Shown: positions 1 to 64,000 of the stretch, in pieces
Layout: every line of letters begins with the position of its first letter
Numbering within the stretch: position 1 is the first letter of the stretch
Source: a virus
Direction: 5' to 3' (one strand)
Length of the DNA: 64,000 nucleotides
IMG/VR virus record: IMGVR_UViG_3300009181_000072
Span: 1-64,000 of that record
Program-made: the position numbers and the translations under genes
Notes under the pieces: model-generated
The model's database searches: none
The model's input: only the letters and a program-made list of their open reading frames with translations
Told to the model about the DNA's origin: nothing

Positions 1-568
1 CAGTGATTGGGTCGCATTTGACTCGCCACATGTGGGGCCACCATGACGGGCCATAACCTTCTGCGGGCCTTGCACCTTCTTGCACAACGTAGTATTTGGC
101 TAACACAAAATCGCCTAATGCAAGGTCATCTCTGCGATGCTGTATCTCTATAACATCTCCGCTCATCAACGTGCGACCGATACTATTGACCATGTCATTG
201 AGATGGAATGTTATGAATATGGTTTCATTGCTGAGGAACAACCCAAACTGCCTGAGATCAAATTCAGTGTCGCTTACAGCATAGTGACCTTTTAAAGCTA
301 TAACGTCTTGATCGTATGCTCGATCACGTATTTCCATGTTAAGCACGTCTTGTATCTCTAACACATTGCTTTGCCCAGAGTCAAGTGCATCTAGTGCAGT
401 ATTTGGTAAAGTGAAATCGCCAGTTTCCCCAGACGGTTTTGGACCAAGATATTTGTGTATAGAAAATTCAGTTCCGCCAACCCGAAATTGCTCGCTGATC
501 AAGCGATCAAACAGCCGGTAATCGTTAGTCCTTACGGCTGCGCCTTTCCATAGGGTTAATGGTGGCAC
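1..568 (-). CDS. T4-like neck protein (gp14-like), partial at window edge
   Basis: The minus strand is open from a GTG at 568 to the window edge (189 codons), so the C-terminus is missing. The product contains FDRLISEQFRVGGTEF, HKYLGP, EIQDVLNMEIRDRAYD, IFITFHLNDMV and WWPHMWRVKCDP. I associate this combination with neck/head-completion proteins of far-T4 phages, but not with T4 gp14 itself, so the number gp14 is tentative. An in-frame ATG lies upstream at 616. However, a late promoter (GATAAATA, 595-602) sits between the two candidates, so its transcript would begin downstream of that ATG. The GTG has a good Shine-Dalgarno (GAGGAG) about 6 nt upstream. Divergent from the 717 gene and close to gp13, in line with a neck module. 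Confidence 0.6.
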   Translation of the reverse strand, partial: MPPLTLWKGAAVRTNDYRLFDRLISEQFRVGGTEFSIHKYLGPKPSGETGDFTLPNTALDALDSGQSNVLEIQDVLNMEIRDRAYDQDVIALKGHYAVSDTEFDLRQFGLFLSNETIFITFHLNDMVNSIGRTLMSGDVIEIQHRRDDLALGDFVLAKYYVVQEGARPAEGYGPSWWPHMWRVKCDPIT

Positions 569-594
569 TGCGATCTCCTCATAGTTAGCAGAGA

Positions 595-602
595 TATTTA
601 TC
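595..602 (-). promoter_or_regulatory. T4-type late promoter, minus strand
   Basis: GATAAATA on the minus strand, 27 nt ahead of the GTG at 568. It matches the T4 late consensus TATAAATA except for the first base and decides the start of the neck gene. Confidence 0.65.
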
Positions 603-668
603 CGGGTAAATCTCATATCTATATCATTGATTTTGCTTGCATAATATCGAAAAAACCAGCTGATTCGC

Positions 669-696
669 TTGACAAATACAAAAACTATGCTATTAT
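669..696 (+). promoter_or_regulatory. Sigma70-type promoter
   Basis: A consensus -35 TTGACA (669-674) is followed after 16 nt by TATTAT (691-696). Transcription should begin near 703, ahead of a GGAGGG ribosome site and the ATG at 717. It looks like a host-polymerase (early) promoter. Confidence 0.6.
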
Positions 697-716
697 TAAC
701 ATAATGGAGGGTACAG

Positions 717-1766
717 ATGATAGAAGAATCGACCATTTCTCCGCGCAAGATGAAGGGTGTGGATTTCTCAGCAGCAGGGCCTGAGAACGATGACTACGCT
801 AAAGCATGGCGCGATGCTATGGATTGGACTCGCATAGAAATCGACTATGTTACCCTGAAACAGTATTTCTTAATCTGGGCTAAACTTAACCGTGATCTTG
901 ACGAACAAGGTCATTGGGATGCACTACCAACTTATCACTATGCTATGATTGGCCGTATCGCGTTTGTAGTGCAGCACGGTGCTGTGATGCCAGAAAATAC
1001 CAAAACTTGGTTTGATGCAAAAGTTGAAGAACTGCTGCAGGTCAAAGTTGCACTAGTTGACGACGAAGAACAGCGTAAGTTGACTACGATCCAAAAGCGC
1101 AATGTTGAATACGTTGATCTCTATAGCATGCTAGAAGCTATCAGCTATCGCTACCGCAATAACGTAGACGAAATTACCGAGCGTGCCAAAAAATTCCTGG
1201 CTAGGTCAGAACCAAACCAGCAGATGCTCAAACGGCTATATGATCATTTCAAGGAAAGCTTTAGCGATGCTATCAAGGAAAAAGACAATCCGTTCGTAGC
1301 AGAGCGAGTTGAATCTATCATCACAGTGGTGAACATCTTAGCTACAAGCACAGGCAATGCTAAAGCCATACGCGATAACCGAGGTGCCACGACTAAGAGT
1401 ATTAAACAAGCTAGCAAAGCCAAGTTCAAGGCAGTTGACCTCGATACTGACATGGCAGGCATGAATCCGGCAATGATTCCTGGCAGCAAGGTAGCAGTTG
1501 TTTATAATGCTAAAACTCGCAAAGTTTCTTTCTATAGTAGCAGCACAGACGCTGGGTTGGGCATTAGCGGCAACAAACTAACCGGCTTTGCTACTGAGCA
1601 AGTATATGCTAAACACTTGCGTGATCCTAAGATGGTACTTAGACAACTGCGCAATGCTACCAACTTGCGACGCATTGATGTCGTGATGGAAGATGTTAAC
1701 GGCAAGAAACATCCAGTAACTGGAAAGCTCAATAAAGACACGATGATCATAAAAGTTTTCAAGTGA
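717..1766 (+). CDS. Conserved-looking phage protein of unknown function
   Basis: A 349-residue soluble protein with no signal peptide or membrane segment. The N-terminal two thirds look alpha-helical and charged. The C-terminal part (about residues 255-349) looks beta-rich, with VAVVYNAKTRKVSFY and a Gly/Ser stretch, as in a small beta domain. I do not recognise a named family. It starts with a strong GGAGG site and has its own sigma70-type promoter (669-696), unlike the late-promoter structural genes around it. This suggests early expression, although it lies between neck genes. Long open frame and normal codon use support a real gene. Confidence 0.7.
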   Translation: MIEESTISPRKMKGVDFSAAGPENDDYAKAWRDAMDWTRIEIDYVTLKQYFLIWAKLNRDLDEQGHWDALPTYHYAMIGRIAFVVQHGAVMPENTKTWFDAKVEELLQVKVALVDDEEQRKLTTIQKRNVEYVDLYSMLEAISYRYRNNVDEITERAKKFLARSEPNQQMLKRLYDHFKESFSDAIKEKDNPFVAERVESIITVVNILATSTGNAKAIRDNRGATTKSIKQASKAKFKAVDLDTDMAGMNPAMIPGSKVAVVYNAKTRKVSFYSSSTDAGLGISGNKLTGFATEQVYAKHLRDPKMVLRQLRNATNLRRIDVVMEDVNGKKHPVTGKLNKDTMIIKVFK

Positions 1767-1778
1767 TCTGCGGTTAAC

Positions 1779-1807
1779 TTGACTTTTTCAAACAATTAGG
1801 ATTAAAT
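1779..1807 (+). promoter_or_regulatory. Possible sigma70-type or late promoter ahead of transglycosylase
   Basis: TTGACT (1779-1784), 17 nt, then TTAAAT (1802-1807). The same spot also reads ATTAAATA, a late-promoter-like word (1801-1808). The next ATG is 3 nt away, so the mRNA would be leaderless or would start at the ATG at 1817. Confidence 0.4.
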
Positions 1808-1810
1808 AGC

Positions 1811-2356
1811 ATGCCAATGAAGAAAATGGCTATGGTCGTAGCTATCAGTATTGCATGCTTTTGCTGTAATGTTGCTAGTGCTAAGGATGAGAACTACAGC
1901 ATCTCATCGTTGGTTCAGCTTACAGCTGACAAGGCCCAGGAACATACCGTGCCAACCTCGCTGGCACTCGCTGTCGTGACGTATGAGAGTAGTTGGAATG
2001 CGAGAGTCCTGAGTCAAGGTAACTATGGTCTGGGTCAGATCAGGTGCGGTACGGCTAAAGGAATCGGACTCAAGGGCAAGTGTGCATCCTTGTTAACACC
2101 AGAGGTCAATCTAGAGTACAGCATGATCTATCTGCGCATGGCGTTAGATGAAGCTGACAACGATTGGTGTACTGCGTTAACCTTGTACAATCGCGGATTA
2201 AATGCAGTAGTACCTAAGAAACCAACTAGATACTGCCGCGATATCATGAAGCTTGCAACTGACATAACTGGTTCTGGTGTGCTGATTTTTGATCGTCAAA
2301 CATATATTATACGTTCCAGCAGCATAAGCTTTGTGCGATATGCAGTAGTTAGGTAA
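1811..2356 (+). CDS. Secreted lytic transglycosylase (SLT family)
   Basis: Predicted to cleave the glycan strands of peptidoglycan. A signal peptide is visible (MKKMAMVVAISIACFCC, then an ASA|K-type cleavage site near residue 24), so the mature enzyme should act in the periplasm. The SLT core follows: the catalytic Glu lies in VVTYESSWN (about residue 60), then NYGLGQIRCGTAKGIG and a late YNRGLNAV segment, as in goose-type/SLT lysozymes. The length of 181 aa suits a single-domain SLT. The ATG at 1817 (giving MKK) is an equally good start. No ribosome site is seen, in keeping with the promoter lying only a few bases upstream. The role could be lysis or cell-wall entry. Confidence 0.85.
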   Translation: MPMKKMAMVVAISIACFCCNVASAKDENYSISSLVQLTADKAQEHTVPTSLALAVVTYESSWNARVLSQGNYGLGQIRCGTAKGIGLKGKCASLLTPEVNLEYSMIYLRMALDEADNDWCTALTLYNRGLNAVVPKKPTRYCRDIMKLATDITGSGVLIFDRQTYIIRSSSISFVRYAVVR

Positions 2357-2375
2357 CCATCGACCTCATCTTAGC

Positions 2376-2383
2376 GATAAATA
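2376..2383 (+). promoter_or_regulatory. T4-type late promoter for gp13
   Basis: GATAAATA, 18 nt ahead of the ATG at 2402, with a GAGGGAG ribosome site between. Confidence 0.65.
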
Positions 2384-2401
2384 TCACGAGGGAGATATCA
2401 C

Positions 2402-3154
2402 ATGGCCACTCCGCTACAGCAAGAAATCATAGACGAAGTCCAGTTGATGTTGGGCGGCGGCATGGTCGACATTGAACTTGATCCAAATCATTACACTACT
2501 GCGCTCAAACTAAGCTTTGATAGGTATAGGCAACGCAGCGGTAACGCAGACGAAGAAAGCTATCTGTTTCTACGTCTCGAAAACAACATCACTGAGTATT
2601 ATCTACCAGACAATGTAGTGTCAGTAAGGCAGCTGTTCCGTCGTGGTCTAGGTGGTATCACTGGTGGTACGCAGATCGATCCGTTCAGTTTGGCCTACAC
2701 TAACCTGTATCTGTTGCAGGCTGGTGCTGGCGGCGGATACAGCGCAGGACTGTTGACATACGAACTGTTCTACGAATATCTTGATCAAGCAGGGCGCATG
2801 TTTGGACGCGACATCAACTTTACGTTTGACACTGTTACCAAACGTTTGAGCATTGTGCGTCGACCTAGCGGCAATGAACAGATCTTAATATGGGCATACA
2901 TGTATCGTCCAGACGATGTGATACTGCGCGACCCATTTGCTCGTCCTTGGATCAGAGATTACACGTTAGCTTGGTGCCAGCGCATGCTAGGCGAAGCTTA
3001 TAGCAAGTTTCAAAGCATTGCAGGACCTCAAGGCGGGACCACTCTTAAAGGTACAGAACTCAAGCAAGAAGCTGCTGCAACCATGGAAAAATTGGAAAAA
3101 GACATCGATCTCTATATCGACAATGCAATGCCGCTTGGCATCATCATTGGTTAA
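2402..3154 (+). CDS. 13: Neck protein gp13-like (head completion)
   Basis: A 250-residue protein that I match to the gp13 neck family of T4-like phages, which with gp14 forms the collar joining head and tail. The most telling part is the C-terminal third: WIRDYTLAWCQRMLGEAYSKF, then GPQGGTTLKGTELKQEA and a terminal PLGIIIG. In family members an IRDY-LA-A--MLGE-R-KY run and a Gly-rich GPQGG-TLNG loop occur in the same order. It sits near the gp14-like gene and has a late promoter at 2376 and a good ribosome site. Its stop overlaps the stop of the convergent 3151-3729 gene. Assignment rests on motif memory, not a search. Confidence 0.75.
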   Translation: MATPLQQEIIDEVQLMLGGGMVDIELDPNHYTTALKLSFDRYRQRSGNADEESYLFLRLENNITEYYLPDNVVSVRQLFRRGLGGITGGTQIDPFSLAYTNLYLLQAGAGGGYSAGLLTYELFYEYLDQAGRMFGRDINFTFDTVTKRLSIVRRPSGNEQILIWAYMYRPDDVILRDPFARPWIRDYTLAWCQRMLGEAYSKFQSIAGPQGGTTLKGTELKQEAAATMEKLEKDIDLYIDNAMPLGIIIG

Positions 3155-3729
3155 ATCCAAAGATCTTTCAATGCAGCTTTGCCAGCATTAGTTAGCTTGT
3201 CAGTTCCTAACACTGTGTACACACCATCTGGTGCTGGCACAGTATCAGTCCTGGACCATTGTTGCTGCCACCGCCACCACGATTCGCTTTTCATGTCAAA
3301 CATGAATAGTTCACAGAGGCCGATTGGTTCTTGATCATACAAGAACCTGTCTACATACATCTGTGCTGTCCACGCAACATCGGTACCAATCTTCAATAGG
3401 CTGGCATCTTGTGTGAACAAACCAAACACATAGATGCAGTGCGTCCAACGAGCTATCCACATATCTCGTCGCAGTGCATTGTCTGCTGATAGCTGTTGTC
3501 TAGGCCACGATCTATGCATGCTCTTGTTAGCACGCAGCAGATACCGATTCGCGTCTTTCAAATGCTCAATATCTAGCATGTAGCGATGATTATCAACAGT
3601 ATCAAGTCCGGACCCGGGATAGGTAACAGTGCTCACAGTATGTCCAACCAACGCGGCTTTTTCTGCAGCAATCATGCTAGCTGGATTTTCGCTGCCATCA
3701 AACAACATGATAGACTCTGATGCGTGCAT
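3151..3729 (-). CDS. Unknown protein, late-expressed
   Basis: A 192-residue protein without recognisable domains, signal peptide or membrane helices. It is unusually rich in Trp and His in the middle (MWIARWTHCIYVFGLF and ESWWRWQQQW), suggesting a compact fold. A late promoter on the minus strand (3753-3760) and an AAGGAT ribosome site precede its ATG at 3729. The promoter overlaps the stop codon of the dNMP kinase gene just upstream. The gene is convergent with gp13, their stop codons overlapping. A virion or assembly role is possible from the promoter type, but nothing in the protein shows it. Confidence 0.65.
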   Translation of the reverse strand: MHASESIMLFDGSENPASMIAAEKAALVGHTVSTVTYPGSGLDTVDNHRYMLDIEHLKDANRYLLRANKSMHRSWPRQQLSADNALRRDMWIARWTHCIYVFGLFTQDASLLKIGTDVAWTAQMYVDRFLYDQEPIGLCELFMFDMKSESWWRWQQQWSRTDTVPAPDGVYTVLGTDKLTNAGKAALKDLWI

Positions 3730-3751
3730 TTGATATCCTTCTAATACAGTT

Positions 3752-4378
3752 TTATTTACGTCTAGGTAACAAGTGTTCAGCGATACGATACAACTTGAAC
3801 CAAGTTAACACGTTATCTCTGAGATCGTCAAGCGACCCATCGTTTTCGATGATCGCATCAAAGTCGCAACGTGCCCACTCCCATTCGCTAGGATGTACAT
3901 CAGTTGGTATGATATTATGGTTTTGATATTGTCGAAACCACTCCGGGTCGTTGCCTCGTTTAACTTGCCAAACTTGCCCGCCTAGCTTGCGTATGACAGT
4001 TGCTTCATTCGGAAATCTCGTATCTGGTATTACATAATTTTTCTCTGGATCGCGCATCTTGTTCTCAATGCTTGCAACCCAGATGTCCTGATGGAAGCCA
4101 TGCCTACAGACTTCTGTGCCCCATACTTGCAGCACCCAACGTGGGGTGAGATCTGGCATACCTAATCTTTTAGCCCACCAATCATCAACTTGTTCTCGCC
4201 ATTCTCTGCTTTCAATAGTATCGCCTTCTAGCAGATATCTTGGCCAGTTAAACACTGCAGCCACTGCATCCTTGAGACTGTCAGCAAAACTGACCTTTAT
4301 AAATTGGTGCTCTTTTTCGAGCATGTCTGCCACAGTACCTTTACCGCTGCCTATCAGTCCGCATATGCCAATGATCAT
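3752..4378 (-). CDS. 1: Deoxynucleoside monophosphate kinase (gp1-like)
   Basis: Predicted to phosphorylate dNMPs to dNDPs for phage DNA synthesis in the cytoplasm. The N-terminus carries a P-loop (GLIGSGKGT, residues 6-14). It is followed by VSFADSLKDAVAAVFNW and later DVRFPNE-like IPDTRFPNEA, which are typical of the T4 gp1 family. The length (208 aa) is close to that of the family. I chose the ATG at 4378 rather than the in-frame ATG at 4447. The protein then begins directly with MIIGICGLIG, and a GGAG site lies upstream. Confidence 0.9.
   Translation of the reverse strand: MIIGICGLIGSGKGTVADMLEKEHQFIKVSFADSLKDAVAAVFNWPRYLLEGDTIESREWREQVDDWWAKRLGMPDLTPRWVLQVWGTEVCRHGFHQDIWVASIENKMRDPEKNYVIPDTRFPNEATVIRKLGGQVWQVKRGNDPEWFRQYQNHNIIPTDVHPSEWEWARCDFDAIIENDGSLDDLRDNVLTWFKLYRIAEHLLPRRK
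3753..3760 (-). promoter_or_regulatory. T4-type late promoter, minus strand
   Basis: CGTAAATA on the minus strand, 23 nt ahead of the 3729 start. It overlaps the stop of the upstream kinase gene. Confidence 0.5.
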
Positions 4379-4478
4379 CGTGTTCTCCGTCTTAACATAA
4401 TAGCATATTTTTGCTAGCCGATCAAGTGGTTTGATCTTCGACTGCATGGTACAAATTATGGTTTTTTACTGCGGTGCT

Positions 4479-4486
4479 GATAAATA
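4479..4486 (+). promoter_or_regulatory. T4-type late promoter for tail sheath
   Basis: GATAAATA, 32 nt ahead of the ATG at 4519. It excludes the more upstream in-frame start at 4474, which would lie outside the transcript. Confidence 0.65.
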
Positions 4487-4518
4487 GAATCAGCACACAT
4501 CCAACGGAGATTTCCAAT

Positions 4519-7500
4519 ATGGCCACTTTAGTATCACCAGGCGTTAGCGTAACAGTTAGTGATGAAAGCGCATATGCCAGCGCAGGACTCGGAACTATAC
4601 CTCTAATAATGATAGCAACTGGTGCAGACAAACTACAACCCGGTAGCAGTTCAGTCTATGCACCGGGTACAACTGCTGCAAATGCTAACCAATTATACCT
4701 CATCAGCAGCCAGCGTTATCTGGTACAGACATTTGGAGTTCCAACATTTTACACCACAGCGGGTACACCTCAATATGATAACCAGCTGAATGAACTAGGT
4801 TTGTTTACTGCATATCAATATCTTGGTATTGCAAATACGGCATATGTGCTCAGAGGGGATGTAGATCTCACACAGATGGTACCGACCACAACTGAGCCAA
4901 CTGGAGAAGCAGCAGTTAATCAATATTGGTTTGATACGTCGCAGTCAACTTGGGGAATATTCACTAGCAACGGTAACGTTAACAGCGCACTGAGCTGGGC
5001 AGCTAAGACTCCAACTGTGTTAACATCAGCTACATATCTCGAGAACATTGTGCAGGGTACTTCAACTGGTACTAGCGCCAGTACAGCACTAATAACGGTA
5101 TCCAACAATCTAGTCATTAACGGTACTGTGATTGCACTTACAACTGGTATGAGCCTCAGCGATGTTGCTAGCGCAATCAATAATTCAGTGATCCATCAGA
5201 ATGGCATATCGGCAGTTATCTATGCTCGTACAGGTAAACCAGATGTGCAGGTTACTGCGATCGCCGACATGTACTATCTGCGCATAGTAAGCAGCGATAT
5301 TGATACGTCTATTGTTCTAACTAGCTCAAATGCTACCATACTCACCAATCTTGGTTTTGCAAGTACATCGCCCGTCAATTACATAGTACCTGCTGCAGCA
5401 TTTGGCACATCTGGTAGTTTTGTAGTAGACGCATACAGTACCAATCAATATGACAGTTTGAAAAAGAACAGCATATGGCAGAAGATCACGCAGACCACTC
5501 TAAACGGCGACACTGCTGCATGGTGGTTCAAAGTTGGTAGTACCGATGCTAGCTATCCGGGTTGGGGTTGGCAAGAAGCAACGCCGCGAGTGATCACAGG
5601 ATCTGTTGTTAATCCAACATTTACTGCATTGAGTTCATGCACTATCAGCATTGGCGGCGCTAGCCCAATTACCATAACGTTACCCGGTACAACACTAGCG
5701 TCGTTTGTTGCAGAAATTAATGCCGAACTCGACAATGCTAGCTACAATGCATATGCATCTATAACAACTTCTGGTAATAACAACTATCTAACCATAACCA
5801 ACTATGACAGCACTGACACATATTTCAATGACATCAGCAACCAAGCTGATCTCACACACCCGTGGCAAACTGCAGGTATGCCTATTACCCAGACCTATTA
5901 CGGTAGTGTAACAGGTACCGTTGCCAATCCTAGCTATGTGGCTGCAACGCTGTCAGTTGGCAGTGCTGTAACAGTTGCACCAGGCACTGGTTACATAGTT
6001 GGTGATACCCTCAATGTTGTTGGCGGTACAAGTTCGGTGGCCGCACAGTTGGCTGTGGCCAGCGTGAAAGTGATAGCTGCATCAATATCTGCTACAGGTA
6101 GCGGTTATGCGGCCGCCGACAGGCTGACTTTCAGCACTGGCAATACCAGCCCAGTTGTATTAGAAGTTGACACTGTAGATGGTAGTGGTGGAATACTTAC
6201 ACTATCAATAGTCAGCGGTGGACAGCGTGCGGCTGCGAATCCAAGCAACCCTGTAACTCCAAATTCAACTAGCGGCAGCGGTATCAGCGCTACAGTAACA
6301 CTGGGCTGGACAGTTAACACAGTAACTGTGTTAACAGCGGGAGTATACACTGTGGCTCCGACCAACCCAGTAACGGTCACTGGCGGCAGCGGTTCTGCTG
6401 CTACGTTCAATGTGACCATGGCATTCCTTACTAGCAATACGTTTAGCATAGATCCTGGCACTGGCACTGCTGTAACCATAAATGTTCCCGCTAGTCCAAA
6501 CAACACTCTAGCAGGTGTAGTTGCTGCGATCAATACTGCATTCCCAAGTGGTCCTATCGTAGCTAGCGTTGCAACGGGTAACTATCTAAAGATAACCAAC
6601 TCTAACGCTACGCAGTTTGTCCTCAAGGATATCAGCGGTACACCGTTAGCTGGTTCTGGTATAGAGGTTGGCTATGTGTTTGGCCGAGAGCTGGTGTATC
6701 AAGGTTATTACCCAACACTGACTGTGCCTAGCACGCTAGCACAGACTGCAGCTACCAACGTTTGGATAAACACTACTGCACAAGACCGTGGCACCAGCTT
6801 GGTGGTAAAGAAATATAACGGTACTGTTTGGGTACAGCAAAACACAAATCCAAACAGCGGTACTGTACCATTGTACAGCAGCGATGCTGTGGCCAATGCT
6901 GCATTTGGTGCTAACAAGACAATAGGCACGGTGTATGCACGCTATGACAGCGACGGCAATATACCGCCAGAAGCAAACATGGTCCTGTACTATTGGGATG
7001 GTAGTGCGTGGGTATCGTTAACATATACTGCTGGAGCAACTGCGCCTGCTGGTGCACCTGCTAATGGTACGCTGTGGTATAATACCGATCTACAAGTTGA
7101 TATCATGGTTGGCGATGGACAGATTTGGCAAGGCTACAGAGAAGCATACCCTGCAACTGATCCAAATGGTCCAATCATCAGTGGTAGCCAACCAACAGAA
7201 CAAAGCGATGGCACGCCACTTGTAACCAACGATATCTGGGTTGATTCGGCAGTTGAACCATACCCACAGATATATCGGTACGATGGCACCTCAAGCACAT
7301 TTGCGTTGGTAGACAACACTGACCACAGTAGCCCGTCAGGCATCATATTCAATGATGCACGTTGGAACGACGATGGTAAGACCACAGGAAGCCAAGCACC
7401 TAGTGCTATGGTGATCAGCGATTATGTAGACAGTGATGCACCAAATGCAGAACTGTATCCAAGTGGTATGATGTTGTTCAACACACGTTACAGCACATAT

Positions 7501-8589
7501 AACGTGAAAGAATACATGGTAGACTACTTCCCCGACGTTGATACCGCTGCAGGATATGATCCAAATGCATGGGTTACTGCTAGCGGTAACCGCCCGGATG
7601 GTACTCCGTACATGGGATCTAGTGCTCAGCGCAGGATGGTAGTGCAAGCACTACAAGCATCGTTGGTTAGCAATCAAGCTATCAGAGGCGATGCGATCAA
7701 CTTCAACTTGCTAGCAACTCCTGGATACATTGAGTGCTTAGACGAGATGGTTACACTGAATACTGATCGTAAGAATACTGCGTTCATTATCGGTGACCCG
7801 CCCGGCGAATTGCCAGCAGATACTACTAGCTTGCAAGCATGGGCAACTAATGCCAATAACGCAGCACTAAATGGTCCAGATGGATTGATCACTACATCAC
7901 CGTATGCAGGTATATATTACCCATGGGCACTGAGCACTAACCTAGACGGTAACAACGTGTTTGTACCGCCAAGTGAAATGGCACTGCGCACATATGCATA
8001 CAATGACCAAGTAGCTTACCCATGGTTTGCACCAGCAGGCTTTAACCGCGGATTGGTTACTGGAGTTGAGAGTGTTGGTTACCTCAAGTCAGATGGTACA
8101 TATCAACCAGTGAGCTTGAACCAAGGGCAGCGAGATGTGTTGTATGTCAACAAAATTAACCCAATCAGTTTCATACCTGGGCGCGGTTTGGTAATATTTG
8201 GACAGAAGACATTGAACCCAATTGCAACTGCTCTAGACAGAGTAAACGTTGCACGTTTGATCAACTATTTGGCTTACAACTTGAACACGCTGGCACAACC
8301 GTTCTTGTTTGAACCAAACGATCAACAAACACGTCAAAGTGTGACTAGCACATTTAACAGCTTCATGGGCAATCTAGTTGGCCTGCGTGCATTGTACGAC
8401 TACGCTGTGGTCTGCGATACCAGCAACAACACTCCGGCTCGTATCGATGCTAACGAACTCTGGATTGATATTGCTATCAAACCAGAAAAGGCAATTGAGT
8501 TCATCTATATACCGATCAGGATATTGAACTTGGCTGATCCGTTACCAGGCGGTGCTCAACAGCAGGGTGGCCAGACTGCTATAGCTTAA
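4519..8589 (+). CDS. 18: Tail sheath protein gp18, giant form
   Basis: The contractile sheath subunit. The N-terminus (VSPGVSVTVSDESAY, then TIPLIMIATGA) and the C-terminal quarter (RGLVTGVESVGY, NKINPISFIPGRGLVIFGQKT, VARLINYLAYNL, QPFLFEPND, ending in the conserved strand-exchange-type C-terminus) are typical of T4-like sheaths. At 1356 aa it is about twice T4 gp18 (659 aa). The extra mass is a long Ser/Thr/Gly/Ala/Val-rich beta region, roughly residues 110-1000. Residues about 490-650 of this region are clearly related to the structural protein at 51358-52473 (for example VGDTLNVVGG and GWTVNTVTV against VGDTFTISGA and GWGVNTLTI). Such modules probably decorate the outside of the sheath. 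Start chosen by the late promoter and a GGAGA ribosome site. Confidence 0.92.
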   Translation: MATLVSPGVSVTVSDESAYASAGLGTIPLIMIATGADKLQPGSSSVYAPGTTAANANQLYLISSQRYLVQTFGVPTFYTTAGTPQYDNQLNELGLFTAYQYLGIANTAYVLRGDVDLTQMVPTTTEPTGEAAVNQYWFDTSQSTWGIFTSNGNVNSALSWAAKTPTVLTSATYLENIVQGTSTGTSASTALITVSNNLVINGTVIALTTGMSLSDVASAINNSVIHQNGISAVIYARTGKPDVQVTAIADMYYLRIVSSDIDTSIVLTSSNATILTNLGFASTSPVNYIVPAAAFGTSGSFVVDAYSTNQYDSLKKNSIWQKITQTTLNGDTAAWWFKVGSTDASYPGWGWQEATPRVITGSVVNPTFTALSSCTISIGGASPITITLPGTTLASFVAEINAELDNASYNAYASITTSGNNNYLTITNYDSTDTYFNDISNQADLTHPWQTAGMPITQTYYGSVTGTVANPSYVAATLSVGSAVTVAPGTGYIVGDTLNVVGGTSSVAAQLAVASVKVIAASISATGSGYAAADRLTFSTGNTSPVVLEVDTVDGSGGILTLSIVSGGQRAAANPSNPVTPNSTSGSGISATVTLGWTVNTVTVLTAGVYTVAPTNPVTVTGGSGSAATFNVTMAFLTSNTFSIDPGTGTAVTINVPASPNNTLAGVVAAINTAFPSGPIVASVATGNYLKITNSNATQFVLKDISGTPLAGSGIEVGYVFGRELVYQGYYPTLTVPSTLAQTAATNVWINTTAQDRGTSLVVKKYNGTVWVQQNTNPNSGTVPLYSSDAVANAAFGANKTIGTVYARYDSDGNIPPEANMVLYYWDGSAWVSLTYTAGATAPAGAPANGTLWYNTDLQVDIMVGDGQIWQGYREAYPATDPNGPIISGSQPTEQSDGTPLVTNDIWVDSAVEPYPQIYRYDGTSSTFALVDNTDHSSPSGIIFNDARWNDDGKTTGSQAPSAMVISDYVDSDAPNAELYPSGMMLFNTRYSTYNVKEYMVDYFPDVDTAAGYDPNAWVTASGNRPDGTPYMGSSAQRRMVVQALQASLVSNQAIRGDAINFNLLATPGYIECLDEMVTLNTDRKNTAFIIGDPPGELPADTTSLQAWATNANNAALNGPDGLITTSPYAGIYYPWALSTNLDGNNVFVPPSEMALRTYAYNDQVAYPWFAPAGFNRGLVTGVESVGYLKSDGTYQPVSLNQGQRDVLYVNKINPISFIPGRGLVIFGQKTLNPIATALDRVNVARLINYLAYNLNTLAQPFLFEPNDQQTRQSVTSTFNSFMGNLVGLRALYDYAVVCDTSNNTPARIDANELWIDIAIKPEKAIEFIYIPIRILNLADPLPGGAQQQGGQTAIA

Positions 8590-8636
8590 TAAAAAAAGTA
8601 ACCCGGGCTGCTAGGTTTATCTTTGCAATACATTAG

Positions 8637-8671
8637 ACGGCGAGATACATTATTATAATGTATCTCGCCGT
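8637..8671. terminator. 35-bp perfect inverted repeat between sheath gene and radical SAM island
   Basis: Two 17-base arms around a single central T, so it reads the same on both strands. It follows gp18 by about 48 nt and precedes the first island gene by 24 nt. It could be a terminator for gp18 or a processing or protein-binding site. There is no clear T-run after it (TAATCTTG), so the terminator call is tentative. Confidence 0.5.
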
Positions 8672-8694
8672 AATCTTGACTAAAATATAGTGTC

Positions 8695-9984
8695 ATGACC
8701 AAACAACTTGCATCAAACACTTTCTGCGCTGTACCCTGGGTTGGTATGGCTACTAAACCAAATGGCACAGCCAGAGTCTGCTGCTTAATGTACAGCCACG
8801 AAAATCAAGGGATAGTGTCAGACGATGATAACAATCCTTACAACTTTAGAGATGCTGACTTTGATCAGGTACGCAACGGCGATACATTTAGAGAAATCAG
8901 ATTGGCATTGCTAAATGGTGTAAAACATCCATTGTGCAACACTTGCTGGATAAAAGAAGACGCCGGATCTAACAGTCGCCGCCTGCAAACCAACCGTATC
9001 TATAAAGATGAGTTTACACTCGATGCCGCTAAACAACATACAGATATCAACGGTCGAACTGATTGGCAACCCAGTTACTGGGATCTGAGATTTGGAAATC
9101 TCTGTAATCTAAAATGTGTGATGTGCCACCCAAGTAGTAGCAGCCAATGGTATGATGACTATGTCATGTTATACAACGCTGAACAGTACACTGATGGCGG
9201 CGCTGTTATCAAACTGACAAAAAAAGCTAACGGAAAATATGATGCAGGCGGTGCATATGATTGGTGGAAATCTGAACAGTTTTGGAAAACTTTAGAGACT
9301 AAGATACCGTATATGAAGCAGATTTATTTGGTCGGCGGCGAACCAATGCTCATAGAACCTCATTACGAGTTCTTACAGAAGATAATAGATGCCGGTCGTG
9401 CAGCCGATATAGTGTTAGAATACGATACTAACATGACTGCTTTACATGTTCGATCATTTGATCTATGGAAGCATTTTAAAACTATTATACTTAGGACTAG
9501 TTTAGAAGACCATAGTATCCAGAACGATTATATACGGTATCCGTCCAAATGGCATGCTATTGAGAAAAATCTAGACACTATAAGATCTTGGAACGTGTCT
9601 AACATACAATGTTCTAGTTCGACAACCTGGCAGATACTGAACAGTTTCACAATTACCAATCTGCTGGATTATTTTGACAAGACAGATACAGAATATCACG
9701 TGCGTATACTTAATTCGCCGCACTGGTATGATGTCAAGATATTGCCAACACAGCTAAAAGCTTTGCTTATTGAGAAATATACCGCGTGGGCAGGTAGTAA
9801 CGACAAACGGCAAAAGAAAATAGCAGTGCTAATAAGCTACTTAAACTCGCATATGGAAACGTATGACGAATCAGCACTTAAACGTTTTATTGCCCTGACA
9901 GATAGACTAGACAAATCTAGAAACACCAACTGGAAAACAGTATTTCCAGAACTGTATGCTGGCTTAAAATATCTATACGACTGA
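8695..9984 (+). CDS. Radical SAM protein with N-terminal twitch domain (island copy 1)
   Basis: A 429-residue predicted radical SAM enzyme. The N-terminal domain (residues about 9-100) carries FCAVPW, then CC and CNTCW, the pattern of the N-terminal twitch type (a shortened SPASM fold with an auxiliary Fe-S site). The radical SAM core has CNLKCVMC (Cys137, 141, 144) for the 4Fe-4S cluster and the SAM-binding GGEP (VGGEPML). The family generates a 5-deoxyadenosyl radical, often to modify peptides or sugars, but the substrate here is unknown. First gene of the plus-strand island run. It has no classical ribosome site. A CTAAAATA word lies 7 nt upstream, resembling a late promoter with one extra A. 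Confidence 0.85.
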   Translation: MTKQLASNTFCAVPWVGMATKPNGTARVCCLMYSHENQGIVSDDDNNPYNFRDADFDQVRNGDTFREIRLALLNGVKHPLCNTCWIKEDAGSNSRRLQTNRIYKDEFTLDAAKQHTDINGRTDWQPSYWDLRFGNLCNLKCVMCHPSSSSQWYDDYVMLYNAEQYTDGGAVIKLTKKANGKYDAGGAYDWWKSEQFWKTLETKIPYMKQIYLVGGEPMLIEPHYEFLQKIIDAGRAADIVLEYDTNMTALHVRSFDLWKHFKTIILRTSLEDHSIQNDYIRYPSKWHAIEKNLDTIRSWNVSNIQCSSSTTWQILNSFTITNLLDYFDKTDTEYHVRILNSPHWYDVKILPTQLKALLIEKYTAWAGSNDKRQKKIAVLISYLNSHMETYDESALKRFIALTDRLDKSRNTNWKTVFPELYAGLKYLYD

Positions 9985-10016
9985 TAATATTATTGTTTGT
10001 AGAGTGAGGAAATTAA

Positions 10017-11267
10017 ATGGATACGGTTAACAAGTCGTCACTAGATAGCAATTCTAAAGTTGTAAATTGGCTGCTCGGTAATAATTTTTGTGCGATGCCG
10101 TTTGTGCATGCTGCTATAGAATCAAATGGTGATGTTAGAGCATGCTGCATGGCAGATCAATTAGAAGATAACGACGGCAATAGATTGAACATTAATGACC
10201 TATCGTTAACAGATGTATTAGAACATCCGGTATACGTTAAATTCAGAGAATCATTTACTAATAACCAGCAACATCCGTCGTGTGCTGCTTGTTGGAAATC
10301 TAATGATATATTTTCACCTAGGATAAAATTTAGTGCTGTACCGGCGTTGGATAATTACATGCAAAGTGTAATGTCTGGTGGTAAATTAGATTCCAATCTG
10401 TTAAAATTAGAAGTGAAAGCTGGTAATAGATGCAATCTAAAATGTAGGATATGCGGTCTGATAAACAGTTCTCAATGGTTAAAAGAAACTTACGATTATA
10501 ATGTACAGCATGGTATTACTGTGTTACCTTTTAAAGAAAGTGACGAATATAAATATAATCAACAATGTAAATGGATAGACTCTGACAAGTTTTGGACAGA
10601 CACCCAAAGCTTAAACGATATTCGTGTTGTACACATGATGGGCGGTGAGCCGATGATGATACCAGAACACAAGATATTATTACAGAAACTGCTAGAGTTA
10701 AAACATTTTAGTGAGATACAAGTATGGTACAATACTAATGCTACCTATGTACCAGATCAAGAGCTTGTTGATATACTCAGCCAATTTAAACAAGTATCAA
10801 TGTCGTTAAGTATCGACGACATCGGTGAACGATTTGAATATCAACGCAAGAATGGTAGCTGGGATACAGTAAACACTGTTCTAGATTTCTTTGAAACTAA
10901 AAAAGATGTATGGCACGTTGGTATCGATCCGGCAATTAGTATTTTTAATATCATGTATCTAGATGATCTTGTAGAATATTTCACGAGTCGAGGATTTGGT
11001 GTATTTGATAATCATTTTGTTGATAGTTTGTGGAGCATACGAGCTATTTCTACAGATGCAAAACAAGAGATAATGCAACATTACCAATCTGCTAAACATA
11101 AAGATCATCACACTATAAAAACTGCATTAGAATATATGCAAACTAACGAGCATACAGACGTTACTGCATCTAATCGCAATGAACGAATTCAATTTTTTGA
11201 TAAAACTAGGAATGAGTCGTTCGCTACGACATTTCCAGCGATGGCAAGGATTATGAACTATGAATAA
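10017..11267 (+). CDS. Radical SAM protein with N-terminal twitch domain (island copy 2)
   Basis: A 416-residue paralogue of copy 1. The N-terminal domain has FCAMPF, ACC and CAACW. The radical SAM core has CNLKCRIC (Cys139, 143, 146), followed by SSQWLKE, and MGGEPMM for SAM binding. Compared with the other copies the Cys set is complete. The start at 10017 has an AGGA ribosome site (GTGAGGAAATTAA). The stop overlaps the next start by 8 nt, so translation is probably coupled. Base composition is AT-richer than in copies 5 and 9, which may point to different origins. Function unknown beyond the enzyme class. Confidence 0.85.
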   Translation: MDTVNKSSLDSNSKVVNWLLGNNFCAMPFVHAAIESNGDVRACCMADQLEDNDGNRLNINDLSLTDVLEHPVYVKFRESFTNNQQHPSCAACWKSNDIFSPRIKFSAVPALDNYMQSVMSGGKLDSNLLKLEVKAGNRCNLKCRICGLINSSQWLKETYDYNVQHGITVLPFKESDEYKYNQQCKWIDSDKFWTDTQSLNDIRVVHMMGGEPMMIPEHKILLQKLLELKHFSEIQVWYNTNATYVPDQELVDILSQFKQVSMSLSIDDIGERFEYQRKNGSWDTVNTVLDFFETKKDVWHVGIDPAISIFNIMYLDDLVEYFTSRGFGVFDNHFVDSLWSIRAISTDAKQEIMQHYQSAKHKDHHTIKTALEYMQTNEHTDVTASNRNERIQFFDKTRNESFATTFPAMARIMNYE

Positions 11268-12936
11268 TAAAAAACTTAGCCCGACTATATGCATGATGCC
11301 ATTTGCTAGCATTAATATCCATGCTACTGGCAAAATCGTTAGGTGCCAGATGAGCGAAGATGAAATGGGTGATGTTGTAAACGGGTCAATAGTAAAGCAG
11401 TGGGAAAATGAAGCATTCCAAGAGTTGCGACAAGATCAGATAGACGGCAATTGGAATCGAGGCTGTACAAATTGTCTGCGTAAAGAATCTGATGGTATCA
11501 AGAGCAAGCGATTGCACTGGCAATCTTTAGCTGTTGCTAAGGAATTTTGGGATACAAAAGATTTCAAATCTAGTATAGTTAAAAATGACATATTACATAT
11601 GGATATAGCGTTCAATAACTTATGTAATTTCAAATGTAGGATGTGTTCGTCTGCATACTCAAATGCTTGGATCTCAGATGAGAAAAAGCTCAAAGATGCA
11701 GGCTTAGCTGGCGGAAGTAGCGGAAGTCAGCTACCGAAACTTGCTACTACATACAATCGAGAAAAAAATCAGGTAACAACTGAGCAGTTGACGGAATTGT
11801 TAGATAATGCGCCTAACTTGCAACGTGTTGAGATACTAGGCGGCGAACCGTTCCTTGTGCCAGAATTTATGACATTTTTAGATGAGATGCGCAGTCGCGG
11901 TATCCATAAAAATGTAGAATTGATGGTCACCACAAATGGTAGTCTGATAACAGAAGAAAAGCTAGACAAACTATTGGGTTTTAAATACGTAAATATTAAT
12001 TTTAGTTTAGATGCAACAGGGGACCTATTCTCATACATGCGATCTGCTGGATTATTTACGTTTGAACAAATAGATAAACAACTTGATCTAGTTTTAGCAT
12101 GGACTAAGAAAGCAACTGCTACCGGATATGGTATATACAAGGTTAACATAAATGGTGCTTATCAGATCTATAATATGTTAAATATCAAAGATTTCATCGA
12201 ATACATCATAATGAAATTTAACTGGTATGAAACACCCCCTATTGAAAATAGTAAGTATCGGCATAGTTTCGAACATCGCATAGTTCTCAATGATACACTT
12301 TCTGCAAAAAGTGCACCTATTAATCTCAAGTTAGAAAGCAATACACAGATAGATTGGTTGATATCTAAATATCCGTTTTTATTAGACATATCTGAAAAAA
12401 GCTACATATTAGATATCAAGAAGACCTGTAATCAATACCATGATTCAAAAGATACTGATAGTATTCAGTTTGTTAAATTTACTAGAGAACTAGATAACAT
12501 ACGCGGTGTATCAATTGATGATGTGGCGCCGGACGTCATTAAACATTTTTTGCATATAACCGACGATGATTGGCTTTCATATCATCTAGAGTTACAGTCT
12601 CGTCCAACAATCACAGCAGGCTCGTCTGCTATTCCGCATTTCAAAAACTGGCGAACGCTGTATATAAGAAATCTATATCGTGCACTGCACGAGAACAACG
12701 TGTTTACACTACTCTCAATTGAATACGATAAAGATATGCCATACGATGATGCATATTATGTTAGCAAGATATTAGAAGTTCGTTACTCTATATCAATGAT
12801 AAGCAAAGATGACAACAACGATATCCGCCATACTATAAAAACACTGTTTGATAGTGAATTTTATCGTATGTATTATATGATACCAGACAAGTTACAAGCA
12901 CTAGCAGACATGCTGGGTAAGAAAATACTAGAATGA
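11260..12936 (+). CDS. Long radical SAM protein with variant twitch domain and C-terminal extension (island copy 3)
   Basis: At 558 residues this is the longest member of the family here. The core is complete: CNFKCRMC (Cys122, 126, 129) and GGEPFLVPE. The N-terminal domain has ICMMPF and CTNC. Where the other copies have a CC pair it has a single Cys (VRCQMSE), so the auxiliary cluster may have an altered ligand set. About 120 extra residues at the C-terminus (after about residue 440) have no counterpart in the paralogues and no recognised fold. They may bind a substrate or partner. It overlaps copy 2 by 8 nt and copy 4 by 4 nt. Confidence 0.82.
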   Translation: MNNKKLSPTICMMPFASINIHATGKIVRCQMSEDEMGDVVNGSIVKQWENEAFQELRQDQIDGNWNRGCTNCLRKESDGIKSKRLHWQSLAVAKEFWDTKDFKSSIVKNDILHMDIAFNNLCNFKCRMCSSAYSNAWISDEKKLKDAGLAGGSSGSQLPKLATTYNREKNQVTTEQLTELLDNAPNLQRVEILGGEPFLVPEFMTFLDEMRSRGIHKNVELMVTTNGSLITEEKLDKLLGFKYVNINFSLDATGDLFSYMRSAGLFTFEQIDKQLDLVLAWTKKATATGYGIYKVNINGAYQIYNMLNIKDFIEYIIMKFNWYETPPIENSKYRHSFEHRIVLNDTLSAKSAPINLKLESNTQIDWLISKYPFLLDISEKSYILDIKKTCNQYHDSKDTDSIQFVKFTRELDNIRGVSIDDVAPDVIKHFLHITDDDWLSYHLELQSRPTITAGSSAIPHFKNWRTLYIRNLYRALHENNVFTLLSIEYDKDMPYDDAYYVSKILEVRYSISMISKDDNNDIRHTIKTLFDSEFYRMYYMIPDKLQALADMLGKKILE

Positions 12937-14093
12937 ATAAAAACAATTTTTGTCATATGCCGTGGCATGGTATCGCTATAGCTGCCAATGGCAATGTAAA
13001 ACCGTGCTGTCAATATTCGCATGGTGTAGATCAAGTTGGTTCCGATACTGATATTACAGCTGCCTATAATAATGATCAAATGAAGCGTATCAGGTCTCAA
13101 TTCTTGCAGGGTGAATCGCCTAGCGGTTGCAATAGCTGTTGGCAGCGCGAACAGCAGATAGGTACAAGCCGGCGTATATGGTTTGATGAAAAGTTTGGTC
13201 GATACATACCAACTGGCTACAAATATACTGAAAACGTTACCGATCCAGTATGGATTCAAGCAGACATAAACTTCTCAAACGTCTGTAATCTCAAGTGCAG
13301 GATGTGTGGCAGTTGGGCTAGCAACCAATGGTTTGACGAAGAACTGCGTTTGGCAAATATTGATTCTAAGTTTATGAAAAACAAGAATCCGGTGCCGCTA
13401 ATACAGCACGATCTTGCACAATTACAGAGCATGCTGCCGCACATACAACACATGCGTCGCATTGATTTTAAAGGCGGAGAACCGATGCTTGCAAAATATC
13501 ATAATCAGTTTTTGGATTGGCTTATAGATAAAGGCCACAACAAATCTATCACTCTGCAATATACTACAAATGGCACAGTTATCAATCCGGGTATAGTAGA
13601 TAGACTGTCTAGATTTGAGAATGTTAGGATAATGTTCAGCGTAGAAGGTACTGGATCGCTATATCAGTATATCAGAGGCGGCGCTCATAGTTTAGACGAA
13701 GTTGTCAATAACATATTCAAATATGATCAACTAGATAACGTGTTGATAGGATTCAATGTCACGATACAAGCATACAACATATTAAATCTACGAGAGTTGC
13801 ACACGTTCTTACATGCGTTGCCACTTAAACACGGTAGTGCAATCGGTGCATTTACTACCATATGTAACAACCCAGATTATCTCAGTCCGTTTGTTGTACC
13901 AGACGACTTGCGAGATCTAGCAGTTGATAGGTTAGACGGTATTACAGAGTTACACCATTTATCGAATCAATTACAGAAGCGTGTGTGGGATGCAAGTAAG
14001 TGGCAAACATTTGTAGAATATACTCAACATCTCGACAAGTGGCGCAACGAACGCATCGTAGATCATGCTGCAGAATTTGCCAAGTTCTTCTAA
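12933..14093 (+). CDS. Radical SAM protein with N-terminal twitch domain (island copy 4)
   Basis: A 386-residue enzyme with FCHMPW, PCC and CNSCW in the N-terminal domain, CNLKCRMC (Cys118, 122, 125), SNQWFDEE and KGGEPMLAK in the core. It begins within an ATGA overlap with copy 3, which suggests translational coupling. It ends 105 nt before the next gene, the largest gap in the plus-strand run. That gap contains only a 10-codon open frame. All cofactor residues are present. Substrate unknown. Confidence 0.85.
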   Translation: MNKNNFCHMPWHGIAIAANGNVKPCCQYSHGVDQVGSDTDITAAYNNDQMKRIRSQFLQGESPSGCNSCWQREQQIGTSRRIWFDEKFGRYIPTGYKYTENVTDPVWIQADINFSNVCNLKCRMCGSWASNQWFDEELRLANIDSKFMKNKNPVPLIQHDLAQLQSMLPHIQHMRRIDFKGGEPMLAKYHNQFLDWLIDKGHNKSITLQYTTNGTVINPGIVDRLSRFENVRIMFSVEGTGSLYQYIRGGAHSLDEVVNNIFKYDQLDNVLIGFNVTIQAYNILNLRELHTFLHALPLKHGSAIGAFTTICNNPDYLSPFVVPDDLRDLAVDRLDGITELHHLSNQLQKRVWDASKWQTFVEYTQHLDKWRNERIVDHAAEFAKFF

Positions 14094-14198
14094 ATAATGA
14101 AACTACTTGCACAGTGCGCACTGAGATAAGTTGAACAAAAGTGTAGACGGTGATAAAATAGTATTAATGGCCAAATAATAGATGGGGTATAAATCACA

Positions 14199-15590
14199 GT
14201 GAGATACTTTGAGAAACTACAGGATCGCAGATTAGGTATCGGCTGGTTAGATATATTTGATCGTGTCAACGACGATTTCATAAAATCTGTAACACAAAAT
14301 CTAACCAGTTACTGGGTAGGAGAATCGTCTGTTTTTTGGCAGATACCAAACTCTTATGGTCCTAGCGTAGATGTGCTATTAAACGATGCAGCTGACACTG
14401 ATTTAAAGTGGCTGATAATCTGTGCACCCGGCCTGACATTTGTCAGAGATGGTAACTTTTTCCAAATACTATCAACTATGATAGACGGCTTGTCTAATAC
14501 TGCACTAATGGGACATGTGCTGGATACGGGCGATCAGTATTATCAATTGCACCATCAAACCTTGCTTGTAAATCTAGATTGGTATAGAACACATAACAGA
14601 CCAGAATTTGGTAAAACAGACGACCTTGCATGGGAAACAATAGAACCTCTCCGTAGCGAAGAAAGTTTCCACGACGGATATACACCAATCTGGGTGAAAA
14701 ACGGCAACACATCTCGGAATTATACCGGAAAAAAACCAGGATGGAATTTGATTAAATCTGCACTTGAATCTGGATACGATGTTAAACCATTTAACAAAGA
14801 CCTTAGATTAAGCAAGTACTATTATTACCCAGATGTTGAAGGCGACTGGCCTACTAAGTTAGGTCCAATGAGTTACGATTTGCAGACAACTGTTCACTTC
14901 GTTTCAAATACAGAATCAGTCATTTATGTTCCCGACGAACACGTTGGAACTTTTGACATATGCATGTTCCCAGCAGGAGGTATTAATGCAATTCTAATAC
15001 CCTGGATGCTGCGCATGAAAACAAATACTACTGTTATGATAAACGATATCAGTCCATTGGCGCTGGACATGGCAGGTAAATTAGTTGCAAATTATCGAGG
15101 CGGATCGCTAAACGAATTCTTAAACAACAGCTACATATGGCCTAGAGATTCTCAATTTTTTAGAGGATTTTACCGTGCATCTGATCTGAACGAAATATCT
15201 GCAATGCAAGAAATAATTGATGCAGAAATGAAAAACGGTCTTGGAGAATGGATAGATACGGTTATGCCAACCTTAACCTACCATTTCAATTGTGCAAATG
15301 TATTTGATGAAAATGACTGGTGGGCATTTTCGCAAGGGGTGCATAGCAAACGCAAAGTGTACGTGAACCTGAGTAATATATGGCATTATTTGCCAACAAC
15401 AATGATTTTCAGCTTGAAGAATCGCATGAAGATGCATGATAAAATGATGACTAGATTATCTCAATTAGATGCAGATATACAGCTGCACTATGTACACCCG
15501 ACGTTAAAAAATATGATGTATGTTGCACCAATTGATGCACTGGCTGTACCTATCAATCATAAATTTAAGGTGTTACCATGGAACAACTAA
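14199..15590 (+). CDS. Unknown transferase-like protein, possibly two-domain
   Basis: A 463-residue protein read from a GTG with a GATGGGG site 11 nt upstream. The first half has LKWLIICAPGLTF and MGHVLDTGDQYYQLHHQ, then LVNLDWYR, reminiscent of a GT-A glycosyltransferase-like acceptor region. The second half has FDICMFPAGGINAILIPW followed about 20 residues later by VMINDISPLALDMA, which resembles a Rossmann, SAM-methyltransferase-like nucleotide site. I do not recognise the family, so both are suggestions. It is not a radical SAM protein, although embedded in that run. It overlaps the 2-oxoglutarate oxygenase gene by 13 nt, linking the two. Confidence 0.6.
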   Translation: MRYFEKLQDRRLGIGWLDIFDRVNDDFIKSVTQNLTSYWVGESSVFWQIPNSYGPSVDVLLNDAADTDLKWLIICAPGLTFVRDGNFFQILSTMIDGLSNTALMGHVLDTGDQYYQLHHQTLLVNLDWYRTHNRPEFGKTDDLAWETIEPLRSEESFHDGYTPIWVKNGNTSRNYTGKKPGWNLIKSALESGYDVKPFNKDLRLSKYYYYPDVEGDWPTKLGPMSYDLQTTVHFVSNTESVIYVPDEHVGTFDICMFPAGGINAILIPWMLRMKTNTTVMINDISPLALDMAGKLVANYRGGSLNEFLNNSYIWPRDSQFFRGFYRASDLNEISAMQEIIDAEMKNGLGEWIDTVMPTLTYHFNCANVFDENDWWAFSQGVHSKRKVYVNLSNIWHYLPTTMIFSLKNRMKMHDKMMTRLSQLDADIQLHYVHPTLKNMMYVAPIDALAVPINHKFKVLPWNN

Positions 15591-16324
15591 TGCCATTTGT
15601 AGATCGCTGTATGGAATTTACGCATTATCAATGCTTAAATTCTAGACCTGATAAATTCAAAGAATGGCGCAATGATAATGCATTGAAAGTAGAGTATTGC
15701 CAGTGGGTGATGCATCATAGTAACTGTCCGAGCTTAAAGTTAGATATCCCTGTACCGCACGAAGGAATGCTGCGCGAAGTTCTGGCACAATCGCATAAAT
15801 TTGTAAAGCATCGCGGCGAAGAAAATCCTGGTTGGTACAGCATGGCTATACACGGACAAGACGTGCACCTCACTCAGCCAAAGGAGTATTATGTAAACGT
15901 TGAAAAGTTGTTTACGACAGATGATTTGCCAGACTATAAATGGACCGAACTAGCTGATCACTGCCCGGTTACCAAGGCATGGTTACAAGATCAATGGCCG
16001 TTCAAGAAGTTTCAACGAGTACGCTTCATGCTGCTAGAACCTGGCGGGTATATTACTCCGCATTTTGACTACGACAAGCGCAGCATGGCAGCATTTAATC
16101 TTGCCATAAGCAATCCACCAGGTGTTGAATTCGCTATGGAGGATGCAGGGCTTATACCTTGGCAACCAGGCGAAGTGCGGGCTATTGACATAGGTAGGCA
16201 TCATGCAGTGCGGCACACTGGCACAGAGCCTCGCATCCATATGATCATACACGGTCTATGGGGCGACGGATTTGAAGAGATGATATGCCGTAGCTTTGAC
16301 CAACTGTTGGAAACTCTTAAATGA
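15578..16324 (+). CDS. Aspartyl/asparaginyl beta-hydroxylase-like 2-oxoglutarate oxygenase (island oxygenase 1)
   Basis: A 248-residue predicted Fe(II)/2-oxoglutarate dioxygenase. The metal triad is visible: H162-x-D164 in PHFDYD and a distal His (H209 or H213) in RHHAVRHTG. The 2-oxoglutarate-binding Arg is probably R219 in EPRIHMIIHG. Known relatives hydroxylate Asp or Asn in proteins, but small-molecule substrates are also possible. Its LNLAISNPPG segment parallels IPIITNPG in the two other oxygenases of the island, so the three appear paralogous. It overlaps its neighbours on both sides (13 nt and an ATGA), so it is expressed with the radical SAM enzymes. Confidence 0.82.
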   Translation: MEQLMPFVDRCMEFTHYQCLNSRPDKFKEWRNDNALKVEYCQWVMHHSNCPSLKLDIPVPHEGMLREVLAQSHKFVKHRGEENPGWYSMAIHGQDVHLTQPKEYYVNVEKLFTTDDLPDYKWTELADHCPVTKAWLQDQWPFKKFQRVRFMLLEPGGYITPHFDYDKRSMAAFNLAISNPPGVEFAMEDAGLIPWQPGEVRAIDIGRHHAVRHTGTEPRIHMIIHGLWGDGFEEMICRSFDQLLETLK

Positions 16325-17484
16325 GTAACACGTTTTGTGTGTTACCTTGGATGCATTTAGCAACCAACGCAAGCGGGCAGCTTCGTGTGTGTTGTAACAG
16401 CACGCCTGGTAAGAATCTGATATTGCGCGACGACGGCACCGCATATCGTGTTAACGATAAAGACATCGAGCATGCGTGGGAAAGCAAGACCCTGCGCGAT
16501 CTACGAACTCAAATGTTGAACGGTACTAAAGCTGAAATATGCGAACGTTGCTGGCGAGAAGAAGATGCTGGCATTAGATCTGCACGGCAAGGGTGGAATC
16601 AAGCTTGGACTGTTGACAATCCTACAGTTGATTCTCCAATGCAAGTCAAATATGTAGATTTAAGATTGGGTAACTTGTGCAACTTGAAATGCCGCATGTG
16701 CAATCCATATGCTAGCAATCAATGGGTTGACGAGTGGGGATTAATTGCTGATGCGTTAAGCACTGATGAGCATGCTAGATTAAGTAGCATGGACTGGCCA
16801 AATGATCCGCAAGTCTGGAATAATCTTGCATTGTTTAGCAACACGATAGAAGAGATATACCTCACTGGCGGCGAACCGACGTTAGCCAAGGCACAATATG
16901 ACCTTTTTGACCGTTTGATTGAATTGGATGTTGCCAAAAAGATAACATTAAAATATAACACTAATCTAACAAACATACCACAGCGTATGATTGATTATTG
17001 GGAACACTTTAAACGCATAAAGATAAATGCTAGCATTGATGCATTTGGAGATCTCAATCGTTACATTCGTTATCCGGCAAACTGGAAAAGCATTGATAAA
17101 AATCTGCGCATCTTTTTAGAAATGCGATCTAGAAATAAGTGTACCTTGTCAGTGCACTGTACTGTGCAGATTTATAACATACTGCAGCTGCCAGAACTGA
17201 TAGATTACGTTGATAGCCTCGGTGATATACAGATATATTTTAACATACTGAATCATCCAGACTGTCTTAATATACGAGTGTTACCACTTGCACTCAAACA
17301 GCTCGTGTCAGATAGGCTACAAAAATACACACATAAACCTAAAGTTGATGGCATCATTAGTTATATGATGAGCGACGACTGGAACAATAAGTGGGATGAG
17401 TTTGTAAAGTATACCAAAGCTCTTGATTCAAGCCGCAGTGAAAACATAAGCACCTTGGTGCGAGAATTCAATGAGCTATACTGA
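16321..17484 (+). CDS. Radical SAM protein with N-terminal twitch domain (island copy 5)
   Basis: A 387-residue enzyme and the clearest family member. It has FCVLPWMH, RVCC and CERCWREEDAG in the N-terminal domain, CNLKCRMC (Cys120, 124, 127), SNQWVDEW, then LTGGEPTLAK. It starts in an ATGA overlap with the oxygenase gene and ends overlapping the next gene by 14 nt. This tight packing with a 2-oxoglutarate oxygenase is the best sign that the two enzyme classes act in the same pathway. Confidence 0.87.
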   Translation: MSNTFCVLPWMHLATNASGQLRVCCNSTPGKNLILRDDGTAYRVNDKDIEHAWESKTLRDLRTQMLNGTKAEICERCWREEDAGIRSARQGWNQAWTVDNPTVDSPMQVKYVDLRLGNLCNLKCRMCNPYASNQWVDEWGLIADALSTDEHARLSSMDWPNDPQVWNNLALFSNTIEEIYLTGGEPTLAKAQYDLFDRLIELDVAKKITLKYNTNLTNIPQRMIDYWEHFKRIKINASIDAFGDLNRYIRYPANWKSIDKNLRIFLEMRSRNKCTLSVHCTVQIYNILQLPELIDYVDSLGDIQIYFNILNHPDCLNIRVLPLALKQLVSDRLQKYTHKPKVDGIISYMMSDDWNNKWDEFVKYTKALDSSRSENISTLVREFNELY

Positions 17485-18397
17485 GGTACACAGCACTAAT
17501 CCCTACTTGACCGTAGATTGGATACTTGGTAATAGCTGTAATTATAATTGTACATATTGCAACGATGATCTCAAAAACGGGTTATCTAGTTGGCCAGAGC
17601 TTACACAAGCCTTGCGATTTTTGGATATGCTTGCTGCTACTAATCGCGATATCCTGCTAATACTGAGCGGCGGCGAGCCAACATTATGGCGAGATCTAAA
17701 TACGTTTGTTGAAGAAGCAAGAACTAGATCGGCTAGGGTTAAATTGATAACCAACGGATTTAGAAAGCCGTCCTATTGGGCTAACATATCTGCTAATCTA
17801 GATTCTGTTGTGTTCTCACTACACGTTGATCAAACGCCAAATATCCAACAATTCATTAGCAATTTCAATAGTGTAAACTTAGAAGATAAGACGGTACTAC
17901 TCTTGGCATGGCCGCAGAGCTGGGACAGGGTTGTAGACTTTTATTCTGCTGTAAAAACTGGGATGACTGGGGGTAGTCTGCAACTAAAGCCAGTTGATCG
18001 CCGCTGGCAAGGAGATTCTGCGGTCATAGATTATACAGATAGCCAACTTGAATGGTTAACTGGTAACAAGATTTATAGAGCTACTAAGTACAAAAGTGCA
18101 TACCATCCCAGCTATCTCATAGACGGTAACACACGAGAAGAGATAGATGCTCATACTATAATAGAAAAGAAAAACTTGTTTTACGGATGGCAGTGCAACA
18201 TAGGCATAGATAAGCTTACTATAAATCAACAAGGTGATATATGGGGCGGCACTTGCGGTGTAGGAGGGATGCTTGGTAATTTTAAAAGCATGGATCTAAA
18301 ATTGCCAACTACATCTCAAACATGTACCATGCAATACTGCAACTGCATGCCAGATCTCTTATTATCAAAACACATGGAACCTGAGGCTAGTAAATGA
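17471..18397 (+). CDS. Short radical SAM protein with C-terminal Cys-rich domain (island copy 6)
   Basis: A 308-residue radical SAM protein of a second type. The core starts near the N-terminus, with CNYNCTYC (Cys23, 27, 30) and LSGGEPTLW, and there is no N-terminal twitch domain. The C-terminal 80 residues carry GWQCNIG, a WGGTCG and a CTMQYCNC cluster, suggesting a SPASM/twitch-like auxiliary Fe-S domain. It shares this plan with the split gene that follows and with copy 10 (22516). Overlaps: 14 nt with the gene before and ATGA with the one after. Confidence 0.83.
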   Translation: MSYTEVHSTNPYLTVDWILGNSCNYNCTYCNDDLKNGLSSWPELTQALRFLDMLAATNRDILLILSGGEPTLWRDLNTFVEEARTRSARVKLITNGFRKPSYWANISANLDSVVFSLHVDQTPNIQQFISNFNSVNLEDKTVLLLAWPQSWDRVVDFYSAVKTGMTGGSLQLKPVDRRWQGDSAVIDYTDSQLEWLTGNKIYRATKYKSAYHPSYLIDGNTREEIDAHTIIEKKNLFYGWQCNIGIDKLTINQQGDIWGGTCGVGGMLGNFKSMDLKLPTTSQTCTMQYCNCMPDLLLSKHMEPEASK

Positions 18398-19116
18398 TAC
18401 AGATAGTTGGCATTGAAGATAATCTTCCGTCTAAAGACATGCTCTTGCGAGTTGAGTGGAATCTAGGAAAGCGATGCAACTACGACTGCTCGTATTGTGA
18501 TGTAAGCACTCACGATCGTAAGAGCCCACATGTGTCAGTTGATGTGTTTCAAAAAACTGTGTCTAGATTGATAGACGCTGCTAAGCAAAATGGTCGAAAA
18601 TTAAAAATTGCCTTTACAGGCGGAGAACCATTTGCTCATCCAAAAATACTCGAACTATTGCAACTAGCAAAGAACATGGGTGTGTATAAAATGAGCGTAA
18701 CAACTAACGGAAGTGTTCCGCTTGAAAAGTATATCGCAGCATTAAAGTATCTAGATTATGTCATCGTTAGCTACCATTTTGAGTTTGCGTACCATGATAA
18801 GGTTATCAATACAATAATAGGTATACATGACGAGTGCCAGCGCATGACAGCAGCAGGTAGTTATAGAGGATTCCATACGCATGTTATGTTCTTGCCAGGG
18901 TATATGGAACAAACAAACGAGATATGTAATGCTATGAAGGTTCACGGCGTTAGATACGTGATTAGGCGCATACGCCCGCAGTATGATCCAATATCGCGCG
19001 ATTACCTGCGTCCTCATCGTAGCGGACTAGACGGAGTTTATCAGTTGGATAGTTACGATATTACGTCTCCGTATTATAGTGACGACGAGATGCAATTCAT
19101 GGAAATGGGTATCTAA
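18394..19116 (+). CDS. Short radical SAM protein, N-terminal part of a split gene (island copy 7a)
   Basis: A 240-residue radical SAM core: CNYDCSYC (Cys28, 32, 35) and FTGGEPFAHP. It is a close relative of the preceding protein but lacks that protein's C-terminal Cys-rich domain. The missing part is encoded in the next frame from 19118 on, one base after this stop codon. Together they reproduce the 308-aa architecture. Either the two halves associate as separate chains, or a frameshift (biological or in the assembly) breaks a single gene. Confidence 0.8.
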   Translation: MIQIVGIEDNLPSKDMLLRVEWNLGKRCNYDCSYCDVSTHDRKSPHVSVDVFQKTVSRLIDAAKQNGRKLKIAFTGGEPFAHPKILELLQLAKNMGVYKMSVTTNGSVPLEKYIAALKYLDYVIVSYHFEFAYHDKVINTIIGIHDECQRMTAAGSYRGFHTHVMFLPGYMEQTNEICNAMKVHGVRYVIRRIRPQYDPISRDYLRPHRSGLDGVYQLDSYDITSPYYSDDEMQFMEMGI

Positions 19117-19117
19117 C

Positions 19118-19459
19118 ATGGCTAACACTACTAACTTCAACAATATCATAGTACATTATGATGACGGCAGCAATGCTGAAGACAATGTCAACAACCTGCT
19201 AGCGCAAGAACAAAATGACTTTAGAGGTTGGGAGTGTTGGGCAGGCATACAAAATATCACCATAGACAACCAAGGTATAGTATGGCGTGCAATATGCCGA
19301 GTTGGAAAACCATTGGGTAACATCTATGACGGTTTTGAGATGCCAACAGATACCATAACCTGTACTAAATCTCGCTGTACGTGTGCAGCAGATATACAAT
19401 TAAGCAAGGCTAGGCCTGATCATATAAAGCGCTTGCGAGTTGGTAATGATGTCATTTGA
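19118..19459 (+). CDS. C-terminal Cys-rich (SPASM/twitch-like) half of split radical SAM protein (island copy 7b)
   Basis: 113 residues with GWECWAG, RAICRVGKPLG and CTKSRCTC, matching in order the C-terminal domain of copy 6 and of copy 10. The ATG begins one base after the stop of copy 7a, in a different frame. No ribosome site is obvious, so translation may depend on re-initiation. The Cys pattern suggests a bound auxiliary Fe-S cluster. The end overlaps the next radical SAM gene. Confidence 0.72.
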   Translation: MANTTNFNNIIVHYDDGSNAEDNVNNLLAQEQNDFRGWECWAGIQNITIDNQGIVWRAICRVGKPLGNIYDGFEMPTDTITCTKSRCTCAADIQLSKARPDHIKRLRVGNDVI

Positions 19460-20687
19460 TGCGATGCAAGATGCTGTACTATCCGAAACTGGCACAGCGA
19501 TCTCGTCTGACACGTTTTGCATAGTGCCATTTATACACTATAGCACAACTACCGTCGGCGATTTTAAGCTGTGCTGCAGAAGTGATAAGATAGGCAACAT
19601 TGACAACACTAGCATCAAAGATCTATGGAATAGTAAACTCTATAGCAACGTGCGAACTGATCTTGTACAGGGCATACGAATACCCCAATGCAGTGCATGT
19701 TGGAAATTGGAAGATAACAACATACAAAGTCTGCGCCAGAGTCACAACGCCGAACGAGGCTTTAAATATCGAGACCGCGTGATCCAATGGATCCGGACTG
19801 GTACGTTGCCGTGGTCAGTGCCAATAGTGGAATTGAAACTGAGCAACATTTGTAACCTCAGATGCCGAATGTGCTGGCCAAAAGACAGCACCCCGTGGCT
19901 GAAAGACTGGGACAAGGTAAAGGAATTTTACAGCGATGGCGATCAGCAACACATAGACGATATAATTGCAACGTACAATCTAAAAGACAACCCTATCATC
20001 AATAGGTTTGAATCTAATCCTAGTTTTCTTGAGAACTTTCTAGCTGCTGCTGAGCACATAGAAGAATTGGAATTTGCTGGTGGTGAGCCGTTGCTTGATC
20101 CGTTACATCTCAAGATCATAGACAGATTACCGACCCCGGGGTCGGTAATCTTGAAATACAATACCAATCTAACCAAGCTAAACTTCAATCGTAAGATCTC
20201 AATATTAGAAATTTGGAAACGTTTCAAAGGCATTAAACTAACTATTAGCATAGACGGCAGTCCAGAGCTTAATGCACATATACGCAAGAACAGTATCTGG
20301 ACAGACATTGTAGACAATCTGAGAACTGTGCAATCTGAACTGGGCGACAATTTACTAGAGTCAAAAGTAACCACATGCATTAGCGCTATGAATGCACTCT
20401 CGCTTGATAGCACCATAACACACATCATGCGAGATTTTAACACTCGTTGGATAACAACACGTTTGCAATATCCAGATTTCATGCATGCCAATGTGCTACC
20501 AGTTAATGCGCTACGCGATGCAATTGATCGACTATCGCAAGTTGATGTTACTGCATCGCCTCATAGGACAAACTATGAAAAACAGATACAGAATTGTATC
20601 AACTGGCTACAACACTGTATAGATACAAATAAGCACGCAACTAACTACTCAAGGTATTTAGAATTTGGTGCAAGATTACCGGAATGA
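19446..20687 (+). CDS. Radical SAM protein with N-terminal twitch domain (island copy 8)
   Basis: A 413-residue enzyme with FCIVPF, LCC and CSACW in the N-terminal domain, CNLRCRMC (Cys136, 140, 143), STPWLKDW and FAGGEPLLDP. It is most like copy 9, next to it: both share the SNxCNL, FAGGEPL and KLSN wording, suggesting a recent tandem duplication. The start is uncertain among TTG 19440, ATG 19446 and ATG 19449. I used the first ATG. It overlaps the end of copy 7b. Confidence 0.83.
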   Translation: MMSFDAMQDAVLSETGTAISSDTFCIVPFIHYSTTTVGDFKLCCRSDKIGNIDNTSIKDLWNSKLYSNVRTDLVQGIRIPQCSACWKLEDNNIQSLRQSHNAERGFKYRDRVIQWIRTGTLPWSVPIVELKLSNICNLRCRMCWPKDSTPWLKDWDKVKEFYSDGDQQHIDDIIATYNLKDNPIINRFESNPSFLENFLAAAEHIEELEFAGGEPLLDPLHLKIIDRLPTPGSVILKYNTNLTKLNFNRKISILEIWKRFKGIKLTISIDGSPELNAHIRKNSIWTDIVDNLRTVQSELGDNLLESKVTTCISAMNALSLDSTITHIMRDFNTRWITTRLQYPDFMHANVLPVNALRDAIDRLSQVDVTASPHRTNYEKQIQNCINWLQHCIDTNKHATNYSRYLEFGARLPE

Positions 20688-20691
20688 AAAC

Positions 20692-21966
20692 ATGAACAGT
20701 AAGAACATAGATCGAGCAAAACAAAGCAAGAGTTTCTGCATCTTGCCTTTTACTCACGTAGCTACTAAAACCTACGGTGACATTAAACTCTGTTGTCGTA
20801 GCTTACCAGTTGGTAACATTAAAGAACAGCCATTAAGTTCGATATGGAACAGTGATCGTTACAGACAGATACGCAAAGACATGTTATCTGGCGAACGTCC
20901 AGCAGAGTGTAATATATGTTGGAATCAAGAAGATGTAGGCGTTATAAGCATGCGCCAGCGTCTCAATAACGAACGTTCATATATGTCTCCCCAATTGTCT
21001 AAATGCAACGACGAGTATGCTATTCCATTTGAAATTCCGGTTTTAGAATTAAAGTTAAGCAATTTTTGTAATCTAAAATGCCGTATGTGCCACCCATTAG
21101 ATAGTACTAGTTGGTTTAGTGACTGGAAGACTATTGAACATCTCATGGCTACTAATAACAAGGGTACATATGACAAGGTCAATAAAATGACTAGTCCGTA
21201 TCTAAGTGCATGGGACGACGAAACGTTCTGGAAAGAATTTGATGAATTGTTACCGCATTTTAGGATAATAGAATTTGCAGGCGGAGAACCTCTTATTGAT
21301 CCGATACATTATAAGGTATTAGAAAAACTTGCACCGTATGGTCACCAGATACAACTAAAGTATGCTACAAATTTAACCAATATTGTTTTTGGTAAAACTA
21401 AAATATTTGATATCTGGGATAATTTCTCAGAAGTACACTTGCATGTTAGTATAGATGGTATGGGAGATATGTACGATTATATCAGGCAAGGTGCTAACTG
21501 GCAACAACTAATAGATAATATAGATGCTGTGTCGCAACGTCGCAATGTTGTAATGTCACCTCAAATTACTGTCCAGATTTATAATATACACCAGCTACCG
21601 GAATTTTTTGATTTCTTTACCGAACGTATGGAATGCAAGCTGGTATCGCACCGAGTAGATTTTCCGAAATTTTTAAGTATTAAATGTCTACCTCCGAAGT
21701 ATAAAGCAAAAATAATAGCACAATTAGAAGAGTATGCAACAACTATAGTTGATAAAACTCATGTTAGATGGACAGATCAAAAAAAGACACATGTTTACGA
21801 TCTCATCTACAATGAGATAAAGATATTAAAATCTCACGATAATTCTAAATTATTGAAAGATTTTGTAGAATTTAGTAATACGTTAGACAATGTTCAATCT
21901 GTAAAACTAACATGGAAAGAGTTACTTGGCGAATTACACACTGAACTACAAGAACTTAAGATATGA
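20692..21966 (+). CDS. Radical SAM protein with N-terminal twitch domain (island copy 9)
   Basis: A 424-residue enzyme with FCILPF, LCC and CNICW, CNLKCRMC (Cys126, 130, 133), STSWFSDW and FAGGEPLIDP. It is the closest paralogue of copy 8, but distinctly AT-richer in codon choice (for example many AAA, TTA and ATA), so the duplication is old or the copies came separately. I placed the start at the ATG at 20692. A more upstream TTG would add nine residues inside the previous gene. An ATGA overlap leads into the dehydrogenase gene. Confidence 0.84.
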   Translation: MNSKNIDRAKQSKSFCILPFTHVATKTYGDIKLCCRSLPVGNIKEQPLSSIWNSDRYRQIRKDMLSGERPAECNICWNQEDVGVISMRQRLNNERSYMSPQLSKCNDEYAIPFEIPVLELKLSNFCNLKCRMCHPLDSTSWFSDWKTIEHLMATNNKGTYDKVNKMTSPYLSAWDDETFWKEFDELLPHFRIIEFAGGEPLIDPIHYKVLEKLAPYGHQIQLKYATNLTNIVFGKTKIFDIWDNFSEVHLHVSIDGMGDMYDYIRQGANWQQLIDNIDAVSQRRNVVMSPQITVQIYNIHQLPEFFDFFTERMECKLVSHRVDFPKFLSIKCLPPKYKAKIIAQLEEYATTIVDKTHVRWTDQKKTHVYDLIYNEIKILKSHDNSKLLKDFVEFSNTLDNVQSVKLTWKELLGELHTELQELKI

Positions 21967-22523
21967 AAATATGCATCACCGGCAATCCGGCAGTTGGTAT
22001 AGCTAAAGAACTTGTAGCTATCTATCCAGCTGCTACTTTCATTAGTCGATCAACCGGATACGATTTAACTACAGCTAGGGACCAAGAGCGATGTGCAGAA
22101 GTGTGCTTGCAACACGATGTGTTTATTAATAACTCGGCTTTATGGAAATTTAATCAAACGGTCTTATTAGATACTGTATATAAAAAGTGTATTGCTGCTG
22201 ATCATTGGATGCATATAGTCTGCGTCGGTAGTACAACTGATAGAGTGAAAAACGGTAAAGTTTGGTTGTATAATGCTGATAAGAAGGCACTTCGAGATTA
22301 CTGCAACACACTTGCATTGAGCGGAGTATGGGGCGTTGGTCCAAAGATAAGCTACATTAGCATGGGTACATTATCAAACAACCAGCACAAACATTCAGAT
22401 AGGAAATGCTTAGATATTGCCGAAGCTGCCAAATACATAGAGTGGTTGACTAATCAACCTAAATATGTAAACATTAATGAGATAAGCATTGATCCAATGC
22501 AGGACAGGCGATGGTATGAGTGA
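21963..22523 (+). CDS. Short-chain dehydrogenase/reductase-like protein
   Basis: A 186-residue Rossmann protein. MKICITGNPAVGIAKEL is a nucleotide-binding start, and FINNSAL resembles the SDR NNAG region. A Ser in CVGSTTDR and a YNADKK (YxxxK) motif supply the usual catalytic Ser-Tyr-Lys set, followed by the conserved later segment GVGPKISYISMG. It is shorter than typical SDRs (about 250 aa). It probably oxidises or reduces a hydroxyl/keto group with NAD(P). It is coupled by ATGA to copy 9 and overlaps copy 10, suggesting a role in the same pathway. Confidence 0.72.
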   Translation: MKICITGNPAVGIAKELVAIYPAATFISRSTGYDLTTARDQERCAEVCLQHDVFINNSALWKFNQTVLLDTVYKKCIAADHWMHIVCVGSTTDRVKNGKVWLYNADKKALRDYCNTLALSGVWGVGPKISYISMGTLSNNQHKHSDRKCLDIAEAAKYIEWLTNQPKYVNINEISIDPMQDRRWYE

Positions 22524-23643
22524 ACAGCTTCATCTAAGCAAGTATGACTTTACACAAATACCATTCCAGGACATAACAAAATTTGGTCAACGTACATTGC
22601 TGTATAGAGATATATTCTGTGTTAGTTGGCTGTTAGGACGATTCTGTAATTATAATTGTAGCTATTGCTGGCCATATGCACGTAGCGATACCAAAGATTA
22701 TCGCCCGTTTGAGCTCAATGCTATGACAATGGACGAGATTAAACGCCAAAGCCGAGAACGAAATTTTAACAGCTTTCATTTTAGTTTTAGCGGCGGCGAA
22801 CCAACTGTGTATCCCGACTATCTTAGACTACTAACGCACTATAGTAATGACACTGAAAATTGCAATTACCAAAGTGTGCATATGACTAGCAATGTTAGCC
22901 AGGGTATGCGATATTTTGAAAAATATGTCAATGCCACTAAAGATTTGCACCGCGTTAGTGTCACTGCTAGCTGGCACAGAGAACAAGGTATAAAGCAAGG
23001 CGATCTAAGAGGCCATACTGAGAAATTTGCCGATAAATTGGTTTATCTGCAAGAGAACGACATACAAGTTACTGTTAACACAGTTATGGTTCCAGAGTGG
23101 TTCGATACGTTGTACGAAGAAGCCGAGTACTTTTTAAGCAGGGGCATTAACGTTACACTTAAACCTCAAAGCGATCCAACTGCTAGCAAAGTGGTAAACG
23201 GATACAGCCCAGAGCAGCTAGCTACATTGCACAATGGTATGCCCCAGAGAGACTTTACTACAGTCAAAAGCAAAGTAGAGCGCCCAAAGCCGCGCATAAG
23301 CATGCAGAAGATGAGCATTGAAAACGGCGATGATGCTACAGTACCTCAGATCATGCAGGTTGAGTTTGAAGATAGCACTGGCAAGAAATGGTATATGGAT
23401 CAAGCCGAAAGATTCAATGCGTTTGAGTTTAACAGCTTCAAAGGTTGGGCGTGCGAAAGCGGGTATCGTAGCATCATCATACGAGAACCAGATGGTGCGA
23501 TCAAACGCAGCTACAGTTGTGACGATAAACCATTGGGTTATATCGAAACTGGATTTAAACTATTTGACACACCGATGGTATGCATTAGCAACGCATGTGT
23601 AAGCTCGGCTGATAGTAAGATACCAAAACGTAAATCGTTTTGA
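22516..23643 (+). CDS. Radical SAM protein with C-terminal Cys-rich domain (island copy 10)
   Basis: A 375-residue member of the second type: CNYNCSYC (Cys44, 48, 51) and FSGGEPTVYP near the N-terminus. The C-terminal domain has GWACESG, SYSCDDKPLG and CISNACVS. A segment of about 60 residues (roughly 255-310) between core and C-terminal domain is longer than in copy 6. The ATG at 22516 is favoured by an AGGACAGG site and gives the sequence MSEQLHLS. It overlaps the dehydrogenase gene by 8 nt. Confidence 0.83.
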   Translation: MSEQLHLSKYDFTQIPFQDITKFGQRTLLYRDIFCVSWLLGRFCNYNCSYCWPYARSDTKDYRPFELNAMTMDEIKRQSRERNFNSFHFSFSGGEPTVYPDYLRLLTHYSNDTENCNYQSVHMTSNVSQGMRYFEKYVNATKDLHRVSVTASWHREQGIKQGDLRGHTEKFADKLVYLQENDIQVTVNTVMVPEWFDTLYEEAEYFLSRGINVTLKPQSDPTASKVVNGYSPEQLATLHNGMPQRDFTTVKSKVERPKPRISMQKMSIENGDDATVPQIMQVEFEDSTGKKWYMDQAERFNAFEFNSFKGWACESGYRSIIIREPDGAIKRSYSCDDKPLGYIETGFKLFDTPMVCISNACVSSADSKIPKRKSF

Positions 23644-23703
23644 GATAAAATGAGTGTGTGCAATGTATAGTGCGTTGCCATTTATGATTAGTAGGATATT
23701 GTG

Positions 23704-23931
23704 ATGGAAATGACACAGTCAACTCAATATGGTAGATTTATAACTCTGCCAAGTAGTGGCAGCAATGACGAGCATTGCTTAGCAATCAATGATTTTCGAT
23801 TCTATAATGAAAGTCTAAGTGAGATTTTATCTTGGTACGCAGATCATAAAATTGAACATGTAAAGCAAGGGGTATTATTGAAATTTGTGAATGCCTCAGA
23901 CAGGGCATTGTTTAGTCTTACTTGGAATTAA
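23704..23931 (+). CDS. Small protein of unknown function
   Basis: A 75-residue acidic-to-neutral protein (MEMTQSTQYGRF at the start) with no leader-core pattern, no Cys repeats and no membrane segment. It lies between the last plus-strand radical SAM gene and the acetyltransferase-like gene, 60 nt after the former. A weak TAGGAT site precedes the ATG. As one of the few small proteins in the island it could be an accessory or carrier protein, but nothing shows that. A spurious frame cannot be excluded. Confidence 0.45.
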   Translation: MEMTQSTQYGRFITLPSSGSNDEHCLAINDFRFYNESLSEILSWYADHKIEHVKQGVLLKFVNASDRALFSLTWN

Positions 23932-23945
23932 AGATACTGCTTGTT

Positions 23946-24584
23946 ATGGAAATTATAACGTATAATCATTCCTGCATTGATTTATTACAGCGCTATTTTG
24001 ACCATCCCTTAACTCCTGAAAATAATAAGAATCACAAGATTTTTAAGACAGATCTTTATGACGGCGTCAACGGTGTTATGTTTTTAATCCTTGACCATGG
24101 CGAGATAGTGTCGACATTCGGTGCTATCAAAGTTGATATGGATTCTAAGATTCAAGCTATAAAAATGCCGCATCGATTGCATGTGAGATCTGATTACACT
24201 GCTTATCACCACAGATTTGTGGATGATTGGTTTGAACCTCAACTTTATAAATGGATAGAGAGTGTGGGTATTAGAAATATATATCAAACCATGAATTTTG
24301 GCAACGAGCGTGCCATGTGGTTATCGTCGCTACGTCATAGACGCAGGCGCAGATATCATGTGGATTCTGTTAATTCTCTAGGGCAGCAATTCATAATGGC
24401 CAAATGGCAGATACTACCATATCTAGTATACGAAAAGCACACATGGCAATATGCATATTGGGCATCGTTGGATAATATTGTTTGGCAAGACAACTGGCGG
24501 CAGATTCGCCTGATAGACCAACCGATGCAAAGCATGTTAGATCAGAAGTTCCATAAAGACGCTAGCGGATCCTGGCTACTTTAA
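23946..24584 (+). CDS. Acetyltransferase (GNAT)-like protein
   Basis: A 212-residue protein with a layout resembling GNAT N-acyltransferases. GVMFLILDHGEIVSTFGAI looks like the central strands, a PHRLHVRSDYTAYHHRF segment follows, then WFEPQLYKWIESVGIRNI and TMNFGNERAMWL as the late helix-strand part. No clear acetyl-CoA Q/R-x-x-G-x-G/A loop is visible, so the call is tentative. The ATG at 23946 was chosen over the upstream TTG. Its stop codon overlaps that of the convergent desaturase gene, marking the meeting point of the two island operons. Confidence 0.45.
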   Translation: MEIITYNHSCIDLLQRYFDHPLTPENNKNHKIFKTDLYDGVNGVMFLILDHGEIVSTFGAIKVDMDSKIQAIKMPHRLHVRSDYTAYHHRFVDDWFEPQLYKWIESVGIRNIYQTMNFGNERAMWLSSLRHRRRRRYHVDSVNSLGQQFIMAKWQILPYLVYEKHTWQYAYWASLDNIVWQDNWRQIRLIDQPMQSMLDQKFHKDASGSWLL

Positions 24585-25396
24585 ACAGCTGGCAGTTTTA
24601 TAAGCTTTAGTCGATCAAACAACAGCGCTACCCATCTGCCACTGTCGAATTCCCACCAACTGCCGCCTATATCATACCGCCACCCACCCTGTCGATGATG
24701 ATGGTTGTTGTGCAATCCAGTGTGTCCCAACGTTCCCCAGTTGAGAAATATGTTGTTAACGCTGTTGTCGCCTGATTCAAATGGGCGTTCGCTTAGTGGG
24801 AAATTGACATGCTCTAGGTAGTTGGTAACCATGTAGGTGTAATAGTTATAGACTGCAGGCCAAGCACACACGATCATGAATAATTTTGGACTGATTGCAA
24901 ACGTCGCAATGTAAAGTGCAAATACTAGATCAAAATAATGCTTGTGTAACCATACATGTATCTTTTCTTTTAAGAAATCTTTGGTATAGAATATGGTTTT
25001 ATCAAACTTAGTATAGTCGTAATCTAGACTCAACATCTGCAACAAGCTTAAATGTATTGGACTATGCGGATCGTTAGCAGTATCAGATGTGCTATGGTGC
25101 AAACGGTGTAGTGCTGCCCATGCCAACGGACTCCCTACTCCTGCAGGTATAGTGCATATCACGGTTAATATCTCAAATAGCTTGCTAGCTTTGAATGCTC
25201 TGTGGCTATAGTACCTGTGGTATCCTAGATCCATGAAGATCGAAAGAACAAGTGCTGCTGTAACAGCTAATGCATAGTCTGACAAGTCGAAGATAAAGAA
25301 CGAGCCTATCAATCCTATATGTGACAACAAGGTAGCTATTCTAACGAACCAGATATCCGTCTTAATATTAAACTTTTTCTTAAGCCATCGTATCAT
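24581..25396 (-). CDS. Membrane fatty-acid desaturase (acyl-lipid/acyl-CoA delta-9 type), island desaturase 1
   Basis: A 271-residue membrane diiron enzyme. Three histidine boxes are present: HRYYSH (residues 60-65), HRLHH (97-101) and HNNHHH (about 233). Hydrophobic segments lie at about 20-55, 75-90 and 150-190, as in delta-9 desaturases. It would introduce a double bond into acyl chains in the host membrane, using O2 and an electron donor. It is the last gene of the minus-strand operon, after a small unknown gene with an ATGA overlap. Phage-encoded desaturases are unusual cargo. Confidence 0.88.
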   Translation of the reverse strand: MIRWLKKKFNIKTDIWFVRIATLLSHIGLIGSFFIFDLSDYALAVTAALVLSIFMDLGYHRYYSHRAFKASKLFEILTVICTIPAGVGSPLAWAALHRLHHSTSDTANDPHSPIHLSLLQMLSLDYDYTKFDKTIFYTKDFLKEKIHVWLHKHYFDLVFALYIATFAISPKLFMIVCAWPAVYNYYTYMVTNYLEHVNFPLSERPFESGDNSVNNIFLNWGTLGHTGLHNNHHHRQGGWRYDIGGSWWEFDSGRWVALLFDRLKLIKLPAV

Positions 25397-25728
25397 CGTT
25401 TATCCTTTGCACTTGTCCATAATTGATCAAATTCCCTGGCAAGCTCGGGTGACACCCGCCAGTAAAAATCTTCAAACTGCTTCCATGATTTTACTGCCTT
25501 AACATGTAATTGGTATAATTTTTTATCAAACACACTAAGTTCTTTCCTTGGTATTGGCAGCAGATCAGCATCGCAAGGTATTTTGATACTGTCAGCTGAT
25601 AATATCATGTACTTATAATGTGCATAGTACCAGGGTATATCCATAGCACCATTTAGCATTTGACAGTATTGAATGTTATTTGTGCTGGTATATACATTGC
25701 TAAATTCAGTGCCTACTACGTATATCAT
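25393..25728 (-). CDS. Small protein of unknown function within island operon
   Basis: 111 residues with no recognised domain. Tyr/Trp-rich segments (WYYAHYKYMIL, EDFYWRV) suggest a folded protein rather than a peptide precursor. It overlaps both neighbours by 4 nt (the radical SAM gene upstream and the desaturase downstream), so it is probably made together with them and could be a partner of one of them. Confidence 0.6.
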   Translation of the reverse strand: MIYVVGTEFSNVYTSTNNIQYCQMLNGAMDIPWYYAHYKYMILSADSIKIPCDADLLPIPRKELSVFDKKLYQLHVKAVKSWKQFEDFYWRVSPELAREFDQLWTSAKDKR

Positions 25729-27311
25729 GACAGGAGTTTGGCCATATATGTTGTGCGTAGCAATTTCTTTCTTTTTTGTGATTCGTTAACATGATTAATA
25801 TCAGTATTATACATATTTTTGATCTCGTGATGTTTGAATCCTAGATTCTTCATGCGATTGTAATCTTGGAAATATGTTAGGCTAAATTTCTGTGGGCATG
25901 CAGGATTGTCGTGAAACTCTTTTACCAGTGCCCTTGCTTCGTCGCTGGTCATAATTTGACTCTGCCAAGAACTATTACCTAACTTGGCATAACCATATTC
26001 ATCTGGATTAGCGCTAATCTTACTCATATGCTTCCAGGTTAATCCTTGTTTATTCTCAGAAAAGCCAGACTCTAATGCAGTAGCCTTTTGTTCTTTTGGA
26101 AATTTAATGTTTGGTGATCCTTCTAGAAAATACGGATACACACCTACGGCTGATAGCGGGTTAGCGTCACTGTATAGATATTCAAAAGTATCGTATATGC
26201 TCTCTTTGGTTTCATATGGCAAACCTACTATAAATCCAGCACTCATATAAACATCATCGCCCCAGAGCTTACGAAGCTTTTGCAATGTTTGTTTTAAACT
26301 GTCGGGGTCTGCCCCTTTACCTATATGCTTACCACTTAGCCTATTAAATGTTTCGATACCAAAATTTACAGAAGTTAACCCCATCTCTTTTAGTTTGATT
26401 GCCATATCAAAATGCGTATCTATGATGTCTAGTCTACAGTATGCGCTAAATGTGATTTTAAATGGCAAACTGGTTATGGTAGTGTGTAGATGATCTATCT
26501 TTTCCTGACTGTCATTGAGCGTGTCGTCGGCTATCATGTAGTCAGTTATACCAAATGTTTCGTAGTTGTATATAAATTCTTCGCGCAGGGTTTCGCTGCA
26601 CTTGTTATAATCTCCAAATTTCTTGCCATTGAGATTAAAGCTACAGAAAGAACATTTAAAGATGCACCCTCTAGCTGTTTCTATTGGTATGCTTTCATTT
26701 GAAAATAGAAAGTCTCGATCAGTCCATGTTATTTTACTACTGCTAAATTCTGCAAACGGATACATGGTGTCTGTTAATAGCACTGCATGATTTGTGTGCA
26801 AAAATTTGATATCAGCCCCATATTTGAGATGATTTGCTAAAGCTATAATGCTACCTTCGCCTTGGCCCAATATCCAGTAATCTATGTTTGGTATCTTATG
26901 ATTGCTTTTTGTAGCTTTGTACCCACCTACTACTATCTTACAACGGTTGCTACGTTTGCGTATAGTGTTGAAAAAGTGTTCTACAAATGTTGCATCCTGC
27001 GGGAACAAATCTGTCCAGCTGCTGTTCATGATCTGCATGAGACTGGTATTTTGTTCTAATAACGAAACGTATTCGGCATCTGAGTAATATTTGGATAATA
27101 GTGTGCTAGCTATACCGACTATTATGGTGGTATCATCTAGATATCTATCCAATATCTGATCTAGTTCTTCCTTAGTCAAACTAGCAAAAAACTCTACAAC
27201 TTGCACATCGTAACCATGTGATCGCAATTCGGATGCGATGCGATATGGCCCGCTATACCTACCAAATCCTATCAAACCGTTTATATCGTTGAATATTATT
27301 ATTTCAGCCAT
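25725..27311 (-). CDS. Class B-like radical SAM protein with N-terminal cobalamin-binding-like domain (island copy 11)
   Basis: A 528-residue enzyme. The N-terminal 170 residues form a Rossmann-like domain (SGPYRIASELRSHGYDV, IVGIAST, KIVVGGYKAT, YWILGQGE) of the type that binds cobalamin in class B radical SAM enzymes. The DxHxxG ligand motif is absent, so cobalamin may bind base-off without His or not at all. The core has CIFKCSFC (Cys216, 220, 223), then DDTLNDSQEK and NFGIETFN. Its closest relative is copy 13. It overlaps copy 12 by 8 nt. Confidence 0.83.
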   Translation of the reverse strand: MAEIIIFNDINGLIGFGRYSGPYRIASELRSHGYDVQVVEFFASLTKEELDQILDRYLDDTTIIVGIASTLLSKYYSDAEYVSLLEQNTSLMQIMNSSWTDLFPQDATFVEHFFNTIRKRSNRCKIVVGGYKATKSNHKIPNIDYWILGQGEGSIIALANHLKYGADIKFLHTNHAVLLTDTMYPFAEFSSSKITWTDRDFLFSNESIPIETARGCIFKCSFCSFNLNGKKFGDYNKCSETLREEFIYNYETFGITDYMIADDTLNDSQEKIDHLHTTITSLPFKITFSAYCRLDIIDTHFDMAIKLKEMGLTSVNFGIETFNRLSGKHIGKGADPDSLKQTLQKLRKLWGDDVYMSAGFIVGLPYETKESIYDTFEYLYSDANPLSAVGVYPYFLEGSPNIKFPKEQKATALESGFSENKQGLTWKHMSKISANPDEYGYAKLGNSSWQSQIMTSDEARALVKEFHDNPACPQKFSLTYFQDYNRMKNLGFKHHEIKNMYNTDINHVNESQKRKKLLRTTYMAKLLS

Positions 27312-28458
27312 GGACTGATTTCTCTAAGTGATTGTATAATGTTTTCAATTCTGGTACACTGACCGAGACATCCTGACCTCGTAGTTTATCAAGCCGCTCT
27401 GTGAATCTAAACCATTTTTCTAAAAGTGCAGCATCTTCTCGACCGGTGTGTGCTGCTTCTGCAGTTGGCACGTGTGTTATTAGTTGTTTCTCATAATCTG
27501 GCAATATGTGAATCTTGAGATGCGCTGGATTATACAGAACTTTGTCGTCGTATGTCGGAACGAATCCCAACGATTTTTCGCATTCGGTTTTCAACTTATG
27601 ATTATCAAATGCATTGTAAATCATGATGGTATTACTGATAAAGAACTGCGTCACGTTGTCTAATTTTAAGAAGCTCTTTGTGTTTTCTAGAATTTTTGGT
27701 ACTGGAGTTTCGTTGCCTCTGATATATTGATTCAATCCGTTGCTGGCATCAATGCTAACACCTAACAATATATCATTAAACTGAGAAATTAGATCTAAAA
27801 AATCTGCATCTAATATAGTACCATTGGTGGTTAGATCTAAGCTAACTTTGGATTTATCTTTGATGTTAGACAACAGATACATAGTTTCATCTGCATAGCA
27901 TGGTTCTCCGCCGCGCAAGCTGATGCAAGTGTGTTCGTCTTTGTTATTGATAATATCCAGCAGTTGGTCTAATTGTTCAATGTTAAGATGGTTATAACGT
28001 ACAACTTTCTTTTCAAGCTCAGCTGAATATCCGAATATGCTCTTGATTTCCTGGTCGTGATACTCTGGTATCCATGCTGTGCTCCATTTTGGTTTGCACA
28101 TGCGACATTTGCTGTTGCACTTGTTGCTGATATATAACTCGATATAGTTAGTGCGGTGGAATAATCTATCCCCGGCTTGTTCTGCAGTTAGTTGTGACGA
28201 CAGCTGCAGGTTTTTCTTTTGTCGCCAGCTAGACAACGATTGACTTTCGTTTTTCCAGCACACATTGCAGGCTGCAGGTCGTTCTCCTGCTAACATTGAA
28301 TCTTTAAGATCTTGTAGCTCTGCGCTAGCTAAGTAATTTTTTATGTCTGATTGTCTAACACTATCAACCAAGCAGCACACCTGTACATCGCCCCACGGTT
28401 GCAGCACTATCCCTTGCCACGGTAGTGCACACCACGACTGCGATACTGCATCAGGCAT
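27304..28458 (-). CDS. Radical SAM protein with N-terminal twitch domain (island copy 12)
   Basis: A 384-residue enzyme, the only twitch-type copy on the minus strand. The N-terminal domain has WCALPWQG, VCC and CNVCW. The core has CNSKCRMC (Cys114, 118, 121), STAWIPE and LRGGEPCYAD. It sits between a desaturase gene (8-nt overlap upstream) and copy 11 (8-nt overlap downstream). This directly ties radical SAM chemistry to the lipid-type enzymes of the operon. All Cys ligands are intact. Confidence 0.85.
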   Translation of the reverse strand: MPDAVSQSWCALPWQGIVLQPWGDVQVCCLVDSVRQSDIKNYLASAELQDLKDSMLAGERPAACNVCWKNESQSLSSWRQKKNLQLSSQLTAEQAGDRLFHRTNYIELYISNKCNSKCRMCKPKWSTAWIPEYHDQEIKSIFGYSAELEKKVVRYNHLNIEQLDQLLDIINNKDEHTCISLRGGEPCYADETMYLLSNIKDKSKVSLDLTTNGTILDADFLDLISQFNDILLGVSIDASNGLNQYIRGNETPVPKILENTKSFLKLDNVTQFFISNTIMIYNAFDNHKLKTECEKSLGFVPTYDDKVLYNPAHLKIHILPDYEKQLITHVPTAEAAHTGREDAALLEKWFRFTERLDKLRGQDVSVSVPELKTLYNHLEKSVHG

Positions 28459-29248
28459 TGATAGTAACCAACCTCATAGTACGTAGTAATCTTATTACTA
28501 TTGCTATGATGTCTATCTCAAACCAGCGGTGCTGGAAATTGTAACTATATGGTTTTTCGTGGTGATTGTTATGCCAGCCTTCTCCAAACGTGAATATAGC
28601 AAAGAGTGGCAGATTCTTGCTATTCTCGTTGGTATCAAAATTACGATAACCTATTATCTTAGGCACATGCATTGACGTATGTGCCAGTGCATTTACTATG
28701 CTAGATCCGTGCCATTGCCACATTGCGGGTATCCAGTGTAATACTAACACCCACATCGGGCCAAGGCAAACGGCTAGCAATACGCTCCATACTATGTTAA
28801 TAGTCCAGTAATTTTTATGGAAAAACAGCACATCTTTGTCGCGCAATAGGTCTAAGCCGAACCTTTTGACATTTGGGGTATGCATCATGCTAAGGAAATA
28901 ACTGCCCCAGAACCCAATGTTTTTGGGGCTGTGTGGATCTTTATCGGTGTCGCTGTGTGCGTGGTGCTCCCGGTGCATGGCCACCCAAGCCAAGCTAGAT
29001 CCTTGTAAGGCAACTGTGCTGAGAAATAAACATGCTAATTTAAGTATCCTGCTGCGGAAATCTATAGACCGATGTGATAGATACCTATGATTAAGCATGC
29101 TGATGCCAAACGTCATAGTAAGAAAATATACACCAAAGCTAGCTAACCATTCCCATCCGCTAGCATATATGGCCATTGGTACAATGGCTGCATGCACCAG
29201 GAGTTGTCCTGCTACTATCTTATATTTCTCAAGTTTTGTATTGACCAT
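28451..29248 (-). CDS. Membrane fatty-acid desaturase, island desaturase 2
   Basis: A 265-residue paralogue of desaturase 1 with boxes HRYLSH (54-59), HREHH (92-96) and a final HNNHHE (about 228), and the DKDPHSPKN segment typical of acyl-CoA/acyl-lipid delta-9 enzymes. Several hydrophobic helices place it in the membrane. The two desaturases differ in most other residues, so they probably act on different positions or substrates, rather than being a recent duplicate. Its stop and start overlap both neighbours. Confidence 0.88.
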   Translation of the reverse strand: MVNTKLEKYKIVAGQLLVHAAIVPMAIYASGWEWLASFGVYFLTMTFGISMLNHRYLSHRSIDFRSRILKLACLFLSTVALQGSSLAWVAMHREHHAHSDTDKDPHSPKNIGFWGSYFLSMMHTPNVKRFGLDLLRDKDVLFFHKNYWTINIVWSVLLAVCLGPMWVLVLHWIPAMWQWHGSSIVNALAHTSMHVPKIIGYRNFDTNENSKNLPLFAIFTFGEGWHNNHHEKPYSYNFQHRWFEIDIIAIVIRLLRTMRLVTINA

Positions 29249-30162
29249 TAATCTAATCTCGCTTGTCCGCTCTTTTCGAGATATATCTCGTTGAGCGTTT
29301 CTTTGGTTATATTAGTATAGCGCTGATCGTTGCCAGAACACGGATGCTGTTCAAAATCAGCATCGCTTACAAATCTTACTGGGTCGTGCGGTTGTATCTC
29401 TTCAAGATCTTCTTGGCTTTCTAGACATACTCTGATCTGATATCGTATCTCATCGCCGCGGTTGATAGCATAATGTTCTATCCCTGCATTGATAAAAAAT
29501 ATACCACCATCGGCTGGTAAATGATATTCGTTCCACCCGCCTGCTGTCTTGACCCCTATCACTGACCCTGGGTTGGTTATTATGGGTATCTGTAGTCGGG
29601 TGATGTATTCAGCACCGATATCAAAATGTTTGGTTATGAATCGACCTGGGTACAGCGATACCACAGCTGCGCGACAACTGTTGCTTTGGAATGATCCTAA
29701 GAATTCGTTGATATAACCGGCATTATAAACAGTTGGTTTGGTATAGTTGCGCTCGTCGTAGAACGGGTGATAATATTCACTAGATGTATCTACCATACCT
29801 TTAAGTCGCTGTACTGGTGTAAAGTCGCTGACCTTTTTAGTCATGATGTTACCCAGTGTTTTAGCTTCGTCGGTTAGTTCGTGGAATCCAATCACACTGT
29901 ATCGCTTGTATACTTCATCATAATTTTTGATGAAATCGTTGCCTTGTTTATTTTTGAGATCATATGTGTGCTCTGTACTGCTTGGGTCCATCTCAAGCAA
30001 CCCTTGACTAATTTTCTCTTCGTTTTCTGCGATGAGATGCATGATTTGAGTTCTTGCGCTGTCAAGATCAATGGTCTTGCGTAATCGACCTATTGGTGGC
30101 AAGCTGTGCTTGTTTTTCCTCGTCTTGATAATGTCTCGGTAATTCATGCCTATTTGATGCAT
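29248..30162 (-). CDS. Asp/Asn-hydroxylase-like 2-oxoglutarate oxygenase (island oxygenase 2)
   Basis: A 304-residue predicted Fe(II)/2-oxoglutarate dioxygenase with a long N-terminal helical part. Metal ligands are H179-x-D181 (TKHFDIG) and H230 (GIEHYAIN). R240 (DEIRYQIRV) would bind 2-oxoglutarate. The IPIITNPG segment is shared with oxygenase 3. It is the first gene of the minus-strand operon that runs down to 24581. A TGGAGG ribosome site precedes its ATG, and a late-promoter-like TTTAAATA lies 54 nt upstream. Confidence 0.78.
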   Translation of the reverse strand: MHQIGMNYRDIIKTRKNKHSLPPIGRLRKTIDLDSARTQIMHLIAENEEKISQGLLEMDPSSTEHTYDLKNKQGNDFIKNYDEVYKRYSVIGFHELTDEAKTLGNIMTKKVSDFTPVQRLKGMVDTSSEYYHPFYDERNYTKPTVYNAGYINEFLGSFQSNSCRAAVVSLYPGRFITKHFDIGAEYITRLQIPIITNPGSVIGVKTAGGWNEYHLPADGGIFFINAGIEHYAINRGDEIRYQIRVCLESQEDLEEIQPHDPVRFVSDADFEQHPCSGNDQRYTNITKETLNEIYLEKSGQARLD

Positions 30163-30215
30163 GGGGGTATGCCTCCAGTTACGATTGTATTATGCGATCT
30201 CTATTGATGTGTTTG

Positions 30216-30223
30216 TATTTAAA
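30216..30223 (-). promoter_or_regulatory. Late-promoter-like element for the minus-strand island operon
   Basis: TTTAAATA on the minus strand, one base from TATAAATA, 53 nt ahead of the 30162 start. The same 8-mer precedes copy 13 (31696-31703). Confidence 0.4.
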
Positions 30224-30240
30224 CGTTGTTAAATTTAACA

Positions 30241-31671
30241 TCAATTGGTTAGGTTATCTCTTACATATCTAGTTATAAAGTTTTGTCGTTTGACACGTAG
30301 TTCGTCTGATTCGTATATACGATTGGTCTGTAACATCACATGATCAATGTCAAACCCCATGCTACAAATATCCCCCAAATGAAATCCGCCAACTGGTAAA
30401 TCTGACCAGTATTTGTTCATAACATCGTAAGTAAGTTGTTTAACTGTTGCTCTGGTTAACGACCCGTTGGTCCAATTGATACGATTTTTACCTTTAAATT
30501 CATATCCATATTTCTTATACTGCTTGTCAAATTCGCTATGATAAGCTTTGATGTTCTCTTCTGGATTTATGTGTAACGTGTTAAAGGCCCACGAATGCAT
30601 GTCATTTTCTATTAACCATTGAACATCTGCTTCTAACTCATTGGGTGTCCATCCGGGTAACCCAGTTATCATCAGCAATTCCCAACTGACAGTGGCTTTC
30701 CATTCTTGTCGTTGTTTCAGCAACCATTCTTTAGCATGATGGCCGCTCCAGCCTTTTCCTATTATCTTGCTGCTGTCTTTGTTAAATGACTCTATACCAA
30801 AATCAGTGCTTCGCATCCCGCTATCTTTAAGCCAATTTGCTGTATGCGGTCGAGCCCATATCAGATCAGCTCGACAAAAACCTATCCATTGTATCTGGAA
30901 AGGCAGTCCCTGTGCTAACTCGAGCAACATCTGAACTTTCTCCTCGCTTTCGTTAACAGTATCATCGGTATACCAATAGCGAGTAGTTCCGTACCGTTCG
31001 TAGTTATCTAGTACTTCATGCCTAAGATCTTGATAACTACGCAGATATGTGCCGGGTTTTTTGCCTATCATTGGAAAGCTGCAGTATTTGCATTTAAATA
31101 TGCAGCCGCGTCCGAGTTCGAGTTGTAGAAATTCCTCTGGTCTAATAAAATCACTGTCTTGATAAGTTTTTCTAGTGTCTTTTATATTAAAATCTGGTCG
31201 CAGGCATCTAATGCCTTTCTGCTCATCCATCCATTTTAATATTGAATCTTCGGCATACTTGTGAAAGACTATCCACGGTAACTTGAAATCGTTCATACTA
31301 TTGGCACCGCCCAACAGCCAGTTTACATGTTTATATTTTGCCTCTATATTTCCGCGTACCTGTATTAACCAGCAGGGCTCTGACGCTCCAAAACTTATAT
31401 CGGCAGTATCGTCGTGCTCTAATTCAATATTATTATACGAATCCTCGTTGGTATCCCAAAACGTAGTACTAACACCTACAGCTAGGGTACCGCTATCAAT
31501 ATTTTTTTCTATTATTGATTGTATGTCTGCTGGATCTAGATCATAGCAAAAATCTATTATCTTTGTTGTGTAACCAAACCGTCTAAGCCATGCTGCTAGT
31601 TGATATACACCACCTGATCTAATCACAACATTGTACTGTTTAGATCCAGTGAGAAATATAATATCTGTCAT
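30241..31671 (-). CDS. Class B-like radical SAM protein with N-terminal cobalamin-binding-like domain (island copy 13)
   Basis: A 476-residue paralogue of copy 11. Its N-terminal Rossmann-like domain runs to about residue 150 (SGGVYQLAAWLRRFGY, LAVGVSTT, WLLGGAN) and again lacks DxHxxG. The core has CIFKCKYC (Cys190, 194, 197), followed by TDDTVNESEEK and DFGIESFN, the same order as in copy 11. It stands as a separate transcription unit, with a late-promoter-like element 25 nt upstream and about 80 nt before the next operon. Substrate unknown. Confidence 0.83.
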   Translation of the reverse strand: MTDIIFLTGSKQYNVVIRSGGVYQLAAWLRRFGYTTKIIDFCYDLDPADIQSIIEKNIDSGTLAVGVSTTFWDTNEDSYNNIELEHDDTADISFGASEPCWLIQVRGNIEAKYKHVNWLLGGANSMNDFKLPWIVFHKYAEDSILKWMDEQKGIRCLRPDFNIKDTRKTYQDSDFIRPEEFLQLELGRGCIFKCKYCSFPMIGKKPGTYLRSYQDLRHEVLDNYERYGTTRYWYTDDTVNESEEKVQMLLELAQGLPFQIQWIGFCRADLIWARPHTANWLKDSGMRSTDFGIESFNKDSSKIIGKGWSGHHAKEWLLKQRQEWKATVSWELLMITGLPGWTPNELEADVQWLIENDMHSWAFNTLHINPEENIKAYHSEFDKQYKKYGYEFKGKNRINWTNGSLTRATVKQLTYDVMNKYWSDLPVGGFHLGDICSMGFDIDHVMLQTNRIYESDELRVKRQNFITRYVRDNLTN

Positions 31672-31695
31672 AAAATTCTGATCCCTGCATATCGT

Positions 31696-31703
31696 TATTT
31701 AAA
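31696..31703 (-). promoter_or_regulatory. Late-promoter-like element ahead of island copy 13
   Basis: TTTAAATA on the minus strand, 24 nt ahead of the start at 31671. Confidence 0.45.
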
Positions 31704-31782
31704 TGCATACTGCAATAGATGATTGATATTGCAGTCAGACATCTGTTTGAATTGCAGCGTATTTTTTGATGTACTTTTGGTG

Positions 31783-32349
31783 TCAATCTAGCATGCATGC
31801 TACCAAATGAACTCTTGGTTCTAATCCAGCATTAAATGCAGTATGGTATAAGGTTGTGTTAGCGATATAGACAGATCCGTCTGCAGGTAAATGGGTAGCT
31901 TCATTTTCAATTACTAAATGTGCACCAGGATTAGTAATGATAGGTATGTGTAGACGCCGTTCGCTGTCAGTATGCCAACTGAGACACGATTTTGGACGAC
32001 TCATCATCAGTCGTACTCTGCCTAATCTATAATTAGATCGCAAGGTTTCTATGATCTCAAAAAATATCGTATCTTTAAATTCTTGTACTGTAAATGAGAA
32101 ATCAGATTCTTTTCGAACAATTTGGTGTTTTTTAAGATTTCCGTGGTTGTCAACTGCGTCGTTTCCCCACATATATTGTAAGCTACCTGTAGCATCATAC
32201 CATGCTTCTTTAGCATCGTTACCAAGGCTATGGGTTAAACCTATCTGTCGATGATCTGGGTGCCAGTGACATATCTGTAAGATTTGATCCATATCTGATA
32301 GCATTCTCGGTAGATCAAATCTGGTATCTAATTTCTCAACATGTATCAT
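31783..32349 (-). CDS. Asp/Asn-hydroxylase-like 2-oxoglutarate oxygenase (island oxygenase 3)
   Basis: A 188-residue compact member: H126-x-D128 (SWHTDSE) and H169 (LYHTAFN) as metal ligands, R179 (EPRVHLV) for 2-oxoglutarate. HIPIITNPGAHL and HLPADGSV are nearly the same words as in oxygenase 2, so the two are paralogues. It is the right-most gene of the island, divergent from gp19. A weak late-like GATAAATT lies about 69 nt upstream (32418-32425). Known relatives modify proteins or peptides, but the substrate is unknown. Confidence 0.8.
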   Translation of the reverse strand: MIHVEKLDTRFDLPRMLSDMDQILQICHWHPDHRQIGLTHSLGNDAKEAWYDATGSLQYMWGNDAVDNHGNLKKHQIVRKESDFSFTVQEFKDTIFFEIIETLRSNYRLGRVRLMMSRPKSCLSWHTDSERRLHIPIITNPGAHLVIENEATHLPADGSVYIANTTLYHTAFNAGLEPRVHLVACMLD

Positions 32350-32437
32350 GCTTGTTGGTTCCCATATGACATATTATATAGCCTGCCTGTCGTCGATACT
32401 AGTCTGTACATACCTTAAATTTATCAGACCGCTCTTG

Positions 32438-32445
32438 TATAAATA
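32438..32445 (+). promoter_or_regulatory. T4-type late promoter for tail tube gene
   Basis: A perfect TATAAATA, 26 nt ahead of the gp19 ATG at 32472. It is the best match to the T4 late consensus in the window. Confidence 0.8.
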
Positions 32446-32471
32446 CTTCAGCAAGACAAGGAGACTAACAC

Positions 32472-33065
32472 ATGGCGTTCCAGCCCACACTCAGCAAATT
32501 TGGTGTACCGGTTGTGCCTGGTATCAGTGGTACTGGCATACTCATGCCTAAACTGAAGTATCGCTTCAGGGTCAGCATGCAAAGCTTTGGTCCAAGCGGG
32601 GCGGCGATTGAGCTGACACGTCAGGTAGCCACTGCAGGCCGTCCTAGCATACAGCACAACAGCACACCGATACATAGCTATAATAACGTGATGTATCTGC
32701 CACAGAAACCAGAATGGCAGACCATCGAACTGACAGTGCGCGACGATGTTAATAGCAGCGTCAGCACGCTGGTAGCATATCAGCTGCAGAAGCAGATGAA
32801 CCACTTTGATCAAACCAGTTTCCTCGCTGGTATCAACTACAAGTTTACCACACAGATTGAAACACTTGATGGATCAAACGACGGGGTGCTTGAAAATTGG
32901 TATCTTGAAGGCTGCTACCTCGAAACAGTTGCATATGACCAGTTTGATTACAGCAACAGCGAATCAATGATGATCACGCTTACCATACGTTACGATAACG
33001 CAACGCAGGATCAGGACATCATGACACCGGCACCGCTACCGACTGGCCGCGGAATAATGGTTTAA
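32472..33065 (+). CDS. 19: Tail tube protein gp19
   Basis: The 197-residue subunit of the inner tail tube. It starts MAFQPTLSKFGVPVVPG and continues with PKLKYRFRVSM, DVNSSVSTLVAYQLQKQMNHFDQ and CYLETVAYDQFDYSNSESM. A beta-rich tube fold with YRFRV and a conserved D-Y-S-NSE segment is characteristic of T4-like tubes. It is slightly longer than T4 gp19 (163 aa). It carries a perfect late promoter and an AAGGAGAC ribosome site. It should directly follow gp18, but the 24-kb island lies between them. Confidence 0.88.
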   Translation: MAFQPTLSKFGVPVVPGISGTGILMPKLKYRFRVSMQSFGPSGAAIELTRQVATAGRPSIQHNSTPIHSYNNVMYLPQKPEWQTIELTVRDDVNSSVSTLVAYQLQKQMNHFDQTSFLAGINYKFTTQIETLDGSNDGVLENWYLEGCYLETVAYDQFDYSNSESMMITLTIRYDNATQDQDIMTPAPLPTGRGIMV

Positions 33066-33093
33066 TACATATAGCTTGAGACACTGCAATAAC

Positions 33094-33125
33094 AAAAAGC
33101 CGCTAGCTAAAACTAGCGGCTTTTT
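33094..33125 (+). terminator. Rho-independent terminator after gp19
   Basis: GCCGCTAG, a CTAAAA loop, CTAGCGGC, then TTTTT. An A-run on the other side makes it potentially bidirectional. Confidence 0.85.
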
Positions 33126-33130
33126 ACTTG

Positions 33131-33138
33131 GCTAAATA
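33131..33138 (+). promoter_or_regulatory. Late-type promoter only 5 nt ahead of a start codon
   Basis: GCTAAATA, then 5 nt, then the ATG at 33144. Transcription by the usual spacing would begin at or near the ATG, giving a leaderless mRNA. No ribosome site is visible. Confidence 0.5.
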
Positions 33139-33143
33139 TCTGT

Positions 33144-34805
33144 ATGGCTACTACCCTTTTACGACCAAAATCTTATGCATCTTGGTACTTTGGCGCACAA
33201 AGTCCCGGGCAACTCATGTACGCGATACCTCGCTACAAGTACATGTTCTATGCCACCTTCAATGTCAATGCACAAGCACTTAGCATGTTCCCTGATCAGA
33301 TGTCGATAGGAACTGTAAACGGTATTAGTTTCAAGATAAAGACGGTTGACAAACCAAATGTGGAACTGAGCCAGAAAGAGTTAAACCAATATAATCGTAA
33401 GCGATATGCATACACAAAGACCGAGTATCGACCAGTTAACATCTCATTGTACGACACAGTTGATAACAAGCCTTTCAATCTGTGGATAGAATATTTTGTG
33501 TATTATTTTGGTGATGCTAGGTTAAAGACTTCTATGACCATGGGGTCTAACCCCACCGACCCCACTTTTGATGATAGCACAGGATGGGGACTACGCCCGC
33601 TTGCAGAACAGGTAAACTTCTTCACTAGCTTAGATGTGTATGCACTGTTTGGTAAACAATACACCTTAACCCAATACCTAAATCCAAAAATAGCTAGCAT
33701 TGATTGGGGAAACTATGATACTGCTGATTCGGGCCTTGAAGATCTGAAGCTGAGTCTCACATATGAAACTCTGCAATACGACTCTGGTACACTCACTCCT
33801 GGGATGGCTAACCAATTTGGGTTTGACGTTGGTCTTCCTACACTAGAACCAAACGGTGTTCAAACACCTATAGTGAAGAGCGACCCAGATAGTCCTATAA
33901 GTTTTAAGAAGAGAAACTTAGATACAACATCTGACATTACTAGTCCTAGTGGCAGTATTATTTCAAATTTTGGTATGTCTGGTACAAGCTATAACACGTT
34001 AGTGTCTGGTGTCAGAAATGCACCAAATCAAACAACCATGCAACCGACTGCAAACTTCCAGTATGCTAGCGGTGTTAGTGACACTAACACAGTATATCCG
34101 CCCGGCGGGCTTGCAAATGAGCCTAGCGACTTACCACCCGGTGAAAATTTCGGTATTGCCGGGGTACCAAACGGGCAGCTGCCTGGTGCTAACCAATGGA
34201 TAGCTGTAGATAGCGCCGACACATTTACACCTATTAGTAGTTCTGGTGTGTACAACTTGCTTGGATCGTTTGGCAACTTTAATTTTGGTAGCATAGGTAT
34301 ACGTGTATCAGTTGGTAGTAATTTTGTAGTAAGCACTGATCCGTTAACTGGGCTTACTAGTTATAGACCGGGTGCGCCAAATGATACTGGTCTGAACACT
34401 GCACTACCCATACGCAGACCTGGGCAACAACTACCACATGTTGAGATAGGCAACCCGACTCCGTTTAATACCTATTATGGTAATTATGGTCGTCAATATC
34501 GTACACAATATCAACAGATTGCTGCGGCACGCAGGAGGATACAGTCCGGAGAAGTTTCCCTTACGATTGAAATTGGAAGTCCGGGTTATGACAATAACGG
34601 TATATACACCGGTTACAATTCTGCAAACTATCAACCAGCCCCGGAACCACAGTTTGGACCAAATCTGGCTGAAAGAGCAGCACTGTCTAATAACACAGTC
34701 GGTACATTTGGATACTTAAACGACCCGTTCATATACGGAGGCGATCCATCTGACAATGAACCGCCTCCGGTGGTTATACCCTATAGAAATTATTCGGTAG
34801 AGTGA
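33144..34805 (+). CDS. Tail-tube-like structural protein with long disordered C-terminus
   Basis: A 553-residue probable virion protein. Its first 230 residues resemble a tube-like fold: YKYMFYATFNVN, ISFKIKTVDKPNVELSQKE and NISLYDTVDNKPF, then IEYFVYYFG. The rest is Pro/Asn/Gly/Ser-rich (DLPPGENFGIAGVPNGQLPG, QPAPEPQFGPN) and probably disordered. The place right after gp19 suggests a tube initiator, tube cap or baseplate-proximal tube protein, in the manner of T4 gp48/gp54, but I cannot assign it to one. The start is set by the late promoter and would be leaderless. Confidence 0.65.
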   Translation: MATTLLRPKSYASWYFGAQSPGQLMYAIPRYKYMFYATFNVNAQALSMFPDQMSIGTVNGISFKIKTVDKPNVELSQKELNQYNRKRYAYTKTEYRPVNISLYDTVDNKPFNLWIEYFVYYFGDARLKTSMTMGSNPTDPTFDDSTGWGLRPLAEQVNFFTSLDVYALFGKQYTLTQYLNPKIASIDWGNYDTADSGLEDLKLSLTYETLQYDSGTLTPGMANQFGFDVGLPTLEPNGVQTPIVKSDPDSPISFKKRNLDTTSDITSPSGSIISNFGMSGTSYNTLVSGVRNAPNQTTMQPTANFQYASGVSDTNTVYPPGGLANEPSDLPPGENFGIAGVPNGQLPGANQWIAVDSADTFTPISSSGVYNLLGSFGNFNFGSIGIRVSVGSNFVVSTDPLTGLTSYRPGAPNDTGLNTALPIRRPGQQLPHVEIGNPTPFNTYYGNYGRQYRTQYQQIAAARRRIQSGEVSLTIEIGSPGYDNNGIYTGYNSANYQPAPEPQFGPNLAERAALSNNTVGTFGYLNDPFIYGGDPSDNEPPPVVIPYRNYSVE

Positions 34806-34817
34806 TAGGAAGCGCAC

Positions 34818-35291
34818 ATGTCTGGTAGCAGAGATATCATCCAAAACAATATACGCAAACAGTTGGCCATACAAAGTGGACAAATCAAAGGTACCAATCA
34901 AGGTGGCAGTTGGCAGTTTGCTGATCAAAGTGGTGTGCCACTAGCAGGTACAAATGACTATACCAACTATGCACTATCGCAAGCACCTGCTCGATATGTA
35001 ACCAGCATGAGTGCCAATACATATGACCTAGCCAAAGGTATGTTTGGCGGTCCTAATGTACCAGAACAGTTGATTGAAGTGCTAGCTAACATGGCTACTT
35101 ATTATGCAAGCCAAACTGGTCAGCCGGTGACTGACTTGTTCAAGAAAGGCATACTCATGAATGACTTCTTGGCTACCATAAACAGCATACGCTTGCCCAC
35201 CAGTCAGCTGGGATATGTCGGCATAAACCCTCAACCATTATGGGTTAAAAATCCCACTCTCGGGCCTACCATAGCTGCGGCGATCACCTAA
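34818..35291 (+). CDS. Unknown probable structural protein
   Basis: A 157-residue protein, with N-terminal MSGSRDIIQNNIRKQ, a Gly/Gln-rich stretch and a helical second half (VPEQLIEVLANMATYYASQ). It lies in a close run between the tube-like protein (12-nt gap) and head-completion gp4 (2-nt gap), with a GGAAG ribosome site. I do not recognise the family. Context suggests tail or head assembly. Confidence 0.6.
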   Translation: MSGSRDIIQNNIRKQLAIQSGQIKGTNQGGSWQFADQSGVPLAGTNDYTNYALSQAPARYVTSMSANTYDLAKGMFGGPNVPEQLIEVLANMATYYASQTGQPVTDLFKKGILMNDFLATINSIRLPTSQLGYVGINPQPLWVKNPTLGPTIAAAIT

Positions 35292-35293
35292 AC

Positions 35294-35734
35294 ATGAGTA
35301 AGTATAGCCAAGGTCGATTCATACCTAAGAACCCAGCCAAGTTACTTGGAAAACAAGAAGTAACATTTCGCAGCAGCTGGGAACTCACAGTGATGAACTT
35401 CCTAGACACTCATCCCAGCGTGATACAGTGGGCTAGCGAAAGCATACGAATACCATATATCAATCCGCTGACCGGAAAGCCAAGCCAATACGTGCCAGAT
35501 TTCATGGTGTTATATCAAGACAAGAATGGTAAGCGTCGAGCAGAAGTAGTAGAAGTTAAGCCTGCTAAAGAAGCAATGGTCGAGAATGCAAAGAGCAAGC
35601 GCGACAAAGTAAGCCTCATATTAAACACAGCTAAGTGGGCAGCAGCTATGAGTTTCTGCAAGAAGAATGGCATGACTTTCAGGATCCTCACTGAAAGTGA
35701 CATATATATCACAAAGCCCAAGAGGAAACGCTGA
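35294..35734 (+). CDS. 4: Head completion protein gp4-like (TnsA-type nuclease fold)
   Basis: A 146-residue protein that I match to T4 gp4, needed to finish DNA-filled heads. The visible restriction-like core has FRSSWELTVMNFLD, WASESIRIPYINPLTGK, then YVPDFMVLY and VVEVKPAKE, giving the E...PD...E-x-K catalytic pattern of TnsA-like endonucleases. Length is similar to T4 gp4 (150 aa). It may trim or protect DNA ends. The gene ends one base into the next start (TGATG). Confidence 0.85.
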   Translation: MSKYSQGRFIPKNPAKLLGKQEVTFRSSWELTVMNFLDTHPSVIQWASESIRIPYINPLTGKPSQYVPDFMVLYQDKNGKRRAEVVEVKPAKEAMVENAKSKRDKVSLILNTAKWAAAMSFCKKNGMTFRILTESDIYITKPKRKR

Positions 35735-36231
35735 TGGCCAATAGGTTCAAGACGCTAGAAGACACGTTTGATATGGAATCTGCTGAAGAAGATACAGACA
35801 GCACCAACGATGTTGCAGAAGTTGACGTGCCAAGTGACGAAGATATACATGCTGCACTGGCACTGGCAAACGACATTGATAAGCAGCTTAGTGCTGCACG
35901 TGGCAAAGACGAGCATGATAGAGAAATGGACGAGCTTGCTGATCTAGCTATCAAGGCACACATGGATCTACAGGACCTTGGCATGAACGTGGAAATACGC
36001 CATGCAGGTGAGATTTTCAGCAGCAGCAGCCAGATGCTAAAGATAGCAGTTGATGCTAAGAACAACAAGATAGACAAGAAGCTCAAGATGCTAAAGCTAC
36101 AGTTAGACAAGCTAAAGCTAGACAGAGCAACTAAAAAGACTGATGATGATCCTCTTGATGTCAAAGCCACTCTGATGGATCGCAATGAGCTGTTGAAACA
36201 GCTCGACGAAATCAACAGAGACGCTAAATAA
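35734..36231 (+). CDS. 16: Terminase small subunit gp16-like
   Basis: A 165-residue, mostly helical and very charged protein. After an acidic N-terminus it reads MDELADLAIKAHMDLQDLG, then VEIRHAGEIFSSSSQMLK and a Lys/Leu coiled-coil-like segment. The helical hairpin with a VR-AAEIF-type segment is what I associate with T4-like small terminases, which assemble as rings and regulate the gp17 motor. It sits upstream of gp17, with two unknown genes between. Its stop codon overlaps a late promoter for the next gene. Confidence 0.7.
   Translation: MANRFKTLEDTFDMESAEEDTDSTNDVAEVDVPSDEDIHAALALANDIDKQLSAARGKDEHDREMDELADLAIKAHMDLQDLGMNVEIRHAGEIFSSSSQMLKIAVDAKNNKIDKKLKMLKLQLDKLKLDRATKKTDDDPLDVKATLMDRNELLKQLDEINRDAK
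36223..36230 (+). promoter_or_regulatory. T4-type late promoter overlapping gp16 stop
   Basis: GCTAAATA, 26 nt ahead of the ATG at 36257. Confidence 0.5.
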
Positions 36232-36256
36232 CTGCCACATTGGAGCATCTTTTGCC

Positions 36257-37075
36257 ATGAAGTCATTTAAAGAGTATATCGCTGAAAGCACCCAAGAATA
36301 TGGGTTCGTGATCAAGCTAGCGGCAGAGCCGTCCGACGATCAGCTAAACGCGGTAGAAAACTACCTGCATCAATTTGGGTTGATTGAAATGACAAACCCA
36401 GTACTGCTAGCAGGCGACACGCTAGACTTCTCAGATCAGCCAAATCAAAAGGTTTGGCAGATCAATTTCATCACAACCATGCCGCTCAGCAGCTATGTGA
36501 CCATGGAAGGGCTTCGTGAGGTACTAAATGTACCAGAGAAGAACATAGTGGTTCGTACTGCTACAGAGCCAGTTGAACTGAGTGCTGATAGACAGATGAT
36601 AGAACTTGGCTTCCGTGCCGATGCTGCCAAAAAAGATCTGCATCCTGCAGCACGTCTCAGCACTGACAGGCTCTACCAAGACATTGAACAACCTATAACC
36701 ACTGACATCTACGGGGACGCTTATAACAAGCGATTCCTTGATTATCTCGCTGGTACTAAAGCTACTAGACCAACTGATGAATACGATGCACCCGCGCCGC
36801 TGTTTAGCTGGATAGAGATGAACAAGGTCAAACCCAGCGAACCAGTGCAGGACATGGCTGACTTTAATGCTAGGTACGACACACCCAAGCCAGTAACACG
36901 CACTCTTAAGAACATGCCAGCTGACCCAACGCCTCGTAGCGGTCTGGGAGCCAACGGCAATTTTGATGACGGTGCCAAGCATCTGTACAAGTTTTATCAA
37001 GACGATAAAGGCAATCGCGTAAACATGGGCGCTCCGCGTGCTCCAAACAAACCAGCATTCGTAAGGAAGGGTTAA
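36257..37075 (+). CDS. Probable encapsidated protein with capsid-targeting-like N-terminus
   Basis: A 272-residue protein of unknown function. The first residues, MKSFKEYIAES, closely resemble the capsid-targeting sequence of T4 internal proteins (MKTYQEFIAE). They include an I-x-E site (IAE|S) of the sort cut by the T4 prohead protease gp21. By analogy the protein would be loaded into the prohead and trimmed. The remainder is unrecognised, with Pro-rich linkers near residues 180-250. It lies between terminase genes and has a late promoter, consistent with head assembly. Confidence 0.6.
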   Translation: MKSFKEYIAESTQEYGFVIKLAAEPSDDQLNAVENYLHQFGLIEMTNPVLLAGDTLDFSDQPNQKVWQINFITTMPLSSYVTMEGLREVLNVPEKNIVVRTATEPVELSADRQMIELGFRADAAKKDLHPAARLSTDRLYQDIEQPITTDIYGDAYNKRFLDYLAGTKATRPTDEYDAPAPLFSWIEMNKVKPSEPVQDMADFNARYDTPKPVTRTLKNMPADPTPRSGLGANGNFDDGAKHLYKFYQDDKGNRVNMGAPRAPNKPAFVRKG

Positions 37076-37078
37076 ATC

Positions 37079-38800
37079 ATGGATTTCCATAGCATATTAG
37101 GCAAACTTAGGGCTATTGAGTCCTTGGGCACACAGGGTATAGACGACAGGCTGCACGAAGCAGAAGGTTGCACGATGACTGCAGAAGGCGAAGCGTGCCC
37201 TGTGCATGGCATGGAAGAATGCGACGGCTATCAAGGCACCATACAGATGGAAGATAGTCGCGGCGAGATGATGGATAGTGATACTAGCCGTGACGATCAT
37301 GCTGAACGTGCAGGTCGTAAAGTTGCACGCGATATTGAGTATGACGAACGCAAAAAGGACGGTATACACGGTGCCAAGCGCGGTGCAGAAGACAACAAAG
37401 CTGAGCGTGCTGGTCGTCGTGTTACCAAGGACATTGAGTATGATGAAAAGGTAAACGAAGCTGCAAGTACATCATCCGATGCAAAAGCACTGGCACGCGA
37501 AATAACAGATTCTATTATTAAAGATTACGCACGTCAGGGCTTTAGGTGGGACTTTGAAGATGACATGGAGTTCGGCGGATTTTTAGCTGATCAGTATCAT
37601 ACGACAGGCAACGACGACGACGAAAATTCGTATGAAGACAGGTACAACCAATTGTCAAATGAAGATCGTAGACGAGTAATGGGTGCTGTTAAGCGCGGAG
37701 TTGATAAGGTATTCCGCGGGAAAAGTGATTATGATGACACCGGTATTACAGGTCATGGACGCATACGCGAAGCTGCAAGTACATCATCCGATGCAAAAGC
37801 ACTGGCACGCGATATCGTATCTGCTGTTAGAGACATGTACGAAGATCAGGGGGTTGTCGGGTCGGGTGATCAACACGATTTTAAAACCGTAGAAGAATTT
37901 AAAGATTTCTTAGAAATGAACGAGCTGGAAAAGTTTGCCCGTCAATTAGAAAAGTTATCTGATGCAGATAAGAATCGCGTATTCCGTGCTGCTATAAAAC
38001 GAATCAACAAGATACTTGCTAGTGGCATGGAAGAAGATGCTCCACTTGGTCCACCACCGTTTGCTGGCCCAGGTGCAACTAACAATGGCCCAGACACTGC
38101 TGGGTATGTGTATGCATACAGCGAAAGCCAAAAGCAGCTGCGCGAAAGCATGAACATCGTGATGAATCAAAACATAGATGATCAAGGTAATCACAAGAGC
38201 ATCTCAGTAACAGCCACTGATGAAGATTTTGACAAGCTTGAGCGCTTGCTAACCATGGCAGGTATTGGTCGTGGCGAGTCACCCGCAGAAATAGTGGTAG
38301 CGGCTCCGCGAGCTGGTATGCCCTATGGTGTAGCAGCAGGTGCAACTTGCCCTGATTGCGGCGGTTCGGACGGAGAATGCTCGTGCGATAACAGCTGCTC
38401 TAGCTGTGGCGGTTCGGATGGACAATGTACCTGCGACGAAGTTGCTATGGAAAATGCTGATCATGACTTTGGACATGACGAGCACGCAGAAGCTGGTGAA
38501 CCACTCGACGTGAAAGATTACGAATGGAATGGTCCGCATATCAACCAGCGTTTTGGTAAGATCGGCGACAACACGCTGATGGCAGAACGTGCCAACAGCT
38601 TGTTTGCAGCACTTAATGAGCAGTACACAGATTACTTGATGGAAGCCGAACTTGAGACAAGCAATGCTGGATCTGAGAGCCCACTAACTGCCAACGCTCG
38701 CGATGCATTTGATAAGGATCCATTTGCAGACGAGAAGCCTGTAACCGACGGTAGTCGCAGTCCTCTTAGCCATATTGGCCGTCAAGACGTCATGAATTAA
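37079..38800 (+). CDS. Large acidic repeat protein with Cys knuckles, unknown function
   Basis: A 573-residue, strongly acidic protein. It has two kinds of internal repeat: HAERAGRKVARDIEYDE and KAERAGRRVTKDIEYDE (residues about 77-125), and two copies of EAASTSSDAKALAR about 104 residues apart. Each of the latter precedes a helical domain of about 90 residues. A Cys-rich segment (CPDCGGSDGECSCD, CSSCGGSDGQCTCD, about residues 422-458) looks like two metal-binding knuckles. No enzyme motif is seen. It begins 3 nt after the previous gene, so it may also enter the head. Confidence 0.65.
   Translation: MDFHSILGKLRAIESLGTQGIDDRLHEAEGCTMTAEGEACPVHGMEECDGYQGTIQMEDSRGEMMDSDTSRDDHAERAGRKVARDIEYDERKKDGIHGAKRGAEDNKAERAGRRVTKDIEYDEKVNEAASTSSDAKALAREITDSIIKDYARQGFRWDFEDDMEFGGFLADQYHTTGNDDDENSYEDRYNQLSNEDRRRVMGAVKRGVDKVFRGKSDYDDTGITGHGRIREAASTSSDAKALARDIVSAVRDMYEDQGVVGSGDQHDFKTVEEFKDFLEMNELEKFARQLEKLSDADKNRVFRAAIKRINKILASGMEEDAPLGPPPFAGPGATNNGPDTAGYVYAYSESQKQLRESMNIVMNQNIDDQGNHKSISVTATDEDFDKLERLLTMAGIGRGESPAEIVVAAPRAGMPYGVAAGATCPDCGGSDGECSCDNSCSSCGGSDGQCTCDEVAMENADHDFGHDEHAEAGEPLDVKDYEWNGPHINQRFGKIGDNTLMAERANSLFAALNEQYTDYLMEAELETSNAGSESPLTANARDAFDKDPFADEKPVTDGSRSPLSHIGRQDVMN
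37456..37500 (+). repeat. 45-bp direct repeat, copy 1
   Basis: Identical over 45 bases to 37768-37812, inside the same reading frame. It marks an internal domain duplication with a 312-bp period. Confidence 0.9.
37768..37812 (+). repeat. 45-bp direct repeat, copy 2
   Basis: Exact second copy of 37456-37500. The identity at third codon positions suggests a recent duplication or gene conversion. Confidence 0.9.
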
Positions 38801-38826
38801 TAGTTTTGGTAAGTTTAACCATAAGT

Positions 38827-38849
38827 AACAGCGGCATAATGCCGCTGTT
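38827..38849 (+). terminator. Hairpin between the acidic repeat protein gene and gp17
   Basis: AACAGCGGCAT followed by its complement ATGCCGCTGTT with a one-base centre, then CTCTT. Probably a terminator, although the T-run is poor. Confidence 0.65.
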
Positions 38850-38863
38850 CTCTTGAGTGACAC

Positions 38864-40450
38864 ATGGCAAAAAACGACATAGACTTCCAGCTTGTAAAGC
38901 AGGCCAATAAAAAGACCACTTACACACCTGCACAGATCCGTGAGATTGCACGCTGCGCCAAGGATCCCTTGTACTTCATGGAAAATTACATGAAGATACA
39001 ACACCCTGTTAGGGGTCGAATGCCGTTTGAAGCATACGATTATCAGAAGAAACTCATCAACTGTTATTGGAACAACACTTCAGTGATAGCACTGTTGCCA
39101 AGGCAAAGCGGCAAGACCACAACCGCTGCCGGATACCTCTTATGGTATGCCATGTTTAACAATGACGTAACAGTTCTCATCGCTGCTAACAAGTTCCGTG
39201 CAGCCAATGAGATCATGGATCGCGTGAAGTTTGCATACGAAGAACTTCCCGATTGGTTGCGTGCAGGTGTTGCAACATACAACGTGCAAGATATCAAGTT
39301 TGACAACGGCTCGCGCATCAAGGCAACAACTACTACACCAGACAGCGGACGCGGTATGTCAATTTCTCTGCTGTACCTAGACGAGTTTGCATTCGTGAAA
39401 CCTCGTATCGCAGAAGAGTTTTGGACTGCTATGAGCCCAACGCTGGCAACTGGCGGTAAGTGCATCATTACAAGCACCCCCAACAGCGACGAAGACAAGT
39501 TTGCCGAAATATGGTTTGGTGCTAACAAGACTGTAGATGATTATGGCAACGACACTGCAGATGGACTTGGTGTAAATGGTTTTGCAGCATTTACTGCACA
39601 CTACAGCGAAGTACCAGGACGCGACGAAGTGTGGGCTGACAAGGAACGTGCTAAGATAAGCGTTGATCGTTTCCGCAGAGAATATGGCTGCGAGTTTGTT
39701 ACTGCTGACGAAACGCTGATCAATGCCAGCACGCTGCTGCAGTTACAGGGTGTAGAACCCATATTCAAGACTGGGCAGACTCGCTGGTACGAGCACATCA
39801 AACCCAACAAGACCTATCTGGTTGCGCTGGATCCTAGCGCAGGTGTGGGCAAAGATTTCAGTTGCATACAAGTTTTCAGCTTGCCAGACATGGCACAGAT
39901 AGCAGAATGGACACATAATCGCACTAGCATACCACAGCAGGTCAAGACACTGCAAAGCACTATCAACTTCATACACAGCGAGATGCGCAAGTTCGCTGAC
40001 CAGCGCGGAGATCCAGAGATATACTTCACGCTAGAAAACAACAGCTGGGGCGAAGCAGCTATTGTGACCATAGATGAGATGGGCGAAGATACGTTTAATG
40101 CCATCTGGTTGCACGAACCAAAGATCAGAGGCGTGTCCAGGTTACGGCGAGGGCTCAATACTAATGTGCGCAGCAAGGCAATGGCATGTACAAAGCTTAA
40201 AAGCCTGGTAGAAAGCAATAAATTAGTGTTGCGTAGCAAGACGTTAGTTAGACAACTCAAGTTCTTCGTAGCCAAGGGTAACAGTTTTGAAGGTAAGGTT
40301 GGCGAAAATGATGACGCTGTCATGTCTACTATATTGTGCGTGCGCATGATGCAGATGGTAACCAGATGGGACGAGGCGATTGGTAATCTAATGAAAGACG
40401 ACTTCTCAGATGAATCAAGCGAACCCATGCCGATCAGTATTGGCTATTAA
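38864..40450 (+). CDS. 17: Terminase large subunit gp17
   Basis: The 528-residue DNA-packaging motor ATPase and headful nuclease. Walker A is in LLPRQSGKTTTAAG (about residue 80), Walker B is in LLYLDEFAFV, and the coupling motif ITSTPN follows. The C-terminal RNase H-like nuclease has an Asp in LVALDPSAGVGKDFSC and acidic residues in FTLENNSWGE and ENDDAVMSTIL. Somewhat shorter than T4 gp17 (610 aa). It is the sole gene between a hairpin terminator and the unknown 40468 gene, and it acts at the portal during packaging. Confidence 0.95.
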   Translation: MAKNDIDFQLVKQANKKTTYTPAQIREIARCAKDPLYFMENYMKIQHPVRGRMPFEAYDYQKKLINCYWNNTSVIALLPRQSGKTTTAAGYLLWYAMFNNDVTVLIAANKFRAANEIMDRVKFAYEELPDWLRAGVATYNVQDIKFDNGSRIKATTTTPDSGRGMSISLLYLDEFAFVKPRIAEEFWTAMSPTLATGGKCIITSTPNSDEDKFAEIWFGANKTVDDYGNDTADGLGVNGFAAFTAHYSEVPGRDEVWADKERAKISVDRFRREYGCEFVTADETLINASTLLQLQGVEPIFKTGQTRWYEHIKPNKTYLVALDPSAGVGKDFSCIQVFSLPDMAQIAEWTHNRTSIPQQVKTLQSTINFIHSEMRKFADQRGDPEIYFTLENNSWGEAAIVTIDEMGEDTFNAIWLHEPKIRGVSRLRRGLNTNVRSKAMACTKLKSLVESNKLVLRSKTLVRQLKFFVAKGNSFEGKVGENDDAVMSTILCVRMMQMVTRWDEAIGNLMKDDFSDESSEPMPISIGY

Positions 40451-40467
40451 AAGGTAAATATGACATC

Positions 40468-41499
40468 ATGAATCACAACTGGGACATCATAGGCGACAAG
40501 ATCTTTGGAATACTGCGCGGCAATGGCTATCGTGTGCAGATGTTTGATCGCGGCGGCGACAAAACCATGGATCCGCACGAAGCCACTCGTTACTTTGTTA
40601 CCATACCAAGCAACGACCCGGCTCTCAAGAACTTCAATATCTTAGTAAGCTTGCACGACGAAGATACCAGCAGCCATATGGATATCAAGACACCAGATCT
40701 TGCTGATGACAAAGACTTTAATACTGTTATCAAGATCAAAGATAGTTTGCAAAACAACATTGGTGATAGAGAAGGACTCAGTGTTAATTGGTACAAGTTC
40801 GACCATGACATTGATCCGCGAGAGGACGCTGTGAACAACATCAAAGAAAGCCGCGATATCAGCAAGCCATATGGTAGCACCAAAAGCAGCTATCAAAAGA
40901 TCGGCAACAGCAAGCTGGTCATACGCCACACTGATCCGGTTAACGAAGAAAAAAAGGGCAGCCGTTGGCGCCACATCAAGAACATCTTCATTGAGACCAA
41001 GCTGGGTGAGCGTTTTAACTATCCGCATCCGCACATCGCAGGTGCAAGAGCTATGGCACGGCACTTGGCAAATGATGGTAGATTCAACGACCAAGTATCA
41101 AAAGCCATACTCAAGATGAGCGAAGACTATATCAAGCTCAAGAAGGCCAACAGCCTGATGCGCGGCAAGGATCCTGATCTAAGCCTGCAGGTCAAGACAG
41201 CACTACAGAAATTGAGCAAGGACAGCAAGAGACTGAGCGGTAGCCGAGGCTATGCTACTGGTATTGCTGACATTGCTAAGCAGAGCATGCTGGCTCCAGC
41301 AGAACGTGTCATAGAATTACGTAACAAGTTGGCTGAGACCTGTGGATGCCAGCAGGGTGACGATCATGACCTATCGTCCCTGGAGACAGCTGCTCGCTAC
41401 TTGATCAGCAATGGTTACACTGTTTCAAAAACAGAACCAGAAGAAGACTCGCTTGATACAGAAATCTTGCGTTTAGAGGAGCTAGCCGGCATCATTTAA
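40468..41499 (+). CDS. Unknown phage protein, helical with conserved-looking core
   Basis: A 343-residue protein. A central segment (RWRHIKNIFIETKLGERFNYPHPHIAGARAMARHLANDG) spans residues about 165-205 and resembles a widespread segment in T4-like marine phage proteins of unknown role. N- and C-terminal parts are charged and helical (EDYIKLKKANSLMRG). No enzymatic motif. It follows gp17 by 17 nt and precedes 41501 by 1 nt. Possibly virion-associated. Note: the quoted core is split here for length: RWRHIKNIFIETKLGERF, then PHPHIAGARAMARHLA. Confidence 0.6.
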   Translation: MNHNWDIIGDKIFGILRGNGYRVQMFDRGGDKTMDPHEATRYFVTIPSNDPALKNFNILVSLHDEDTSSHMDIKTPDLADDKDFNTVIKIKDSLQNNIGDREGLSVNWYKFDHDIDPREDAVNNIKESRDISKPYGSTKSSYQKIGNSKLVIRHTDPVNEEKKGSRWRHIKNIFIETKLGERFNYPHPHIAGARAMARHLANDGRFNDQVSKAILKMSEDYIKLKKANSLMRGKDPDLSLQVKTALQKLSKDSKRLSGSRGYATGIADIAKQSMLAPAERVIELRNKLAETCGCQQGDDHDLSSLETAARYLISNGYTVSKTEPEEDSLDTEILRLEELAGII

Positions 41500-41500
41500 G

Positions 41501-41944
41501 ATGCTGGTCATAGTTTCTGCAGATAATCAACTAACTTATCCGCCTGAGTCTACTTGCTTCACTGTGCGGCTTAGGCAATCTGATACTATCTATACTCAAG
41601 TAACCAAACTTGGCTTAGCATTAGAAGATTATATGTTAACGCATATGGTCACTAATGCAGCGTTGGTATGGGCTACCCGATATTATGTAGATCCAACTGT
41701 GTTTGTTAATTTGCCAACATTTCGCACAGATGAGATAATGTTCCCTAATCTTGCCACAGAATTAAAAGTTGGATGGGCAGCTGGACATGCCAACGCATTG
41801 ATTAAATGGGCAGCTACCTGTAGAGATGCAGCAGCGTTGGAATTTAAACCGTGGCCGCAACTTTTTGAAATATCAAGCAGCACTGCAAATCTAGTGTGGT
41901 GGGCACAACGCATCAATCTTCGAGTGTACGGGACCGATCAATGA
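41501..41944 (+). CDS. Unknown protein coupled to a glycosyltransferase-like gene
   Basis: 147 residues, no recognised domain. It has Trp- and Ala-rich helices (WAAGHANALIKWAATCRDAA). It starts 1 nt after the previous gene and ends in an ATGA overlap with the next, so it is probably co-translated with the glycosyltransferase-like protein. Confidence 0.55.
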   Translation: MLVIVSADNQLTYPPESTCFTVRLRQSDTIYTQVTKLGLALEDYMLTHMVTNAALVWATRYYVDPTVFVNLPTFRTDEIMFPNLATELKVGWAAGHANALIKWAATCRDAAALEFKPWPQLFEISSSTANLVWWAQRINLRVYGTDQ

Positions 41945-42765
41945 AAACTGCGATATTGGTTAGAGGTCATGCAAGAACTTGGTCGTTAACTAAGCAACAC
42001 AATTTACAATTGATGAGCAGCATATACGATTCGCCTGATTGGTTTTTTGGTGCGCCTGCCTCAAATACGATTAGCAACCAATCGGTACAAACAGATTTTG
42101 CAGGATACAATCTGATTTCAACTGCACTATTAGATGAAAAAACATATCCGCTGCCCGCGTATAATGACGATGTCAATCGTTGGCGGTATTGGATACCAGC
42201 GTATTGGCGACTAGCATGGTTAGATTATCATCTTGGTATGGCCAAGCGCAAACATGAGTTAGCCACGAGCATACGATATGATAATGTTCTGTTTCTACGT
42301 ACCGATTGTTGGTATTTCAGAGTTGGACAAGATATTCGTGCTACTAGGTTGTTACACGGCATGAGCGTGTCGCATATAGGTCCAAATGGGGCTATGGGTG
42401 TCGATGATTGGATCAGCGACGATCTCGTTTGGCGTGCAGGTGCAGCTGCTGCTGATATACTATGCATGCGCTGGTTTGATACTCATTACGATCGGCACAG
42501 CACAACACAGTTGATACACGGTAACAGCCATGCACTGTTGGCATCGTATGTTGCACGTAATTTCATAGCACATGATCCAACGGCGGATAGTTTCAAATGC
42601 ACGCTGATCCGACCCGATCATGCAGATCTCATGCCGTGGACCTGGGAAAAGCATGATGAGACACACAACGACAGCGTTACTTGGCACGGCCTTGCACTTG
42701 CAGAAAAGATCAAGTGGTGTGAGAAACTTGGTATAGATCCAAGAGATTATCAACTTGTAGATTGA
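41941..42765 (+). CDS. Glycosyltransferase-like protein
   Basis: A 274-residue protein starting MKTAILVRGHARTW. The middle has YDNVLFLRTDCWYF, comparable to the strand-loop carrying a DxD-like acid in GT-A enzymes that read YD-VI-LR-D. It also has LVWRAGAAAADILCMRWFD. I take it as a tentative sugar transferase. A real DxD is not seen. It starts within an ATGA overlap with 41501. Targets could be phage DNA, virion proteins or host surface sugars. Confidence 0.45.
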   Translation: MKTAILVRGHARTWSLTKQHNLQLMSSIYDSPDWFFGAPASNTISNQSVQTDFAGYNLISTALLDEKTYPLPAYNDDVNRWRYWIPAYWRLAWLDYHLGMAKRKHELATSIRYDNVLFLRTDCWYFRVGQDIRATRLLHGMSVSHIGPNGAMGVDDWISDDLVWRAGAAAADILCMRWFDTHYDRHSTTQLIHGNSHALLASYVARNFIAHDPTADSFKCTLIRPDHADLMPWTWEKHDETHNDSVTWHGLALAEKIKWCEKLGIDPRDYQLVD

Positions 42766-42784
42766 CACTTGACAAATCCTGCGG

Positions 42785-42792
42785 CATAAATA
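42785..42792 (+). promoter_or_regulatory. Late-type promoter for gp32
   Basis: CATAAATA, 82 nt ahead of the gp32 start, leaving a long leader with a hairpin. Confidence 0.5.
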
Positions 42793-42798
42793 AACTGT

Positions 42799-42825
42799 CA
42801 GTTAGCAATGCGAAGTTGCAAACTG
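42799..42825 (+). promoter_or_regulatory. Hairpin in the gp32 mRNA leader
   Basis: CAGTTAGCAA, a 7-nt loop and TTGCAAACTG form a stem with one mismatch, 50-76 nt ahead of the start. A largely unstructured A-rich stretch follows. T4 gp32 represses its own translation from a leader pseudoknot in a similar position, so this is a candidate autogenous operator. Confidence 0.5.
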
Positions 42826-42874
42826 TCTATAGTAAAAATTGGCACATGAAAGCACACATAGGAGGCACATTATC

Positions 42875-43909
42875 ATGGCACTTAGTCTTAAAGAAATCCA
42901 AGCTAAACTGCTCGAGCAACAGGCTCGCAAAGACCGCTCAAAGGGCGGCACATTTACCGGAGACAATTCAATCTATCCGTTCTGGAACAATCCAGAGGGC
43001 TCCACTGCCACTCTGAGGTTTCTTCCGGACGGCGACGACACCAACGACTTCTTTTGGGTGGAACGGCTCATCATCAAGATCCCGTTCCCAGGAGTCAAGG
43101 GGCAAAACGATGCTCGCCCAGTTGAAGTGCAAGTTCCTTGCATGGACATGTGGAAGCCAGGTAGCTGCCCCATCGCAGCCGAAACACGTCCGTGGTGGAA
43201 AGATCCTACTCTCGAAGATATGGCTCGCAAGTACTGGCGGAAGAAGAGCTATGTGTTCCAGGGTTTTGTCACGCAGAATCCTAACAAGGATGATAACACA
43301 CCGGAAAATCCGATCCGGCGATTTATCATCAATCCTAGCGTGTTTGATGCTATTAAGGCGATCCTTATGCGGCAGGATCTTGAGAATAGCCCTACTGATT
43401 ACGCAGCTGGACGTGATTTTTACCTTAGCAAGACAACTAAAGGCGGCTATGCCAACTATAGTAGCTCTAGCTGGTCAATGAAAGAACGTGCGCTCGGTCA
43501 GGACGAACTTGGTGCTATCGAAAAGAACGGCTTGTTCACGCTTAGCAGCTTCCTTCCAAAGAAGCCAGACGATGCACATCTCAATGCTATCATGGAGATG
43601 TTTGCTGCATCTGTGCAGGAAGAGCTGTATGATGCAGATCGTTGGGGACAGTACTATCGTCCAAACGGCATGCGTCTTGAAGGTGCTGGTGCTAACGACG
43701 ATGCAGCAGGCACAACCGCTCCTGTGAGTAAGCCTGTAACAGCTGCCAGCATCATGGATCGTGCAGTTGCTGCTAAGCCAGCTACAACCACTGACAGTGG
43801 TTGGAAAGACCCGGCTCCCACTGCACCAGCAGGTGACAAACCTGTATTGAACTCCCCTGATGCAATCTTGGCTGCAATCCGCGCTCGTAAGCTCGGCGGC
43901 GCAGCTTAA
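42875..43909 (+). CDS. 32: Single-stranded DNA-binding protein gp32
   Basis: The 344-residue replication and recombination SSB. The N-terminal basic part (LKEIQAKLLEQQARKD) would give cooperativity. The OB core has GDNSIYPFWNNPEGSTATLRF, a VQVPCMDMW and CPIAAETRPWW region comparable to the T4 zinc-binding part, and VFQGFV. The C-terminal tail is Ala/Pro-rich (SIMDRAVAAKPAT) rather than the strongly acidic tail of T4. The ATG at 42875 has a perfect AGGAGG site. It is followed by a terminator and uvsX. Confidence 0.92.
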   Translation: MALSLKEIQAKLLEQQARKDRSKGGTFTGDNSIYPFWNNPEGSTATLRFLPDGDDTNDFFWVERLIIKIPFPGVKGQNDARPVEVQVPCMDMWKPGSCPIAAETRPWWKDPTLEDMARKYWRKKSYVFQGFVTQNPNKDDNTPENPIRRFIINPSVFDAIKAILMRQDLENSPTDYAAGRDFYLSKTTKGGYANYSSSSWSMKERALGQDELGAIEKNGLFTLSSFLPKKPDDAHLNAIMEMFAASVQEELYDADRWGQYYRPNGMRLEGAGANDDAAGTTAPVSKPVTAASIMDRAVAAKPATTTDSGWKDPAPTAPAGDKPVLNSPDAILAAIRARKLGGAA

Positions 43910-43921
43910 TCCATAACAGCT

Positions 43922-43948
43922 AGGATGGGCGATACGTTCGCCCATCCT
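43922..43948 (+). terminator. Hairpin between gp32 and uvsX
   Basis: AGGATGGGCGA and TCGCCCATCCT around a 5-nt loop. There is no T-run after it, so it may attenuate or protect RNA rather than fully terminate. Confidence 0.6.
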
Positions 43949-43972
43949 GCCACATGATCACAGGAGAAAATT

Positions 43973-45061
43973 GTGAAACCGTTTGACATCAGTAAGTTCC
44001 GTCGTGACATTGCTAAGACTATTCCCAGTCTCAGCCTTGGCTTCCATGATCCGAAGACTTGGATCCACAGCGGTAATTACGCACTAAACTATGCTATCAG
44101 TGGCGACTTCAAGCACGGTATTCCGTTGGGTAAAGTCACCATGTTTGCTGGACAATCTGGTTCCGGCAAGAGTTATATCTGCTCAGGCAACGTCATACGA
44201 AACGCTCAGCGAGCGGGTGTGTTCCCGATCTTGATCGATACAGAGAACGCACTTGACGAGAACTGGCTTAAGCCACTGGGTGTTGATACATCAGATGACA
44301 AGCTGCTTAAGGTCAACATGGCCATGATCGACGACGTTGCTCGTTTGGTCAGCGACTTCATGAAGGACTACAAGAGCCGCTTTGATAAGGTAGATCCGGA
44401 AGAGCGTCCAAAGATCCTGTTTGTGCTTGATTCGCTTGGCATGTTGCTAACTCCAACTGACGTAAATCAGTTTGAAGCTGGCGAGATGAAAGGTGACATG
44501 GGTCGCAAGCCTAAAGCACTAGCAGCATTGGTGCGTAACTGTGTTAACATGTTTGGTGAATACGACGTTGGTTTGGTAGTCACTAACCACACGTATGCGT
44601 CGCAGGACATGTTTGACCCAGATGACAAGATCTCTGGCGGACAAGGTTTTGTGTATGCAAGCTCTATCGTGGTAGCCATGCGCAAGCTCAAGCTCAAAGA
44701 AGATGAAGATGGCAAGAAGACCACTGACATTCGTGGTATCCGTGCTGCTTGCAAGATCATGAAGACACGCTATAACAAGCCATTCGAAAGTGTTGAGATC
44801 AAGATCCCGTGGGATACTGGTATGAACGAATACAGTGGTTTGATCGACATGTTTGAGAAAAAAGGCGTGTTAGCCAAAGACGGCAACAAACTCAAATACA
44901 CTGACAAGCAAGGCAAGGAACATAAGTACTTTCGGTCTGGCATCACTGATGAGCTACTTGATCTAATAATGACTGAATGGGACGAAAGCAAAGTTGTGAT
45001 TGCCCAGGATGCAGTGGATCTTGATATCGACGATCAGGAAATTGTTAATACGGAGGAATAA
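43973..45061 (+). CDS. uvsX: UvsX recombinase (RecA family)
   Basis: The 362-residue strand-exchange protein. Walker A is GQSGSGKS (residues about 61-68), followed by PILIDTENALDENWL, a Walker-B-type ILFVLDSLGML, and VVTNHTYASQDMFDP with the L2-like region after it. A GTG start at 43973 has an AGGAGAA site. Next to gp32 and the uvsY-like gene, it forms the recombination-dependent replication set. The C-terminus is acidic (DLDIDDQEIVNTEE). Confidence 0.95.
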   Translation: MKPFDISKFRRDIAKTIPSLSLGFHDPKTWIHSGNYALNYAISGDFKHGIPLGKVTMFAGQSGSGKSYICSGNVIRNAQRAGVFPILIDTENALDENWLKPLGVDTSDDKLLKVNMAMIDDVARLVSDFMKDYKSRFDKVDPEERPKILFVLDSLGMLLTPTDVNQFEAGEMKGDMGRKPKALAALVRNCVNMFGEYDVGLVVTNHTYASQDMFDPDDKISGGQGFVYASSIVVAMRKLKLKEDEDGKKTTDIRGIRAACKIMKTRYNKPFESVEIKIPWDTGMNEYSGLIDMFEKKGVLAKDGNKLKYTDKQGKEHKYFRSGITDELLDLIMTEWDESKVVIAQDAVDLDIDDQEIVNTEE

Positions 45062-45064
45062 CAC

Positions 45065-45310
45065 ATGCATGTTAGTGCAACCCTATTGCTAGAAGTGTGG
45101 GAAGTAGTTTCAGAACTACTTCCCAATAATAAACGAGAAGACATGGCTCGTAAGCTGCTTAACATCTTTGCAGACAAGGGCATGGATAAAGACGACTTTG
45201 AATCGATCCGCGGAGATGATGAGTACATTGACAGTGCTATCGACTCGCAGTACACTGGTGAAGTAGAAGACTATGACGATTATGATGAATCGTCCTACGA
45301 AGATGACTGA
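45065..45310 (+). CDS. Small acidic protein downstream of uvsX
   Basis: An 81-residue protein with an N-terminal helical half (LLLEVWEVVSELLPN, ARKLLNIFADKGM) and a very acidic tail (EVEDYDDYDESSYEDD). It starts 3 nt after uvsX, so it is translated with it. It has no known family. An acidic tail could bind gp32/UvsX partners or mimic DNA, but that is a guess. Confidence 0.6.
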   Translation: MHVSATLLLEVWEVVSELLPNNKREDMARKLLNIFADKGMDKDDFESIRGDDEYIDSAIDSQYTGEVEDYDDYDESSYEDD

Positions 45311-45374
45311 TCAAACCAGTATGTTAGAGTGTTTGCTCTAATTACAACCTCGCTACAACTCTCATAGGTAAACA

Positions 45375-45839
45375 ATGTGGTACAATCGCGTCGTTAATGA
45401 CATGAGCACGCTCCCTGATGCGATCGATTGGTTCCAAAAACAGTTAGAGACTGCTTGGGTAGAAGCAAAGATCGTGGGTAGCGTAGAAAGAGCTGCTCAA
45501 GAACTCAGCGGCATCATGGCCTATCGATTCGGACAGTTACAAGAAATCGAAGCCATACTCAAGCATCTCAACATACGCTATGATAAGATGCGCAGCGATC
45601 ACTATCGCAAGTATCTAGAGCGTTATCAGCGTGAACTCACCGACCGTGCCATCGAGAAATATATCGATGGTGAGGACGATGTGGTTACTATGGCTACCAT
45701 AACCAACGAAGTTGCACTAGTGCGTAACAAATATCTAGCCCTGATCAAGGGGCTAGATGTAAAACAATTCCAGATCAGCAACATCGTGCGATTGCGCATA
45801 CAGGGTATGGAAGATGCTCACCTAGATACTCGTGGATAA
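45375..45839 (+). CDS. uvsY: UvsY-like recombination mediator
   Basis: A 154-residue, almost all-helical, charged protein: YRKYLERYQRELTDRAIEKY in the middle, then a V-ALVRNKYLALI helix and IRLRIQGMEDAH-like end (NIVRLRIQGMEDAH). T4 UvsY is 137 aa with a similar Lys/Arg-rich middle and a helical multimerisation end. UvsY loads UvsX on gp32-coated ssDNA. The call relies on overall build and on the position after uvsX. A hairpin follows. Confidence 0.6.
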   Translation: MWYNRVVNDMSTLPDAIDWFQKQLETAWVEAKIVGSVERAAQELSGIMAYRFGQLQEIEAILKHLNIRYDKMRSDHYRKYLERYQRELTDRAIEKYIDGEDDVVTMATITNEVALVRNKYLALIKGLDVKQFQISNIVRLRIQGMEDAHLDTRG

Positions 45840-45924
45840 TTGCATATTTCTCCTAATGATCTCAAGAGTATATATTTCAACCATTCAGTTGACAGCATTG
45901 CACGTAAGGCAGCTTAAAACGCAT

Positions 45925-45946
45925 AATGGCCCCGTAAGGGGCCATT
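45925..45946 (+). terminator. Hairpin after the uvsY-like gene
   Basis: AATGGCCCC, GTAA loop, GGGGCCATT, then TGCTGTG. Strong stem and symmetric. It lies between convergent genes and may serve both. Confidence 0.7.
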
Positions 45947-45985
45947 TGCTGTGTGTCTGAGAGTGTAATGGATCGTGTGTTTGTG

Positions 45986-46219
45986 TTATCGTTTCTGCCA
46001 GATACTGTAGAGTATCCATATAGCTATCAACCCCACTACGCCTTCTGAACCGAGGTTCTTGACGATAGCAGTGATGTTGGCTATTACATCTACTGATGGC
46101 AGGAATGGTATGGCAACGCCTTTGAACATAACGCCCAATACGATCATCAGTGCCAACACGCTAACAGCAGTGTCGGCTAATGCGCCAGCCCATTTCTTTA
46201 TTTGACTTAGTATATCCAT
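45986..46219 (-). CDS. Small two-helix membrane protein, holin-like
   Basis: 77 residues with two hydrophobic segments (about 18-37, AVSVLALMIVLGVMF; and 58-73, GVVGLIAIWILYSIW) and charged ends (IKKW at the start, WQKR at the end). Size and layout fit a class II holin, which would form lysis holes in the inner membrane, but T4-type holin is different and any small membrane protein would look alike. It has its own minus-strand late promoter (46257-46264) and an AGGAAG site, fitting a lysis role. Confidence 0.55.
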   Translation of the reverse strand: MDILSQIKKWAGALADTAVSVLALMIVLGVMFKGVAIPFLPSVDVIANITAIVKNLGSEGVVGLIAIWILYSIWQKR

Positions 46220-46256
46220 TCTACTTCCTTTCGATGGTCTCGATACGAAACCAAAA

Positions 46257-46264
46257 TATTTATG
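46257..46264 (-). promoter_or_regulatory. T4-type late promoter for the small membrane protein
   Basis: CATAAATA on the minus strand, 37 nt ahead of the start at 46219. Confidence 0.55.
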
Positions 46265-46319
46265 GGCATGCTATTATACGCTTGCATTATCCTAACAAAC
46301 GTGATAAATTGTATTGAGT

Positions 46320-46650
46320 TGTGTGCCACTGTACGTAGTTGCCAACAGTGGGAGTCTGGCCTGGACTGACCTCCGGTGTCTGCACAGCGGGCGAACCGAG
46401 AGCGCGGGCCTTGCGCCCAGTCATCCAACGTATCTATCGGGGCTGCTAGGCGACATGTTTGGTGGTTGTCTGTTTTTCCATGCTGGAGCAGTGCAACAGC
46501 CTAGGTCTCTAAGGCCTGACGGCGCTCTGGGCAGCATGGTCGTGACGCTAGGCTTATGCTTGATAAGCACACTCCTCGGGGTGTTAGGCTGTAGTGAACG
46601 GACCTACGATTAACGGTCGCCGGAGGAGTGGATGCAGCGTAACCGGCTCT
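46320..46650. ncRNA. GC-rich structured region, candidate noncoding RNA
   Basis: About 330 bases without a convincing gene, visibly richer in G and C than the surroundings. Many short helices can be read: CCACTG/CAGTGG (46326/46346), CTAGGC/GCCTAG (46446/46499), TGCTT/AAGCA (46557/46565), ACACTC/GGGTGT around 46569-46584. No tmRNA end, RNase P P4 core or tRNA arm is recognisable. The strand is unknown. It ends just before the groESL promoter. Frames of 73-99 codons here have no ribosome site and odd composition. Confidence 0.4.
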
Positions 46651-46678
46651 TGCATTATGTGAAATCTTAGACTATATT
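46650..46678 (+). promoter_or_regulatory. Sigma70-type promoter of groESL
   Basis: TTGCAT (46650-46655), exactly 17 nt, TATATT (46673-46678). The start point would fall near 46685, at the edge of the CIRCE operator. Confidence 0.7.
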
Positions 46679-46686
46679 ATACGATG

Positions 46687-46713
46687 TTAGCACTGCCACT
46701 GTTGGAGTGCTAA
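46687..46713 (+). promoter_or_regulatory. CIRCE operator (HrcA binding site) ahead of groESL
   Basis: TTAGCACTG, 9 nt, GAGTGCTAA. The CIRCE consensus is TTAGCACTC-N9-GAGTGCTAA, so 17 of 18 arm bases match with exact spacing. It overlaps the expected start of transcription, where HrcA repressor binding blocks groE operons in many bacteria. Confidence 0.88.
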
Positions 46714-46741
46714 GGATTCCATGTAACATAGGAGAAAAACG

Positions 46742-47032
46742 ATGGAACTGAGACCGCTTAATAATCGGGTCATAGTGAAGCGCGTGGACAATGAAACTGT
46801 CACGAAGGGCGGCATCGTCATCCCAGATTCTGCAGCTGAAAAGCCTGATCAAGGCACGGTGCTAGCTGCAGGTAAAGGGATCAAAGACGAGCACGGCAAC
46901 TATATCCCGTTGGATGTTAAAGTCAATGATCGCGTGTTGTTTGGCAAGTACGCTGGCACACAGATCAAGGTGGACGGGGAAGATCTCCTCGTTCTCAAAG
47001 AAGAAGAAATCTTTGCCGTTATCGAAAACTGA
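46742..47032 (+). CDS. groES: Co-chaperonin GroES
   Basis: A full-length 96-residue bacterial-type Gro[15 protein letters not shown] at the start, a mobile loop [13 protein letters not shown] that docks on GroEL, and [19 protein letters not shown] at the end. It caps the GroEL ring. T4 brings only a distant GroES analogue (gp31), so a bacterial-type groES is notable. It is preceded by sigma70 promoter, CIRCE and an AGGAGAAA site. groEL follows after 13 nt. Confidence 0.95.
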
Positions 47033-47039
47033 GGAGTAG

Positions 47040-48671
<1,632 letters not shown>

Positions 48672-48697
48672 TACGATCAACATGTTAGTAAATATAG

Positions 48698-48721
48698 AGA
48701 GGAGGGAGCAATCCCTCCTCT
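48698..48721 (+). terminator. Rho-independent terminator after groEL
   Basis: AGAGGAGGGA, GCAA loop, TCCCTCCTCT, then TT. It separates groESL from the uvsW promoter. Confidence 0.8.
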
Positions 48722-48725
48722 TTGC

Positions 48726-48754
48726 TTGTGCAACAACAGGTCTTGTGGTATAAT
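48726..48754 (+). promoter_or_regulatory. Sigma70-type promoter placed 5 nt before uvsW
   Basis: TTGTGC (48726-48731), 17 nt, TATAAT (48749-48754), 5 nt, ATG at 48760. Transcription should begin at about the ATG, so the mRNA is probably leaderless. No ribosome site is present. Confidence 0.65.
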
Positions 48755-48759
48755 AAAAC

Positions 48760-50226
48760 ATGATAAAACACTGCATCATTGATATCGAAGACGAAGTCAA
48801 CATCAAGATGAATGGTCTTGATCTTGCTGCTCGCAAGGCCTGCACAAATGCAGTCAAGTATTTCATACCAGGCGCACGCTACAGTGCGGCTTACAAGCTA
48901 GGGCGCTGGGATGGGACCAAGAGCTTTGCTACACTTGGCGGTAGGACTTATCTTAACTTGCTTGACAAGATGCTGCCTATACTGCAGGAGCATGGTTATG
49001 ATTTTGAGATCAACGACCAACGTTTGCAGTATGAGATCAGCCTTAATGAAGTAGATGAAAATGTACATGCACATAAGGTATGGCCTAAAGGACACGAACG
49101 TGCTGGCCAATCAATTGTGTTGCGAGACTATCAAGTAGCAGTAGTAAACACTTTCGTAGAAAATCTACAAGCAGTTCAGCAGGTTGCTACAGGCGCAGGC
49201 AAGACTCTCATAACTGCTACACTGTCGGCTATGATAGAACCCTATGGTCGCAGCATTGTGATTGTTCCCAACAAGAGCTTGGTTGAACAAACAGAGACTG
49301 ACTATCGCAATCTAGGATTGGATGTGGGTGTGCTGTATGGCGATCGCAAGGAATATGATCGTACACATACTATCTGCACATGGCAAAGTTTGAACGTGCT
49401 AGACAAGAAGAGCAAGGATAGCCTGGATGATCATCAGCATGCGATATTCATGCACGGTCTCATGGGTATTATAGTTGACGAAGCACACATGGCCAAGGCT
49501 GATGTGCTGACCAAGCTGTTGACTACTAACTTTTGCCACATACCTATACGCTGGGGGTTGACTGGTACCATCCCAGAAGAAGAGCAAGATCAAATCAGCT
49601 TGTTGGCCAGCGTTGGACCAAACGTTGGAGACTTATTCGCGCACGAACTGCAAGAACGTGGCGTGTTGGCACAGTGCCATGTGAACGTGCTACAGACTCG
49701 CGAAACTGTGAAGTATAACAACTATCAAGAAGAGCTCAAGTTTCTAACAACTGATACTGATCGCATCAAGTGGATGTCTACGATGATTTCAGCTATCGCA
49801 GAATCTGGCAACACGCTGATACTGTGTGACAGGCTTGAGACTGGCAAGGCGTTGGAAGCTATCATCAAGGACAGCGTGTTTGTCAGCGGTGCAGTTAAGA
49901 CCAAAGATCGCAAGGCTGAATATGACAACATCGCTATTAGCGATGGGCAAGTATTGATAGCCACATATGGTGTAGCAGCAGTGGGTATCAACGTGCCTAG
50001 GCTGTTTAACTTGGTGCTAATTGAACCAGGCAAGAGCTTTGTTAGAGTCATACAAAGCATTGGGCGCGGCTTGCGCAAAGCAGATGATAAGGACTTTGTG
50101 CAGATCTGGGACATGACCAGCACTTGCAAGTTTAGTGCAAAACATTTAACTAAACGCAAGCAGTTCTATACTCAAGCCAAATATCCGTTCACCATAGAAA
50201 AAATTGACAGAACCCTTGCAAATTAA
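48760..50226 (+). CDS. uvsW: UvsW helicase
   Basis: A 488-residue superfamily 2 helicase that remodels recombination and R-loop intermediates. Motifs in order: QVATGAGKTLI (Walker A, about residue 145), IIVDEAHMAK (DEAH), GLTGT, LILCDRL and FVRVIQSIGRGLRKADD (motif VI). The N-terminal part (PGARYSAAYKLGRWDGTKSF) is the substrate-recognition domain known from T4 UvsW. Length is close to T4 (503 aa). The promoter geometry suggests a leaderless mRNA. Confidence 0.95.
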   Translation: MIKHCIIDIEDEVNIKMNGLDLAARKACTNAVKYFIPGARYSAAYKLGRWDGTKSFATLGGRTYLNLLDKMLPILQEHGYDFEINDQRLQYEISLNEVDENVHAHKVWPKGHERAGQSIVLRDYQVAVVNTFVENLQAVQQVATGAGKTLITATLSAMIEPYGRSIVIVPNKSLVEQTETDYRNLGLDVGVLYGDRKEYDRTHTICTWQSLNVLDKKSKDSLDDHQHAIFMHGLMGIIVDEAHMAKADVLTKLLTTNFCHIPIRWGLTGTIPEEEQDQISLLASVGPNVGDLFAHELQERGVLAQCHVNVLQTRETVKYNNYQEELKFLTTDTDRIKWMSTMISAIAESGNTLILCDRLETGKALEAIIKDSVFVSGAVKTKDRKAEYDNIAISDGQVLIATYGVAAVGINVPRLFNLVLIEPGKSFVRVIQSIGRGLRKADDKDFVQIWDMTSTCKFSAKHLTKRKQFYTQAKYPFTIEKIDRTLAN

Positions 50227-50242
50227 TAAAAGTTTTGGATGA

Positions 50243-50263
50243 TCTACCACTAAGTATGGTAGA
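50243..50263 (+). promoter_or_regulatory. Hairpin just ahead of the 50266 start codon
   Basis: TCTACCA, 7-nt loop, TGGTAGA, ending 2 nt before the ATG. No ribosome site is seen, so the stem may control translation. Confidence 0.45.
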
Positions 50264-50265
50264 AC

Positions 50266-50766
50266 ATGAAGATACTGACCAACGATAACATCAGTTTTAA
50301 CCTAAATCAGATACCAGATAACGCAGATGATGTGCGATTTGGTGTGTTAGATTATTCTGATCAAAACAATGTAGACTACTACTTCATACCTTTGATATTC
50401 CTCGAAAGTTTCAACAGTCCCTGTGTGGATCTGCGCATAGGTGGATACAGCTTGCAGATGCCATTGGACTGGAGCGTGATCATAGGAGACAAGGACAGCG
50501 GTGAGATGGAGATCATGCCACTGATCTATCTCAACGATAAAGACTTTGATGTGTTCTGTTACAATCCGATAAACGGATATATGCCTGGCTTCTTAAAGCT
50601 AGAGATCATCAATATTTGGCCAGATGTCAAGTGGTACTTCCCCAAGCTAAAGAACGGACACATGCTAGCTGTGCCTTTGAGTGACAAGAAAGGTCCTTAC
50701 TGTGCGTACTTCCTTAAAGACATAGGCAAGATTCCAGAGAATCTTGATATACGCAAGCTGTTTTGA
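50266..50766 (+). CDS. Conserved-looking T4-type phage protein, unknown function
   Basis: A 166-residue protein with VDLRIGGYSLQMPLDWSVII, ending WYFPKLKNGHMLAVPLSD and CAYFLKDI. I have the impression of having seen this pattern in marine T4-like phages, next to replication genes, without a known role. Possibly a small transcription or replication accessory protein, but no DNA-binding motif is visible. It follows uvsW by 40 nt and is followed by a strong terminator hairpin. A stem-loop abuts its start codon. Confidence 0.65.
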   Translation: MKILTNDNISFNLNQIPDNADDVRFGVLDYSDQNNVDYYFIPLIFLESFNSPCVDLRIGGYSLQMPLDWSVIIGDKDSGEMEIMPLIYLNDKDFDVFCYNPINGYMPGFLKLEIINIWPDVKWYFPKLKNGHMLAVPLSDKKGPYCAYFLKDIGKIPENLDIRKLF

Positions 50767-50772
50767 TAATAA

Positions 50773-50795
50773 AACGCCGGCTTAAAGCCGGCGTT
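50773..50795 (+). terminator. Terminator hairpin after 50266 gene
   Basis: AACGCCGGC, TTAAA loop, GCCGGCGTT. It can act on both converging transcripts. Confidence 0.75.
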
Positions 50796-50846
50796 GTCAT
50801 GAATGATATATGGGTCAGTATCGGGTACTATTAATACCTTACTTGT

Positions 50847-51245
50847 TTAGCTCTGGCTGTCGATGTATGCCCAAGTATTGTCTGGTAACGGATTAGGATA
50901 AACCGTCCAACTGTACTCTTGTCCATTAAACACTGTCACGGTGTTTTCTTTAATCACTTGGGCATAAACGTTTGAGGAACCGCTTGGCGATACTATGATG
51001 TTAGCCTGCCCTGGCGCAGTAACTGCACCGTTAACCAGATAGCACGGACCGCTGATCACCGCAGAATTACTGATGCTACGTAACACATAAGTGCTAGTCG
51101 CTTCTTGCTTGCTAATGTAAGCCAGCCCTGCTGCATTAAGTGATGGAAACCAAGCTGTGGCTAATATCGCGGGACCTGGTTGCGGAGGCAGATTGGCTGC
51201 GCGTCTGTATTCTCCCATGTATTGCTTTTTTAGCGGTCGACCCAT
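50847..51245 (-). CDS. MGRPL-family probable virion protein 1
   Basis: A 132-residue protein starting MGRPLKKQYMGEYRR. It belongs with the next two minus-strand genes to one family: a common MGRPL N-terminus, a strand with KQ-x-TSxY (here SKQEATSTYVLRS), CYLVNGAVTAPGQANI and a closing NGQEYSWTVYP. Such short beta-rich repeats suggest head or tail decoration proteins. It has a late promoter (51276-51283) and a TAGGAG site. Confidence 0.65.
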   Translation of the reverse strand: MGRPLKKQYMGEYRRAANLPPQPGPAILATAWFPSLNAAGLAYISKQEATSTYVLRSISNSAVISGPCYLVNGAVTAPGQANIIVSPSGSSNVYAQVIKENTVTVFNGQEYSWTVYPNPLPDNTWAYIDSQS

Positions 51246-51275
51246 GTGATATCTCCTAGTGGCTATGCGTGAAGA

Positions 51276-51283
51276 TATTTAGT
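51276..51283 (-). promoter_or_regulatory. T4-type late promoter, minus strand
   Basis: ACTAAATA on the minus strand, 30 nt ahead of the 51245 start. Confidence 0.5.
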
Positions 51284-51289
51284 CAAACG

Positions 51290-51331
51290 AAACCCCCGGA
51301 TCGCTAAGGTTCTCCGAGGGTGTCGCCTGAG
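51290..51331 (-). terminator. Probable terminator after MGRPL protein 2
   Basis: On the minus strand CCCTCGGA pairs imperfectly with TCCGGGGG across a 12-nt loop, followed by TTTCGTTT. Confidence 0.5.
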
Positions 51332-51357
51332 TCTGCCAGCTCTTACGCAGGCAAAGG

Positions 51358-52473
51358 TTATTGTGTATTGATGTGTGCCCAAGTCTGTGATGGTAACTGA
51401 TAACCCTGTGGTAACCAACTCCATGTTTGACCGATGAAGTTCTTCACAGTGTTGTCCATGATCTCAGCAGCCAGTGTGGGTGTTACACTTGGATTGATAG
51501 CCACTGTGGGAATAGCAGCGTATCCGCTACCACCAGCTGTGACCGTCACGCTGTCTACGGATCCGGCTGCGTTAATTGAGCCAGTGGCTGTTGCAGCACC
51601 CGTGCTAAACGTTACAGCTGCTACGCCACCATCTAGCGTGTCGTCAAAGCCGCTACCGCCGTTTGTTACCTGCACAGTGCTTACGAAATAAGTCAAGTTT
51701 GCAGTGGCGCCGCCGCCGCTACCAAGCAGCGTGACTGGGTTAGTGGCTAGCGCACGATAATCGCCTGCATTCGCTATGGTAAGAGTATTGACCCCCCAAC
51801 CAATGTTGAACGTGGCACCAGTTGCGCTTACGTTTGTAACAGTCTGTGATGTGAACGTCACAGGATCTGCAGGAAGTCCTGCGGTTGTTTTGCTACCAGC
51901 GTTGTTTATGCTGATACCTACAACACCTCCGGTCGCACTAGCACTGGCGACTTCAATGACCACGTTTGCGGCATATCCAGCGCCACTTATTGTGAAAGTA
52001 TCGCCAACTGTGTAGTTTGATCCGCCAACGGCAGCAGCAATAGTGCGCAACTTGACGCTGGCTACAGTGACATTGCCCTGTTGGTTGGTAGTGTATGTTC
52101 CACCGCTGATATTGAGCACGTTGCCTACACCGTAGTCTGCTGTTACAGCACCTGTTCCACTGGTATCAACAGTTGCTGAATAAACGCCGAGGTTGGCAAC
52201 AGCAGTGGCGCCGCCGCCTTCTGCGTTGTATGGATACACTGCAATGTTGGCCTGTCCTGGGCCAGTGATTGGACCGTTAACCAGATAGCACTGACCTGGC
52301 GTTGACGGACCCTGTCCATCCACACTGAGCCACTGATAGCTAGTACTGGTCAACTGCTTGACAATCCAGCTTGGACGAGCAACTGTGTCGCCATTGATCC
52401 AGGCATTTCCGATGATAGTTTGGCCACTCAGTGTGACGTTGCCAAAGTATTGTTTCTTAAGTGGGCGTCCCAT
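51358..52473 (-). CDS. MGRPL-family probable virion protein 2, with sheath-like repeat modules
   Basis: A 371-residue protein. Its ends match the MGRPL family (MGRPLKKQYFGNVTL; CYLVNGPITGPGQANIAVYP; final FIGQTWSWLPQG). Between them is an insert of about 230 residues of Gly/Ala/Thr/Val beta repeats. This insert is clearly related to part of the giant tail sheath: VGDTFTISGAGY, NPVTLLGSGGGAT and GWGVNTLTIANAG have counterparts in gp18. It has a late promoter and a 62-nt leader with a hairpin, AGGAG ribosome site. Probably exposed on the virion. Confidence 0.7.
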   Translation of the reverse strand: MGRPLKKQYFGNVTLSGQTIIGNAWINGDTVARPSWIVKQLTSTSYQWLSVDGQGPSTPGQCYLVNGPITGPGQANIAVYPYNAEGGGATAVANLGVYSATVDTSGTGAVTADYGVGNVLNISGGTYTTNQQGNVTVASVKLRTIAAAVGGSNYTVGDTFTISGAGYAANVVIEVASASATGGVVGISINNAGSKTTAGLPADPVTFTSQTVTNVSATGATFNIGWGVNTLTIANAGDYRALATNPVTLLGSGGGATANLTYFVSTVQVTNGGSGFDDTLDGGVAAVTFSTGAATATGSINAAGSVDSVTVTAGGSGYAAIPTVAINPSVTPTLAAEIMDNTVKNFIGQTWSWLPQGYQLPSQTWAHINTQ

Positions 52474-52500
52474 TTGTTTTCTCCTCTGGCGTTCTAAGCC

Positions 52501-52519
52501 TACGGGGTGGTGCCCCGTA
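52501..52519 (-). promoter_or_regulatory. Hairpin in the 5-prime leader of MGRPL protein 2
   Basis: TACGGGG, 5-nt loop, CCCCGTA, between the late promoter and the start codon. It could stabilise the mRNA. Confidence 0.45.
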
Positions 52520-52534
52520 ATAAATGTTCATATC

Positions 52535-52542
52535 TATTTATC
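52535..52542 (-). promoter_or_regulatory. T4-type late promoter, minus strand
   Basis: GATAAATA on the minus strand, 61 nt ahead of the 52473 start. Confidence 0.6.
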
Positions 52543-52613
52543 ATGGTCCTGTGACATATGCGTTATAACATGTGCCAGCTTAACCATCTGGTAGAGTGGT
52601 ATCGTATGCAGGA

Positions 52614-52979
52614 TTATTTAGCAGCTAGGCTGCTGTCTACCACGTGCACACAGTTGGATTCTGGACCCCAGATGCTCCATTCGTGATGGTTGCCGTGCCA
52701 GTCCTTGATCTTGCCATTGGCAATGCGCATAGCAAATCCTGTGACCGTGCCCTCAAACCGTATGCTCATCAGTCCAGGCATGGGCGGCTCAGCAGCGTCG
52801 CACAATCTGTATGCGCCCAGCTCGCCTGTGCTAGCATCCTGTATCAAAAAGCGATCGCTGCCAACCTGCTTGATGATGTAGCCCCGGCCTATGCGACCAA
52901 GGTTATTGATCACAGGCATCAGAACCGGACCGTCGCTGGTAGGTATTCCGATCCATCGGTCTGTTAACGGGCGTCCCAT
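52614..52979 (-). CDS. MGRPL-family probable virion protein 3
   Basis: A 121-residue member, starting MGRPLTDRWIGIPTSDG, with YIIKQVGSDRFLIQD, CDAAEPPMPGLMSI and a final KDWHGNHHEWSIWG. The order of elements is that of the two neighbours, but the sequence is more divergent. Promoter unclear: TATAATAA lies about 9 nt upstream on the minus strand. It is divergent from the clamp-loader gene. Confidence 0.65.
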   Translation of the reverse strand: MGRPLTDRWIGIPTSDGPVLMPVINNLGRIGRGYIIKQVGSDRFLIQDASTGELGAYRLCDAAEPPMPGLMSIRFEGTVTGFAMRIANGKIKDWHGNHHEWSIWGPESNCVHVVDSSLAAK

Positions 52980-53007
52980 GGTATTATTATATCACCATAA
53001 ATGCCAG

Positions 53008-53036
53008 TTGATGAAACAACTTGAACAGTGTATACT
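53008..53036 (+). promoter_or_regulatory. Sigma70-type promoter placed 5 nt before gp62
   Basis: TTGATG (53008-53013), 17 nt, TATACT (53031-53036), 5 nt, ATG at 53042. Same geometry as at uvsW and gp61, so probably leaderless. Confidence 0.65.
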
Positions 53037-53041
53037 AGATT

Positions 53042-53554
53042 ATGGCAAAGAAAACTAACATACCAGGTCAGAAACTAAGCTTAGATGCCACGCTGCAGGC
53101 GTTGGACAACCGAGATCTGGGCTTTTATGACCGCCTCACAGACGAGGAACGCAAGGGCTACAGCCCATTCTTGTTGATGCGCTACATGAGTAGCCTGAGT
53201 CCGCAGAGTCCGATACAGGGCTATGCAGTGCTAGCAACCAATGATTTGGTCAATCTTGGATTCTTTAGCTTGGGCAAGCATCCAGAACTGCAGCACAAGC
53301 TGATGTGTCTGGCTGGCACAGGCCGCAAGCAGTATAGGCCCTACGTTGGCGCTAAGAATGCCAAAAGCAAGACCAAAGTGGTTGACGAGTTCTTGATGGG
53401 GTTACATCCTAGCATGAACACCCAAGAGCTGGCGCTGTTAAAGAGTCAGCATAACAAAGACACTCTCAAGCAGCTGGGCAAGGATGCTGGGCTCAGCGAT
53501 GCAGAGATAAAGGAATTGGTTGAAGATGGCAAAAAGCTGGAGCGTGATTCCTAA
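53042..53554 (+). CDS. 62: Clamp loader small subunit gp62-like
   Basis: A 170-residue protein with LDFYDRLTDEE-like wording (GFYDRLTDEERKGYSPFLL), LLMRYMSS, YAVLATNDLVNLGFFSLGKHPELQHKL and a final helical D--LK-LGKDAGLSDAEIKEL. This is the pattern of T4-like gp62, which with gp44 loads the sliding clamp. gp44 itself is not in the window. The gene is preceded by a sigma70-type promoter and no ribosome site. Its end overlaps the next gene by 29 nt. Confidence 0.75.
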   Translation: MAKKTNIPGQKLSLDATLQALDNRDLGFYDRLTDEERKGYSPFLLMRYMSSLSPQSPIQGYAVLATNDLVNLGFFSLGKHPELQHKLMCLAGTGRKQYRPYVGAKNAKSKTKVVDEFLMGLHPSMNTQELALLKSQHNKDTLKQLGKDAGLSDAEIKELVEDGKKLERDS

Positions 53555-54236
53555 GCAGTGTCGCTGTGAGTTCTGCAAGCGCGAGTTCAGCGATGAGCTC
53601 AGGCTGATCAACCATATCTGTGAAAAGAAGCGTCGTTGGTTCCAGAAGGACCAGCCGCAGGGTCGCATAGCTTTCATGGCATGGGCACGCTTTTATGAAC
53701 TCAACAATCAGCTGGCTGGCAACAAGAGCAAGAAGACCTATAAAGAATTCATTGACAGCAAGTATTATCTGGCATTCAGCAAGTTTGCCAGGCACTTGCT
53801 GGATACTGCTGCGCCAGAACCCACACGCTTCATTGACTATGTGATCAAGCACAACCTGCCCATTGACAAGTGGACACATGACACAGTGTATGAAGAATAT
53901 GTCAAGGATCTCATACGCACAGAACAGCCAGAGCAAGCATTGGAGCGCGGTATCGTGCTGATGCGGGAATGGAGCCAACAGCACGAACTACCTTGGTATG
54001 ACTTCTTCAGAGAAGTTAATACCAATCAGATGACAAATTGGATCAAGACTGGTCGTATTAGTCCTTGGGTGCTATATAATTCTAACAGTGCCGAAGACGC
54101 TCTCAAGCGCTGTACACCAGAGCAGATAGGCATGATATTTGCTATGGCACCCACGGCACAGTGGACACTGAAACTCAAGGCTGACAAGGAAGGTGCTACC
54201 TTTGTCAAGGACACGCTAAAGAAAGCAGGATTATGA
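53526..54236 (+). CDS. Zinc-finger phage protein of unknown function
   Basis: A 236-residue protein with an N-terminal C2HC finger: CRCEFCKREFSDELRLINHIC (two Cys, then His and Cys at C-x2-C-x12-H-x-C spacing). A Lys-rich stretch follows, then a helical body (YKEFIDSKYYLAFSKFARHLL). The finger suggests DNA or RNA binding. It lies between gp62 and small replication-associated genes in an overlapping operon (29 nt upstream, 4 nt downstream). No name assigned. Confidence 0.65.
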   Translation: MAKSWSVIPKQCRCEFCKREFSDELRLINHICEKKRRWFQKDQPQGRIAFMAWARFYELNNQLAGNKSKKTYKEFIDSKYYLAFSKFARHLLDTAAPEPTRFIDYVIKHNLPIDKWTHDTVYEEYVKDLIRTEQPEQALERGIVLMREWSQQHELPWYDFFREVNTNQMTNWIKTGRISPWVLYNSNSAEDALKRCTPEQIGMIFAMAPTAQWTLKLKADKEGATFVKDTLKKAGL

Positions 54237-54535
54237 TGGCAGAGATCACAGACATGTATGGCGCAGACGACAGCGATGCACCAGAGGTAACGCAACAGGT
54301 CAAGCGAGTGGTTACTAACACAGGCGGGCTTGTTGAATTTGAAGTGAACGGAGCTCGAGTGCGCACGGTAGACCCGGGATATGTTGCCATGCTGGAAAAT
54401 CGCTTGATCCGAACAGAACAAGAGATAAACGATCTACGCAATGAGATAAGCCGTCTCCACAACAGCATGCGCAGTCGACGTGCTGAAACTGCACAGCTAC
54501 AGAGACAGCTTGACGGCAAGATTGATAGACAATAG
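54233..54535 (+). CDS. Small coiled-coil protein
   Basis: 100 residues with a beta-like middle (LVEFEVNGARVRTVDPGYV) and a C-terminal coiled coil (ENRLIRTEQEINDLRNEI and beyond). ATGATG gives two possible starts (54233 or 54236), overlapping the previous stop. Function unknown. It could be an adaptor in the replication operon. Confidence 0.6.
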   Translation: MMAEITDMYGADDSDAPEVTQQVKRVVTNTGGLVEFEVNGARVRTVDPGYVAMLENRLIRTEQEINDLRNEISRLHNSMRSRRAETAQLQRQLDGKIDRQ

Positions 54536-54543
54536 GATCTGCA

Positions 54544-55125
54544 ATGCTGAACCGCGGCGACATTGACATAGATTTTGCGCACAGAGATGCTGCACTTGCT
54601 AGCCTGCGACACACACCTGCCAGCATCATCAAAGACAGCAAGATTGTCAAGCACAACACTGGCGTGTATTTCCATGCTGTGCCAACCGATCCGATCACTG
54701 GATTGTGCAGCTTAGATTACAATGCTGCAGACGCTGCTGGGTTCTTCAAGATAGACATGCTGAACGTGGGCGTGTATGAGCATGTGCGCAACGAAGCACA
54801 CTTGCTAGATCTCATGGAGCGACCTATAGACTGGGCAGTGTTTTGTGATCCCAGTTTTGTGAGCCGACTGTTTCATCTTGGTAACTATGGCGATCTTTGT
54901 GCCAGGCTTAAACCAACCAGCATAGCACACATAGCCATGATACTAGCGCTGATACGTCCTGGCAAGAAGCACTTGCAAAGCGTGTGTGAGCAGCAGGGTT
55001 TTGACAGCATACGCGATGAGATCTGGGTCAAGACCGACGACGACGCATACAGTTTCAAACACGCTCACGCTATTTCTTATGCAGTTTTGGTCTATGTGCA
55101 TGCGCAGATTTTGCTTGAACAATAA
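54544..55125 (+). CDS. T4-type phage protein with DNA polymerase III alpha-like C-terminal segment
   Basis: A 193-residue protein: DIDIDFAHRDAALASL, KHNTGVYFHAVPTDP, DAAGFFKIDMLNVGVY, then MILALIRPGKKHL and FKHAHAISYAVLVYVHA. The DIDIDFA, GFFKIDMLN and KHAHAISYA words resemble conserved pieces of bacterial DnaE (DIDVDF, G--K-D-L and KSHA-AY). The polymerase catalytic region between them is missing. Such trimmed DnaE-like proteins occur in T4-like phages, role unknown. It lies in the gp62 operon, 8 nt after the coiled-coil gene. Confidence 0.65.
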   Translation: MLNRGDIDIDFAHRDAALASLRHTPASIIKDSKIVKHNTGVYFHAVPTDPITGLCSLDYNAADAAGFFKIDMLNVGVYEHVRNEAHLLDLMERPIDWAVFCDPSFVSRLFHLGNYGDLCARLKPTSIAHIAMILALIRPGKKHLQSVCEQQGFDSIRDEIWVKTDDDAYSFKHAHAISYAVLVYVHAQILLEQ

Positions 55126-55142
55126 CAGAACTGTGCTATTAT
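55115..55142 (+). promoter_or_regulatory. Sigma70-type promoter ahead of 55166 gene
   Basis: TTGAAC (55115-55120), 16 nt, TATTAT (55137-55142), followed by an AGAGGAG site and ATG 55166. Same spacing and -10 as the promoter at 669-696. Confidence 0.5.
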
Positions 55143-55165
55143 AAGCAATCAAGAGGAGCATCCAC

Positions 55166-55639
55166 ATGGCACGTAAAAAGCTAACATTCCAAACCGTAGG
55201 TGATATGTTCGGTAAGACCGTTCAATTAGTTGATGGCGACACTGTTCACGAAGCTGGTACTGATCTGCAATATGATCCAATTGACCGGCTGGATACCAAG
55301 CTCAAGACTGGGTATCTGTTTCGTAATCCCCAAGCTACGCCTGCATTGATCAGCAAGATCTGGGACACACTAGAGAACCTCACTGGTGCTGTGAACGTGT
55401 GGACTGAAGCAGAACACACAGAAGGCAAGGACACAGAGTTTACCAGCTTTGTGCGAATCGCAGAAGCTGGCGATGCTACCATGTTTGCGTTTAGCCACAA
55501 CGACTTTGAAAAGTGGGGCGACGACAAAGAAAAAGCTGATGCCAAGGCGCGCAAAGCTGCTCTCAAGCCGCTCAAGGTCCATGTGAACAAAGACGGCACC
55601 GTGCGTGCTCGCGTCACGGTTAGCACGCTAGGCGACTAA
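55166..55639 (+). CDS. Unknown protein
   Basis: A 157-residue soluble protein starting MARKKLTFQTVGDMFGKTV. The middle is beta-like and the C-terminal part is helical and Lys/Ala-rich (DDKEKADAKARKAALKPL). No family recognised. It has a good AGAGGAG ribosome site and its own sigma70-type promoter, so it is probably early. Its stop overlaps that of the convergent 55636 gene. Confidence 0.65.
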   Translation: MARKKLTFQTVGDMFGKTVQLVDGDTVHEAGTDLQYDPIDRLDTKLKTGYLFRNPQATPALISKIWDTLENLTGAVNVWTEAEHTEGKDTEFTSFVRIAEAGDATMFAFSHNDFEKWGDDKEKADAKARKAALKPLKVHVNKDGTVRARVTVSTLGD

Positions 55640-56007
55640 GCGTGCTTGACTAGCTGTATGGTCCGACGTTTGACACGTTTGTTCATCAGATCACGGAGAT
55701 TGACCACTGGACCTTGGATGATCTCCGTTTCCTTCATGCTGAATATGCGCAAGTATGTTTTGAACTTTGCGAATTTTTCTCGCACGAACATGTTGATGGG
55801 TATCTGCCTGTTGCTTTCCCACCACCAAGTATCGCCGCAGCTCAAGAAAGACACCTTCATCTGATCGGTGAAGGTGTGATCCATCACATAGATATGTATG
55901 AATTGATTGTCGGCGTGCTGTACGATTCCTAGATATTCTTTATCTAAATGCTTTATTATTGTTAGAAAAGGAAACTTTTCTTGCAGCACCTGCTTGGTAT
56001 CTGACAT
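55636..56007 (-). CDS. Unknown late protein
   Basis: A 123-residue protein, start MSDTKQVLQEKFPFL. It reads YLGIVQHADNQFIHIYVMDH and then a Trp-rich strand (DTWWWESNRQIPINMFV), so probably a small beta-rich domain. An upstream ATG at 56028 lies at the transcript start of the promoter at 56032-56039. The ATG at 56007 with an AGGA site is therefore preferred. I recall similar small genes in marine T4-like phages, without function. Confidence 0.6.
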   Translation of the reverse strand: MSDTKQVLQEKFPFLTIIKHLDKEYLGIVQHADNQFIHIYVMDHTFTDQMKVSFLSCGDTWWWESNRQIPINMFVREKFAKFKTYLRIFSMKETEIIQGPVVNLRDLMNKRVKRRTIQLVKHA

Positions 56008-56031
56008 ATTGGTCCTGTTTGTGTACAAAGG

Positions 56032-56043
56032 TATTTATAAATA
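56032..56043. promoter_or_regulatory. Two overlapping opposed late promoters (palindromic)
   Basis: TATTTATAAATA is a 12-bp palindrome. Read plus it holds TATAAATA (56036-56043), serving the 56077 gene. Read minus it holds TATAAATA (56032-56039), serving the 56007 gene. The two -10 elements share four bases. Confidence 0.7.
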
Positions 56044-56076
56044 TAAAACATTGATTGGAAATAATGTCAGGATCCT

Positions 56077-56952
56077 ATGCCAACGGTCTTCCTCTACAGC
56101 TTCAAGGAATACGTGCAACTCCTACAGTTCGATCAGAACCCCCAACTGGTGAATTGGCCCATGACCATTTATGATACTAAGCTCTACAAGGGCGTTACAA
56201 ATACCATAGATTTTGTCATACGTAACAACGAACGGCGCCCAATCAACTTGGTCGGTGTTGAACTGGAAGCGTTTGTTAGCACTAGAGCTACTAACGAGAT
56301 AGTCTTGACCAAGCGAGTGGAAGTTACAGTACCTCTGCAGGGCAAAGCTAAACTCACGCTGGATCCGGGTGAAGTAGAAGATCTACCTGCAGGCTATTAC
56401 AACTACAGCATACAAAACACCAACGTTAATGGCATAGCACAGCTGTACTACACTGACATAAATCAGTCTGGTGTTGGACATTTTGAACTGTTTGACGGCG
56501 TGCTGCGCACCATGGTACCCGCAGTTGAAGTAGAAGCTGCACAGTTTACTCAGACTCCAATTGGCAACAACGACGACTTGGCATTCCTAACTGGTGCATT
56601 CCCTGGTGATGCACAGACACAGCGTGCTAATGGCATGCACACTGTTGCAGTGTATCAGACTCGTTTCCTCGGCAAGTTCTTCATACAGGCTAGTTTAACC
56701 AACAACAGTCCAATGCCCAGCGAATGGTTTTTCATACCATTGGTCCCAGGACCAGATCCCATGTACACGTTTACCTACCTCAACAATGATGGATTAACAC
56801 CTACACTGTTTAACTTTGATCTCAATGCATATTGGGTTAGATTTGGCTATATCCCTGTTTGGAGCGGTATTGACAGCCCGATCAGCGTGGACGAGTTTGC
56901 ACAGCTGATCGTCAACGACGGCGTGTTCCACAAAATACTCTACAAGAGCTAA
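56077..56952 (+). CDS. Baseplate/tail-fibre-type structural protein
   Basis: A 291-residue, beta-rich protein. The N-terminal region (YKGVTNTIDFVIRNNERRPI, LEAFVSTRATNEIVL, LTLDPGEVEDLPAGYYNYSI) resembles the immunoglobulin-like N-terminal domain of baseplate-upper/receptor-binding proteins. A second domain from about residue 185 ends in GIDSPISVDEFAQLIV. It is under a perfect late promoter, consistent with a virion role, though far from the other tail genes here. Confidence 0.6.
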   Translation: MPTVFLYSFKEYVQLLQFDQNPQLVNWPMTIYDTKLYKGVTNTIDFVIRNNERRPINLVGVELEAFVSTRATNEIVLTKRVEVTVPLQGKAKLTLDPGEVEDLPAGYYNYSIQNTNVNGIAQLYYTDINQSGVGHFELFDGVLRTMVPAVEVEAAQFTQTPIGNNDDLAFLTGAFPGDAQTQRANGMHTVAVYQTRFLGKFFIQASLTNNSPMPSEWFFIPLVPGPDPMYTFTYLNNDGLTPTLFNFDLNAYWVRFGYIPVWSGIDSPISVDEFAQLIVNDGVFHKILYKS

Positions 56953-56957
56953 ATCAC

Positions 56958-56986
56958 TTGTGATAAAACGCAGGCTACGCTATACT
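56958..56986 (+). promoter_or_regulatory. Sigma70-type promoter placed 5 nt before gp61
   Basis: TTGTGA (56958-56963), 17 nt, TATACT (56981-56986), 5 nt, ATG at 56992. Leaderless geometry as at uvsW and gp62. Confidence 0.65.
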
Positions 56987-56991
56987 CTAGC

Positions 56992-58011
56992 ATGGCTCTG
57001 ATGCATCAACTAGTAGCAGATAATCTACCGCAGAAGCGTAAGACCAGTCCTCGCGGCTGGCTTATGTTCAATGCACCCTGCTGCAGCCATCGCGGACACA
57101 AGCACGATACTCGCATGCGTGGTAACATGTTGATATTGCCAGATGGTTACATAGCTTACAACTGTTACAACTGTGGGTTCAAGACCGTGTTTGACAACGT
57201 CAACATCAGTCGTAACTTTGAAAATCTCATGGACTGGATGGGCATTCCCACAGAAGACATCCGACGTGTCAAGCTAGAAGTACTGCAGAACAAGCTAGAT
57301 GGCGTTACTGCGGTGTCTGATCATAACGAGCTTAACTTTTTGCGCGAGTTCAAGGAAGTAGCGCTGCCAGAGAACGCACGCCCGATACAGGTCGTGATGG
57401 AAGATGATGAACTCGCTGAACAATTTGGTATGTGCGTGGATTATCTCGCTAGCAGAGGTGTTGCTGTAGGCGAAGGCTGGGACTATCATTGGACCCCCAG
57501 CACCAAGTGGAACTTGGACCAGCGCATCATCATACCGTTCTATTACAGAGACAAGATCGTTGGATGGACTGCTAGATATGCTGGTACACCGCCAAGCGGC
57601 ACTCCCAGATACTACAATAGTGATCTACAGCCTGGGTACCTTTTTAATTGTGATGCTATAACTCGCGGTAACCGTAAATACATCATATTGGTAGAAGGTC
57701 CATTTGATGCGATAGCCATAGACGGTGTTGCTGCATTGGGTAGTAAATTAAGTAAACAACAGTTGAGTTGGTTAACCAGCACCAATAGAGAAATCATCGT
57801 ATTACCCGACAGACAGCGGAATAACCAAGGTCTGATAGATATTGCATTGGATCAAGGATGGCAGGTCAGCTTTCCTGACTGGGAAGATGACATTAAAGAC
57901 GCAGCTGATGCCAGTTGTAGATATGGAAAATTGTTTACCCTACGTACAATAATAGAAAGTAGGACCAATAGTGCATTGCAGATAGGAACAAAGAGGAAGA
58001 TGTTTAAATGA
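56992..58011 (+). CDS. 61: DNA primase gp61
   Basis: The 339-residue primase that makes RNA primers with helicase gp41. The N-terminal zinc-binding domain has CCSHRGHKHDTR and NCYNCGFK. A Toprim-type catalytic domain follows: ILVEGPFDAIAIDGVAALG with the Glu and Asp metal ligands, then EIIVLPDRQRNNQG and FPDWEDDIKDAADA. Length matches T4 gp61 (342 aa). It overlaps a short upstream frame of the next gene by ATGA. The neighbouring gp41 completes the primosome. Confidence 0.92.
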   Translation: MALMHQLVADNLPQKRKTSPRGWLMFNAPCCSHRGHKHDTRMRGNMLILPDGYIAYNCYNCGFKTVFDNVNISRNFENLMDWMGIPTEDIRRVKLEVLQNKLDGVTAVSDHNELNFLREFKEVALPENARPIQVVMEDDELAEQFGMCVDYLASRGVAVGEGWDYHWTPSTKWNLDQRIIIPFYYRDKIVGWTARYAGTPPSGTPRYYNSDLQPGYLFNCDAITRGNRKYIILVEGPFDAIAIDGVAALGSKLSKQQLSWLTSTNREIIVLPDRQRNNQGLIDIALDQGWQVSFPDWEDDIKDAADASCRYGKLFTLRTIIESRTNSALQIGTKRKMFK

Positions 58012-58073
58012 CCAAGATAAACCAACCGGATATATTCCGGGTAGACACATTTAACAGAAATGGAGGTGGGTGC

Positions 58074-58857
58074 ATGAAAATCGTTTTATGTACCGGCGGC
58101 TTTTGACCCCGTACACAGTGGACATATCAAGTATTTTACCGAAGCACGCAGCCTTGGCGACATGCTGGTGATTGGATTGAACAGCGATGCCTGGTTGACC
58201 AGGAAAAAGTCGCAACCGTTCATGTCGTTTGACGAACGCCGTGCGATCGTTTCTAGTTTAAAACAAGTTGATCATGTGCTTGACGGCTATGACGATTCGG
58301 ATGACAGCAGTTGCGATGCCATACGCAAGGTGAGAGAGCAATGGCCCAGTGCAGAGATCATATTTGCCAACGGCGGCGACAGAAGCAACAAAAACACACC
58401 GGAGATGCGCATGGCCTGGGAAGACGACCTGATTAAATTTGCCATGGGAGTAGGAGGCGCGGACAAAGCCAACAGCAGCAGCTGGATACTGCAGGAATGG
58501 AAGAGTCCTAAGACTGCGCGAGCCTGGGGCTACTACCGCGTACTACACCAAGAAGGCCGCGCAGTCAAGCTCAAGGAGCTAACCGTCGAACCAGGTCAAT
58601 CTCTAAGCATGCAGCGTCACAACAAGCGATCAGAATTCTGGTTCGTGTCGCAGGGTACTGCTACTGTATATACGTTGGATATCAGCAGTGACTTAGACCT
58701 ATTAGGCCATTACAATGTGAACGACTCCTTGTGGATCCGCAAGGGAGATTGGCACCAGTTGGCCAATGAGACCAATGATCCATTGAAGATTATTGAGATA
58801 CAATATGGCGACGACTGCGTAGAAGAAGATATAGTAAGGATGGATGTGCATGGCTGA
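58074..58857 (+). CDS. Nucleotidyltransferase-cupin fusion interrupted by an in-frame UGA (+1 frameshift needed)
   Basis: From the ATG at 58074 (GGAGG site 7 nt upstream) ten codons read MKIVLCTGGF, then a UGA at 58104-58106. Skipping one T in TTTTGAC gives GGFDPVHSGH and a continuous 260-residue protein. The HSGH motif, LVIGLNSDAWL and F-DERRAIV are those of cytidylyltransferase-type enzymes (TagD/RfaE family). The C-terminal 110 residues (VEPGQSLSMQRHNKRSEFW and GTATVYT) form a cupin like that of mannose-6-phosphate isomerase/GDP-mannose enzymes. So it would activate a sugar or polyol phosphate. The break falls in the active site. It could be programmed (UUU-UGA-C is slip-prone), a broken gene, or a homopolymer error. 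The piece from 58162 alone would lack the catalytic motif. Confidence 0.75.
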
Positions 58858-60292
58858 TAGGTTTGGTAATGACGACAAAGAAGACATCAAGGATTATGGC
58901 GAGGACAAGCAAAAGCTGTTGATCAGCGTGCTACTGAGCAGCGAAGACATATTCACTCGCTGCGTCAACATAGTGAATCCTAAGTACTTTGTCAACAAGC
59001 TGCGCCCTGCTGTGCGTTACATGCTCAAGCATGCTGAAGAATATCGTGTGCTGCCAAAGATTGAACAGGTCAATGCAGAGACTGGATTGGAATTTGCCAG
59101 GATTGACGAGATCAGTCCAGGCCACCAAGATGCGTTTCTTGACGAGATCGAAGAGTTTTGCAAGAATCGTGCACTAGCAGATGCAGTATTGGCGTCAGCT
59201 GATCTCATTGACAAGGGCAACTATGGCGAAGTTGAGAAGCTGGTCAGGGAAGCTATCTTGGTCAGCTTGCAAAGTGACATTGGTACTGACTACTTTGATG
59301 ATCCGAGAGCGCGTCTGCTCAAGATCAAGGACCGCAATGGGCAGGTTACCACTGGATGGAAGACGGTTGATGACAAGCTGTATGGCGGCATCAATCGAGG
59401 GGAGATCACCATCTGGTGTGCAGGATCCGGTGTGGGCAAGAGCTTGTTCTTGCAGAACATGAGCTTGAACATGGCACGCAATGGATTGAATGTGGTTTAT
59501 ATCACGCTGGAACTCAGCGAAGGGCTAACCAGCATGCGCATAGATAGCATGCTCACTGACATTGGTACCAAAGAGATCTTCCGCAATCTAGACACGGTTG
59601 AGCTAAAGATCAAAGCAGCACAGCGCAAGAGCGGTTTGATGCATGTGCGACAACTGCCGCAGGGCAGCACAGTGAACGATATCAAAGCATATCTCAAGAA
59701 CTATGAGATTGAAACGCAGAAGCGGTGCGATGTCATGGTAGTGGATTACTTGGATCTGCTGTATCCAAACAACAAGAAGGTCAATCCAAGCGACTTGTTC
59801 ATCAAGGACAAGTTTGTCACTGAGGAACTCAGAGGTCTAGCTGTTGAGCGCAACATGGTATGTGTGACTGCAAGTCAGCTGAATAGATCAGCAACACAGG
59901 AACAAGAACACGATCACAGCATGATCTCGGGTGGTATCAGCAAGATCCAGACAGCAGACAACGTGATATCGATCTTTGCTAGTGCTGCAATGAAAGAACG
60001 TGGACAGTACCAGATACAGTTCTTGAAAACACGTAGTTCTAGCGGTGTCGGCAGCAAGGTATACTTGGGATTTGATCAGAACACGCTGAAGATATTCGAC
60101 TTGGATGAGGAACAACAGAGCATGCTACAGGGCGGCGGTGCCGGAGCAGATGTGTTTACAGCACTGCGCAGGAAGAACACAGGCGGTAATCCAGTAGACG
60201 AAAGCAATACTCCGGCTGCGTCGAGGCCCAATGTTGATCTCAACAAAAGCCTGTCTCAGCTGAGCAGCTTAACTAACTTGATCAGGCGCTAG
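58850..60292 (+). CDS. 41: Replicative DNA helicase gp41 (DnaB-like)
   Basis: The 480-residue hexameric helicase that unwinds the fork and pairs with primase gp61. Walker A is in WCAGSGVGKSLFLQNM (about residue 192), Walker B is VMVVDYLDLLYP, then VTASQLNRSATQ (sensor) and FLKTRSSSGVGSKVYLGF near the end. It is close to T4 gp41 (475 aa). The ATG at 58850 fits a TAAGGA site better than the ATG at 58844. It overlaps the nucleotidyltransferase gene by 8 nt and ends overlapping the convergent 60282 gene by 11 nt. Confidence 0.95.
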   Translation: MADRFGNDDKEDIKDYGEDKQKLLISVLLSSEDIFTRCVNIVNPKYFVNKLRPAVRYMLKHAEEYRVLPKIEQVNAETGLEFARIDEISPGHQDAFLDEIEEFCKNRALADAVLASADLIDKGNYGEVEKLVREAILVSLQSDIGTDYFDDPRARLLKIKDRNGQVTTGWKTVDDKLYGGINRGEITIWCAGSGVGKSLFLQNMSLNMARNGLNVVYITLELSEGLTSMRIDSMLTDIGTKEIFRNLDTVELKIKAAQRKSGLMHVRQLPQGSTVNDIKAYLKNYEIETQKRCDVMVVDYLDLLYPNNKKVNPSDLFIKDKFVTEELRGLAVERNMVCVTASQLNRSATQEQEHDHSMISGGISKIQTADNVISIFASAAMKERGQYQIQFLKTRSSSGVGSKVYLGFDQNTLKIFDLDEEQQSMLQGGGAGADVFTALRRKNTGGNPVDESNTPAASRPNVDLNKSLSQLSSLTNLIRR

Positions 60293-60716
60293 GTGTGCCC
60301 GGTGCGGGTTTGCGATAGATGGTTCTTAGCCTGTTGACCACCCGCTGTGCAGTGCTGGTATCTGTGCTCATCAGCTTGGTGAATGCAGCTGCCAGCTCGC
60401 GTATCTGGTCTGGATCAGATGGTTCACTGCCAGCTCGCAACTGGTTAAATGCCTGTTTAAACAGTGCAGTATTATCCATGCCTAGATCGTTAGCTAGGGT
60501 TTCTACTGATATCGTACCCTGGTTTGGCTGCTTGGGTTCTGTCATGATATCTTCTATATCAGTGTCGTCTTGTGCTTGGTCTATGCTGCCTGCTTCTGGT
60601 GCTGCTGGCTCTGGCTCAGCTGCATCGCCACCTAATATGCTAGCACCATCGGCTTCTGCTTCAGCAAGGCGACGCATCAATTCTCGCATAGCGTCTGATT
60701 GCAGTGTGATATTCAT
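60282..60716 (-). CDS. Unknown late protein, acidic linker and helical C-terminus
   Basis: A 144-residue protein. It has a helical start (MRELMRRLAEAEADGAS), then a disordered Glu/Pro/Ala/Asp linker (AEPEPAAPEAG), then a compact helical domain (ETLANDLGMDNTALFKQAF, ELAAAFTKLM, RVVNRLRTI). No family known. A minus-strand late promoter lies 28 nt upstream. Convergent with gp41. Confidence 0.6.
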   Translation of the reverse strand: MNITLQSDAMRELMRRLAEAEADGASILGGDAAEPEPAAPEAGSIDQAQDDTDIEDIMTEPKQPNQGTISVETLANDLGMDNTALFKQAFNQLRAGSEPSDPDQIRELAAAFTKLMSTDTSTAQRVVNRLRTIYRKPAPGTPSA

Positions 60717-60744
60717 AGACGGTCTCCGTGCCAGTTGTAAATGG

Positions 60745-60752
60745 TATTTATC
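60745..60752 (-). promoter_or_regulatory. T4-type late promoter, minus strand
   Basis: GATAAATA on the minus strand, 28 nt ahead of the 60716 start. It forms a divergent pair with 60768-60775. Confidence 0.6.
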
Positions 60753-60767
60753 ACTGCTGTGACACTA

Positions 60768-60775
60768 GCTAAATA
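60768..60775 (+). promoter_or_regulatory. T4-type late promoter, plus strand
   Basis: GCTAAATA, 23 nt ahead of the ATG at 60799. Confidence 0.55.
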
Positions 60776-60798
60776 CTTGGCATACCAAGAGGATCACC

Positions 60799-61059
60799 AT
60801 GGCTGAAAAGATCAACAGCTTCATTGATGAGTTAGACAAGTTCGTGCCTGCCAAAAGCAAGCACACTGTCATAGAAAGTCGTGCCAGCCATATCATAGCC
60901 AGTGCAATCAATCTAGTACAGCTGATCCGAGAAAGCTATTCAGAAGAAGATGCGCAGGATCTGATCAAGCGATTGCATCGCAGCATAATAAGCGAGGATC
61001 AACGCAAGTTTGGCAGGAAGATCAAGGAATTGCGGGGAGCCGGCCATGAAACTAAGTGA
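60799..61059 (+). CDS. Small helical protein of unknown function
   Basis: 86 residues, almost all helical: SFIDELDKFVPAKSK, ASHIIASAINLVQLIRESY and EEDAQDLIKRLHRSIISED. It has a late promoter and an AAGAGGA site. It overlaps the next gene by 14 nt. Virion or assembly role is possible from the promoter only. Confidence 0.6.
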   Translation: MAEKINSFIDELDKFVPAKSKHTVIESRASHIIASAINLVQLIRESYSEEDAQDLIKRLHRSIISEDQRKFGRKIKELRGAGHETK

Positions 61060-61756
61060 GTATGCACCAGATAGCCAACAAGAATTAGACGAGATTTGGG
61101 CAGGACTAGGTACCTGGCTGCGCAGTGTTGTACCTGGTAACACTGGCAGCATGGCCGGCGGCGAACGCGAGATGAACAGATACGTAGCTAAGTTTGTTAA
61201 CGATATGATGCGACTAGCAGGACGTTACAAAGATGAAGATGACAACCCTATAACCGCTAAAACATTGCATCAATTACCAACCAGGGCGTTATATCTATTC
61301 ATGACTACCGGAGCGATGAAACTACCACCTGCAGAGATACAGGGGATACTAACTGCACTTGGTAAAAATAAAAAATTACGCATCCCAACTCCGCCTGGAT
61401 TAAAAGCAGCTGATCTAAATTCAGATGATAGTACAATACAAAGTGTTTGGAATGTAACCGATCCTAAACTAGCAGAAGTACTGATAGACAAGCTTGTAAG
61501 CATTGCTGCATTACGCAAGATGGAAATTGAGAATCTCAATGGTGGTGCGCGAGCCCCGCAGGGAGCAGCAGGCGGAGCAGGCGGAGCAGGCGCAGCAGCA
61601 GGTGCAGCAGGTGCAGCAGCAGGTGGAGCAGCAGGTGGAGCAGCAGGTGGAGCAGCAGGTGGAGCAGCAGGTGGTAGTGCTGCAACTATACAGAGTTCTA
61701 ACAATCGCATTGCTATGGCGCAAAAAGCGCTTCAACAATTGGCAGGTGTGGCATGA
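61046..61756 (+). CDS. Unknown protein with Gly/Ala-rich repeat tract
   Basis: A 236-residue protein. The N-terminal 165 residues are helical and charged (QQELDEIWAGLGTWLRSVV, FVNDMMRLAGRYKDED). Then comes a tract of about 50 Gly and Ala residues (GGAA/GAAA repeats) encoded by 12-bp DNA repeats, and a short helical end (NNRIAMAQKALQQLAGVA). Start at the ATG at 61046 because of the GGGGAG site. The tract is probably a flexible linker prone to length change. An ATGA overlap couples it to the next gene. Confidence 0.62.
   Translation: MKLSEYAPDSQQELDEIWAGLGTWLRSVVPGNTGSMAGGEREMNRYVAKFVNDMMRLAGRYKDEDDNPITAKTLHQLPTRALYLFMTTGAMKLPPAEIQGILTALGKNKKLRIPTPPGLKAADLNSDDSTIQSVWNVTDPKLAEVLIDKLVSIAALRKMEIENLNGGARAPQGAAGGAGGAGAAAGAAGAAAGGAAGGAAGGAAGGAAGGSAATIQSSNNRIAMAQKALQQLAGVA
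61560..61675 (+). repeat. Short tandem repeats (GCAGCAGGTGGA type)
   Basis: The 12-mer GCAGCAGGTGGA and close variants are repeated about eight times within the coding frame. The five clearest units lie at about 61616-61675. Confidence 0.85.
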
Positions 61757-63642
61757 AAGCGCATGAATTTAGAGATGAATTATTTGAATCGTTAGCATAC
61801 GATACTGATGCAACGACACTGCACCGACTCACTGAGATGCGAGATACGTTTGTCAGACCGTACAAGGCTTGGTTGAATAACAGCTTATATGCGACTAGAT
61901 TAACTGAAGCAACTGCTATTGATCCAACTACCTATTCAAAGATCATGGCAGACTTCAGTGCGATGAAACCTGCTGGGAAACCAACTGCTGCGAGTTTAAC
62001 TGATGTAGTACCAGAGAAGTTACAGCATCAATTCTACGACAAGATACCAGATGCTGAGAACAGCAAACCTGTTAAAGGATTTGCTGACAAAGCAAAGGCT
62101 GCACTCGCAGCAGTTAAAGATGCAGCCGCTAAGAAAGAATGGCTAAAACTTGCACAAACTGCTATCAAGAATCCAGATTTACAACAACTGGCATTGGTTG
62201 CACTATCTGGTGCTGCTGGCGCAGCTACATTGTTAGCTACAGCTAGTCCTCAGGCAGCAGGAGCAGTAGCAGGCGGATTAGCTAGCATTGCAAGAGCTAA
62301 AATGGCTGGACAAGATTGGAAATCAGCAGCCAAGGCAGGCGCCAAAGGTGCTGCTATGGGACTGGCAGCTGGTGCAATTGGCGGATTAGCTGCTAGTACT
62401 ATAGGGCAACTTGGTCACGCACTGCTCGGTAACACCGGTACTGCTGTAGCTGATAACATCTCAGAGCCCGAAACTTACGATGGTCCAGAAGAGATGTTAG
62501 ATGCCCTCAAGAAAATGATCAAAGCTGGTAAAATAACCGATCATAATAGTTTCAATGCAGCTATTAACGATTTGATAAAACACGATGCCAACACAGATCC
62601 CAGTTGGCAACAGAGTGACAAAGATGAACTTGTGGGGCTGATTAATAAGGCTGTAGGTAACAATAGCAACGGAACATTTACAGGTGGAACAGCTGAGATT
62701 GAGAAAGCGTTTGTTGGTCTCGAAAATCCAAATGCTGCCATAGGCTTTGATCGCGATATTGCCGGTGCTGCCCAAATGGGCAAAATGACGGGCAATGAGC
62801 AAGATTCATCTATGTTGTTAAAAAATGTTGTAGAATCTGTTGCGATAAACTATGCATTGCAGGTATTGCTAGAAGCTGAACCCACTCTTACTGACGAAGG
62901 TTTATATCTAGCACAGAAGAAAGCCGGATATAGCTATGACCAGATTAAGTCTATGTTTGACAAATGGGGGATTCCGCTGCCTGCTATAGCTGCAAAAGAT
63001 GCTAGAACTACAAGTCAAGCCAAATCACAAGCACCGGCAGCAACTAGCACAACAGCACCTAACACAACAGCACCGGCAGCACCTAGCACAACAGCACCTA
63101 GCACAACAGCACCTAGCACAACAGCACCTACTGCAGCGCAGACACAAGCGCCTGCTATTAAGACCGGCGATGTCGCACTAGATAAAGAAGTTAACGCCAA
63201 GCTACGCAAAGAAGGCAAAGCTGCTGCCGAAGCATATCTACGAGAGATTATATGGCAAGAGCGTCAACAGATTCTTAGTTCTGCACAGGGAATACGTAGC
63301 GAGATAGCTAAACTGAAACCAGCACAAGCAAGACAAGTTATAGATATCCTCAAGGCGCAGAATATCACAGAAGCTATACGTTCGGCTCATCCAAACATCA
63401 TACAGCAGATTGCATTAGCAGTTGCTAAGCAAAAACCAAATGCTCGCGTTGCTATAATGCAAGATCTAAAACTCATTGCCGGTATTGTTAGTGCTAAGAA
63501 GCCAATTACCCCTGCTCAACCAGCAGCTACTCCAGCTGCTCCAGCTGCACCGGCAGCGCCTGCCAAACCTGCAGTTACACCCATGGCAGCACCAGTAGCA
63601 GCACCTGCCAGGCAGGTTGCAGAGCAAAGGCGCAAGCAGTGA
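61753..63642 (+). CDS. Large Ala-rich protein with glycine-zipper region, probable virion-associated
   Basis: A 629-residue protein. After a charged helical N-terminus (MKAHEFRDELFESLAYD) comes a hydrophobic Gly/Ala region (residues about 155-225, with GAAGAATLLATASPQAAGA and GLAAGAIGGLAASTIG), suggesting membrane-inserting glycine zippers. Then come helical domains, a Thr/Ala/Pro repeat linker (TTAPSTTAPSTTAPS, about 425-455), another helical domain and a Pro/Ala tail. Membrane-active internal virion proteins that are ejected with the DNA look like this, but I have no family match. Overlaps neighbours by 4 nt on both sides. Confidence 0.6.
   Translation: MKAHEFRDELFESLAYDTDATTLHRLTEMRDTFVRPYKAWLNNSLYATRLTEATAIDPTTYSKIMADFSAMKPAGKPTAASLTDVVPEKLQHQFYDKIPDAENSKPVKGFADKAKAALAAVKDAAAKKEWLKLAQTAIKNPDLQQLALVALSGAAGAATLLATASPQAAGAVAGGLASIARAKMAGQDWKSAAKAGAKGAAMGLAAGAIGGLAASTIGQLGHALLGNTGTAVADNISEPETYDGPEEMLDALKKMIKAGKITDHNSFNAAINDLIKHDANTDPSWQQSDKDELVGLINKAVGNNSNGTFTGGTAEIEKAFVGLENPNAAIGFDRDIAGAAQMGKMTGNEQDSSMLLKNVVESVAINYALQVLLEAEPTLTDEGLYLAQKKAGYSYDQIKSMFDKWGIPLPAIAAKDARTTSQAKSQAPAATSTTAPNTTAPAAPSTTAPSTTAPSTTAPTAAQTQAPAIKTGDVALDKEVNAKLRKEGKAAAEAYLREIIWQERQQILSSAQGIRSEIAKLKPAQARQVIDILKAQNITEAIRSAHPNIIQQIALAVAKQKPNARVAIMQDLKLIAGIVSAKKPITPAQPAATPAAPAAPAAPAKPAVTPMAAPVAAPARQVAEQRRKQ
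63072..63130 (+). repeat. 15-bp tandem repeats (Thr-Thr-Ala-Pro-Ser units)
   Basis: The 15-mer CCTAGCACAACAGCA is repeated about three times in tandem, with a related unit upstream. It encodes a flexible linker. Confidence 0.8.
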
Positions 63643-64000
63643 GACACAGTGACATCATCATACCTCAGCGCTGGTTCATAACAGAAGCCAAAGCACGAAT
63701 CGATCATCCAGAAGACCTAGTGTTTGATGAAGGGTCGTCTGGGGCAAAGCGTGCCCTCAGTGCTATCATACACGCTGCTGAGCAACCGCACACCGTAACT
63801 ATTAAGTGGGATGGTAGTCCTGCACTAGTGTTTGGGCGTGATGCAGAAGGTTTTACTCTCACAGACAACACTGGCTTTCGCAGCAAGAAGCCGGGCGGCA
63901 TGCCTCGCAGTGCTAGTGATCTTGACAGTATGCTGTTCATGCGCAAGCCCAATGATCCTGGCAGGCAAGACTATGCCAGCAGCATAGCAGGGCTATACAA
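63639..64000 (+). CDS. DUF6267-like phage protein with KxDG nucleotidyltransferase-type motif, partial at window edge
   Basis: A GTG at 63639 overlaps the previous stop (GTGA) and the frame stays open to the window end (120 codons). The product has PQRWFITEAKARIDHPEDL, FDEGSSGAKRALSAI, then TIKWDGSPALVFGRD and TGFRSKKPGGMP. In T4-like phages this layout marks a widespread family of unknown function. KWDG followed by a strand matches motif I (KxDG) of covalent nucleotidyltransferases such as ligases and capping enzymes. The later motifs lie beyond the window, so activity is only a suggestion. Confidence 0.65.
   Translation, partial: MRHSDIIIPQRWFITEAKARIDHPEDLVFDEGSSGAKRALSAIIHAAEQPHTVTIKWDGSPALVFGRDAEGFTLTDNTGFRSKKPGGMPRSASDLDSMLFMRKPNDPGRQDYASSIAGLY

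Follow-up and report, generated by a model that had tools for sequence, protein, structure and literature searches.

A phage-borne 24-kb island of 13 radical SAM and partner enzyme genes recurs in large phages and Bdellovibrionota chromosomes

Among the closest known counterparts of the phage system described here is the 183-kb T4-like marine environmental genome TARA_ERS488813_N000010, which carries 12 radical SAM (rSAM) genes (Nishimura et al. 2017, PMC5332604); it is compared by description only, and the passage on it places the genes in the context of Fe–S metabolism without giving an island, partner enzymes, a function or a bacterial counterpart. Generally, N-terminal-twitch rSAM proteins are recognized by the NCBIfam model NF033640 (N_Twi_rSAM, curated cut-off 170 bits), and eight proteins of the present island exceed this cut-off over nearly their full length (203–389 bits); however, NF033640 is a single-protein model that does not cover the arrays, their partners or the split enzyme M2 described below. 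To our knowledge, no reaction has been assigned to this family. RiPP radical SAM clusters, such as those for sactipeptides and proteusins, resemble the island in combining several rSAMs with hydroxylases and methyltransferases, and they supply its nearest folds, SkfB and CteB, whereas the island has no precursor, no RRE, an N-terminal twitch and many more rSAMs. Surface polysaccharide or aminoglycoside-type tailoring clusters share rSAM, GT-like and SDR proteins with the island, whose relatives add a PLP aminotransferase-like protein, a carbamoyltransferase and a UDP-sugar dehydrogenase as in such clusters; unlike them, the window is without nucleotide-sugar synthesis enzymes, flippase and polymerase, which counts against a glycan as the substrate. 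Since the record is a fragment, partners absent here may lie elsewhere in the phage genome. The sequence-only reading knew of no described phage system with this set, and indeed no description was found in the literature searched, although the 12-rSAM genome and the NCBI twitch model already exist.

The window, the whole stretch of DNA that was analysed, comprises the first 64,000 nt of the 65,915-bp viral record IMGVR_UViG_3300009181_000072, a fragment of a large uncultured T4-like phage; genes for a tail sheath, a dNMP kinase, a tail tube, a terminase and UvsX confirm the phage origin. It carries a 24-kb island of 13 rSAM and about ten other modifying enzymes, in two operons that converge at about 24,581. 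The island lies between a gene for a tail sheath-like protein of 1371 aa (4474..8589, +; PF17482, E 6e-16; 600 relatives in IMG/VR), its left border, and one for a tail tube-like protein (32472..33065, +; weak gp19 match), its right border, which comes directly after the sheath in many relatives; the sheath–tube gap looks like an insertion hotspot. Most gene junctions overlap by 1–14 nt, as expected of the operons proposed earlier, but further junctions are gaps of 32, 105, 78 and 111 nt.

The record contains exactly 13 Radical_SAM domains (PF04055), every one of them in an open frame and within 9,091–31,119. Twelve exceed the curated cut-off, which the first narrowly misses (27.4 vs 29.5 bits). 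CX3CX2C is present in all 13 proteins, while about 0.06 proteins would be expected by chance from shuffled window proteins. The earlier count of 13 is thereby upheld, and the coordinates listed with it are right to within start-codon choice, although they are gene ends or starts rather than motif positions. The eight proteins of the twitch type are Tw1 (8695..9984, +; 366.6 bits with NF033640; also PF04055 and SPASM), Tw2 (10017..11267, +; 271.9 bits), Tw3 (11260..12936, +; 558 aa; 233.9 bits), Tw4 (12933..14093, +; 306.7 bits), Tw5 (16321..17484, +; 389.3 bits), Tw6 (19446..20687, +; 289.5 bits), Tw7 (20692..21966, +; 355.6 bits) and Tw8 (27304..28458, −; 203.5 bits). Their N-terminal twitch cysteines accompany the CX3CX2C core, with one paired cysteine missing from Tw3. 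The AlphaFold2 model of Tw5 (pLDDT 90.7) has its best solved fold matches in the peptide maturases SkfB and CteB, with viperin, BlsE and MoaA scoring close, an observation that speaks against a glycan substrate.

Among the other rSAMs, M1 (17471..18397, +; PF04055, E 1.5e-10) has a Cys-rich C-terminal domain, and its cysteine spacing (20-23-5-2) is nearly repeated in M2C (20-22-5-2; 19118..19459, +), the auxiliary-cluster half of an enzyme whose rSAM core half is M2N (18394..19116, +; PF04055, E 2e-16). The mechanical ORF of M2C starts at 19079, and 19118 is the likely ATG. A sequencing frameshift at 18394/19079 was ruled out because the halves are separate genes in six relatives (L005, L013, L017, L063, L191 and L194) and are parted by Tw2 in L024; M2N stands as a separate gene in several relatives, and M2C does so in phages and Bdellovibrionota. 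Judged from these gene arrangements, the adjacent ORFs are a genuinely split rSAM enzyme whose two-gene state is conserved elsewhere. M3 (22516..23643, +) is the most conserved rSAM of the cassettes, with 53–84% identity to 22 viral homologues, and occurs in 17 of 291 Bdellovibrionota genomes. B1 (25725..27311, −; PF04055, E 5e-15; HpnJ/PhpK/BchE type) and B2 (30241..31671, −; PF04055, E 1e-12; PhpK/HpnJ type) score highest with HpnJ/PhpK/ladderane-type rSAM models; the cobalamin-binding domain PF02310 matches B1 weakly (20.8 bits, cut-off 32.1) and B2 not at all.

In addition to the rSAMs, the island encodes a variety of partner enzymes. U14199 (14199..15590, +) is predicted by AlphaFold2 (pLDDT 79, pTM 0.80) to join GT-A-like and methyltransferase-like Rossmann domains, with Foldseek matches to LH3, LARGE1, COLGALT1, the PBCV-1 capsid GT and NNMT, and this GT-A-like fold is the only evidence for a glycosyltransferase inside the window. 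A direct scan of IMG/VR with U14199 gave no match; its relatives surfaced via the twitch scan instead, and in several of them it adjoins OG1. The three oxygenases reported earlier are all recovered as Fe(II)/2-oxoglutarate hydroxylases: OG1 (15578..16324, +; PF05118, E 5e-12), OG3 (31783..32349, −; PF05118, E 7e-9) and the hydroxylase-like OG2 (29248..30162, −; HFD motif), whose PF05118 match is slightly under the cut-off (E 5e-4; 20.3 vs 22.6 bits). PF05118 enzymes are known to act on the side chains of proteins or on the acyl chains of lipid A, which counts against a glycan. The short-chain dehydrogenase (21963..22523, +) has no Pfam match, yet its family profile A6 matches solved SDRs (E 2e-7), its Ser, Tyr and Lys are conserved, and its gene often adjoins M3. 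As proposed, there are two desaturases, DES2 (28451..29248, −; PF00487, E 3e-15; His boxes) and the acyl desaturase-like DES1 (24581..25396, −), which has three His boxes and a DesA-type match of 46 bits, below the NCBIfam cut-off. The GNAT assignment of 23946..24584 (+), by contrast, is unconfirmed, with no match to any family or PDB entry. No match was found for the 111-aa U25393 (25393..25728, −), and no conserved relatives for a 75-aa ORF at 23704..23931 (+).

The composition of the minus strand suggests that lipids or lipid A acyl chains of the host envelope might be tailored, at least by this operon, through desaturases, LpxO-like PF05118 hydroxylases and HpnJ-like rSAMs. The intact desaturase His boxes and the top scores of B1 and B2 are consistent with this, as are the relative L002, with B1, OG and DES homologues but no twitch rSAMs, and the Bdellovibrionota genome G048, which has the same homologues with two DES2. 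However, eight twitch rSAMs and the GT-A/methyltransferase-like protein would be left unexplained, the PF02310 scores give B1 and B2 no clear B12 domain, and as an account of the island this is improbable. For the minus-strand operon itself, lipid chemistry may apply, given its desaturases and LpxO-type fold family.

Similar arrays are found in related viral records, with up to 25 rSAM genes in one record and 22 in a 518-kb relative. In large phages and in Bdellovibrionota chromosomes, 9–12 of the island genes are again found together, with part of their order preserved; the cassette of a 172-kb phage has reciprocal best matches for 12 island proteins, and the order of the Tw4–M2N–M2C block is kept. 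The genes therefore travel as a set rather than scattered with unrelated partners, which sustains the earlier proposal of a multi-step modification system. Isolated phages yielded no counterpart of M3, U14199, B1 or the c2 family, and for Tw1 only 21% identity, in two Vibrio phages.

Could the substrate be a protein? In proteusin style, the rSAMs and 2-oxoglutarate hydroxylases might act on a ribosomal peptide or on host or virion proteins by epimerisation, crosslinking, hydroxylation, methylation and glycosylation. The likeness of the Tw5 model to the RiPP maturases SkfB, CteB, ChlB and SuiB points this way, and PF05118 hydroxylases beside a collagen-glycosyltransferase-like GT-A domain suggest side-chain hydroxylation followed by glycosylation. 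Moreover, small conserved proteins are encoded near some of the relatives, one of 75 aa (24 loci) and one of 100 aa that follows the sheath (12 loci). Neither family is present in the window island, and both are conserved end to end, unlike leader–core precursors. These families and the small ORFs of the window were compared as candidate precursors, and none is common to the window and the cassettes examined, nor does any island protein match PqqD/RRE in Pfam or NCBIfam; the lipopeptide target and the co-varying precursor gene suggested earlier thus gain no support. The suggested tail target fares no better: in the relatives of 172 kb and 205 kb, some 100 kb or more separates the sheath gene from the main cassette, and an adjacent tail protein is rejected as a general substrate because the cassettes of L005 and L024 are far from the sheath. 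Taken together, modification of a peptide or protein is an unlikely explanation, though one to be taken seriously.

The same set is resident in bacteria. In Bdellovibrionota genome G051, a 27-kb chromosomal island, set among housekeeping genes in a 917-kb contig, contains the reciprocal best matches of ten of the phage proteins, and nine have theirs in an island of G057. In G048, homologues of M3, Tw, B1, desaturase and OG2 occupy an island of about 48 kb between tuf and secE-nusG-rplK-rpoB, which further encodes a UDP-glucose/GDP-mannose dehydrogenase, a GT2 and a PMT-type transferase; a carbamoyltransferase occurs in G056. Twitch rSAMs are present in 94/291 Bdellovibrionota genomes vs 3/398 Pseudomonadota genomes. 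GT2 is by far the commonest family (12/102) among non-cassette neighbours of Bdellovibrionota rSAM genes, a count that stands without a matched genomic background. Together with the GT-A-like domain of U14199, these GT2 neighbours, sugar enzymes and carbamoyltransferase hint at a glycan. Gammaproteobacterial, Rickettsiales, Chloroflexi and actinobacterial M3 copies look like mis-binned phage contigs, because they nest among viral M3 sequences.

These chromosomal copies also bear on two readings centred on the phage itself. That the array is loosely assembled from enzymes for anti-defence or for viperin-like modification of nucleotides is very improbable: M1 and M3 match the viperin profile weakly, but the best score is 63.8 bits against a model cut-off of 180, the set is chromosomal in Bdellovibrionota, and the variety of partners fits biosynthesis better. 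Hypermodification of the phage genome is scarcely credible. Known phage pathways do act on bases with PLP, rSAM and GT enzymes, and a dNMP kinase is adjacent; this kinase, however, stays beside the sheath in relatives without the island, chromosomal copies exist in bacteria, and the number of rSAMs is far too high.

The recurrence of the enzyme set in many large phages and in Bdellovibrionota gives it the appearance of a multi-step biosynthetic pathway that moves between genomes, and it is likely that the island forms one coherent pathway. We consider it to be a phage-borne copy of a multi-enzyme tailoring island of Bdellovibrionota chromosomes, shuffled among large phages through insertion at hotspots such as the sheath–tube gap, with a surface glycan or glycoconjugate as the likeliest scaffold (probability roughly 0.4). 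A surface glycoconjugate, taken by itself, is the leading candidate for the target, yet falls short of even odds. In this pathway, the twitch paralogues would carry out successive or alternative C–H activations on one scaffold (epimerisation, deoxygenation, coupling or similar), OG1 would hydroxylate, U14199 would glycosylate or methylate, and the SDR–M3 pair would be the constant step. The minus-strand operon, with its desaturases, B-type rSAMs and OG2/OG3, may be a second module tailoring the acyl part of the scaffold. If displayed on the infected cell's surface, the product might alter a receptor, block superinfection or mask the envelope. We tentatively suggest that arrays of N-terminal-twitch rSAMs with a two-subunit, split rSAM define an undescribed class of islands common to large phages and Bdellovibrionota, making a highly modified compound used in infection or predation, with phages as the vehicle.

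Up to 25 rSAM enzymes per viral record represent an extreme investment in costly iron–sulfur chemistry, and large rSAM arrays are common, not freakish, in these phages. The chromosomal link to Bdellovibrionota opens the pathway to study in cells that have a counterpart of it and suggests gene exchange with this phylum of predatory bacteria. Moreover, the eight divergent twitch rSAMs, the split rSAM pair and the GT/methyltransferase-like fusion point to a large pool of uncharacterised enzymes that could yield new chemistry.

The full viral record comprises 65,915 bases, of which the window covers bases 1–64,000, and a Pfam search of the whole record found 13 radical SAM (rSAM; PF04055) domains, every one within 9,091–31,119 and thus inside the island (8695–32349). 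The sequence-only reading had reported 13 rSAM proteins with a CX3CX2C motif, and indeed all 13 carry it, against 0.06 in shuffled window proteins. By Pfam and NCBIfam, eight of them (Tw1–Tw8) are of the N-terminal-twitch type, scoring 203–389 bits against NF033640 (cut-off 170); three (M1, M2N+M2C and M3) have or adjoin a C-terminal Cys-rich domain, and two (B1 and B2) are of the HpnJ/PhpK type. The three PF05118 hydroxylases (OG1–OG3), two desaturases and one SDR described by that reading are likewise present, interspersed with the rSAM genes; the GNAT-like identity proposed for 23946–24584 was not confirmed by family and PDB comparison. The island genes probably form one coherent pathway.

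The island is flanked by phage genes for sheath, dNMP kinase, head–tail adaptor, tail tube, terminase and UvsX. By its terminase, the phage comes closest to jumbo phages, namely Sinorhizobium phage Phosso (469 kb, 52%) and the PA5oct group (~287 kb, 50%); the complete genome is therefore probably much larger than the record, which would be a fragment of it. This phage also carries a chaperonin gene (Cpn60/GroEL family, E 1e-79) at 47046–48671, and its sheath-like protein (4474–8589) has an unusual length of 1371 aa, the sheath domain being confined to the C-terminus. The sheath–tube gap, occupied by the island in the window, is <150 bp in 14 of the 54 loci showing both genes and extends in others to several kb of unrelated genes. 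In the relatives closest by sheath sequence, it is filled by smaller cassettes that combine Tw, SDR and M3 with c5, a PLP aminotransferase-like protein, and measure 5.6 kb (L110), 6.5 kb (L119) and 8.4 kb (L121) or open-ended (L086, L108 and L154). The GC content is 0.37–0.43 in the island vs about 0.45–0.50 outside, and the gap looks like an insertion hotspot that was enlarged in the window's lineage. A chimaera at the left island border is spoken against by L085, a separate contig that repeats the same sheath-Tw1-Tw2-Tw3 junction with a 100% sheath match. In several loci (L087, L088, L108, L110, L119, L154 and others), the sheath is immediately followed by a ~100-aa protein with a C-terminal GHA, which is absent at this position in the window.

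Related rSAM arrays are widespread in viruses. A scan of IMG/VR for twitch rSAMs gave at least 555 confirmed relatives, and among 44 viral records tested, all contained rSAM domains (1 to 25 per record) and 40 had a twitch rSAM over the family cut-off; the 518-kb L090, whose sheath is 68% identical to that of the window, has 22 rSAM genes. Features constant to the cassettes are M3 (53–84% identity to 22 viral homologues), frequently adjoined by the SDR, and U14199 or a homologue adjoining OG1. Many cassettes also carry c0 (rSAM/SPASM), c3 (PP-loop) and c5, together with c1, judged from its sequence pattern to be methyltransferase-like, c2, taken to be GT-A-like, and a 75-aa protein. The latter (HHNSQNWYKAVIxWYVxQYGDLPSKxGPGKDVKL) is strongly conserved in L007, L006, L025 and about 20 other loci, mostly encoded between methyltransferase-like and rSAM/SPASM genes. 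In the window, c1, c2, the 75-aa protein and a dedicated c0 orthologue were not found, and none of the isolated phages in INPHARED has M3 or c2. Some relatives contain long open frames of 850–1400 codons matching rSAM queries (L082:305-4552, L194:11418-14075 and L005:2998); each of the frames at L194 and L005 resembles a fused pair of twitch rSAMs. One T4-like environmental genome was noted to have 12 rSAM genes (Nishimura 2017, PMC5332604), and a Baltic survey listed, under 'ahbD', 261 viral radical SAM genes with no clear function (PMC9301287); no description of rSAM arrays in phages or Bdellovibrio was found in the open-access papers searched.

M2 is encoded by two genes, the rSAM core M2N, which ends at 19116, and M2C, which most likely starts at ATG 19118 and whose cysteine spacing resembles the M1 C-terminus. 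A sequencing error was rejected, since the halves are also separate genes in viral loci (L005, L013, L017, L063, and L024, where Tw2 stands between them) and in Bdellovibrionota (L191 and L194); M2 is therefore a conserved two-gene enzyme. The Tw5 model (pLDDT 90.7) is closest to SkfB and CteB, followed by viperin, BlsE, ChlB, anSME, MoaA and SuiB, with low global TM-scores. The twitch is N-terminal in Tw5 and C-terminal in the known enzymes, and this placement may explain the low scores. The U14199 model, of fair confidence (pLDDT 79), has two domains, one weakly matching GT-A collagen and dystroglycan glycosyltransferases and the other small-molecule methyltransferases in Foldseek.

Beyond viruses, an M3 profile scan of 84,980 species genomes gave 25 loci. 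Copies from Gammaproteobacteria, Rickettsiales, Chloroflexi and Acidimicrobiaceae nest among viral sequences in the tree, and the MAG contigs bearing them (L166, L174, L183, L186 and L187) look like mis-binned phage contigs. Bdellovibrionota copies form several separate lineages, and the window's M3 clade (10 viral rows, support 100/100) is placed, with modest support (90/77), together with a group that includes Bacteriovoracaceae. M3 was present in 17 of 291 Bdellovibrionota genomes. Twitch rSAMs occur in 94/291 Bdellovibrionota vs 3/398 Pseudomonadota genomes, with per-genome counts being lower bounds as few candidates were scored; one of the three, G061, is a MAG with a mis-binned phage contig. 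In the Bdellovibrionota genome G051, a 27-kb island within a 917-kb contig, with ordinary chromosomal genes on either side, holds reciprocal best matches of Tw1–Tw6, U14199, OG1, M2N and M2C, nine of which were also found in G057. Moreover, G048 has a ~48-kb island with M3, Tw, c0, c1, c2, c5, B1, desaturases and OG2 between tuf and secE-nusG-rplK-rpoB, flanks recognised from sequence. These data fit either Bdellovibrionota as the phage host or gene exchange via another route.

As to function, lipid tailoring ranks third and would perhaps concern only the minus operon (24581–32349), which holds the desaturases. Peptide or protein tailoring, ranked second, is somewhat less likely than the first-ranked reading: no precursor ORF was common to the cassettes compared, and a search for an RRE gave nothing. 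Among the 102 non-cassette neighbours of rSAM genes in Bdellovibrionota, GT2 is the family seen most often (12), and the islands there hold UDP-glucose/GDP-mannose dehydrogenase, GT2, PMT-type and carbamoyltransferase genes. Taken with the negative results for a shared precursor and an RRE, these neighbours therefore place glycoconjugate tailoring first, at a tentative probability of roughly 0.4.
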